From an uncultured Clostridia bacterium (GTDB lineage Bacteria > Bacillota > Clostridia > Oscillospirales > Oscillospiraceae), in the NCBI GenBank assembly GCA_946620645.1, contig CAMONN010000006.1, positions 1-35,523 on the forward strand: DNA of 35,523 nt, written 5' to 3'. A program made the position numbers and the translations under genes. The notes beneath the pieces were generated by a model that searched no databases, was not told the origin of the DNA, and saw only the letters and a program-made list of their open reading frames with translations. Each line of letters begins with the position of its first letter. Positions within the stretch are counted from its first letter, which is position 1. Shown here piece after piece: positions 1 to 35,523 of the stretch.

Positions 1-53
1 GAGTGGACACTAGAACCTGAATCTAGCGAGTCTGCCAATTCCACCACTCGCGC
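1..53 (-). tRNA. tRNA-Leu (anticodon CAG), 5' part only; 3' part lies outside the window
   Basis: Reverse complement GCGCGAGTGGTGGAATTGGCAGACTCGCTAGATTCAGGTTCTAGTGTCC: Leu-type D-arm (GTGGAATTGGCAGAC) and anticodon stem CTAGA/TCTAG with loop TTCAGGT. Confidence 0.88.
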
Positions 54-72
54 ATTTCTGAAGTGCTTTGCA

Positions 73-101
73 ATAATAGCACGCGGATGATCCTTTGTCA
101 A
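73..101 (-). promoter_or_regulatory. sigma70-type promoter for tRNA-Leu
   Basis: Minus strand TTGACA-N17-TATTAT just upstream of the tRNA 5' end. Confidence 0.75.
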
Positions 102-146
102 GATTTTTGTTTGAAGAAAAAATGATTTTGGAGGCCGGGGAAAGCA

Positions 147-175
147 TTGACGAACGAGATGCGAAACGATATAAT
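147..175 (+). promoter_or_regulatory. sigma70-type promoter for mnmG
   Basis: TTGACG-N17-TATAAT, followed about 38 nt later by ATG at 213. Confidence 0.7.
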
Positions 176-212
176 TTCAGGCATATTTTTTGAAGGAACA
201 GACGGAATTATC

Positions 213-2147
213 ATGAGCACAGTACAATGTTTTGAAGCGGGCAGCTGCGATGTTGCCGTCATCGGTGCGGGGCATGCCGGGATTGAGGCGGCCCTGGCCG
301 CGGCGCGCCTTGGGATGGATACCATCTGCTTTACGGTAAACCTGGACAGCGTTGGGAACATGCCATGCAACCCCGCCATCGGTGGAACAGGTAAGGGACA
401 TCTTGTAAGAGAACTGGATGCCCTTGGCGGAGAGATGGCCAAGGCCGCGGACAGAGCCTGCATCCAGTACCGCATGCTGAACCAGGGAAAGGGCCCGGCG
501 GTGCACTCCCTGAGGGCGCAGGCGGACCGCCGCCGCTACCAGGAAATCATGAAGCACACCCTGGAGCTTCAGGAGAACCTGCGCGTCAAACAGGCGGAGG
601 TGATCTCCGTCGAGGTGAAGTATCCCGAAAGTGCGGATCCGGTCATGAGCGGGGAAGAGGGTCTTCCCGCCGTGAGCAGCGTGACCACCGCAACCGGCGC
701 ACGGTATGCCTGCCGTGCGGTTGTTGTGGCCACGGGGACATATCTGGATTCCCGGATCATCATCGGGGAGCTGTTGCGGCCTTCGGGACCCGACGGCCTG
801 GCTCCGGCGATCCCGCTCTCGTCCTGCCTGACAGAGCTTGGCCTGCCGCTTAGACGGTTTAAGACGGGTACACCGCCGCGGATCCTTGCCAGGACTGTGG
901 ACTTCTCCAAAATGGAAGTCCAGCCGGGTGATGCCTTCCCTGAAGCCTTTTCTTTTCAGACGCTTACGCCGCCGGAAAACTCCGCGGTCTGCTATCTGAC
1001 TTACACCAATGCCGAAACTCACCGGATTATCCGGGAGCACCTGGACCGCAGCCCAATTTACGCCGGCGTGATCGAGGGGGTGGGGCCCAGGTACTGCCCC
1101 AGTATCGAGACCAAGGTCATGACCTTCCCGGATAAGCCGCGCCACCAGCTTTTTCTGGAGCCCATGGGTCTGAACACCGAGGAACTCTACCTCCAGGGCT
1201 TTTCCTCCTCCATGCCGGAGGAGGTTCAGCTGCAGATGCTCCATACCATTCCGGGGCTGGAGCAGGCGGAGATGACCCGGCCGGCCTACGCCATAGAGTA
1301 TGACTGCGTGGATCCCACTGCGCTGCGTCCCACCCTTGAAGTCAAACAGATTTCCGGCCTCTACGGCGCCGGGCAGTTTAACGGCTCTTCCGGATATGAA
1401 GAGGCGGCGGTTCAGGGTTTTGTCGCGGGGGTGAATGCCGCCCGGAAGCTGAAAGGGGAGACGCCCTTTATTCTTCGGCGGGACCAGGGCTATATCGGCG
1501 CCCTCATCGATGACCTGGTTACCAAGGGTACCAATGAACCCTACCGCATGATGACCTCCCGCAGTGAATACCGCCTTCTGCACAGGCAGGACAACGCGGA
1601 TGAGCGCCTGACAGCTGTCGGGCATGACCTTGGGCTGGTTCCGGACGAGCGCCTTGCGGCCGTCCGGGACAAGTATCAGGCTGTATCCGATGAGCTGGAC
1701 CGTTTGGAGCATACGCATCTTGCACCCAGTCCCGCACTGAATGAACTCCTTGCATCTGTGGGGACAGCCCCGGTCACCACCGGCAGTTCCCTTGCCGATC
1801 TCATCCGGCGGCCCCAGATTTCCTATGAGGCTCTTGCCGCCTTTGACCCGGACCGCCCGGCGCTTCCGCTTCCCGTAACCCGCCAGGTGGAAATCCGTCT
1901 CCGCTATGACGGCTATATTCGCCGTCAGCTGAAGCAGGTGGAGGAATTTCAGAAGATGGAAAGCCGCCCTCTGCCCCAAAACCTGGACTATGACGCCATC
2001 GGGGGCCTTCGCCTTGAGGCGAGGGAAAAGCTGAAGAGGATCCGGCCTCTGAACTTCGGACAGGCCAGCCGGATTTCCGGAGTCTCTCCGGCGGATGTCG
2101 CTGTTCTTATGATCGCCCTTTCACAGCCCGGGAAGGAAACCCCATGA
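213..2147 (+). CDS. mnmG: tRNA uridine-5-carboxymethylaminomethyl(34) synthesis enzyme MnmG (GidA)
   Basis: [24 protein letters not shown] motif, [34 protein letters not shown] and [20 protein letters not shown] signatures. Start placed at ATG 213 (SD GAAGGA) because the TTG at 147 lies in the promoter -35. Confidence 0.95.
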
Positions 2148-3202
2148 CGCCCCGCATTGACATCGACGCTCTGCGGACGGCACTGTGTGAGCGGTTTCCC
2201 CAATGGACCGGATGGATCACCCGCGTGCCGGTGGAGGACGCGCCGACCCTCTGGCCGAGTGACAATGACGGGCGCACCATATTTTATAACCCCCGGCTCT
2301 TCGCCTATGCCACAGATGAGGCCCGGGCCTTTTACCTTGCGCAGCAGCTTCTTCATCTGCGCTTCAGCCATGCAGCCCGGGGCCTTGGCCGCAACCGCGC
2401 GGCATGGAAGCGTGCCACGGATGCCGTGGTGAACCGCCTTCTGCAGGAAGACGGCTTCCCTCTTCCGATGGATGCGCTGCTGATCCCGGCATCGGAGGGG
2501 AAAAGCGCGGAGGAACTGTATGAGGTGCTTGTGGCGACTATGGAGCCGAATCTTCCGCCCGCACCGGAGCCGGAGTCCGGAGAGCGGGTCTCTGATCCGA
2601 ATCCCGGAAAGTCCAAGGCGGGGAAGACCTCGGACGGCGGGAGCCGGGGCATTGACGATCCCGGGCTGGCCCAGGCGGTGCAGGGCCTCTCTCAGCTGCT
2701 GGAACCCAGTTTCCAGCTGGACTTTGACTGGTTTCCGGGGAATACGGTCCGTGACGGCGTCCTGCCCTGGCAGTTTCGTGCTGTTCCGGTGGCCCATGCC
2801 GAGATTCTTCTGGACACCAGCGCCTCTGTGGACACTGACCTCCTGCGGGCTTTCGTCCGTGCGGTCAAGGCCCTCTTTGCCGAGGACGCCGTGATTCGTG
2901 TCGGCTGCTTTGATACAAAATTTTACGGGTTTCACGAGGTCCGTACCGAGCATGATATCGATGCCCTTGATCTCCGGGGTGCGGGGGGTACCAACTTCAC
3001 CGCGGCAATCAGCGCTTTTACCGGCGATGCCGAGAACCAGATCATCTTTACGGACGGGTATGCCGAAATGCCGGAACAGCGCTGCGACTGTATCTGGGTT
3101 GTTTACGGCACCAATCCCATTCACCCCAACGGCGGACGGGTCCTGTATGCAAAACCGCCTGAGGCGAAGGATAAAGTTGAAATCAATTTCCTGATTACCT
3201 GA
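2144..3202 (+). CDS. VWA-like domain protein (DUF2201/ViaA-like)
   Basis: MIDAS-type motifs [20 protein letters not shown] and [13 protein letters not shown] overlap with mnmG stop; pairs with downstream AAA ATPase. Confidence 0.8.
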
Positions 3203-3234
3203 ATAACGCAATCCTTTATGCAAGGAGAGTCCCT

Positions 3235-4962
3235 ATGAAAGCTATTTTCCTGACCCCTGAACAGCTGTTCGGCTCCGCGGAGCGTCCGGACGCTGCCCTT
3301 CCGCTGTTTTCGGCGGTGGGCACCGTGGCGCCGCCGACGGACCTCGCCCTACTCACCATTGAGGATGACGGCTTCGCCTTCGAGCCGGGAGGGGGTATCA
3401 ACTGCTATCTTGCCCAGGACAGTGTCGCAGACCGCTTCGGACGCCTCAGCACCCCCGGAGTCTGCCCCTCCTGCGCGGTGCGTCCGGCGCTGCTTCTGGA
3501 GCCCGGAGAGGAGATGCTCCTCAAGAATCTCCGGACCGACGGCTCGGTTACGACCGCCGAATACGGCCTCTATCCTGCCGCCATCCTGGACCGGAGCCTC
3601 CGGGACCTGGCGGAGAAGAATCTGCGGGATCACAGTCTCTATGACACCGGGCGGCAGTACACCGTTCGCAACAAGCATCACCCGGTCTACCGTCTGGGGG
3701 CAAAGCTCTTGATCGTCCTTACGGTGGGATCCTGCGGTGCCAACGGCTTTCTGACCCTCTCTGACGGCACTGTGGTCTCCGAAGGGGAGCAGGTATTTCT
3801 GGAACTGCGCCCGGTGCGCTGGCTCTTTGATTCCCAAAGCCGTATTCTGATCAGTGTCCAGGCGCTCTTTGCAGGGCTCTCCCTCTCAGAGGCGGCCGCC
3901 TATCTCTCCAGTTCTTTTCTCCGTGAGCTTGCCCCCGGGCAGGAGTCCGCCATCCCGGAGGACGCCCCTTTCCGGCTGGTGCAGCATGACGAGCTCAGCC
4001 TGATCCGTGCGTATGTGGATGCCGATATTCCGGTTTTCCTCCACGGCCTTTCCGGCGACGGCAAGAGCGACCGTGTCCGGCAGATCGACCCTCAGGCCCT
4101 GGATATCGAGCTTGTGAATGAAACCCCCGAGACCATTAACGGCCGCGCGGTATACAATGAGGCCAAGGATGAGATTATCGACATCAAGCCCGCCTGGCTG
4201 ATTCGCCTGGAGCGCCTCTGTAAGGACGGAGAGCAGCACATTCTCTTCTTCGATGAGCTGACCAACGCCACCAAGCAGACCCAGTCCGTGATCTTCAAGA
4301 TCGTCCTGGAGCGCTTTGTAAACAACCGCTGGCCCCTGCCCGCCTCCGCCCGCATTGTCGCCGCCGGCAACGACAGGAGTGAATCCAGTGCCTCCCACGA
4401 CCTGGCGGAGCCGCTCTTCGGCCGCTTTGCCCACATCTATATCCACACAACGGTGGAAAACTGGATGCCCTGGGCCGTCCGCAGCCGTATCAATCCCTTC
4501 GTCATGGAGTTTCTTGCCAACAACGACCTCTATCTCCGCACGCCCTATACCGGGACGGAGGGCCATGCCGATCCCCGGCGCTGGGAGATGGTCTCCCGTG
4601 CCCTGGACGCCTCAGGGAATGACTTTTCCCTCCTGGAGCCCATTGTCGGCCGGGATACCGCGGAGGCCTTTGTCAGTTTCTTCCGTGCCAGGCAGGAGCT
4701 TGCCTCCCTCGGCAGCTACACCGATGAGGAGCTCCGCCGCTTCAGCATTGCCCGCAAGTATCAGCTGGCGCAGCAGTGCCTGATTCTGGAAAAGAACGGG
4801 GAGGCCTGGGCGCTGGTCCGCCGGCTTGGCCCCGAGTATGAAGCCTGGTTCCGCTATATGGTGGAGCGGAAAAAGGGAATGACCGCGCCTGCTCCGGCGG
4901 AAGAGGCTCCGGATGCCGCCGAGGATGCGCTCTCAGAGCCTGACCACTGGGAAAACGCCTGA
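3235..4962 (+). CDS. MoxR-type AAA+ ATPase with a long N-terminal extension
   Basis: Walker A GLSGDGKS, Walker B HILFFDELTNA, sensor ARIVAAGNDRSE; adjacent to VWA protein; SD AAGGAGAG. Confidence 0.8.
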   Translation: MKAIFLTPEQLFGSAERPDAALPLFSAVGTVAPPTDLALLTIEDDGFAFEPGGGINCYLAQDSVADRFGRLSTPGVCPSCAVRPALLLEPGEEMLLKNLRTDGSVTTAEYGLYPAAILDRSLRDLAEKNLRDHSLYDTGRQYTVRNKHHPVYRLGAKLLIVLTVGSCGANGFLTLSDGTVVSEGEQVFLELRPVRWLFDSQSRILISVQALFAGLSLSEAAAYLSSSFLRELAPGQESAIPEDAPFRLVQHDELSLIRAYVDADIPVFLHGLSGDGKSDRVRQIDPQALDIELVNETPETINGRAVYNEAKDEIIDIKPAWLIRLERLCKDGEQHILFFDELTNATKQTQSVIFKIVLERFVNNRWPLPASARIVAAGNDRSESSASHDLAEPLFGRFAHIYIHTTVENWMPWAVRSRINPFVMEFLANNDLYLRTPYTGTEGHADPRRWEMVSRALDASGNDFSLLEPIVGRDTAEAFVSFFRARQELASLGSYTDEELRRFSIARKYQLAQQCLILEKNGEAWALVRRLGPEYEAWFRYMVERKKGMTAPAPAEEAPDAAEDALSEPDHWENA

Positions 4963-5270
4963 TGATTACGAAAGTCACTTTTTCCCAGGCCCACGACCTG
5001 CTTCAGCACGCGCCGGACGCCCTGATTCTGGATGTCCGCGAGGAGCCGGAGTATCTGACCGGCCACGCCGTTGATGCGCTGCTGCTTCCGGTGGATGAAA
5101 TCACTGCGGAGACCGCCGCGGAGCTGATTCCGAGTCTGCAGACTCCGGTCCTGGTGTACTGCAGGTCCGGGCGCCGCAGCCGCCGGGCCGCCCGCCTGCT
5201 GGATGCTCTCGGCTATGAGAATCTCTACGATATGGGAGGCCTGGTCGGCTGGCCCTACGGGCTGGAGTGA
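4962..5270 (+). CDS. rhodanese-like domain protein
   Basis: LILDVREEPEYLTGHA and active-site loop VLVYCRSGRRSRRAA; ATGA overlap with previous gene. Confidence 0.88.
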   Translation: MITKVTFSQAHDLLQHAPDALILDVREEPEYLTGHAVDALLLPVDEITAETAAELIPSLQTPVLVYCRSGRRSRRAARLLDALGYENLYDMGGLVGWPYGLE

Positions 5271-5369
5271 GCTTTTCACACCCAGCATTTACAGTTTGTT
5301 TACCCAAAATCCACCCCGGGGATTATAATTAATTTGATGAAATGTTTGCCTGAACAGGAGGACACGGAC

Positions 5370-6053
5370 ATGAGTAAACGCGCACTGGTCGTCGAGGACG
5401 ATGCCAATATTGCGGAGCTTCTCCGCCTCTACCTTACCAAAGACGGGTTTGAAGTGATGATTGCCTCAGACGGCAATAAGGCGGAAGCGGATTTCGATCT
5501 TTTTCAGCCGGATGTTATGCTGCTGGACATCATGCTGCCCGGGAAGGACGGCTGGCAGGTCTGCCGGAGCATTCGGGCAAAGTCTTCCACGCCCATCATC
5601 ATGCTGACGGCCAAGGGCGAGACGAATGATAAGGTCCAGGGCCTTGAAATGGGTGCGGACGACTATGTCACCAAGCCCTTCGAGGTGAAGGAACTGCTGG
5701 CGCGGGTCCATGCGGTCATCCGCCGTACCGACCACGTCGGCCCGGCTGACAAGAAGCTGACTTTCGACAAGCTGGTGATCAATCTGGATTCCTATGAGCT
5801 GGTGGTGAACGGGAAGAAGGTTGACACTCCGCCCAAGGAGATGGAGCTCCTGTATCATCTGGCCTCTTCTCCCAACCGGGTGTTTACCCGCAACCAGCTT
5901 CTGGACGAGGTCTGGGGCTTTGATTACTTCGGGGACTCCCGGACCGTCGATGTCCATATCAAGCGCCTGCGTGAAAAGCTGGAAGGCGTTTCGGACCAGT
6001 GGAACCTGAAAACCGTCTGGGGTGTTGGGTACAAGTTCGAAGTAACGGAGTAA
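5370..6053 (+). CDS. OmpR/PhoB-family response regulator (orphan, no adjacent kinase)
   Basis: Receiver VVEDDANIAELL...DVMLLDIMLPGKDGW...IIMLTAK...GADDYVTKPF plus winged helix DVHIKRLREKLE...VWGVGYKFE; AGGAGG before ATG 5370. Confidence 0.92.
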   Translation: MSKRALVVEDDANIAELLRLYLTKDGFEVMIASDGNKAEADFDLFQPDVMLLDIMLPGKDGWQVCRSIRAKSSTPIIMLTAKGETNDKVQGLEMGADDYVTKPFEVKELLARVHAVIRRTDHVGPADKKLTFDKLVINLDSYELVVNGKKVDTPPKEMELLYHLASSPNRVFTRNQLLDEVWGFDYFGDSRTVDVHIKRLREKLEGVSDQWNLKTVWGVGYKFEVTE

Positions 6054-6090
6054 TGCGCCGGAGGGGCCAGCCCTCCCGAAGACAATAAAA

Positions 6091-6161
6091 CCTCTCAAAG
6101 TGCGGAAGCAACCCGGCCGAAGCAAGCCGCTGTGCTTTCCTGACTTTGAGAGGGGTTTTTT
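6091..6161 (+). terminator. intrinsic terminator after response regulator
   Basis: CCTCTCAAAGT (6091-6101) pairs with ACTTTGAGAGG (6143-6153), followed by GGTTTTTT; unusually long 41-nt loop. Confidence 0.65.
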
Positions 6162-6220
6162 ATGCAAATGCCGGCGATGGCGGAATCGTGCCGTGTTTTA
6201 ACCGGTCAGGGGGTAAAGGA

Positions 6221-6712
6221 ATGATTTTTCGGGAGATTCAATCGGAAGAGACGGAGCAGGCGATCTGCATTGAGGAAATCTGCTTTCCGCCCAATGAGGC
6301 CTGTTCGCCAAAGTCCATGCGGGAGCGGGTCATGGCGGCGCCGGAGTTCTTCCTGGTTGCTGTTGATGAAAACACCGGCAGGATCGCAGGCTTCCTGAAC
6401 GGTCTTGCAACGGATGAGACGCAGTTTCGGGACGCCTTTTTCACGGACGTCCGTCTGCATGATCCTCACGGCAAATCCGTCATGCTCCTTGGCCTTGACG
6501 TTCTGCCGGAATACCGCGGGAAGGGCCTTGCCTCAGAAATCGTGAGGCAGTACGCTGAGCGGGAGCGAAGCCGGGGACGTCAGGCGCTGATTCTGACCTG
6601 CCTGGAGGAAAAGGTTCCGATGTATCTTCATATGGGTTTTACGGATAACGGCATTGCAAATTCTGCCTGGGGCGGCGAGGAATGGCATGAGATGATCATG
6701 CCCCTGGAATGA
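6221..6712 (+). CDS. GNAT family N-acetyltransferase
   Basis: GLDVLPEYRGKGLASEIVRQYAERERSRG acetyl-CoA binding motif; start at ATG 6221 (upstream in-frame part of the ORF overlaps the terminator). Confidence 0.88.
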   Translation: MIFREIQSEETEQAICIEEICFPPNEACSPKSMRERVMAAPEFFLVAVDENTGRIAGFLNGLATDETQFRDAFFTDVRLHDPHGKSVMLLGLDVLPEYRGKGLASEIVRQYAERERSRGRQALILTCLEEKVPMYLHMGFTDNGIANSAWGGEEWHEMIMPLE

Positions 6713-6735
6713 AGCGGGGGCGGACAGAAACTGCC

Positions 6736-7494
6736 ATGCTGAGAATTCTTCCCGTTGCCAGCGGGTCAACCGGCAACTGCATGCTGCTGGAGATTGACGG
6801 CCGGCGTATCCTGATTGATCTGGGTGTACCGGCGTCCATGCTGCTCTCTGCGCTGGCCGCAAACGGCTGCACCTGGGACGATATCGATCTCGTCCTCGTT
6901 ACGCATACCCACTCCGACCATGTGAAGGGACTGAATGTCTGCCTGAAGCGGATTGCGGCGCCGGTTTTCATGAGCCACACTTCAAAGGACACCCTGATGC
7001 TGGACCGGGCGACAGCGCTCAATTATGGGGCAAAAACAGAGATTCTTCCCGGACTGTGGGTGACGGCGATCCGCACCTCCCATGACTGCCCCGGCAGCGT
7101 CGGGTTCAAAATAGAAACCGGGAACACCCGCTTCGGATATATTACGGACCTTGGCGTGATCCCCGAGAGCACTATGGAGCTGCTCGCCGGTTCCGACTGC
7201 ATCGTCATCGAGTCCAACCATGATGAGGAAATGCTGCGCTACGGCCGGTATCCGGCGTTTCTGAAGCGGCGGATCCTGTCGGATCAGGGGCATCTGTCCA
7301 ATGATGCCTGCGCCCAGGCTGTTGCCCGGTTTGCGGATATGGGGACCGAGCACTTTTTCCTGGCCCATCTCAGTCAGGAAAACAACCGCCCGGAACTGGC
7401 GCTCAGTACGGCGCTGAAGGCGACGGCCGGGATGAATGTCCGGATCCATGTGCTTCCGCCCTTTGGCAGTGAGGCCATAGACATCGTGAAATGA
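6736..7494 (+). CDS. MBL-fold metallo-hydrolase, YycJ/WalJ-like
   Basis: MLRILPVASGSTGNCMLLE, LVTHTHSDHVKGL, ITDLGVIPESTMELLAGSDCIVIESNHD; start could alternatively be ATG 6709. Confidence 0.88.
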   Translation: MLRILPVASGSTGNCMLLEIDGRRILIDLGVPASMLLSALAANGCTWDDIDLVLVTHTHSDHVKGLNVCLKRIAAPVFMSHTSKDTLMLDRATALNYGAKTEILPGLWVTAIRTSHDCPGSVGFKIETGNTRFGYITDLGVIPESTMELLAGSDCIVIESNHDEEMLRYGRYPAFLKRRILSDQGHLSNDACAQAVARFADMGTEHFFLAHLSQENNRPELALSTALKATAGMNVRIHVLPPFGSEAIDIVK

Positions 7495-7496
7495 AA

Positions 7497-7541
7497 GGGA
7501 ACCGTACAGCGGCATGTGTTTATGCCTGCGGTACGGTTCCC
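7497..7541. terminator. convergent hairpin between MBL gene and thpR
   Basis: Perfect 11-bp inverted repeat GGGAACCGTAC (7497-7507) / GTACGGTTCCC (7531-7541); no strong T-tract. Confidence 0.5.
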
Positions 7542-8032
7542 AGTTCTGTATAGATCATTCCGTGTTTTCCGCGGTCCGAGCGCATCAGCGAAACATGGTC
7601 CACGGTCATGGATTCGGGCGGAATTGCGATTTCGGGGAATTTGCCCCTGCCGCTGTAGGAAGCCCTCCGGATCAGCGTGATGTGCGGGGAGAAGCGCTTC
7701 CGGTCAAAGGGAATTCCGGAGCCGGAGAGCGCGTGGCGGATTCGGCGCACCAGCGCCTCCAGCTCTCCGGAATCTGAAAGACCTGCCCACCAGAGGTCAC
7801 CAAAGCTCCCGAATCCTTCCAGGCCCAGTGAAAAGGGCTGGAAGGAAACAGCCTCAAGGGCCTGCATGACGTCGTCGGGGTCAGGGTATTCGCCGATAAA
7901 TGCAAGGGTGAGATGCAGATTATCCGGCGGAGTAAAGTTCCCGTGAACTCCCTGCCGGATCAGGCGGCGCTGAACCTCGTCTAAGGACGTCCTGATTCTG
8001 TCATTCAGCTGTATGGCAATGAACAGTCTCAT
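7520..8032 (-). CDS. thpR: RNA 2',3'-cyclic phosphodiesterase (2'-5' RNA ligase family)
   Basis: MRLFIAIQLND N-terminus, two HxT motifs (NLHLTLAFIG and FSPHITLIRR). Confidence 0.9.
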   Translation of the reverse strand: MRLFIAIQLNDRIRTSLDEVQRRLIRQGVHGNFTPPDNLHLTLAFIGEYPDPDDVMQALEAVSFQPFSLGLEGFGSFGDLWWAGLSDSGELEALVRRIRHALSGSGIPFDRKRFSPHITLIRRASYSGRGKFPEIAIPPESMTVDHVSLMRSDRGKHGMIYTELGTVPQA

Positions 8033-8053
8033 GGAATCAGGTTTTGCGGCTGA

Positions 8054-8449
8054 TTATACCTTTTCTTTTTCGCCGCGCCACTGGGCATAGGCTGCCAGTT
8101 CCGGTTCATTGATCATAAACGCGGCCACGAATACCGCCAGGTCATCCGCGTAGCCGGCAACCGGAATGTTGTCCGGAATCAGGTCCTTCCCCTTCAGAAG
8201 ATAGATGATGGCGGCCAATAAGGTCACAATCACCTTCGGGGAAACCACGGTGTATTCCTGGGTAATGTAGCTGCGAATCATGGAGATCATCAGCGGCACC
8301 TTTGAAAGAGCTTCTCCCGCCACGGGGACTTCCTTGACTTTCTCCTCAAACTGCTTGAGCAAGGCCTCAATCTTGCCGGGGTCTTTGATCAGTTCTTCTG
8401 CCTGGCCTGTCAGGCCGGCAATGGCTTCTTTCGCTTTTTCCAGGTCCAT
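8054..8449 (-). CDS. DUF1232 (YkvA-like) membrane protein
   Basis: VTLLAAIIYLLKGKDLIPDNIPVAGYADDLAVF matches the DUF1232 core. Confidence 0.82.
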   Translation of the reverse strand: MDLEKAKEAIAGLTGQAEELIKDPGKIEALLKQFEEKVKEVPVAGEALSKVPLMISMIRSYITQEYTVVSPKVIVTLLAAIIYLLKGKDLIPDNIPVAGYADDLAVFVAAFMINEPELAAYAQWRGEKEKV

Positions 8450-8478
8450 GTTGCGTTCTCCTCTCGTAATGTAATGAT

Positions 8479-8709
8479 TTAATATATCGTCTGCAGATTG
8501 CTGATATCGACGCCGTATTGCGCTCCAAACTCCTTCAGATCTCCGCTTCCGCGAATGACCATCACCTCATGAACCTTGCCGGTTTCGCGGTTTCTGAAGC
8601 AGGCCGTTTTTTCACCGGTGCAGATTGAAGAGCGGATGACAGGCTCATACTGCTCCGCCGGAAACAGGGAAGAAGCGGGGGCTGCGTTTCTCTTTTTGAA
8701 GAGGCTCAC
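8479..8709 (-). CDS. small conserved-looking protein of unknown function (76 aa, GTG start)
   Basis: GTG at 8709 with SD AGGAG; promoter upstream; compact CTGEKTACFRNRETGKVHEVMVIRG motif. Confidence 0.6.
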   Translation of the reverse strand: MSLFKKRNAAPASSLFPAEQYEPVIRSSICTGEKTACFRNRETGKVHEVMVIRGSGDLKEFGAQYGVDISNLQTIY

Positions 8710-8801
8710 GGGTTGCTCCTTTCAACCGGTCAGGGAAGCTTCGGCAAACCCGGACCGCATCCCGGTTTGAAAGCCGGTCAGTGTAAACTGTCTGCGGAAT
8801 C

Positions 8802-8830
8802 ATTATGCCACAGGTGAACTGAAAAATCAA
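8802..8830 (-). promoter_or_regulatory. sigma70-type promoter for the 8709-8054 gene pair
   Basis: Minus strand TTGATT-N17-CATAAT. Confidence 0.55.
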
Positions 8831-8835
8831 TAAAG

Positions 8836-8870
8836 CACCGCTGCCGGACCATGACGGCAGCGGTGTTTTT
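8836..8870. terminator. intrinsic terminator ending the hypA operon
   Basis: CACCGCTGCCG-GACCATGA-CGGCAGCGGTG hairpin; T-rich tract follows in both orientations. Confidence 0.75.
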
Positions 8871-8916
8871 GCAGGCGGGATTCCGGCTGTGCGGCGGGCA
8901 GCGGTGCCGGCTGCCT

Positions 8917-9294
8917 TCAGTCGGCGCCGCTGCTGGATTCTTCATCCTCCGGATCCGGAACAACAATTTCCTTGACGGTAAAATCCTTGCCGCTGAGCAC
9001 GGTTTTTTCAAAGCTGCCGCAGTTGGGGCAGAATCCCTTGTATTCGATGACGTTGAAGATCTCGTCACAGGCATCACATTCCGCAAGCCCCGGTATGATG
9101 TGAATGTTCAGCCGGGTACCCTCCAGCATGCTGCCCTTTGTTGCCACGGGATAAAGCTCCTGAAGATATTCCGGGATGACCAGCGACAGCTCCCCGCAAT
9201 CCACGGTAACTTCACGGACAACCGGAATGTGGTGCTCCGCTGCGAAAGCGTCTACCGTCCGGACCAGCTGACGGAGGAGGCCGATCTCATGCAT
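8917..9294 (-). CDS. hypA: HypA-family nickel metallochaperone
   Basis: N-terminal MHE, CDAC...CPNC zinc site, VTVDCGELSLVIPEYL. MHE start at 9294 with SD GGAGG and overlap with upstream stop. Confidence 0.85.
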   Translation of the reverse strand: MHEIGLLRQLVRTVDAFAAEHHIPVVREVTVDCGELSLVIPEYLQELYPVATKGSMLEGTRLNIHIIPGLAECDACDEIFNVIEYKGFCPNCGSFEKTVLSGKDFTVKEIVVPDPEDEESSSGAD

Positions 9295-11968
9295 TGCCTC
9301 CACCGTACTTTCCGATGTGCTTCTTTACCACATTTACGCCGATTTTCGGCACGTTTTTGACAATGCGCCCCAGCGTATGGAAGTACTCCTGATTATCCGC
9401 GTCGTGGATCTTTTCCAGGTGGATGGCGTCAAATTTGCACTTGGTGGTGCAGATTCCGCAGCCGACGCACATAAACTGATCCACCACGGCGGTGCCGCAG
9501 CCGAGACAGCGGGCGCATTCGGCCTTCATCTGGTCCTCAGTGAAGGTCCCCCGCAGGTCGTTGAAGCTGGTTTTTGCCACGCTTCCGTCCGCCTGCACGG
9601 GCCTCTGCCGCGGCGCGGCGTCAAATCCGCTGAGGCCGATCTGTGCGGTGGACCTGTCGAAGGCCCTGTAATCCCGGTGGTCGCGTCCCAGATCCAGTGT
9701 CTGTCCCGCATGCACAAAGCGGTGGATCGAGACGGCCGCTTCCTTGCCTGCCGCGATGGCATCGATAACAAACTGTGGCCCTGTGACCACATCGCCGCCG
9801 GCGAACACGTCGGCAACTGCGGTCTGGCAGGTTACGGCGTCGGCTTCCACGGTACCGCGGGCACCGGCCGGCACCTCGATGCCGCACAGCTCAACCTTCT
9901 GGCCCGTTGCACTCAGGACGGAAGTGACGGCGACGCTTTCATATTCGCCGCATCCTTTCACACCCCGGCGCCCCTTCGCATCTTCAGCCTCGAGCTCCAT
10001 GCGCTCCAGCTTCAGGCTCAGGGCGCCGTCCTTTTCGCAGATTTCAACCGGCGCCGCAAGGAAGCGGAACTGTACGCCCTCTTCCTTCGCTTCCTGAATC
10101 TCATCCCGGTCGGCAGGCATCTCGGCTTCGCTTCTGCGGTAATATACGGTGACCTTCGCCCCCAGACGCACAGCGGCCCGCGCCACATCCATCGCCACGT
10201 TGCCGCCGCCGATGACGGCGACATCGGTCCCGATTTCGGGCAGTTCGCCTCTGTTTACGCGGCGCAGGAAGTCGATTCCGGTGCTTACGCCGGGCAGCTC
10301 CTCACCGGGAATGTTCAGCTTTGCGCCCTGCGATGCTCCGATCGCGAGGTAGAAAGCTTTAAATCCTTCCTTCCTCAGCTCCTCCAGCGTTACATCTTTG
10401 CCGACTTCAACGCCGGTTGCAAACCGGACGCCGATCTGACGGAGAATGTCAATTTCACTGCGGATGACGTCCTTTTCCAGCCGGAAGGAGGGAATCCCCA
10501 GGGTCAGCATGCCGCCGGGCTCCTGCTCCTTCTCGTAGACTGTGACGGGATATCCCTTCAGCGCCAGATAATAGGCGCAGCTCAGGCCGGCGGGGCCGGC
10601 GCCGATGACGGCGATTTTCTCCGGGTAGGGTTTGCCGATCTGGTTGACCATCTTCGGCACGTACCGCTTCTCGGCGTTCAGATCCTGCTCGGCGATAAAC
10701 TTCTTGATTTCATCGATGGCGACCGGGGCATCCATGCCGCCGCGGGTACAGGCTTCCTCGCATTTTTTGTTGCAGATGCGCCCGCAGACCGCCGGGAAGG
10801 GGAGTTCCTTTTTAATGAGCTCAAGGGCCTCGGCATAACGGCCTTCGGAGGCCAGACGGATATAGCCCTGCACCGGCACATGGGCGGGACAGGCGGACTT
10901 GCAGGGCGCTGTACCCTCGGGCATCACATCGGTGCGGTTCAGGCGGTAGTCGGCGTTGTAGCGTTTCCCGGACCAGAGGGTGTTCCGCGGGGTTTCCTCA
11001 GGCCGGTCCTCGTTGGAAGGACGGCTGCACAGTTTCTGGCCGAGTCGGACGGCATTCAGCTGGCAGTTTTCCACACACTGGCCGCAGGCGACGCACTTCT
11101 CCTTGTCCACGCGGGCAATGTAGTTGGTGCGGATGGCGTCCGGCGCACGGAAATAGGTCGCGATGCGCAGGGCAAAGCAGGAACACCCGCAGCAGTTGCA
11201 GATGGCTGTGGTGTCATCATAGCCGGGTGTCACATTCAGCTCGTGCACCAGCCCGTTGTCCTCAGCCCGCTTAAGGATCTCGAAGGCCTCTTCTTTTGAG
11301 ATGAGGCGGTGGGAGCCGGTTTCGGAGTAGTTGATGGCGTTGTCATTGACATACATGCACATGTCTTCTTCAAGATGGCCGCAGCCTTCGCCCATCAGCC
11401 TTCTGGCACGGCGGCAGGAACATGGCCCTACGGACACTGCCCACGCGTCTTCAATGATTTTTGCCACCTCATCGTAACTGGCCTTGCGGGTGTTGTTTTC
11501 AATGGCGCTCTGCACCGGGATAACGCGCATCAGGTTCATGCCCACATCCATAAACGGGGCCAGCATGGAAACCCGGACCCGGGTGTAGGCTTCAAAACAT
11601 TCTCCGAGTACGGGGTACTTGTCACACTGCTCGCGGTTGGAGAGCACGCCCTCCATGATACCGGGTACCCAGATGGGGTAGTACCAGCATTCCTTCCCGT
11701 CCACCATGCGGGTACGGATTACACCTGCCGTACGCAGCTTGTGAAGCTGCTCCAGTGTGAAGTTCAGGTCTTTTTTCGCCCGCCTTGCGATTTCCTCGGC
11801 GGTGCGGTTGGCTTCAAGACGCATGTGCATCATGACCTCGCACATGTCGTCATCAACAATCGGCTCCAGTATTTTGTACTCCGGATCATTGTAAGTGATT
11901 CCGGTGTAGGTCAGGCTTTCCAGACTGATTTTTGTCGCAAGTTTCAGAATATTGGGTCTGTGCGCCAT
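9287..11968 (-). CDS. multidomain FAD-dependent oxidoreductase: N-terminal wHTH-like/cysteine-rich region, 4Fe-4S, GltD-like FAD/NAD(P) module, C-terminal 4Fe-4S
   Basis: CVACGQCVENCQLNA, CKSACPAHVPVQGYI, IAVIGAGPAGLSCAYYLALKG (FAD), VAVIGGGNVAMDVARAAVRLG (NAD(P)), CVGCGICTTKCKFDAI; extra N-terminal GPCSCRRARRLMGEGCG and CNCCGCSC. Confidence 0.88.
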   Translation of the reverse strand: MAHRPNILKLATKISLESLTYTGITYNDPEYKILEPIVDDDMCEVMMHMRLEANRTAEEIARRAKKDLNFTLEQLHKLRTAGVIRTRMVDGKECWYYPIWVPGIMEGVLSNREQCDKYPVLGECFEAYTRVRVSMLAPFMDVGMNLMRVIPVQSAIENNTRKASYDEVAKIIEDAWAVSVGPCSCRRARRLMGEGCGHLEEDMCMYVNDNAINYSETGSHRLISKEEAFEILKRAEDNGLVHELNVTPGYDDTTAICNCCGCSCFALRIATYFRAPDAIRTNYIARVDKEKCVACGQCVENCQLNAVRLGQKLCSRPSNEDRPEETPRNTLWSGKRYNADYRLNRTDVMPEGTAPCKSACPAHVPVQGYIRLASEGRYAEALELIKKELPFPAVCGRICNKKCEEACTRGGMDAPVAIDEIKKFIAEQDLNAEKRYVPKMVNQIGKPYPEKIAVIGAGPAGLSCAYYLALKGYPVTVYEKEQEPGGMLTLGIPSFRLEKDVIRSEIDILRQIGVRFATGVEVGKDVTLEELRKEGFKAFYLAIGASQGAKLNIPGEELPGVSTGIDFLRRVNRGELPEIGTDVAVIGGGNVAMDVARAAVRLGAKVTVYYRRSEAEMPADRDEIQEAKEEGVQFRFLAAPVEICEKDGALSLKLERMELEAEDAKGRRGVKGCGEYESVAVTSVLSATGQKVELCGIEVPAGARGTVEADAVTCQTAVADVFAGGDVVTGPQFVIDAIAAGKEAAVSIHRFVHAGQTLDLGRDHRDYRAFDRSTAQIGLSGFDAAPRQRPVQADGSVAKTSFNDLRGTFTEDQMKAECARCLGCGTAVVDQFMCVGCGICTTKCKFDAIHLEKIHDADNQEYFHTLGRIVKNVPKIGVNVVKKHIGKYGGGNA

Positions 11969-12034
11969 ATTGATTCTCCCTTCATGAGAAAAGGGGACAG
12001 GGAGCAGCCGGGCCGCCCCCTGTCCCTGTCGGGT

Positions 12035-13249
12035 TTAAAAGAATTCTCCGGGGATCTCCAGCGTCAGGTCGCTGGTCGGGAAGCTGCAGCAGGGGTGAAT
12101 GTATCCGTAATGGACATCGGCCCAGCGGCGCATCTCGTTTTCCTGCGGGATGAAGACCGTGCCCTCCAGCAGGCGTGAGCGGCACCAGCCGCACTCGCCG
12201 GCGCGGCAGCGGGACGGGGCCTTGATGCCGGCGCGCTCAATGGCGACCAGAACCGGCTCATCGGCCGATGCGGGAATGGTCCATTCCTGGGGACCCTGCT
12301 TCACCTTGACGGAGAAGGCCTTGCCCTTTGCCTCCTGCGGATAGCCCTCGCATTCCCAGGGGGTCTTGGTGACGTCGATGAGCTTGCGGCGGAACAGCCG
12401 TTCCGGCAGGCCGAGCTTTTCAATCTCGGGCTTCAGGAACTTGTACATGGCCTCCGGTCCGCAGAGGAAGACGGAGAAGGGCTCCTCCTGCGGGGCGTAT
12501 TTTCTGATAAGGTCCGCGGTAATAAATCCGCTTTCAAAGCCGGTCTTTTCCTCTTCGGAGAGAACGTGGATGACTTTGAATTTCGGGCAGGCACGGGCCA
12601 GCTCGTCCAGCTCTCCCCGGAAGAGAATGTTTTCCTCGTTTCTGGAACCGAAGAGCAGCGTCAGGTTAAAGTCCTCAATGCCGTCTGCCAGCGCCCGGGC
12701 CATGGACAGGAAAGGCGTGATGCCGGAGCCGCCGGCGAGACCAATCACGTTTTTCGCATCTCTCAGGTCCTCGTAATAGAAGAATCCCAGAGGGCCGGAA
12801 GTGATGACCTTGTCACCGGGTTTCTTCTCCTCCAGAAGCCGGTCCGCTACAAAGCCGCCGGGGTTGGCACGGACGGTAATGGCGTATTCACCGGCCAGGG
12901 CATCCTTCGGCGAAGAGCAGAGGGAGTAGGAGCGGGTGACAAAGCTTCCGTCCATGGGCAGCTTCAGGGAGATGTACTGCCCGGCGCGGAAGTAGGGCAG
13001 GGGCGTGCCGTCGGCGCGTTTCAGAACGAAGGTTTTGGCCTGCGCTTCGCCGCGGTCGATGATGCGGTCGATGACCAGCTCCAGGAAATCCGGATGAAGG
13101 GCCTTCGCATTTTCGTTTACGGGGAAAACCCCGCTGATCTCATCGGCGGACGCTGCCTGGATGGCCTTTTCACGGACCTTCTTCATGTTCTTGAACTTGA
13201 GCATGTCGAATTTGCCGATCAGGCCGACTTTGATATTCAGATCAGGCAT
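12035..13249 (-). CDS. FNR-like FAD/NAD(P)-binding reductase with C-terminal plant-type 2Fe-2S ferredoxin domain
   Basis: RSYSLCSSP FAD motif, GLAGGSGITPFLSMAR, FLCGPEAMY, and CRAGECGWC...HPCC (CX4CX2CX30C) 2Fe-2S motif. Confidence 0.9.
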   Translation of the reverse strand: MPDLNIKVGLIGKFDMLKFKNMKKVREKAIQAASADEISGVFPVNENAKALHPDFLELVIDRIIDRGEAQAKTFVLKRADGTPLPYFRAGQYISLKLPMDGSFVTRSYSLCSSPKDALAGEYAITVRANPGGFVADRLLEEKKPGDKVITSGPLGFFYYEDLRDAKNVIGLAGGSGITPFLSMARALADGIEDFNLTLLFGSRNEENILFRGELDELARACPKFKVIHVLSEEEKTGFESGFITADLIRKYAPQEEPFSVFLCGPEAMYKFLKPEIEKLGLPERLFRRKLIDVTKTPWECEGYPQEAKGKAFSVKVKQGPQEWTIPASADEPVLVAIERAGIKAPSRCRAGECGWCRSRLLEGTVFIPQENEMRRWADVHYGYIHPCCSFPTSDLTLEIPGEFF

Positions 13250-14799
13250 TACTTGTTCCCTCCTTCACTCCAGGCTTTCAGGTCTCTCAAGGCGGCTCCG
13301 GCCAGCATCTGGCCGCAGACAATGGTGGCGGAATAACCGTCGCTGCGCGGGCCGGCCGCGCCGATGGGGCGCAGGCCCTTGATAGGATAGTCATTACCTA
13401 CCATCTGCATGCGGGCCATCATGCCGTCCCAGTCACGGGCCTCATAGCCGTAGACCGAGCCCTCCGGCACGCCGAGGTACCGCGCAAAGGTCCAGGGTGA
13501 GCCGACTTCCATTTCCTCAATGTGCCCGCTGAGATCGATGCCGGTTTTTTCCTTCAGGTTCTTCAGCATCTTTTTCACGCCCTCGTTCTTGAAGCGGAAG
13601 TAGTCTTCCTGCTTCAGTTCGCCCCATTCGTCCGGGGCGCCGAAGGTCGTGAAGGAGCATACGCAGGTTCCCGGAGGCGAGAAGTCGGGCAGAACGGTGT
13701 TGTAGCACAGGAAGATGGAGTAGTTGTTGGTCTTCATGCCGCCCTGGATGCGCTGGTACTCAACCACCGAGTCGGCGGTGCTGGGCAGGAAGTAGCTGTA
13801 GTCGGTAATGCCGAGCTCTTCGGCCGTGGCGTCGCAGCAGAAGTAGGCGGTGTACATGCGCCCGCCCATGATGCGGCCGCGGGCTTTGGAGAGCTTCTTT
13901 TCCCGCTCGGGGATGAGTTCCTTCGGGACCATCTTGCCGTAGATGATGTCGGGGTTGATGTTCGCAAGGGCGTAGTCGCACTCCACGTCGCCGAGGTTGG
14001 TGCGCACGCCGCAGAGCTTGTCGCCGTTGAAGAGGAACTCTTCCGCCCGGCAGTTAAACCACACATCGCCGCCCAGCTCCCGGAAGCGCTCGATCATGGC
14101 GGTGGAGTACTGGTGGGAGGTGTGCTCCGGAATGTAGGCGCTGCGCTGCACATACTTATGCACCATCGCGGCGTAGTGGATGAAGGCCAGATGCTCCATG
14201 TCCACACCCAGGTAGCTCCAGTAGGTGGAGAGAATATCCTGGCACTTCTTCGGCAGCTTCAGGGCGTTAAAGACCTTCTGGGTGCTGTAGGCGCCGCAGC
14301 GCAGCATATCGGGATACTCGCTCTGCAGGACCTTGGAATCGGGATTTCCTTTGGATGCGGTGATGTACGCGATGCCGTCAAGAACCTCCTGGAAAAGGTC
14401 AAAGAGCTTTGTCATTTTCTCGCGGGAGCCGGGAACGTATTCCTCCATCTTGTCGATGAAGTTTCCGATGCCGGCCGGCATGGTCACGTCCATGGGGCTT
14501 CCGTCGGAGTATCTGGAGATGATCCGGAAGCAGTCCTTGACTTCAACCCAGTTCAGCTTGACGCCGTAGCCTTCGAGAATCTTCCGGGTGTCGCCCGGGT
14601 TATCCGGCGGCCCGAAGTCGCACAGCTCGTGCAGGGAAGGCTCGATCTCAAAGCGGCCGCGGACGAAGCTGGTGGCGGCGCCGCCCGGAACGTTGTGCTT
14701 CTCGATCAGAAGCGTCTTTTTTCCTGCCAGCTGACATTGCAGCGCCGCGGACATTCCGGCGTTGCCGGCGCCGACGACGACGATGTCATATTTGGGCAT
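13249..14799 (-). CDS. CrtI/retinol-saturase-like NAD(P)/FAD-dependent oxidoreductase
   Basis: YDIVVVGAGNAGMSAALQCQLAGKKTLLIEKHNVPGG dinucleotide fold; C-terminal GLRPIGAAGPRSDGYSATIVCGQMLAGAAL; TAATG coupling to the next gene. Confidence 0.82.
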   Translation of the reverse strand: MPKYDIVVVGAGNAGMSAALQCQLAGKKTLLIEKHNVPGGAATSFVRGRFEIEPSLHELCDFGPPDNPGDTRKILEGYGVKLNWVEVKDCFRIISRYSDGSPMDVTMPAGIGNFIDKMEEYVPGSREKMTKLFDLFQEVLDGIAYITASKGNPDSKVLQSEYPDMLRCGAYSTQKVFNALKLPKKCQDILSTYWSYLGVDMEHLAFIHYAAMVHKYVQRSAYIPEHTSHQYSTAMIERFRELGGDVWFNCRAEEFLFNGDKLCGVRTNLGDVECDYALANINPDIIYGKMVPKELIPEREKKLSKARGRIMGGRMYTAYFCCDATAEELGITDYSYFLPSTADSVVEYQRIQGGMKTNNYSIFLCYNTVLPDFSPPGTCVCSFTTFGAPDEWGELKQEDYFRFKNEGVKKMLKNLKEKTGIDLSGHIEEMEVGSPWTFARYLGVPEGSVYGYEARDWDGMMARMQMVGNDYPIKGLRPIGAAGPRSDGYSATIVCGQMLAGAALRDLKAWSEGGNK

Positions 14800-14833
14800 T
14801 TGTACATTCCTCCTTTTGCGGTTGTGATTATGC

Positions 14834-15610
14834 CTATTTCTTGCTGCGCGCGGCGATCATGGCCCTGTATGCGGCAACCGCCTTCTGCAGGTCTTCCGTG
14901 CCGCAGCAGTAGGTGGACTGGGCCTGCTCGAACAGCCGCCCGGCGCAGAGGCCTCCCTCGTCGGTGAGGTTTATGCCCTTCTTGGCGAAGCGGACCGCGG
15001 CGGCGGGGCTGCGGGCGATGGTTGCGGCCATCTTCATGGCGCGCTCTTCCAGTTTCTCCAGGGGGACGACGACCTGGACCAGCCCGATGCGCAGCGCCTC
15101 CTCGGCGCCGACTTCCTCTCCGGTGAGGATCATCCGTTTGGCCTGCCCCACGCCGACCAGACGGGTCAGCTTCGAGGTTCCGCCCATGTCGGGCGACAGA
15201 CCCAGCTGTACCTCAGGCAGGGAGAAGCGGGCGTCCTCGGCGGCGATGCGAATATCGGCATCGAGAATTAACTCCATCCCCGATCCGATGCAAAGTCCCT
15301 GAACCGCCGCAATGACGGGATAGTTCTGTTCCTGCCAGAAGCCGTAGATTTTCTGCAGCCAGGGCAGCTTTTCCAGCACGTAGGCGGAGCTGACACCCTG
15401 CAGATAGTTCAGGTCAATGCCTGCGGAGAAACATTTTCCGTTGGCCTTAATGACCATACAGCGGATTCCCTCGGTTTTGGAGATGACTTCCTCGACTTCA
15501 TCGAGTTCCACATAGAAGCCCGCTTCAAAGATGTTGTAGGGAGGGCGGTTCAGCGTCAGTACGCCGATGCCCTTTTCCAGTGTGAACAGAAAGTATTTTC
15601 CTTCAAACAT
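14834..15610 (-). CDS. enoyl-CoA hydratase/isomerase family protein
   Basis: Crotonase signatures CFSAGIDLNYL, IAAVQGLCIGSGMELILDADIRIAAEDARFSLPEVQLGLSPDMGGT. Confidence 0.92.
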   Translation of the reverse strand: MFEGKYFLFTLEKGIGVLTLNRPPYNIFEAGFYVELDEVEEVISKTEGIRCMVIKANGKCFSAGIDLNYLQGVSSAYVLEKLPWLQKIYGFWQEQNYPVIAAVQGLCIGSGMELILDADIRIAAEDARFSLPEVQLGLSPDMGGTSKLTRLVGVGQAKRMILTGEEVGAEEALRIGLVQVVVPLEKLEERAMKMAATIARSPAAAVRFAKKGINLTDEGGLCAGRLFEQAQSTYCCGTEDLQKAVAAYRAMIAARSKK

Positions 15611-15656
15611 TCGCTTTCCTCCGTCAAATGATAAACGGTTCTGACAGCCTGACGGC

Positions 15657-17345
15657 CTACAGCCCGTGCTTCTCCTTGAACATGGCGCTCAGCGCCTTGC
15701 GGTCCGCCTTGCCGGCGGCGGTGCGGGGCAGCTCACTGATGAACTCATAGGCGATGGGGATTTTGTAGGGCGCCAGGGACTGCCGCAGGTACTTCTCGGC
15801 CTCTTCCGCGGTCATCTCTTCGCCTTCCTTCAGCACAGTGTACAGTACGGGCGCCTCGCCCTTCTTCGGGTGCACGATGCCGACGGCGCAGGCTTCCTTG
15901 ACTTTGGGGTTGGCGAACATGGCCTCGTCAATCTCCCGCGGGAAGACGTTGAAGCCGTTTACGATGATCATATCCTTTTTGCGGTCCTTGATGAAGATGA
16001 AGCCGTCTTCATCCATCAGCACCACGTCCGCGGTGTAGAGCCAGCCGTCCCGGATGGTAGCTTCGGTTGCTTCGGGGTTCTCCCAGTATTTCTCCATCAC
16101 CTGGGGACCGCGGCAGATGAGCTCGCCCGTCTCGCCCAGAGGCACCGGGGTCTTCCCGTCGACAGCGTCGACCACCACGAGGTCGGTATCCGGCACGGCA
16201 ACGCCCACAGAGCCGGCCTTCCGGACATGCATCGGGTTAATGGTGAGAATATTCGAGGTCTCGCTCATGCCGTAGCCTTCGACAATGGTGGCGCCGGTCT
16301 TGGCCTCCAGCTGCTCCATCACGGCCACCGGGCACGGAGCCGAGCCGCAGAAGATGCCCTTCAGGGAAGAGATATCCGCTTCGCCGGCCTGAACCTGCGG
16401 GGTGTTCAGAAGCCCGATCAGCATGGCGGGGACCGCCGCGAAGATGGTGGGCTTGTTCTTGACGATTTCAGCCAGCAGTGCGTCCGGCTTCGGCTGCGGA
16501 ACAACGATGATCGTGCCGCCGTTGGTCATGGTGATGCCGACGTTCGCGTTGAAGCCGTAAACGTGGTTCAGCGGAATCGCCGCGAGGGTGATAACCTCAT
16601 CACGGCCCACAATGGTGTAGTTCCGGGTGGTCCAGAGGGCTGTGCGGTAGCCCATGGTATAGACCATCCTGTTGGTAAGCACACAGCCCTTGGGTACGCC
16701 TGTAGTGCCGCCGGTATACTGGAGGCGGATCGGGTCGTCCATGGAAATCTCAATGTCCGGCTCGGTGTTCGGATGCGTTCCCACAAGGGCGTTGAAGTCA
16801 TACAGACCTTCAACCTGCGGCAGCTCTACCGCCCCGGAGGGAAGCTGGAAGGCGATGACACGCTTCACTTTGCAGTCGGGATTCTGAAGCATAGCAATGG
16901 CCTTCGGAGCAAAGGCCGCCATCACCACAACGGTTTCGGCACCGCTGTCGTTGAACTGGCCGGTCAGCTCAGGCACGGTATAGAGGGGGTTCGCAGGAAC
17001 TTCTATGGCGCCGATCTTCCACACGGCGTGCATGGCCAGCAGGTACTGGGGCACATTGGGCGCCATGATCGCCACACGGTCACCCTTCTTTACACCAAGG
17101 TCAAGGAAGGCGTTGGCCAGGCGGCGGGCCACATCATTGCAGTAGGCATAGGGGAGTACAAGATCACCCAGAACCGCATAGGGCTTCTTCGGGTTGGTTT
17201 CTGCCCAGTGGTTGAACCACCATTTACAGGGCTTGTCCTCATACTCGATCTTTTCCGGAATCTCCGCATCGTACTGCTTGCGCGCCAGTTCTGCGTTTTT
17301 TCTGGCGGCTTCGTCCAATGCTTTCAGGTATTCCTTGTCTTGCAT
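15657..17345 (-). CDS. AMP-binding acyl-CoA synthetase (fatty-acid-CoA ligase-like)
   Basis: LQYTGGTTGVPKGCVLTN P-loop, EGYGMSETSN, GWLYTADVVLMDEDGFIFIKDRKKDMIIVNGFNVFPREID, C-terminal RTAAGKADRK. Confidence 0.94.
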   Translation of the reverse strand: MQDKEYLKALDEAARKNAELARKQYDAEIPEKIEYEDKPCKWWFNHWAETNPKKPYAVLGDLVLPYAYCNDVARRLANAFLDLGVKKGDRVAIMAPNVPQYLLAMHAVWKIGAIEVPANPLYTVPELTGQFNDSGAETVVVMAAFAPKAIAMLQNPDCKVKRVIAFQLPSGAVELPQVEGLYDFNALVGTHPNTEPDIEISMDDPIRLQYTGGTTGVPKGCVLTNRMVYTMGYRTALWTTRNYTIVGRDEVITLAAIPLNHVYGFNANVGITMTNGGTIIVVPQPKPDALLAEIVKNKPTIFAAVPAMLIGLLNTPQVQAGEADISSLKGIFCGSAPCPVAVMEQLEAKTGATIVEGYGMSETSNILTINPMHVRKAGSVGVAVPDTDLVVVDAVDGKTPVPLGETGELICRGPQVMEKYWENPEATEATIRDGWLYTADVVLMDEDGFIFIKDRKKDMIIVNGFNVFPREIDEAMFANPKVKEACAVGIVHPKKGEAPVLYTVLKEGEEMTAEEAEKYLRQSLAPYKIPIAYEFISELPRTAAGKADRKALSAMFKEKHGL

Positions 17346-17381
17346 GTTTTTACCTCCTTTTATGATTTCGCGTTTTAATTT

Positions 17382-18101
17382 CTATCTTAACTGCTCATCA
17401 AGGCAGTTCAGGTACTCGTTGACGCTGCGCTGCAGCCGGCGGAAAGCGCCCTCGGCGTCCCCGGCGCGGATATAATCCAGATACCGCTTCGCCAGGTGCA
17501 CGTTCGCTTCGGCGCCGAACAGGGCGATGGAGCGCAGCCAGAATTCCATGATAATGGGCTTGAACTCGTTCAGCAGCAGCGGGAAAAACTCATTTCCGCT
17601 GCGGACGCAGATGCCCCTGTGATACCGGAACAGGAGCTCCGCCAGCGCCGCCCCTCCGCGGTCGGCCTTCTCCAGCAGCACATCGGCCTGAGAAAGCATC
17701 TCCTCCAGATAGGCGATGTCCCCGTCGCTGTGGTTTTCGGCAAGGCGCCGAAGCGCGGAGCCCTCAATGGCGATGCGCGCCTCCATAAAACTGTGGGTCT
17801 GCTTTTTGGTCATATTTCCGCCGTTCATGCGGATCAGCGCGTTCAGCGTTTCCATGGTGCCGGTTTCTTCATAGTTGGCCACTACGGCGCCCCGGCGGGG
17901 GGTGATCTCCAGAAAACCCTTCTGCATCAGCTCTACAAGCCCTTCATGGATCATCGTCTTGCTGATGCGGGTCTCTTCCTGCAGCTGGCGCTCCGAGGGA
18001 AGACTGGCGCCGACCTTCAGCTTCCCGGAGAGAATCTGCTCCTCCATTTTCCGGACAAAAATTTCTTTTTTAGTGGGGACTTCAATGACGCCGATTTCCA
18101 T
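17382..18101 (-). CDS. GntR-family transcriptional regulator with FCD-type ligand domain (FadR-like)
   Basis: wHTH GASLPSERQLQEETRISKTMIHEGLVELMQKGFLEITPRRGAVV; FCD-like FRYHRGICVRSGN and HLAKRYLDYIRAGDAEGA. Confidence 0.9.
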   Translation of the reverse strand: MEIGVIEVPTKKEIFVRKMEEQILSGKLKVGASLPSERQLQEETRISKTMIHEGLVELMQKGFLEITPRRGAVVANYEETGTMETLNALIRMNGGNMTKKQTHSFMEARIAIEGSALRRLAENHSDGDIAYLEEMLSQADVLLEKADRGGAALAELLFRYHRGICVRSGNEFFPLLLNEFKPIIMEFWLRSIALFGAEANVHLAKRYLDYIRAGDAEGAFRRLQRSVNEYLNCLDEQLR

Positions 18102-18111
18102 AATTCAGTTT

Positions 18112-18128
18112 ATCTGGTCCGACCAAAA
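18112..18128. promoter_or_regulatory. candidate FadR-type operator upstream of the regulator gene
   Basis: ATCTGGTCCGACCAAAA containing a perfect TGGT-CCG-ACCA palindrome, 10 nt upstream of the regulator start. Confidence 0.65.
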
Positions 18129-18206
18129 TGGCGGACTTTTTCCTCTTCCCTTAAATTATGACACATAATCCGGAACTGTCCGGATACTCGAAACCACTTC
18201 GTGTTG

Positions 18207-18235
18207 AGTATATACCAATTTAACCAAAAGCGCAA
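18207..18235 (-). promoter_or_regulatory. possible promoter for the regulator/ligase operon
   Basis: Minus strand TTGCGC-N17-TATACT. Confidence 0.4.
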
Positions 18236-18288
18236 GAGGAATTCACAACTTATTTAAAAAAATATGTCAAAATGACGAAAAAATCGTC

Positions 18289-18317
18289 TTGCATTGATAC
18301 TGGGCTCATGATATAAT
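18289..18317 (+). promoter_or_regulatory. sigma70-type promoter of the plus-strand acyl-CoA operon
   Basis: TTGCAT-N17-TATAAT upstream of the FadN-like gene. Confidence 0.75.
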
Positions 18318-18322
18318 CAAGA

Positions 18323-18339
18323 CACTGGTCGGTCCAGAT
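18323..18339. promoter_or_regulatory. candidate FadR-type operator at the predicted transcription start
   Basis: CACTGGTCGGTCCAGAT; reverse complement ATCTGGACCGACCA matches site 18112-18125 (ATCTGGTCCGACCA) at 13/14 positions. Confidence 0.65.
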
Positions 18340-18406
18340 TTTGTCTTTCAAGCCTGTCGCCTGCGGCGCTTGCGCCCCGGGTTGTGCGAAAGGAGTTTTG
18401 TGTTTT

Positions 18407-20707
18407 ATGGCTAACAGTATAAGAAAGCTTGCGGTCGTCGGTGCGGGCACCATGGGGGCCGCTATTGCCGCCTGCGGTGCCCGCGCCGGTCTGGATGTGG
18501 TCCTTATGGTTCGCGGGAAGGGTGCTGAGAGCGGCCGGGACCGCGCCGCGAAGGCGGTGGACACCATTGTAAAGAAGGGTGAGATGAAGGGTTCGGATGA
18601 GGCGCGCATCCGGGCCGGGATTTTCTGTGCGGACATGGGGGCGGACGCGGACGTCCTGAAGGGCTGCGACCTGGTGATTGAGGCTGTCGCCGAAGACCTC
18701 GCCATTAAGCAGAATACCGCTGCGTTCCTCTTTGAGCATGCGGGGGAGGAGACGATTGTCGGTACCAATACTTCAAACATCTCCATTTCCTCAATTGCCG
18801 AGGGGCTGACGGAGGGACAGCGGCGCCGCTTCCTTGGGATTCATTTCTTCAACCCCGTCCGCTACATGGACCTTGTGGAGGTGATCTCCTGCGGCGAGAC
18901 GGACGAGGCGATTGTGCAGCGTGTGGAGACGCTGATGAATGACCGCTTCGGCAAAACCCCTATCCGCTGCAAGGATGCCCCGGGCTTCATCGCGAACCGC
19001 ATCGGTTCCATGGCGCTGACCTCTGTGATGAATGCCACTGTGGATGCCGGCTACGGCTTTGCGGAGGCCGACGCCCTGACCGGCGATCTGATCTTCCGCC
19101 CGAAGCAGGGCGCCTTCAAGCTTCTGGACCTGGTCGGCCTGGATATCAGTGTCCACACGGTGGATTATATGGCCGGGGCTGCGATTCCCGATTATGAAAA
19201 GCCTTTCCGCAACCGGCCCGGGGTCCTTTATGACATCACCTCTCGGGGTTACCTTGGCAATAAAACAGGTTCCGGCTTCTACTGCAAGCGCAAGGGAAAG
19301 AAGGGGACCGAGCGTTTTGTCTGGGATTACAAGACCTGTGAGTATGTCCCGCTGGAAAGGCCCCGCCCCGCCTCTCTCGCCGATGTCCGTGACAAGGCGG
19401 CGCGGCTTCGCGCTCTTCTGGCCGGGGATTATCCCGAGACGCCCTTCCTGCGCCGTGTGGTGCTGGAGCCGCTGTGGCTTGCAATGAAGAACGCGGATGA
19501 GATCAGCTACAGCTTCACGGATATCGACACCGCCATGCGCGGCGGATACAACTGGGTGAAGGGACCCTTCGAGCTCTGCGACCTGCTGGGGGCGAAGGAG
19601 GTCCTGAACCTGATGGCGGCCCGGGGGCTTGAGCCCCCCGCCTGGGCAAGGGAGAAGGTGGAGAAGGACGGCGCCTTCTATGCCGGCGTTTCGCCCCGGA
19701 AGGTTCCCTATCTGCAGCTGACGGACAGCAGGGCCGTGATTATGGAGAATAAAGACGCCGCCCTCTGCGACCTTGGCGACGGGGTGGCCCTTTTCACCCT
19801 GCGCACGAAGGCCAACACCTACACTACGCCTGCGGCCCAGCTGATGCTCTCCGCGGCGGAGGAGGTCGAGAAAAGCGAGGCCTTCAGGGCCATGGTGGTC
19901 TGCAACCCGGGGGCAAACCTCGGCGCGGGCGCGAATCTTTACGAAGTGGCCGCTGCCATCGAGGCGGGGCAGTTTGACCTGCTGGAGAAAAGTGTGGAGG
20001 AGTTCCAGCGTGCGAATCTCCGCCTGAAATATCTGAAAAAGCCGGTGGTTGTGGCGGCGAAGGGGCAGGCACTGGGCGGCAGCGCCGAGCTGATGCTTCA
20101 TGCCGGCTGTGTGGTCGCCCATCAGGAGCTCTATGCCGGCCTTGTGGAGATGGGCGTCGGCCTCGTTCCCTCGGGCGGCGGCTGTGCGGAGCTTCTCTTC
20201 CGCGCTACCGAGGGCCTGCAGTACGGGCAGATGGCCCGGATCCTGGCTGAGATTGATGAGCTCGTCCTTCCCATCGCCCAGGCAAAATACAGCATGAGCG
20301 CCGAGGAAGCTGTGAAAAACCGTTATCTTCGCCGCGGAGACCTGATTGTTGCCAAGGCCGATGCGCTCCTTTCACAGGCCAGGGCCACGGCCGTCCGTCT
20401 GGCGGATGCGGGCTGGCGGCCTCCGGTAAAGGGGACGGTTACTGCCGCGGGTGAGAGCGGCTACACCCATCTGATGGCCACCGTGAACGTGATGCTCTCC
20501 GGCCGGATGATGACGCCCTACGATGCCGTCATCGTGGAAAAACTCGCCCGGATCTTCTCCGGCGGCGATGCCCTCGCCGGGGAGCAGATTACCGAGGAGG
20601 ATGTGCTGTTTGAGGAGAGAAAGGCCTTTATGGACCTCTGCCATAATGAGAAGACGCTGGAACGCATAAAGGGCATGGTCGCAACGGGCAAACCCGTGCG
20701 CAACTGA
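18407..20707 (+). CDS. FadN-like 3-hydroxyacyl-CoA dehydrogenase with enoyl-CoA hydratase domain
   Basis: LAVVGAGTMGAAIAACGARAG, NTSNISISSIAEG, GIHFFNPVRYMDLVEVI, DAPGFIANRIG; C-terminal crotonase part GQALGGSAELMLHAGCVVAHQELYAGLVEMGVGLVPSGGG; SD AAAGGAG. Confidence 0.92.
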   Translation: MANSIRKLAVVGAGTMGAAIAACGARAGLDVVLMVRGKGAESGRDRAAKAVDTIVKKGEMKGSDEARIRAGIFCADMGADADVLKGCDLVIEAVAEDLAIKQNTAAFLFEHAGEETIVGTNTSNISISSIAEGLTEGQRRRFLGIHFFNPVRYMDLVEVISCGETDEAIVQRVETLMNDRFGKTPIRCKDAPGFIANRIGSMALTSVMNATVDAGYGFAEADALTGDLIFRPKQGAFKLLDLVGLDISVHTVDYMAGAAIPDYEKPFRNRPGVLYDITSRGYLGNKTGSGFYCKRKGKKGTERFVWDYKTCEYVPLERPRPASLADVRDKAARLRALLAGDYPETPFLRRVVLEPLWLAMKNADEISYSFTDIDTAMRGGYNWVKGPFELCDLLGAKEVLNLMAARGLEPPAWAREKVEKDGAFYAGVSPRKVPYLQLTDSRAVIMENKDAALCDLGDGVALFTLRTKANTYTTPAAQLMLSAAEEVEKSEAFRAMVVCNPGANLGAGANLYEVAAAIEAGQFDLLEKSVEEFQRANLRLKYLKKPVVVAAKGQALGGSAELMLHAGCVVAHQELYAGLVEMGVGLVPSGGGCAELLFRATEGLQYGQMARILAEIDELVLPIAQAKYSMSAEEAVKNRYLRRGDLIVAKADALLSQARATAVRLADAGWRPPVKGTVTAAGESGYTHLMATVNVMLSGRMMTPYDAVIVEKLARIFSGGDALAGEQITEEDVLFEERKAFMDLCHNEKTLERIKGMVATGKPVRN

Positions 20708-20719
20708 GGAGGAGTGAAC

Positions 20720-21907
20720 ATGGAACGTAAAAATGCGGTAATTGTCGCCTTCGGGCGCAGTGCCATTGCCAAGGCCATCAAGGGCAGCCTCCGCTACACC
20801 GGCTGCGTGGACTTCGGCTCTCAGGTGCTGAAGGGGATCCTGGCCAAAAATCCCGGGTTCGACCCCGCTCTTGCCGAGGACCTGATCTGCGGCTGCGCGA
20901 TTCCTGAGGCCGAACAGGGGCTGAACATCGGGCGTCTGCTGGCCGACAGCTCCGGCTTTCCCCTGACCACCGCCGGCCAGACGGTGAACCGGTTCTGCGC
21001 TTCCGGCCTGCAGTCCATCGCCAGTGCCGCCAACGCCATCATGGCCGGTCAGGCCAGGTGCATTGTGGCGGGCGGCCTTGAAAACATGAGCAAGGTGCAG
21101 ATGCACCGGGTCGCGATTATTCCGGACAGTGTGAGCTTTGCCTCCTATCCCGACAACTTTGACACCATGGGCATTACCGCCGAGAATGTCGCGGAAAAAT
21201 ACGGCATCTCCCGTGAGCGGCAGGATGCTTTCTCCTGTGAGAGCCATCATAAGGCCGCCGCCGCCATCGCCGCCGGAAAGTTCAAAGAGGAGATCATTCC
21301 CGTCCAGGCCAAGCGCCCCGTCAAAAAGCCGGACGGCACGCCGGGCTGGGAGTCCTTCACCTTTGACACCGACGAGTGCGTCCGTCCGGACACCACTCTG
21401 GAGGGCCTCGCGAAGCTGAAGCCCCTCTTCCGCATGGGCGGCAGCGTGACGGCGGGGAACTCCTCGCAGATGAACGATGCTGCGGCTTTCGTGGTCCTGA
21501 TGGAGGAGGAGTTTGCCCGAAGTCTGGGGCTTACGCCCATCGCCCGCTTCGTGAGCTTCGCCGTGCGCGGCGTCCACCCGGCCTATATGGGCCTGGGTCC
21601 CATCGAGGCCATTCCCCGCGCCCTGGACCTTGCCGGCATGACCCTTGCCGACATCGACCTTATTGAGCTGAATGAGGCTTTCGCCTCCCAGTCTCTGGCC
21701 TGCATTGATGAGCTGGGCCTTAATACCGACATTGTCAACGTCAATGGCGGCGGCATCGCCTTCGGCCACCCGCTGGGCTGCACCGGCGCGTATCTGACGA
21801 TGAAGCTGATCGGCGAGCTCCGGCGCCGCGGCCAGTCCCGCGGTCTGGTATCCATGTGCATCGGCGGCGGTATGGGTGCTGCCGGCATCTTTGAAATGAT
21901 CGACTAA
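20720..21907 (+). CDS. thiolase (acetyl-CoA C-acyltransferase, FadA-like)
   Basis: NRFCASGLQSIASAANAIMAGQ catalytic Cys region, ELNEAFASQSLA, NVNGGGIAFGHPLGCTGAY, SMCIGGGMGAAGIFE. Confidence 0.94.
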   Translation: MERKNAVIVAFGRSAIAKAIKGSLRYTGCVDFGSQVLKGILAKNPGFDPALAEDLICGCAIPEAEQGLNIGRLLADSSGFPLTTAGQTVNRFCASGLQSIASAANAIMAGQARCIVAGGLENMSKVQMHRVAIIPDSVSFASYPDNFDTMGITAENVAEKYGISRERQDAFSCESHHKAAAAIAAGKFKEEIIPVQAKRPVKKPDGTPGWESFTFDTDECVRPDTTLEGLAKLKPLFRMGGSVTAGNSSQMNDAAAFVVLMEEEFARSLGLTPIARFVSFAVRGVHPAYMGLGPIEAIPRALDLAGMTLADIDLIELNEAFASQSLACIDELGLNTDIVNVNGGGIAFGHPLGCTGAYLTMKLIGELRRRGQSRGLVSMCIGGGMGAAGIFEMID

Positions 21908-21927
21908 ATTTCAGGAGGAGCGATACG

Positions 21928-22893
21928 ATGAAAACCAGAATCACCGAACTCTTCGGCATTGAACATCCCATCATCTGCGGCGGCATGCTGTGGGTTACGG
22001 ATGCGAAGCTCTGCGCCGCCATTTCCGAGGCGGGGGGCCTGGGCTGCATTACCGCGGACCAGTACACCAGCGGCGATGCCCTGCGGGAAGCGATCCGTGA
22101 AGTCAAGGCCCTGACGGACAAGCCCTTCGGCGTGAATATCACCCTCATGAAGAGCTTCCGCATCACGGAGGAGACCTTTATGGACTTCTTCCGGGTCTGC
22201 GCGGAGGAAAAGGTCGCGAATATCGAGGTCTCCGGTCTCTTTGCCACGGACTTCATCCCCATGCTCCATGAACACGGGGTGAAAATCACCCACAAGGTCG
22301 GCGCGGTGCGCCACGCCATGAAGATCGAGCGCCTGGGCTATGACGCCGTTATCGTCGCCGGCGTGGAAGAGGGCGGCCATCCGCTGTCCGATAACGTGGC
22401 AACGTCGGTGCTTCTGCCCAAGGTGGCGGAGAGCGTAAAGATCCCCATCCTTGCCACCGGCGGCATGGTGGACGGCAAGTCCATGGCGGCCGCCCTCTGC
22501 CTGGGTGCGGACGGCATCATGATGGCCACACGTTTCCTGGCGTCTGAAGAGTGCTGGGTGCACGAGAACATCAAAAACTGGATTGTCCAGCTGAATGAGA
22601 CCGACACCGATCTCTTCTGCCACACAACGCTCCAGGCCCGCGGCGTGAAGAACAGTGTTCTCGCAAAGGTAAATGAACTGGAAAAGAATGGCGCGGAGCC
22701 TTCTGAGATTGTCCGCGCCGTCTCCGGCAAGAAGCTTCTTGCGGCCCTGCGGGAAGGCGACACCGAAGGCGCGGCCTTCCTCTTCGGCCAGAGCATCGGG
22801 CGGATTCATGACGTCAAGTCCTGCAAGGCGATCATCGACGATACCATGGCAGCCTGTGAGGAGACTCTGCGGGCCAAGGCCGCGCTTTTCTGA
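21928..22893 (+). CDS. FabK/nitronate monooxygenase-family flavin oxidoreductase (copy 1)
   Basis: RITELFGIEHPIICGGM...AISEAGGLG...KPFGVNITLM, GGMVDGKSMAAALCLGADGIMMATRFLASEEC. Confidence 0.9.
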   Translation: MKTRITELFGIEHPIICGGMLWVTDAKLCAAISEAGGLGCITADQYTSGDALREAIREVKALTDKPFGVNITLMKSFRITEETFMDFFRVCAEEKVANIEVSGLFATDFIPMLHEHGVKITHKVGAVRHAMKIERLGYDAVIVAGVEEGGHPLSDNVATSVLLPKVAESVKIPILATGGMVDGKSMAAALCLGADGIMMATRFLASEECWVHENIKNWIVQLNETDTDLFCHTTLQARGVKNSVLAKVNELEKNGAEPSEIVRAVSGKKLLAALREGDTEGAAFLFGQSIGRIHDVKSCKAIIDDTMAACEETLRAKAALF

Positions 22894-22904
22894 GGAGTAC
22901 CGCC

Positions 22905-23696
22905 ATGGAAGAGAAAGAACGCACCCCTCTGTACCGGGTGGAAAACGGCGTGGCAACCCTCACGCTGAACCGCCCGGAGACGCTGAATTCCTTCACCACC
23001 GACTTTGTCCACGAAATAAACGATGCGATCATCCGTGCCGACGGGGACGATGATGTGCGGGTCCTTCTCCTGACCGGGGAGGGCCGGGGCTTTACCTCCG
23101 GCGGAAATCTCCAGGAGCTCGCCGCCATGAACCTCGACCGTAAAAGGGCCATTTACGATGTCGACTCCACCGCCGATATGGTCCGCCTCCTGTACAATGT
23201 GAAAAAGCCGGTTATTGCCGCGGTCAACGGACCGGCCTACGGCGCGGGGATTGCCCTGGCAATGGCCTGCGACCTTCTCATTGCCTCCGACCGCGCACAG
23301 TTCGGCTTCTCCTTCACCGGGCTCGGCTTCTGCCCCGACAGCGGCACCACCTGGTTTCTGACCCGTTCCGTAGGGTATTACAAGGCCTGCGAAATTCTCT
23401 TCTCGGCTAAAACCCTCAACGCCGATGAGCTTCTCTCTCTGGGCCTTGTGAACATGGTGGTTCCCCATGAGGCGCTCCTTCCCACTGCGGTGAAGACAGC
23501 GGCCCGCATTGCAAAGGGGCCGGCCCTCGCCCTGATGCTGCAGAAGCGGGTCCTGCGCAACGCCGTCACCACCACCTTTGAGCAGAACCGGGATTATGAG
23601 GCCGTCAGCCAGATTTTCGCTTCCCAGACCGATGACTGCCGGGAGGGGCTGACCGCGGCCCTGGAGCGGCGCCGGCCGGAGTTTCAGGGAAAATAA
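22905..23696 (+). CDS. enoyl-CoA hydratase/isomerase family protein
   Basis: GRGFTSGGNLQELAAM, IAAVNGPAYGAGIALAMACDLLIASDRAQFGFSFTGLGFCPDSGTTWFL. Confidence 0.92.
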   Translation: MEEKERTPLYRVENGVATLTLNRPETLNSFTTDFVHEINDAIIRADGDDDVRVLLLTGEGRGFTSGGNLQELAAMNLDRKRAIYDVDSTADMVRLLYNVKKPVIAAVNGPAYGAGIALAMACDLLIASDRAQFGFSFTGLGFCPDSGTTWFLTRSVGYYKACEILFSAKTLNADELLSLGLVNMVVPHEALLPTAVKTAARIAKGPALALMLQKRVLRNAVTTTFEQNRDYEAVSQIFASQTDDCREGLTAALERRRPEFQGK

Positions 23697-23744
23697 CGAT
23701 TCAGCCCGGGGCCGAAGAGGCTCCGGGCTCTGGAGGTACCCGTT

Positions 23745-25088
23745 TTGAGCTGGAAAGAAGACTATCAATCAAAATTCAAAAGCGCCGAGGAGGCGGTCTC
23801 CGTCGTTAAGGACGGCGACTCGGTGGCCTACGGCGAGTTCGTTATGGCCTCCATGCTTCTCGATGGGGCTTTTGCCCGCCGGGTTCCGGAGCTGAAGAAT
23901 ATCATCCTCCGTGCCACCACCTGCCCCTTCCCGCCGAAAGCGGTGCTGGCGGACCCGAAGCTGGAGCATGTGATGTATAACGACTGGCATTTTTCGCCGG
24001 CCAGCCGGAAGCTCTGCGACGCCGGTCTCTGCCGCTATGTGCCGATGAATTACCACGCCGGCCCCGAAACCATCCGCCGCGGGCTCATCGACCGGATCAA
24101 TGTCGCCATGCTGATGGTTTCTCCTCCGGACGATCAGGGCTATGTCAGCCTCGGCACCTCCTCTTCCATTACACCCACCTATATTCAGAACGCCCGCTAT
24201 ATCATTGCCGAGGTCAACGAAAGCGTGCCCCGCACCTTCTGCGATGATGCGACAAAGGTTCACGTTTCCCAGATCGACTGTTTTGTGCAGGGGCCGAACC
24301 GGCCGCTCATTGAGGTTCCGACACCGCCGCCCACCCCGGTGGATGAAAAAATCGCCGAGCTGGTTGTAAGCCTTGTCTCCGACGGCGCCTGCATCCAGCT
24401 GGGGATCGGCAGTATGCCGAACGCTGTGGGCGAGCTGATTGCCCAGTCCGGGCTGAAGGATCTGGGCGTCCATACCGAAATGCTCTGCGACGCCTATGTC
24501 GCCATGGCCGAGGCCGGCTGCATTACCGGCCGGTACAAGACTACCGACCCCGGGAAGATCGTCTATACCTTCGCCATGGGCACAAAGAAGCTCTATGACT
24601 TCCTGGACGGAAACCCCGACTGCCTGCTGGCTCCGGTGGACTATACCAACGATCCTTACATTATCGCCAAAAACGACAATATGGTATGCCTCAATAACGC
24701 CATTGAGGTGGACCTGTACGGCCAGGTCGCCTCCGAGACCTCCGGCCCGCGCCAGATTTCCGGTACCGGCGGCCAGCTGGATTTCATCCAGGCGGCTGCC
24801 CGTTCAAAGGGCGGAAAGGGCCTGATCTGCCTGTCCTCCACCTATGCCGATCATGACGGAAGCATACGCTCCCGCATTCTGCCGCACCTGGGCCCCTGCC
24901 AGATCGTGACAGTTCCCCGCAGCTTCAATCAGTTTGTCATTACCGAGTACGGCATTGCCGACCTTCGGGCGAAAACCACCTGGGAGCGTGCGGAAGCGCT
25001 GATTTCCGTGGCACATCCGGATTTCCGGGAGGGCCTGATACATGAGGCCGAAGCGCAGGGCCTCCGCGTTCACAACATCAGAGAGTGA
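23745..25088 (+). CDS. class I acyl-CoA:acetate-type CoA-transferase (4-hydroxybutyrate/butyryl-CoA transferase family), TTG start
   Basis: LGIGSMPNAVGEL, QISGTGGQLDFIQAAARSKGGKGLICLSST, FVITEYGIADLRAKT; SD GGAGG upstream of TTG 23745. Confidence 0.88.
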   Translation: MSWKEDYQSKFKSAEEAVSVVKDGDSVAYGEFVMASMLLDGAFARRVPELKNIILRATTCPFPPKAVLADPKLEHVMYNDWHFSPASRKLCDAGLCRYVPMNYHAGPETIRRGLIDRINVAMLMVSPPDDQGYVSLGTSSSITPTYIQNARYIIAEVNESVPRTFCDDATKVHVSQIDCFVQGPNRPLIEVPTPPPTPVDEKIAELVVSLVSDGACIQLGIGSMPNAVGELIAQSGLKDLGVHTEMLCDAYVAMAEAGCITGRYKTTDPGKIVYTFAMGTKKLYDFLDGNPDCLLAPVDYTNDPYIIAKNDNMVCLNNAIEVDLYGQVASETSGPRQISGTGGQLDFIQAAARSKGGKGLICLSSTYADHDGSIRSRILPHLGPCQIVTVPRSFNQFVITEYGIADLRAKTTWERAEALISVAHPDFREGLIHEAEAQGLRVHNIRE

Positions 25089-25098
25089 GGAACAGAGT

Positions 25099-26070
25099 AT
25101 GGACAGAAAGCTGAACACCCGTATTACTGAGATGCTCGGCATCCAGCGCCCGATTCTCAGCGGCGCTATGCAGTGGCTGGCCAAAGCCGAACTGGTGGCC
25201 GCCGTTTCCAATGCCGGGGGCCTCGGCGTCATGTCTTCGGCGACCTTCCCGACGGCGGAAGACCTCAGGGCGGAGATCCGCAAATGCAAGGCCCTGACCG
25301 ACAAGCCCTTCGCCGTGAACCTCACGCTGATGCCTTCTCTGGCGCCGCCGGATTATCCGGCCTATGTGAAGGTCTGCATCGAGGAGGGAATCCGGATCAT
25401 GGAGACCTCCGGCCGGGCCCCGGAAGCCTTTATGCCCTATTTCAAGCAGGCCGGCATGAAGGTGATTCATAAATGCACCATCGTGAAGCACGCGCTGAAA
25501 GCCCAGGCCATCGGCTGCGATGCGGTCATCATGGACGGTACCGAGGCGGCCGGCCATGTGGGTGAAAACGATGTCGGTTCCATGGTCCTCTGGCCGGCGG
25601 CAGTGGACGCCCTGGACATCCCGGTCATCGCCTGCGGCGGCGTAGGGGACGGGAGAGGCCTTGCGGCGGCGCTGATGCTGGGCTGCGAGGGCGCTACCGT
25701 CGGCACCCGCTTTTTCCTCTCCGAAGAGGCGCCCGCCCTGCGTGCGGGGAAAGAGGCTGTCGCCCTTCATGCCGACGAGATGAGCACCACCCTGGTGCTG
25801 CGCCGGTTTACCAACACCACCCGCGTCCTGAATAACGGCCTTGCCGTAAAGGTGAAACAGCTGGAGGAGAGCGGGGCCCCCTTTGAGGAAATCGCTCCTC
25901 TGGCCTCCGGGCGAAGGCTGAAGGCCGCCTTTGAAACCGGGAATCTGGATGACGGCGTTCTGACCATCGGCCAGGTGACGGGCATTCTCCATGACATCCT
26001 CCCGGTTCAGGAAATCATGGACCGCATGATGGAAGAGTGCTTTGCCTGCCTCGACAGGTATCGCGGGTAA
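25099..26070 (+). CDS. FabK/nitronate monooxygenase-family flavin oxidoreductase (copy 2)
   Basis: RITEMLGIQRPILSGAM...VSNAGGLGVMSS...KPFAVNLTLMPS, DGTEAAGHVGENDVGSM, ACGGVGDGRGLAAALMLGCEGATVGTRF. Confidence 0.9.
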   Translation: MDRKLNTRITEMLGIQRPILSGAMQWLAKAELVAAVSNAGGLGVMSSATFPTAEDLRAEIRKCKALTDKPFAVNLTLMPSLAPPDYPAYVKVCIEEGIRIMETSGRAPEAFMPYFKQAGMKVIHKCTIVKHALKAQAIGCDAVIMDGTEAAGHVGENDVGSMVLWPAAVDALDIPVIACGGVGDGRGLAAALMLGCEGATVGTRFFLSEEAPALRAGKEAVALHADEMSTTLVLRRFTNTTRVLNNGLAVKVKQLEESGAPFEEIAPLASGRRLKAAFETGNLDDGVLTIGQVTGILHDILPVQEIMDRMMEECFACLDRYRG

Positions 26071-26114
26071 GAGGGCGAAGTCCCGCTATTCCACGCCCTA
26101 TTTCGCCCGGCATT

Positions 26115-26161
26115 GCTGCTTCAGCTCAGCCTAATGGCAAACCTGAGGCAGCTTGTTTTAT
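26115..26161 (+). terminator. intrinsic terminator ending the plus-strand acyl-CoA operon
   Basis: GCTGCTTCAG (26115-26124) pairs with CTGAGGCAGC (26143-26152, one G-U), followed by TTGTTTTAT. Confidence 0.7.
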
Positions 26162-26247
26162 CAGACGCAAATGATCCAATGGCCTTGATACTTCCAAAAA
26201 CACCGGCTTTCCATGCGTATAGCATGACATTCCCCGCATGGCAGGAC

Positions 26248-26276
26248 TTGTCAAAAGAATCGGTTTTTGCTATATT
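26248..26276 (+). promoter_or_regulatory. sigma70-type promoter for the MBL gene
   Basis: TTGTCA-N17-TATATT about 35 nt upstream of ATG 26311. Confidence 0.65.
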
Positions 26277-26310
26277 TAAATTGGTAGTAGAAAAAGGATT
26301 CAGTTCGACC

Positions 26311-27204
26311 ATGGGGGGATGGCCTGTGTATGAATTGGTTCAGGTTTCCGAGCGCTGTTACTATATCCAGAGCCCTGCGAAAATCGGCCTGGTCCGGCTG
26401 AACGACCGGGATGTCTGCCTGATTGACAGCGGCAATGACAAGGACGCCGGCAGGAAGGTCCGCCAGCATCTCGACTTAAACTCCTGGCGCCTTACAGCCA
26501 TCTACAACACCCATTCCAACGCTGACCATATCGGCGGGAACCAGTATCTGCAGCGCCAGACCGGCTGCAGGATCTATGCCCCGGGGATAGAGTGCGATCT
26601 TACCCGGCACCCGGTCCTGGAGCCCTCTTTTTTATACGGGGGCTTTCCCTGCGGGGATCTGCGCCATAAGTTCCTCATGGCTCAGCCCAGCGACGCGCTG
26701 GAGCTCACGCCGGAGGTGCTGCCGGAGGGCTTTGAGATGATCCCGCTTCCCGGCCATTTCTTTGAGATGGTGGGCTTCCGCACGCCGGACGATGTAGTGT
26801 ATCTCGCCGACTGCCTTTCCAGCCGGGAAACCCTTGACAAGTACCAGATCGGCTTTATCTATGATGTCGCGGCCTACCTCAAAACCCTGGAGACAGTGAA
26901 GTCCATGGAGGCCCGGATGTTTGTTCCGGCCCACGCTGCGGCCTGTGAGGAGATTTCCGCTCTGGCTCAGTACAACATCGACAAGGTGACGGAAATCGCC
27001 GAGAGGATTGTCGGGATCTGCGACAGGCCCATCTCCTTTGAAAGAATTCTGCAGAGACTCTTCACCGACTACGGTCTGACCATGAACTTTGAACAGTACG
27101 CCCTGGTGGGGAGCACCGTCCGCTCCTATCTCTCCTGGCTGAAGGATACCGGGAGACTCGCGGTTCTCTTTGAGGACAGCATGCTCCTCTGGCAGCGCCT
27201 GTAG
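26311..27204 (+). CDS. MBL-fold metallo-hydrolase
   Basis: NTHSNADHIGGNQYLQ metal motif, PLPGHFFEMVGFRTPDDVVYLAD, FVPAHA. Start at 26311 because longer ORF versions run through the promoter and terminator. Confidence 0.85.
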   Translation: MGGWPVYELVQVSERCYYIQSPAKIGLVRLNDRDVCLIDSGNDKDAGRKVRQHLDLNSWRLTAIYNTHSNADHIGGNQYLQRQTGCRIYAPGIECDLTRHPVLEPSFLYGGFPCGDLRHKFLMAQPSDALELTPEVLPEGFEMIPLPGHFFEMVGFRTPDDVVYLADCLSSRETLDKYQIGFIYDVAAYLKTLETVKSMEARMFVPAHAAACEEISALAQYNIDKVTEIAERIVGICDRPISFERILQRLFTDYGLTMNFEQYALVGSTVRSYLSWLKDTGRLAVLFEDSMLLWQRL

Positions 27205-27285
27205 CCCTGCCCTTTACCGACGAAACAAATAAAGATGTACACATATAATAAGGATTAAATACTGATTAATGCGGAGGTACTCATC

Positions 27286-28344
27286 ATGATCCATCTTTCC
27301 TACGATCAGGAAATCACCCTCATCAAACGCCTGGTGATGTCCCAGGGCGTTTCCGAGAGCGACGCCGCCTCTCTGGCCGCCGTTGTCACCCATTCGGACT
27401 TCACCGGCACCTATTCCCACGGGCTGTCCCGTCTGTGCATCTACCTGCGCCAGTATATGGCCGGCGCCCTGGTGGCGCAGCCGGACTTCCGCTGCGTGAA
27501 GGATGCCGAGGCTTCCCTCACCTATGACTGCGGCGGCGGCTCCGGCATTGTGGCCGTAAACCGGGTCTATGACGCGGTGCTGGAACGGGCCCGGAAATAC
27601 GGTGTTGCCGCGGGTGTGGCCCGCAACAGCGCGAACATCGGCTGCGGAGGTTACTACGGCCACCGCATGGCGGAGGATAACGTGATCGGCATTGTGATGA
27701 GCAACACCTATCCCTGCCAGTCGCCCTTCGGCGGCGCCGACCGGCTCATCGGCACGAACCCCATTATCATGGGCTGCCCCACCACAAACCCCAACCGCCC
27801 GATCGTCATCGACATTTCCACCAGCGGCGTCGCCATCGGCAAAGTCCAGGCCTACCGCCGGGAGAACAAGCAGATGCCTTTGGACTGGGCCAATGACTAT
27901 AACGGCAACCCGACCGCTGACCCCCACGAGGCTTACTGCGTCCGGCCTATGGGCGGACACAAGGGCTACGGCCTCGCCGTGTTTGTGGATATGTTCGGCG
28001 GCGTTCTCTCCGACGCTCTTACCAGCCCGGAGATTCCCTTCGTGGAAGACATGCGGCCTGAAGAAACCGGGTTCTCCGTGATCCTTCTGGACATCGCCCA
28101 CTTCCTGAATGTGGACCGCTTTAAAGAGCATGCTACGGCCTATGCCGATATGATCAAGAACAGCCGCACCGCCACCGGCGTGAAAGAGATCTTCATGCCC
28201 GGCGAAATTGAGGCCCGTCTCATTGAGGAGCGGAAGGTTACCGGCCTTGATTTCTCCGACGCCCTTGAGGCGGAACTCACCGACCTCGGCCGTCAGTGCG
28301 GCGCTCTCGGTGCGGAGGGCGTGCTGGCGGATCTGCTGGCGTAA
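27286..28344 (+). CDS. Ldh_2-type malate/(S)-lactate/ureidoglycolate dehydrogenase family protein
   Basis: THSDFTGTYSHGLSRLCIYLRQ, NSANIGCGGYYGHRMAE, NTYPCQSPFGGADRLIGTNPI, PMGGHKGYGLAVFVDM; SD GGAGG. Confidence 0.9.
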   Translation: MIHLSYDQEITLIKRLVMSQGVSESDAASLAAVVTHSDFTGTYSHGLSRLCIYLRQYMAGALVAQPDFRCVKDAEASLTYDCGGGSGIVAVNRVYDAVLERARKYGVAAGVARNSANIGCGGYYGHRMAEDNVIGIVMSNTYPCQSPFGGADRLIGTNPIIMGCPTTNPNRPIVIDISTSGVAIGKVQAYRRENKQMPLDWANDYNGNPTADPHEAYCVRPMGGHKGYGLAVFVDMFGGVLSDALTSPEIPFVEDMRPEETGFSVILLDIAHFLNVDRFKEHATAYADMIKNSRTATGVKEIFMPGEIEARLIEERKVTGLDFSDALEAELTDLGRQCGALGAEGVLADLLA

Positions 28345-28419
28345 TGGCGCGGTCCCGTTTTTAAACGCTGTCTGAGATAGAATGCCCGGCCTGCTTCGGC
28401 CCGGAAAGGAGGAATACGG

Positions 28420-28839
28420 ATGTTTGGTATAAAAGGCTTTGACACGCTGCAGCTGATTCCGCTGCTCGCCCTGACGGCCTATTTCGTTTATCTGAGTTAT
28501 TATTATGCCGCGCCCATGTTCCGCCTGAAGGTGATGCTGTTCTATGCCCATCTGAGGTACCGCCCATGCGAGATTCGCTTTGTCGGCGGCAGGATTACCT
28601 TTCGTCGGGTACTGGATGGGGAAGAACTGCTGGTGGAACGGCCCGTGGAGGTGGATATCGCTTCGCGGTTTCTGGCCTTCACAACCTGTAGGGAGTTTCG
28701 GCTCCTGCTGAGGGATCTTCGAAAGGGAACTATACCGGAACTGAACAGTGACATGAAAGGAGAAGATGACTTTGGATTATCAACAGGTGAAAGACCGGGT
28801 CAACCGGGAAGACAAGGCGCTGAAGAGAATCGTGATTGA
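28420..28839 (+). CDS. small membrane-anchored protein of unknown function
   Basis: SD AAAGGAGG before ATG; N-terminal hydrophobic helix LIPLLALTAYFVYLSYYYAA. Confidence 0.6.
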   Translation: MFGIKGFDTLQLIPLLALTAYFVYLSYYYAAPMFRLKVMLFYAHLRYRPCEIRFVGGRITFRRVLDGEELLVERPVEVDIASRFLAFTTCREFRLLLRDLRKGTIPELNSDMKGEDDFGLSTGERPGQPGRQGAEENRD

Positions 28840-28894
28840 AACCGGCATCGGAATGCTGGCCGCCGTTCTGGCAGTGGTGTTCTTCTTCCACTGA
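28766..28894 (+). CDS. small single-TM protein MTLDYQQVKDRVNREDKALKRIVIETGIGMLAAVLAVVFFFH (42 aa), absent from the ORF track
   Basis: Read directly: SD AAAGGAG then ATGACTTTGGATTATCAACAG... to TGA 28892-28894; C-terminal hydrophobic helix; overlaps the upstream ORF in another frame. Confidence 0.6.
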   Translation: MTLDYQQVKDRVNREDKALKRIVIETGIGMLAAVLAVVFFFH

Positions 28895-28921
28895 CGCTGA
28901 GAAGAAAGGACAGTTGCCCAG

Positions 28922-29545
28922 ATGAGAATCCTATGGCACGGACATGCCTGCTTTGAAGTCATTGCGGAAGAGGGCTCCCTGGTGCTGGATCCCTATGCGC
29001 CCGATTCGGTACCCGGCCTCGGCCCCCTCGCGCTTACGGCCGACGCCGTGCTCTGCAGTCACGGCCATTCCGATCATAATTGCCGGGAGGCCGTCCGGCT
29101 GACGGGCAGGACCTGCGGCATTGATGTCTCCTGCATCGACACCTGGCACGATGATGTGCAGGGCGCCAAACGCGGTCCCAACCGCATCCACATCCTGAAG
29201 GCGGAGGGGCTCACAGTCATCCACCTGGGGGATCTCGGCTGTGCGCTTTCTCCGGATGAAGCGGAGCGGATGAAAAACCCCGATGTCCTGATGATTCCTG
29301 TGGGCGGTTACTACACCATCGACGCTGCGCAGGCTGCTGCGGTTGCGGAGCGGCTGCAGCCGCGGGTGGTGCTGCCCATGCACTACCGCGGCAGGACAGG
29401 GGAGGGCCGGACCTTCGGCTATGATGTCATCTCCGAAGCCGGTGCCTTCCGAAAGCTCTGCCGGAACCCGGTGGATTATGCCGGGAACATGATTGAGGTC
29501 AGCGGCAGCACCCCGGAGCAGACCGCGTTCCTGATGCCGGGCTGA
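28922..29545 (+). CDS. MBL-fold metal-dependent hydrolase (UPF0173/COG2220-like)
   Basis: MRILWHGHACFEV, LCSHGHSDHN, IPVGGYYTIDAAQAAAVAERLQPRVVLPMHYRG. Confidence 0.88.
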   Translation: MRILWHGHACFEVIAEEGSLVLDPYAPDSVPGLGPLALTADAVLCSHGHSDHNCREAVRLTGRTCGIDVSCIDTWHDDVQGAKRGPNRIHILKAEGLTVIHLGDLGCALSPDEAERMKNPDVLMIPVGGYYTIDAAQAAAVAERLQPRVVLPMHYRGRTGEGRTFGYDVISEAGAFRKLCRNPVDYAGNMIEVSGSTPEQTAFLMPG

Positions 29546-29580
29546 CAGCCCTGCGGGAATTGAAACTGAATAGGGAAAAC

Positions 29581-29619
29581 AGCAGCCCGGCACATCACGG
29601 TGCCGGGCTGCTGTTCTTT
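29581..29619. terminator. bidirectional terminator between convergent MBL and HD genes
   Basis: 13-bp stem AGCAGCCCGGCAC/GTGCCGGGCTGCT with T-rich flanks on both strands. Confidence 0.8.
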
Positions 29620-29632
29620 ATCCGCTGATTGA

Positions 29633-30382
29633 TTATTTCCAGATGTTTTCCCGCATATGCCGGAACCAGGCCCTTGTATCCGGGTTCTCCGACTCAAAGG
29701 CCAGCATCTTCTCCACATAGCCCTGCTCCCGGGCAATCAGCCTGCTGACCGGGTACACCAGCTCGAATACCAGGCAGAGATGGGCAACCGGATAATCGAT
29801 GGCGGTTTTCTTCAGGCTGCGCAGCACGGCGGTCCGGTTCCGGAAGCATTCCTTCACGTCCTCGCTGACAGCGGAGTTTTTCAGCTCCTGCGTACTCACA
29901 TTGTAGATCTCCTCCGCCGGAGTTTCACAGTTGACGCGGAAGATGTCGATCTTGTCCGCGTCCCGCAGAATGTTGCAGTAGGCGGTCTCCTCTTCGGTGA
30001 GTCCTTCCGGAAGGCGGTACAGATTGTGGGCGCGGATGCTCTTCTCAAGGATCCGCCTTTCCGCCTCTGTAAGCTCCGGGGCAAAGCGCTCCAGCAGGCC
30101 CTCCCGGAACAGCAGGTCCGCGCCGAAGCGGGCGTGGTCCACCGACACGGCGTCAACAAAGGTGTTGTAGCGCCGGATTTGCTCAAATCTCCCGATGTCA
30201 TGCAGCATACCCGTAAGCCAGGCAAGCTCCGTCCTGCCGGCGCCGGTTTCTCCGGCGATCCTTTCACAGAGAGCGGCTACCCGGTAGGTGTGGGCGATTT
30301 TCAACTTGATTTTCGGATCCTCCGCGTCGTAGGCGGCAACATAGCTGTTAAAAGCCTTTCTGACACCGGTACGGTCTGTCAT
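29633..30382 (-). CDS. HD-domain phosphohydrolase
   Basis: IAHTYRVAALCERIA, LTGMLHDIGRFEQIRRYNTFVDAVSVDHARFGADLLF, ILRDADKIDIFRV. Confidence 0.9.
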   Translation of the reverse strand: MTDRTGVRKAFNSYVAAYDAEDPKIKLKIAHTYRVAALCERIAGETGAGRTELAWLTGMLHDIGRFEQIRRYNTFVDAVSVDHARFGADLLFREGLLERFAPELTEAERRILEKSIRAHNLYRLPEGLTEEETAYCNILRDADKIDIFRVNCETPAEEIYNVSTQELKNSAVSEDVKECFRNRTAVLRSLKKTAIDYPVAHLCLVFELVYPVSRLIAREQGYVEKMLAFESENPDTRAWFRHMRENIWK

Positions 30383-30459
30383 CTGCTCAGTCCTGCCTTC
30401 CGCCGGCTTTCCGGCCGGCCCTTACATTATATTATATGATATGTTCTGCCGTGCTCTAT

Positions 30460-30488
30460 ATTATATCGGCGAAGCCCCTGTAAATCAA
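30460..30488 (-). promoter_or_regulatory. sigma70-type promoter for the HD-domain gene
   Basis: Minus strand TTGATT-N17-TATAAT. Confidence 0.65.
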
Positions 30489-30581
30489 CAGGGGAGAAGT
30501 GTCTCTTTTTCATCAAAATCGCACTATACAAAGTGCACAAATCCCGGCACAAAATTTCTACGTTTTGCACGAAATTTTTTC

Positions 30582-30610
30582 TTGACTTTTGCAGTCCCTG
30601 CTGTTATATT
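30582..30610 (+). promoter_or_regulatory. promoter of the S10 ribosomal protein operon
   Basis: TTGACT-N17-TATATT, about 310 nt upstream of rpsJ. Confidence 0.75.
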
Positions 30611-30616
30611 AGTTGA

Positions 30617-30919
30617 GCGTGTGCGCAGGCATGTGCATACGTATGCGTTGAAGCGGAAGATTGCTCGCGGGAGCGGGGGAACTTCCGTGGAGTATGTCCG
30701 GTACCGGGTCCTCCGGTATGCAATCGGGCGGCTGAAGTCCTTCGTTTGCACGCGTATATCGCGCGCTGCGGAGATCAGACCGGCTCCTGGCCGGTTTGTT
30801 TTTCGGACGCGGTCTGATACGCACGGCTGTGTGTATGAAGGGTTTCAAGCGTACGCATTCTTATTATAACAGGCGGTGCCCAATGCCGCCGGAAGAACGT
30901 ACGAAAAGGAGCAAAACTT
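30617..30919 (+). promoter_or_regulatory. structured 5' leader of the S10 operon with an internal terminator-like hairpin
   Basis: CGGAAG/CTTCCG stem enclosing GCTC/GAGC; TACCGG/CCGGTA; ACCGGC-TCCTG-GCCGGT then TTTGTTTTTC (30779-30804); outer 9-bp ATCAGACCG/CGGTCTGAT. Confidence 0.6.
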
Positions 30920-31237
30920 ATGGCAACCACCAGCAAAAACATGATTCGCATCCGTCTCAAGGCTTATGACCATCAGCTCATCGACAAGGCTGCCGAGACC
31001 ATCGTTGAGGCCGCCAAGCGCACTGATGCAAAGGTTTCCGGGCCGATTCCTCTGCCCACCAAGACCGAGATCGTCACCATCCTCCGTGCCGTCCACAAGT
31101 ACAAGGACAGCCGTGAGCAGTTCGAGCGCCGCACTCACAAGCGCCTCATCGACATCATGAGCCCCACCCAGAAGACCGTTGAGGCTCTGATGAATGTGGA
31201 AGTTCCCGCCGGCGTCGAGATCGAGATTAAGCTCTAA
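30920..31237 (+). CDS. rpsJ: 30S ribosomal protein S10
   Basis: [27 protein letters not shown]...GPIPLPTK...[18 protein letters not shown]. Confidence 0.98.
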
Positions 31238-31392
31238 GACACCCCCCGCCGCACGATGCGGCAGACATTATCCCGAAACCCACTGTCCGCAGCTTGCGAA
31301 TGCGGACGGGTTAAGTTGCCAGCCTCTGAGCGGCACCGGATTACCGGGCCGGGTTATGCGGGGCAACCAATAACCTTATAGGAGGAAATCAA
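31238..31392 (+). promoter_or_regulatory. structured intergenic RNA between rpsJ and rplC
   Basis: Hairpins GCCGC/GCGGC and GTCCGCA/TGCGGAC; closing helix GGTTA-a-GTTGCC (31309-31320) with GGCAAC-caa-TAACC (31362-31375) just upstream of the rplC SD. Confidence 0.55.
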
Positions 31393-32121
31393 ATGAAGAA
31401 AGCCATCATTGGCAAGAAGGTCGGCATGACGCAGATCTTCGACGAGATGGGGAAGGTCATCCCCGTCACCGTCATCGAAGCAGGCCCCTGCGTGGTCGTG
31501 CAGAAGATGACTGAAGAAAAGGAAGGCTACAAGGCCGTCCAGCTCGGCTTCGAGGAAGTCGGCGAAAAGAAGCTCTCCAAGCCGGAACAGGGTCACATCA
31601 AAAAGGCTGGCGTCAGCCCCATGAAGCACCTGAAGGAGTTCCGTCTGGAAGATGACAGCAAACTGGAAGTCGGCGACGTTGTAAAGGCTGACCTCTTCGC
31701 CGCAGGCGACAAGGTCGATGTCACCGGCACCAGCAAGGGTAAAGGCTACGCCGGCGTGATTAAGCGCTTCGGCCAGGGCCGCACTCCTACCAGCCACGGC
31801 GGCGGTCCGGTTCACCGGCATGCCGGTTCCATGGGCTCCAGCACTGATCCTTCCCGCATCATGCCGGGCAAGAAGCAGGCGGGCCACATGGGCGTGGAAC
31901 AGGTCACCGTGCAGAATCTTGACGTTGTCAAGGTCGATGCCGAGCTGAACCTGATTGCCATTCGCGGCGCAGTTCCCGGTCCCAAGGGCAGCATCGTCTA
32001 CCTCAAGGATACCGTCAAGGTCCAGCCCGTCAAGAAGGGCGAAGGCGCCGGTATCAGCGTCAACCCGCAGAAGGCCTCCGCGCGTGTCAACCCGCAGAAG
32101 GCTTCCGCCCGTACGAAGTAA
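31393..32121 (+). CDS. rplC: 50S ribosomal protein L3
   Basis: [33 protein letters not shown]...[22 protein letters not shown]...[12 protein letters not shown]. Confidence 0.98.
32059..32112 (+). repeat. 27-bp tandem duplication at the rplC 3' end (VNPQKASAR x2)
   Basis: GTCAACCCGCAGAAGGCCTCCGCGCGT / GTCAACCCGCAGAAGGCTTCCGCCCGT, 25/27 identical. Confidence 0.9.
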
Positions 32122-32140
32122 GGAAAGGAGAGCAGCATAA

Positions 32141-32764
32141 ATGCCTAAAGCAAATGTGTTTAACATGGCTGGCGAGAAGGTCGGCGAAGTCGAGCTCTCC
32201 GAAGCCGTATTCGGCATTCAGCCGAATGAGAGCGTGCTGCATGATTCCGTTAAGAACCATCTGGCCAACTGCCGTCAGGGCACCCAGAGCGCGCTCACCA
32301 AGGGTGAGGTTTCCTACACCACGAAGAAGCCCTGGCGCCAGAAGGGCACCGGCCGTGCCCGCGCCGGTTACGCCGGCAGCCCCGTGTGGTATCACGGTGG
32401 TGTGGCCTTCGCTCCGAAGCCCCGGGATTACGGCTACAGCCTGAACAAGAAGGTTCGGCGCCTGGCCATGAAGAGCGCTCTGAGCGCCAAGGCCCTGGAA
32501 GAGAACATCGTCGTCATCGACGGCCTGAAGGTCGACGAAGTGAAGACCAAGCCCTTCAAGGCCTTCCTGGAGAAGGTCGGTGTCACCGGCAAGGCTCTGG
32601 TTGTTACTGAGAATGTGGACAGCATGGTTGTCAAGTCCGCCCGCAATCTTCCGGGTGTGACCACCACCACCGCGATGATTCTCAGCCCCTACATGATTCT
32701 CACCGGCGGCAAGATGGTGGTCGACAAGGCCGCCCTCAGCAAGATTGAGGAGGTGTTCGCCTGA
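32141..32764 (+). CDS. rplD: 50S ribosomal protein L4
   Basis: [35 protein letters not shown]; operon position. Confidence 0.97.
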
Positions 32765-33060
32765 TGAAAACCCCGTATGATATCATCATCCGCCCGATCA
32801 TTACCGAACAGTCCACGGAAGATCTTGACATCAAGAAGTATGCCTTCCAGGTTGCCAAAGATGCCAACAAGATTGAAATCCGCAAGGCCATTGAAGAGAT
32901 CTTTGACGTCCGGGTCATCAAGGTGACCACTGAGAACGTTCAGGGCAAAATGAAGCGCACCGGCGCCTACCCCATGGGCCGTCAGGCCTCCTGGAAGAAA
33001 GCGGTTGTGAAGCTCAGCGCCGATTCGAAGAACATTGAGCTCTTCGAAGGCATGGCCTAA
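32764..33060 (+). CDS. rplW: 50S ribosomal protein L23
   Basis: [27 protein letters not shown]...[20 protein letters not shown]; overlaps rplD stop. Confidence 0.97.
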
Positions 33061-33074
33061 GGGAGGGGAACGAT

Positions 33075-33911
33075 ATGTCCATTAAAACCTACAGACCCAC
33101 TACCCCGGCCAGGAGACAGATGACGGTTTCCGGTTTTGACGGTGTCGACCGCCATGCCAAGCCTGAAAAGTCTCTGCTTGAGGTCAAGAAAAAGAACTCC
33201 GGCCGCAACAGCTATGGCCGCATCACCGTCCGCCACAAGGGCGGCGGCAACCGGCAGAAGTACCGCGTCATTGATTTTAAGCGCAACAAGCTGGACATGT
33301 CCGCAAAGGTTGTCCAGATTGAGTACGACCCGAACCGCAGCTCCTTCATCGCCCTCTGCGAGTATGAAGACGGCGAGCGCCGCTACATCCTCGCCCCCGT
33401 GGGCCTGAGCAAGGGCGACAGCATCATGGCTTCCGCCGCGGCCGATATCAAGCCCGGCAACGCCCTCCCGCTGGCGAACATCCCTGTGGGTACCGTGATC
33501 CACAACATTGAGCTCTATCCCGGCAAGGGCGCCCAGCTGGTTCGTTCCGCCGGCGTCGCGGCTCAGCTCATGGCCAAGGAGAACGGCATGGCTACGGTCC
33601 GCCTTCCCTCCGGCGAAAGCCGCAAGGTCCGCATGGAGTGCATGGCCACCATCGGCCAGGTCGGCAACATCGACCACGCCAACATCCACATCGGCAAGGC
33701 CGGCCGTACCCGCCACATGGGCATCCGTCCCACCGTGCGCGGCTCCGTCATGAACCCCAATGACCACCCCCACGGCGGTGGCGAGGGCAAGTCCCCCGTC
33801 GGCCGTCCCGGCCCTGTAACTCCTTGGGGCAAGCCCGCCCTGGGTTACAAGACCCGCAAGACGAAGAACAAGACCGATAAGTTCATCGTCAAGCGCCGCA
33901 ACGCGAAGTAA
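33075..33911 (+). CDS. rplB: 50S ribosomal protein L2
   Basis: [13 protein letters not shown]...[23 protein letters not shown]...[37 protein letters not shown]. Confidence 0.98.
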
Positions 33912-33925
33912 GGAGGGAACTGGTA

Positions 33926-34198
33926 ATGAGCAGAAGTATTAAAAAAGGCCCCTTCGCCGCTCCCGAGCTGCTGAAGAGAGTCGATGAGATGAACAAGAGC
34001 GGCAACAAGCAGGTCATCAAGACCTGGTCCCGCGCCTCCACGATTTTCCCGTCCTTCGTCGGACACACCATCGCCGTCCATGACGGCCGTCGTCACGTGC
34101 CCGTGTATGTCACCGAGGATATGGTCGGCCACAAGCTGGGCGAGTTCGCCCCCACCCGTACCTTCCGCGGCCACGCCGGCAGCAAGACCGGTAAGTAA
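33926..34198 (+). CDS. rpsS: 30S ribosomal protein S19
   Basis: [23 protein letters not shown]...[51 protein letters not shown]. Confidence 0.98.
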
Positions 34199-34210
34199 GG
34201 AGGAGAGAAA

Positions 34211-34558
34211 ATGGACGAGAAGAAAATTGCCCGTGCGGAGCATAAATACGCCCGTATTTCTCCCCGCAAGGTTGAGATCATCTGCAACATGATCCGCGGC
34301 AAGGACGCCAAGGTCGCCATGGCTTACATGGAGAACACCCCGAAGGCCGGCTGCGAGCTGATGATCAAGGTGCTCAAGAGCGCCATGGCCAATGCCGAGA
34401 ATAACTTCGAGATGGATCCCGAGAAGCTGTACGTGGCGGAAACCTACGTCGGCGCCGGCCCCATCCTGAAGCGCGGCATGCCCCGCGCCCAGGGCCGTAT
34501 GTACCGCATCAACAAGCGCACCAGCCACATCGTCATCGCCGTGGCTGAGAGAGACTGA
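34211..34558 (+). CDS. rplV: 50S ribosomal protein L22
   Basis: [18 protein letters not shown]...[12 protein letters not shown]...[30 protein letters not shown]. Confidence 0.97.
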
Positions 34559-34575
34559 GGGAAGGAGGCAGAATT

Positions 34576-35433
34576 ATGGGACAGAAAGTAAATCCGCACG
34601 GCCTGCGCGTCGGTGTTATTAAAGACTGGGATTCCAGATGGTACGCCAGAGAAGAAAAGGTCGGCGATCTGATCGTTGAAGACTACAAGATCCGTGAGTA
34701 TCTCAAGAAGGCCCTCTATTCCGCCGGTGTCCCCACCATTGAGATCGAGCGCGATTCCTCCAAGGTCCGCGTCTACATTCACTGCGCCAGACCCGGCGTC
34801 GTGATCGGCAAGGGCGGCCAGGAGATCGAGCGTCTGCGCCAGGAAGTGGAAAAGCTCATCGGCAAGCCGGTGGCCCTCTCCATCGTCGAGGTCCGTACGC
34901 CCGACACGAACGCTCAGCTGGTTGCCGAGAACATCGCGCAGCAGCTCGAGAAGCGCATCGGCTTCCGCCGTGCGATGAAGAACGCCATGGGCCGTGCCAT
35001 GCGCATGGGCGCCCGCGGCATCAAGGTCAAGTGCGGCGGCCGTCTCGGCGGCGCCGAGATCGCCCGCAGCGAGTGCTATCACGAGGGCACCATCCCCCTG
35101 CAGACCATCCGTGCCGACATCGACTACGGCTTTGCCGAGGCGAACACCACCTACGGCCGTATCGGCGTGAAGGTTTGGATCTACAAGGGTGAGGTCCTCT
35201 CCCAGACCCTGCGCACCACCCCGCGCACCATGGATCTCTCCAAGCCCGCCGGCGAGCGCCGTCGCAGAGACGACCGCCGTCAGGGCGACCGTCGTCAGGG
35301 CGGCTTCAACCGTGACAATCGTCAGGGCGGCGATCGCCGTCAGGGCGGCTACGGCAACCGGCCCCAGGGCCAGGGCGGCTTCAACCGCGGGCCCCGTCCC
35401 GCCGCTCCCGCTAAGGAAGGAGGCAACAACTAA
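34576..35433 (+). CDS. rpsC: 30S ribosomal protein S3 with R/Q/G-rich C-terminal tail
   Basis: [24 protein letters not shown]...[17 protein letters not shown]...[22 protein letters not shown]. Confidence 0.98.
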
Positions 35434-35523
35434 TGTTAATGCCTAAGAGAGTTAAATACCGCAGAGTCCAGCGCGGCCGCATGAAGGGCAAAGCTACCCG
35501 CGGTAATGTTGTCACCTACGGTG
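35433..35523 (+). CDS. rplP: 50S ribosomal protein L16, 5' part only (truncated by window end)
   Basis: Translates to [35 protein letters not shown] coupling to rpsC. Confidence 0.95.

Follow-up and report, generated by a model that had tools for sequence, protein, structure and literature searches.

A gene cluster from an uncultured bacterium of the ruminant gut raises the question of what a set of enzymes resembling the β-oxidation of fatty acids could perform when no acyl-CoA dehydrogenase accompanies it and a flavoprotein related to carotenoid desaturases lies in its place. The window, i.e. the whole stretch of 35,523 nucleotides analysed here, belongs to a metagenome-assembled genome (57% complete) from a genus of ruminant-gut Oscillospiraceae/Clostridiales. 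Its initial annotation had proposed two divergent arms around one regulator, together encoding a β-oxidation-type core with acid activation and CoA transfer. All the genes then named are intact open reading frames located roughly where they were first placed, and Pfam/NCBIfam matches back each assignment (Table 1). The core itself is supported by the profile matches and by the catalytic residues retained throughout the ligase/hydratase/3-hydroxyacyl-CoA dehydrogenase/thiolase set of β-oxidation. Both hydratase glutamates are kept in ECH1 and in the crotonase domain of FadN; ECH2, presented as a second crotonase, has the expected fold but lacks both of them and is isomerase-like. The PDB relatives of ACL are fatty-acyl and feruloyl-CoA synthetases, the protein being about equally close to feruloyl/coumarate and to fatty ligases. 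Profile searches revealed no acyl-CoA dehydrogenase or electron-transferring flavoprotein (ETF) gene within the cluster, which also contains no transporter gene.

Table 1. Coordinates and diagnostic traits of the genes and predicted sites of the locus
Feature	Position	Strand	Traits
HypA	8917..9303	-	Nickel metallochaperone type; MHE start, likely at 9294; two CxxC; PF01155 98.6 bits
IsrA-like oxidoreductase, 893 aa	9287..11968	-	Domain order: winged-helix + six-Cys, 4Fe-4S, DPD domain II, FAD/NAD(P), C-terminal 4Fe-4S
Terminator-like hairpin, 15 pairs	12026-11994	-	Between FNR and the IsrA-HypA cassette
FNR	12035..13249	-	FAD/NAD(P) reductase, C-terminal plant-type 2Fe-2S
CrtI-like flavoprotein, 516 aa	13249..14799	-	Invariant His57 within S/T-L-H motif
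ECH1, enoyl-CoA hydratase	14834..15610	-	Both catalytic Glu present
ACL, long-chain-type acyl-CoA ligase	15657..17345	-	PRK06187 414 bits, below cut-off 476
GntR/FCD regulator	17382..18101	-	FCD 51.2; FadR_C 28.6, above cut-off 23.6
Operator 1 TGGTCCGACCA (predicted)	18115..18125	.	Minus-arm side; identical in 9/9 species
Operator 2 CTGGTCGGTCCAG (predicted)	18325..18337	.	Immediately 3' of FadN TATAAT
FadN-like 3-hydroxyacyl-CoA dehydrogenase/enoyl-CoA hydratase	18407..20707	+	Profile matches and catalytic residues; start probably 18407, not 18341, from the conserved RBS and ATG
THL, 3-ketoacyl-CoA thiolase, FadA type	20714..21907	+	Profile matches and catalytic residues
NMO1, FabK/PA1024-type FMN protein	21928..22893	+	Possible enoyl-CoA reductase
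ECH2, crotonase-fold isomerase type	22905..23696	+	No hydratase Glu; PaaG-like PDSG
CAT, 4-hydroxybutyrate/butyryl-CoA:acetate CoA-transferase family	23745..25088	+	TIGR03948 482 bits, below cut-off 674.8; PDB 3gk7
NMO2, second FabK/NMO FMN protein	25099..26070	+	Final conserved plus-arm gene; kept in five species

The two arms are parts of one whole: a unit of 11 genes (12035-26070), arranged as FNR-CrtI-ECH1-ACL-GntR divergent from FadN-THL-NMO1-ECH2-CAT-NMO2, is retained in several species of the genus, and the conservation of this gene order across species whose proteins share 74-97% identity is far beyond chance. Common regulation, on which, together with joint conservation, the two-arm proposal had been made to depend beforehand, finds support in a pair of predicted operators, TGGTCCGACCA (operator 1) and CTGGTCGG[T/C]CCAG (operator 2), present between the arms in all nine species. 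Hardly any other copies exist in the cluster genomes, operator 1 occurring at about one place per genome, and the exact TGGTCSGWCCA is restricted to sites 1 and 2 in the window's own genome. The minus arm was correctly listed as far as FNR, but IsrA and HypA, initially included in it, lie beyond the terminator-like hairpin and stand elsewhere in relatives, forming a separate two-gene cassette outside the conserved unit. Neither an identical cluster with an assigned pathway nor any other described pathway for these genes was found in the open-access literature searched, and the cluster is an undescribed combination made of known kinds of parts.

The lack of acyl-CoA dehydrogenase extends to the genomes. 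PF02770 is absent from eight of the nine cluster genomes, including those that are 97%, 95%, 94% and 93% complete, the exception (G070) having the cluster together with two acyl-CoA dehydrogenases. ETF (PF01012) is also absent from the near-complete G051 and G064, so that conventional saturated β-oxidation or Bcd-Etf reduction is unavailable there. The cluster resembles classical FadN/FadA β-oxidation by its ligase, hydratase, 3-hydroxyacyl-CoA dehydrogenase, thiolase, isomerase-type crotonase and FadR-like regulator, and differs from it by having CrtI-FNR and two FabK-like proteins instead of acyl-CoA dehydrogenase and ETF.

CrtI and FNR form an obligate pair of an uncharacterised, paralogous family, adjoining each other for 43 of the 45 CrtI genes of the genus and at 74 of the 76 testable distant loci. 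What had been described as a chain of three flavoproteins is this pair plus the separable IsrA-HypA cassette. The CrtI model is confident (pLDDT 88.9), with the γ-carotenoid desaturase 4rep as best fold match (TM 0.78/0.82). Beyond this fold and a weak full-length profile match, the protein departs from the carotenoid CrtI/CrtD/CrtISO family by scores far below the family cut-offs, its own invariant motifs (E-K/Q-H-N-x-P-G-G and S/T-L-H) and the almost constant adjacency of FNR; with no carotenoid genes among the neighbours either, a role in carotenoid biosynthesis was rejected. Limonene dehydrogenase CtmAB and sterol Δ24 desaturase are also comparable, as anaerobic flavoenzymes acting at allylic positions with a motif similar to S/T-L-H near the N terminus. 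They are, however, oxidative heterodimers of two related flavoprotein subunits, for which no NAD(P)H reductase partner is described in the source consulted, whereas the window has a single CrtI with FNR. Relative to the CtmAB-type flavinylated-His motif G-F-L/R-x-N/S-T/L-H-A, the window family places its invariant His after mostly S/T-L and differs at the first positions. The search brought up no CrtI-FNR protein of this family that has been characterised, and an initial literature search for CrtI ene-reductases gave nothing relevant. We propose CrtI as a candidate C=C reductase and FNR as its electron donor, the reductive direction being favoured by the acyl-CoA dehydrogenase missing from eight of nine genomes and by the NAD(P)H-type reductase partner.

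The pair also occurs outside the cluster. Orthologous CrtI-FNR (74-84%) are found without the ligase and FadN arms at seven loci (L036-L040, L045 and L046), so that saturation could be independent of CoA. Syntrophomonas sp. DTU018 has a CrtI-FNR-ECH1-NMO1-ACL cluster, its ECH1, NMO1 and ACL being 50-57% identical to the window proteins. Related CrtI-FNR-ligase clusters adjoin apparent Liv-type ABC transporter genes in Desulfobacteraceae and another proteobacterium, and a glycyl radical enzyme in Chloroflexi. Plasmid searches for cultured carriers returned only distant CrtI (at most 27%) and one full-length IsrA-like match, on an unannotated Subdoligranulum plasmid. Within the genus, one clade (CrtI.e) adjoins a close homologue of the P. 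acnes polyunsaturated fatty acid isomerase PAI (PDB 2b9w; 57% over aligned parts, E 9e-137) in about 40 genomes, and a linoleate-isomerase homologue is present in 48 of the genomes searched. IsrA-HypA are also found near isomerase-CrtI-FNR (L070/L124). The isomerase-linked CrtI is only 33% identical to that of the window, no PAI homologue was found in the window or in its own 57% complete genome, and PAI isomerises rather than reduces. Positions R88, F168 and F193, which we take to be those of the PAI active site, were checked.

A glutamate synthase identity was rejected for the 893-aa protein of the cassette, initially labelled a GltD-like 4Fe-4S flavoprotein: the corresponding models remain below their cut-offs and the N-terminal six-cysteine domain fits IsrA. 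Judged from its sequence, it is a homologue of this putative isoprene reductase, its closest published relative (PMC10134865). Among the traits expected of the IsrA clade-9 oxidoreductases, both share a layout of about 900 aa, DPD domain II and FAD/NAD(P) domains (PF14691 at 353-431 and PF07992 at 451-741 in the window protein), a CxC-CxC six-cysteine site, flanking 4Fe-4S sites (C292-C302 and C834-C844) and an adjacent HypA. The six cysteines (C183, C185, C204, C257, C259, C264) are conserved without exception in homologues with as little as 31% identity; IsrA of Acetobacterium wieringae has its CxC at C180/182 and C254/256 (PMC10134865). Among 988 IsrA homologues, HypA lies at most five genes away in 73% and HypB is a neighbour in 56% (PMC10134865). 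In the window, the reading frame of HypA starts before that of the IsrA-like protein has ended; unlike the isr operon, neither HypB nor a second HypA/ferredoxin is present and the cassette adjoins CrtI-FNR and an acyl-CoA operon. The N-terminal domain matched no convincing solved fold, with weak winged-helix-like matches only. The function of IsrA is itself a proteomic inference (PMC10134865), and isoprene is not implied as the substrate of the window protein. The family is linked to the hydrogenation of conjugated double bonds. One to seven IsrA-like copies occur in every genome of the genus that was searched, and HypA pairs with such genes repeatedly across relatives. HypA as the mark of a [NiFe] hydrogenase was rejected, since the cluster has no hydrogenase gene; one short PF00374 match lies elsewhere in 14 of 15 genomes, leaving room for a general role of HypA. 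In Acetobacterium woodii, an IsrA-family gene adjoins an oleate hydratase.

As first suggested, these genes are still best accounted for by a flavoprotein electron chain serving a C=C step on an activated acid. We consider it quite possible, although short of probable, that the cluster performs a substrate-inducible, acyl-CoA-linked disproportionation of an unsaturated carboxylic acid, most likely a fatty acid, without acyl-CoA dehydrogenase. In the scheme that we infer, for its reactions, electron direction and substrate alike, the acid would be activated by ACL, or by CAT using acetyl-CoA, its double bond shifted into the 2-position by ECH2 and hydrated by ECH1/FadN; FadN would then turn the alcohol into a ketone (NADH), from which THL would split off acetyl-CoA. 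The reducing power would go into the saturation of double bonds in additional substrate molecules, electrons passing from NAD(P)H to FNR (FAD, 2Fe-2S), to the CrtI flavin and to the double bond. Saturation would probably be aided at the 2-enoyl-CoA level by the FabK-like NMO1/NMO2 and, in the window strain, by the adjoining IsrA-HypA cassette. CAT would pass CoA back to acetate, releasing the saturated acid, and GntR would control both arms through the two operators. This reading is suggested by the conserved two-arm unit with its near-unique paired operators, the missing acyl-CoA dehydrogenase, an isomerase-type ECH2 such as unsaturated substrates need, and the almost constant association of CrtI with an NAD(P)H-type reductase. 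The sister clade beside a PAI homologue, the IsrA family link to conjugated bonds, the A. woodii oleate hydratase neighbour and the Syntrophomonas cluster point the same way. Conversely, the nearest characterised CrtI relatives by reaction type run oxidatively, the isomerase-linked CrtI is distant, CrtI-FNR orthologues exist without the arms and G070 possesses acyl-CoA dehydrogenases.

The position of the ligase, about as near to feruloyl/4-coumarate ligases as to fatty ones, weakens the case for a fatty substrate, and the same machinery could, though this seems rather unlikely, serve an acid of terpenoid/isoprenoid type or a hydroxycinnamic acid from plants. The Liv-type transporter-like genes and the glycyl radical enzyme beside the distant clusters would fit such substrates, but FadN, FadA, the FadR-like regulator, the lack of a cluster transporter and the fatty-acid isomerase beside another CrtI-FNR clade speak for fatty acids. 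Reverse β-oxidation, in which THL would condense, FadN reduce, ECH1 dehydrate and NMO1/NMO2 reduce 2-enoyl-CoA with NADH, CAT releasing a medium-chain acid to acetate and CrtI-FNR only trimming double bonds of the primer, is likewise unlikely. It would agree with the FabK-like matches of both NMO proteins and the butyryl-CoA:acetate type of CAT, and requires neither acyl-CoA dehydrogenase nor ETF, but leaves unexplained why a ligase, an isomerase-type ECH2 and a FadR-like local regulator are present and why a strict CrtI-FNR pair shares the operon, and FadN/FadA types belong to long-chain degradation. Finally, the modelled desaturase fold, the conserved His and the missing acyl-CoA dehydrogenase would suit a CrtI acting as desaturase or allylic hydroxylase in replacement of that enzyme, with FNR removing the electrons, but such a role is unlikely too given the heterodimeric nature of the known enzymes, the NAD(P)H-type partner of the window CrtI and the thermodynamics of a fermenter, where electrons from such an oxidation would run uphill to NAD(P)+.

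The disproportionation reading can be extended to a broader proposal, which we regard as doubtful. CrtI-FNR would form a novel family of enzymes that saturate double bonds with NAD(P)H, frequently accompanied by the nickel-linked IsrA-HypA, and would supply the hydrogenation steps of rumen and gut biohydrogenation in this uncultured, linoleate-isomerase-bearing genus; the window version, tied to activation and cleavage at the acyl-CoA level, would allow unsaturated fatty acids to be fermented by an anaerobe that has no acyl-CoA dehydrogenase. The enzymes by which fats of the diet become saturated in the rumen are poorly known, and the pair is a candidate for them; a gene for a reductase of conjugated linoleic acid has reportedly been described once, from Butyrivibrio (Fukuda 2007). 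If true, the proposal would provide a target for the composition of meat and milk fat, and a route for unsaturated acids free of acyl-CoA dehydrogenase that may extend to syntrophs. The genus has several CrtI-FNR pairs in many genomes, in tight clusters amenable to expression and assay. Downstream of the plus arm, an MBL hydrolase gene (26113-27204) was considered as a further member and rejected, as conservation does not extend beyond NMO2; relatives of this hydrolase are found near other CrtI-FNR pairs (L057, L060).

The genes named in the initial annotation are intact open reading frames in the order it stated, and their assignments are backed by Pfam and NCBIfam placement. We compared 40 neighbourhoods from related genomes, with genes predicted by a codon-usage gene caller and some loci incomplete where contigs end. 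A minus arm made of the GntR/FCD regulator (GntR), an acyl-CoA ligase (ACL), a crotonase (ECH1), the CrtI-like flavoprotein (CrtI) and a 2Fe-2S FAD/NAD(P) reductase (FNR), divergent from a plus arm of FadN, a thiolase (THL), an FMN protein (NMO1), a second crotonase (ECH2) and a CoA-transferase (CAT), is found in many species of the genus; the two arms, originally proposed to serve one pathway, are thus co-conserved. The last conserved gene of the plus arm encodes a second FMN protein, NMO2, in genomes G051, G064, G040, G070 and G015, and unrelated genes follow. The minus arm had been drawn too long: the IsrA-like gene (initially "GltD-like") and HypA lie outside the conserved unit and stand apart in relatives. 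The position of an MBL-fold hydrolase past the plus arm is not conserved, and its relatives (74-79%) occur near other CrtI-FNR pairs (loci L057, L060). The source MAG is 1.27 Mb and 57.5% complete, the window lying on its contig 6; the closest named relatives are ruminant-gut Clostridiales/Oscillospiraceae MAGs, among which the RUG542 CrtI is 93% identical.

Coordinates of the features discussed, in the window or in the compared loci
Feature	Sequence	Position	Strand
Two-arm cluster	window	12035-26070	both
IsrA-like gene (893 aa)	window	9287-11968	-
15-bp hairpin with T-rich tail, between FNR and IsrA-like gene	window	12026-11994	
MBL-fold hydrolase	window	26113-27204	
Ligase-NMO-crotonase-CrtI-FNR, glycyl radical enzyme	L142	6234-21112	
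Ligase-NMO-crotonase-CrtI-FNR, glycyl radical enzyme	L148	70-14821	
CrtI-FNR, aconitase X	L049	9864-17453	
CrtI-FNR, aconitase X	L054	9740-14208	

The GntR/FadN intergenic region, aligned from nine species, holds an invariant TGGTCCGACCA beside the GntR start and CTGGTCGG[T/C]CCAG immediately past the TATAAT/TATACT-type box that is conserved in the FadN promoter. Across ten genomes the pattern TGGTCSGWCCA is nearly confined to this region, with no further site in the source MAG, G051 and G064 and a few extra in G040 and G070; near-unique sites of this kind would be expected if GntR serves this locus in particular. GntR scores above the FadR_C cut-off (28.6 versus 23.6 bits) and also passes that of FCD. 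The shared predicted operators point to co-regulation of the arms, in line with the initial proposal, which was to be refuted by a lack of co-conservation or co-regulation and passes that test on the sequence evidence.

FNR, with its FAD, NAD(P) and 2Fe-2S domains, adjoins 43 of the 45 CrtI genes of the genus and CrtI in 74/76 testable loci spanning Clostridia, Bacilli, Spirochaetes, Deltaproteobacteria, Chloroflexi, Actinobacteria and one Lokiarchaeon. Among solved structures, the confident CrtI model (pLDDT 88.9) is closest to the gamma-carotenoid desaturase 4rep. Its His57, in an S/T-L-H motif, is invariant in 38 sequences with identity as low as 29%; limonene dehydrogenase and sterol delta-24 desaturase have a flavinylated His in a motif that this one only partially matches. 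Redox potentials favour C=C reduction by the pair, because an NAD(P)H-type reductase is the fixed partner of CrtI; CrtI may alternatively act oxidatively. No characterised family member was found in open-access texts.

A profile search detected no acyl-CoA dehydrogenase (PF02770) in eight of nine cluster-bearing genomes (G051, 97% complete; G064, 95%; G026, 94%; G015, 93%; G040, G022, G004 and G005), the ninth, G070, having two; ETF was not found in G051 and G064. Both hydratase glutamates are kept in ECH1 and in the FadN crotonase domain; ECH2 lacks the two, has a PaaG-like PDSG motif and, by the established roles of crotonase residues, is of the isomerase type. A beta-oxidation core with an isomerase and without dehydrogenase suits an acid already bearing a double bond. 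The arrangement fits a disproportionation without acyl-CoA dehydrogenase, in which the acid would be activated by ACL or CAT, isomerised by ECH2, and hydrated, oxidised and thiolysed by ECH1, FadN and THL; electrons would be disposed of by saturating more substrate via FNR-CrtI and NMO1/2, perhaps with the IsrA-like protein, and CoA recovered onto acetate by CAT. Syntrophs ferment crotonate, a process to which this scheme would be analogous. We infer substrate and direction from gene context, and the genes may instead serve chain elongation, or a terpenoid or aromatic substrate.

Related clusters extend to distant taxa. Syntrophomonas sp. DTU018 carries CrtI-FNR-ECH1-NMO1-ACL (50-57% identity for ECH1, NMO1 and ACL), and one deltaproteobacterial and two Chloroflexi loci combine CrtI-FNR with ligase, NMO and/or crotonase genes. 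In Chloroflexi, the clusters of L142 and L148 lead into a glycyl radical enzyme with its activase, and hold two further ligases. In L049 and L054 another CrtI-FNR clade precedes the large and small aconitase X subunits, followed in L049 by IsrA-like and HypA genes, suggesting that some hydroxy acid is dehydrated and its C=C then reduced. L036, L039 and L040 bear two different CrtI-FNR pairs in tandem (82-84% and 37-38% to the window's) with IsrA-like and HypA genes in between, the ligase and FadN arms missing.

IsrA-like and HypA genes form a separate two-gene cassette in G040, G051, G064 and G026, and follow or flank CrtI-FNR in L036-L040, L049 and L067. The hairpin upstream implies that the window's cassette is its own unit, or is reached by read-through at a reduced level. 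IsrA was proposed as isoprene reductase by Kronen et al. (PMC10134865), who describe 901 aa with CxC at 180/182 and 254/256, HypA in the neighbourhood of 73% of homologues, DUF5692 often nearby, and oleate hydratase close to the homologues of A. woodii and A. fimetarium. The window protein has CxC at 183/185 and 257/259, within a six-Cys site (183/185/204/257/259/264) invariant among relatives and flanked by 4Fe-4S sites, and HypA is adjacent. In Lachnospiraceae locus L147 DUF5692 adjoins CrtI-FNR, and the same genome has IsrA-like and HypA genes. At E <= 1e-100, every listed genome of the genus has 1-7 IsrA-like genes, as does only one listed genome outside it. Some (e.g. G005:C14, G042:C10, G047:C26, G010:C116, G063:C4) contain one stop codon within the matched stretch and otherwise read intact; the proteins may simply end early, close to the C terminus, or the stops may have another cause. 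A near-full-length, unannotated IsrA-like gene (44.6%) lies on a mobilizable 267-kb Subdoligranulum variabile plasmid (L157, OY725877.1).

A homologue of the polyunsaturated fatty acid isomerase of P. acnes (2b9w, E 9e-137), with R88, F168 and F193 conserved, directly precedes the pair in a CrtI-FNR clade that has 33% identity to that of the window. Compared coordinates place these neighbours on the same strand in about 40 of 48 isomerase-bearing genomes, matches in the remainder being fragmentary or unlinked, and in a tree the isomerase-linked sequences cluster, except for one neighbour without isomerase. In L070 and L124, HypA and two IsrA-like genes are present as well. A divergent AMP-ligase and an acyl-ACP thioesterase lie at this locus in L069, L070 and L178. 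Taken together with L124, these loci combine a linoleate-isomerase homologue, CrtI and FNR with that ligase, that thioesterase and a small acyl-carrier-like protein, and this locus is by itself a candidate for biohydrogenation.
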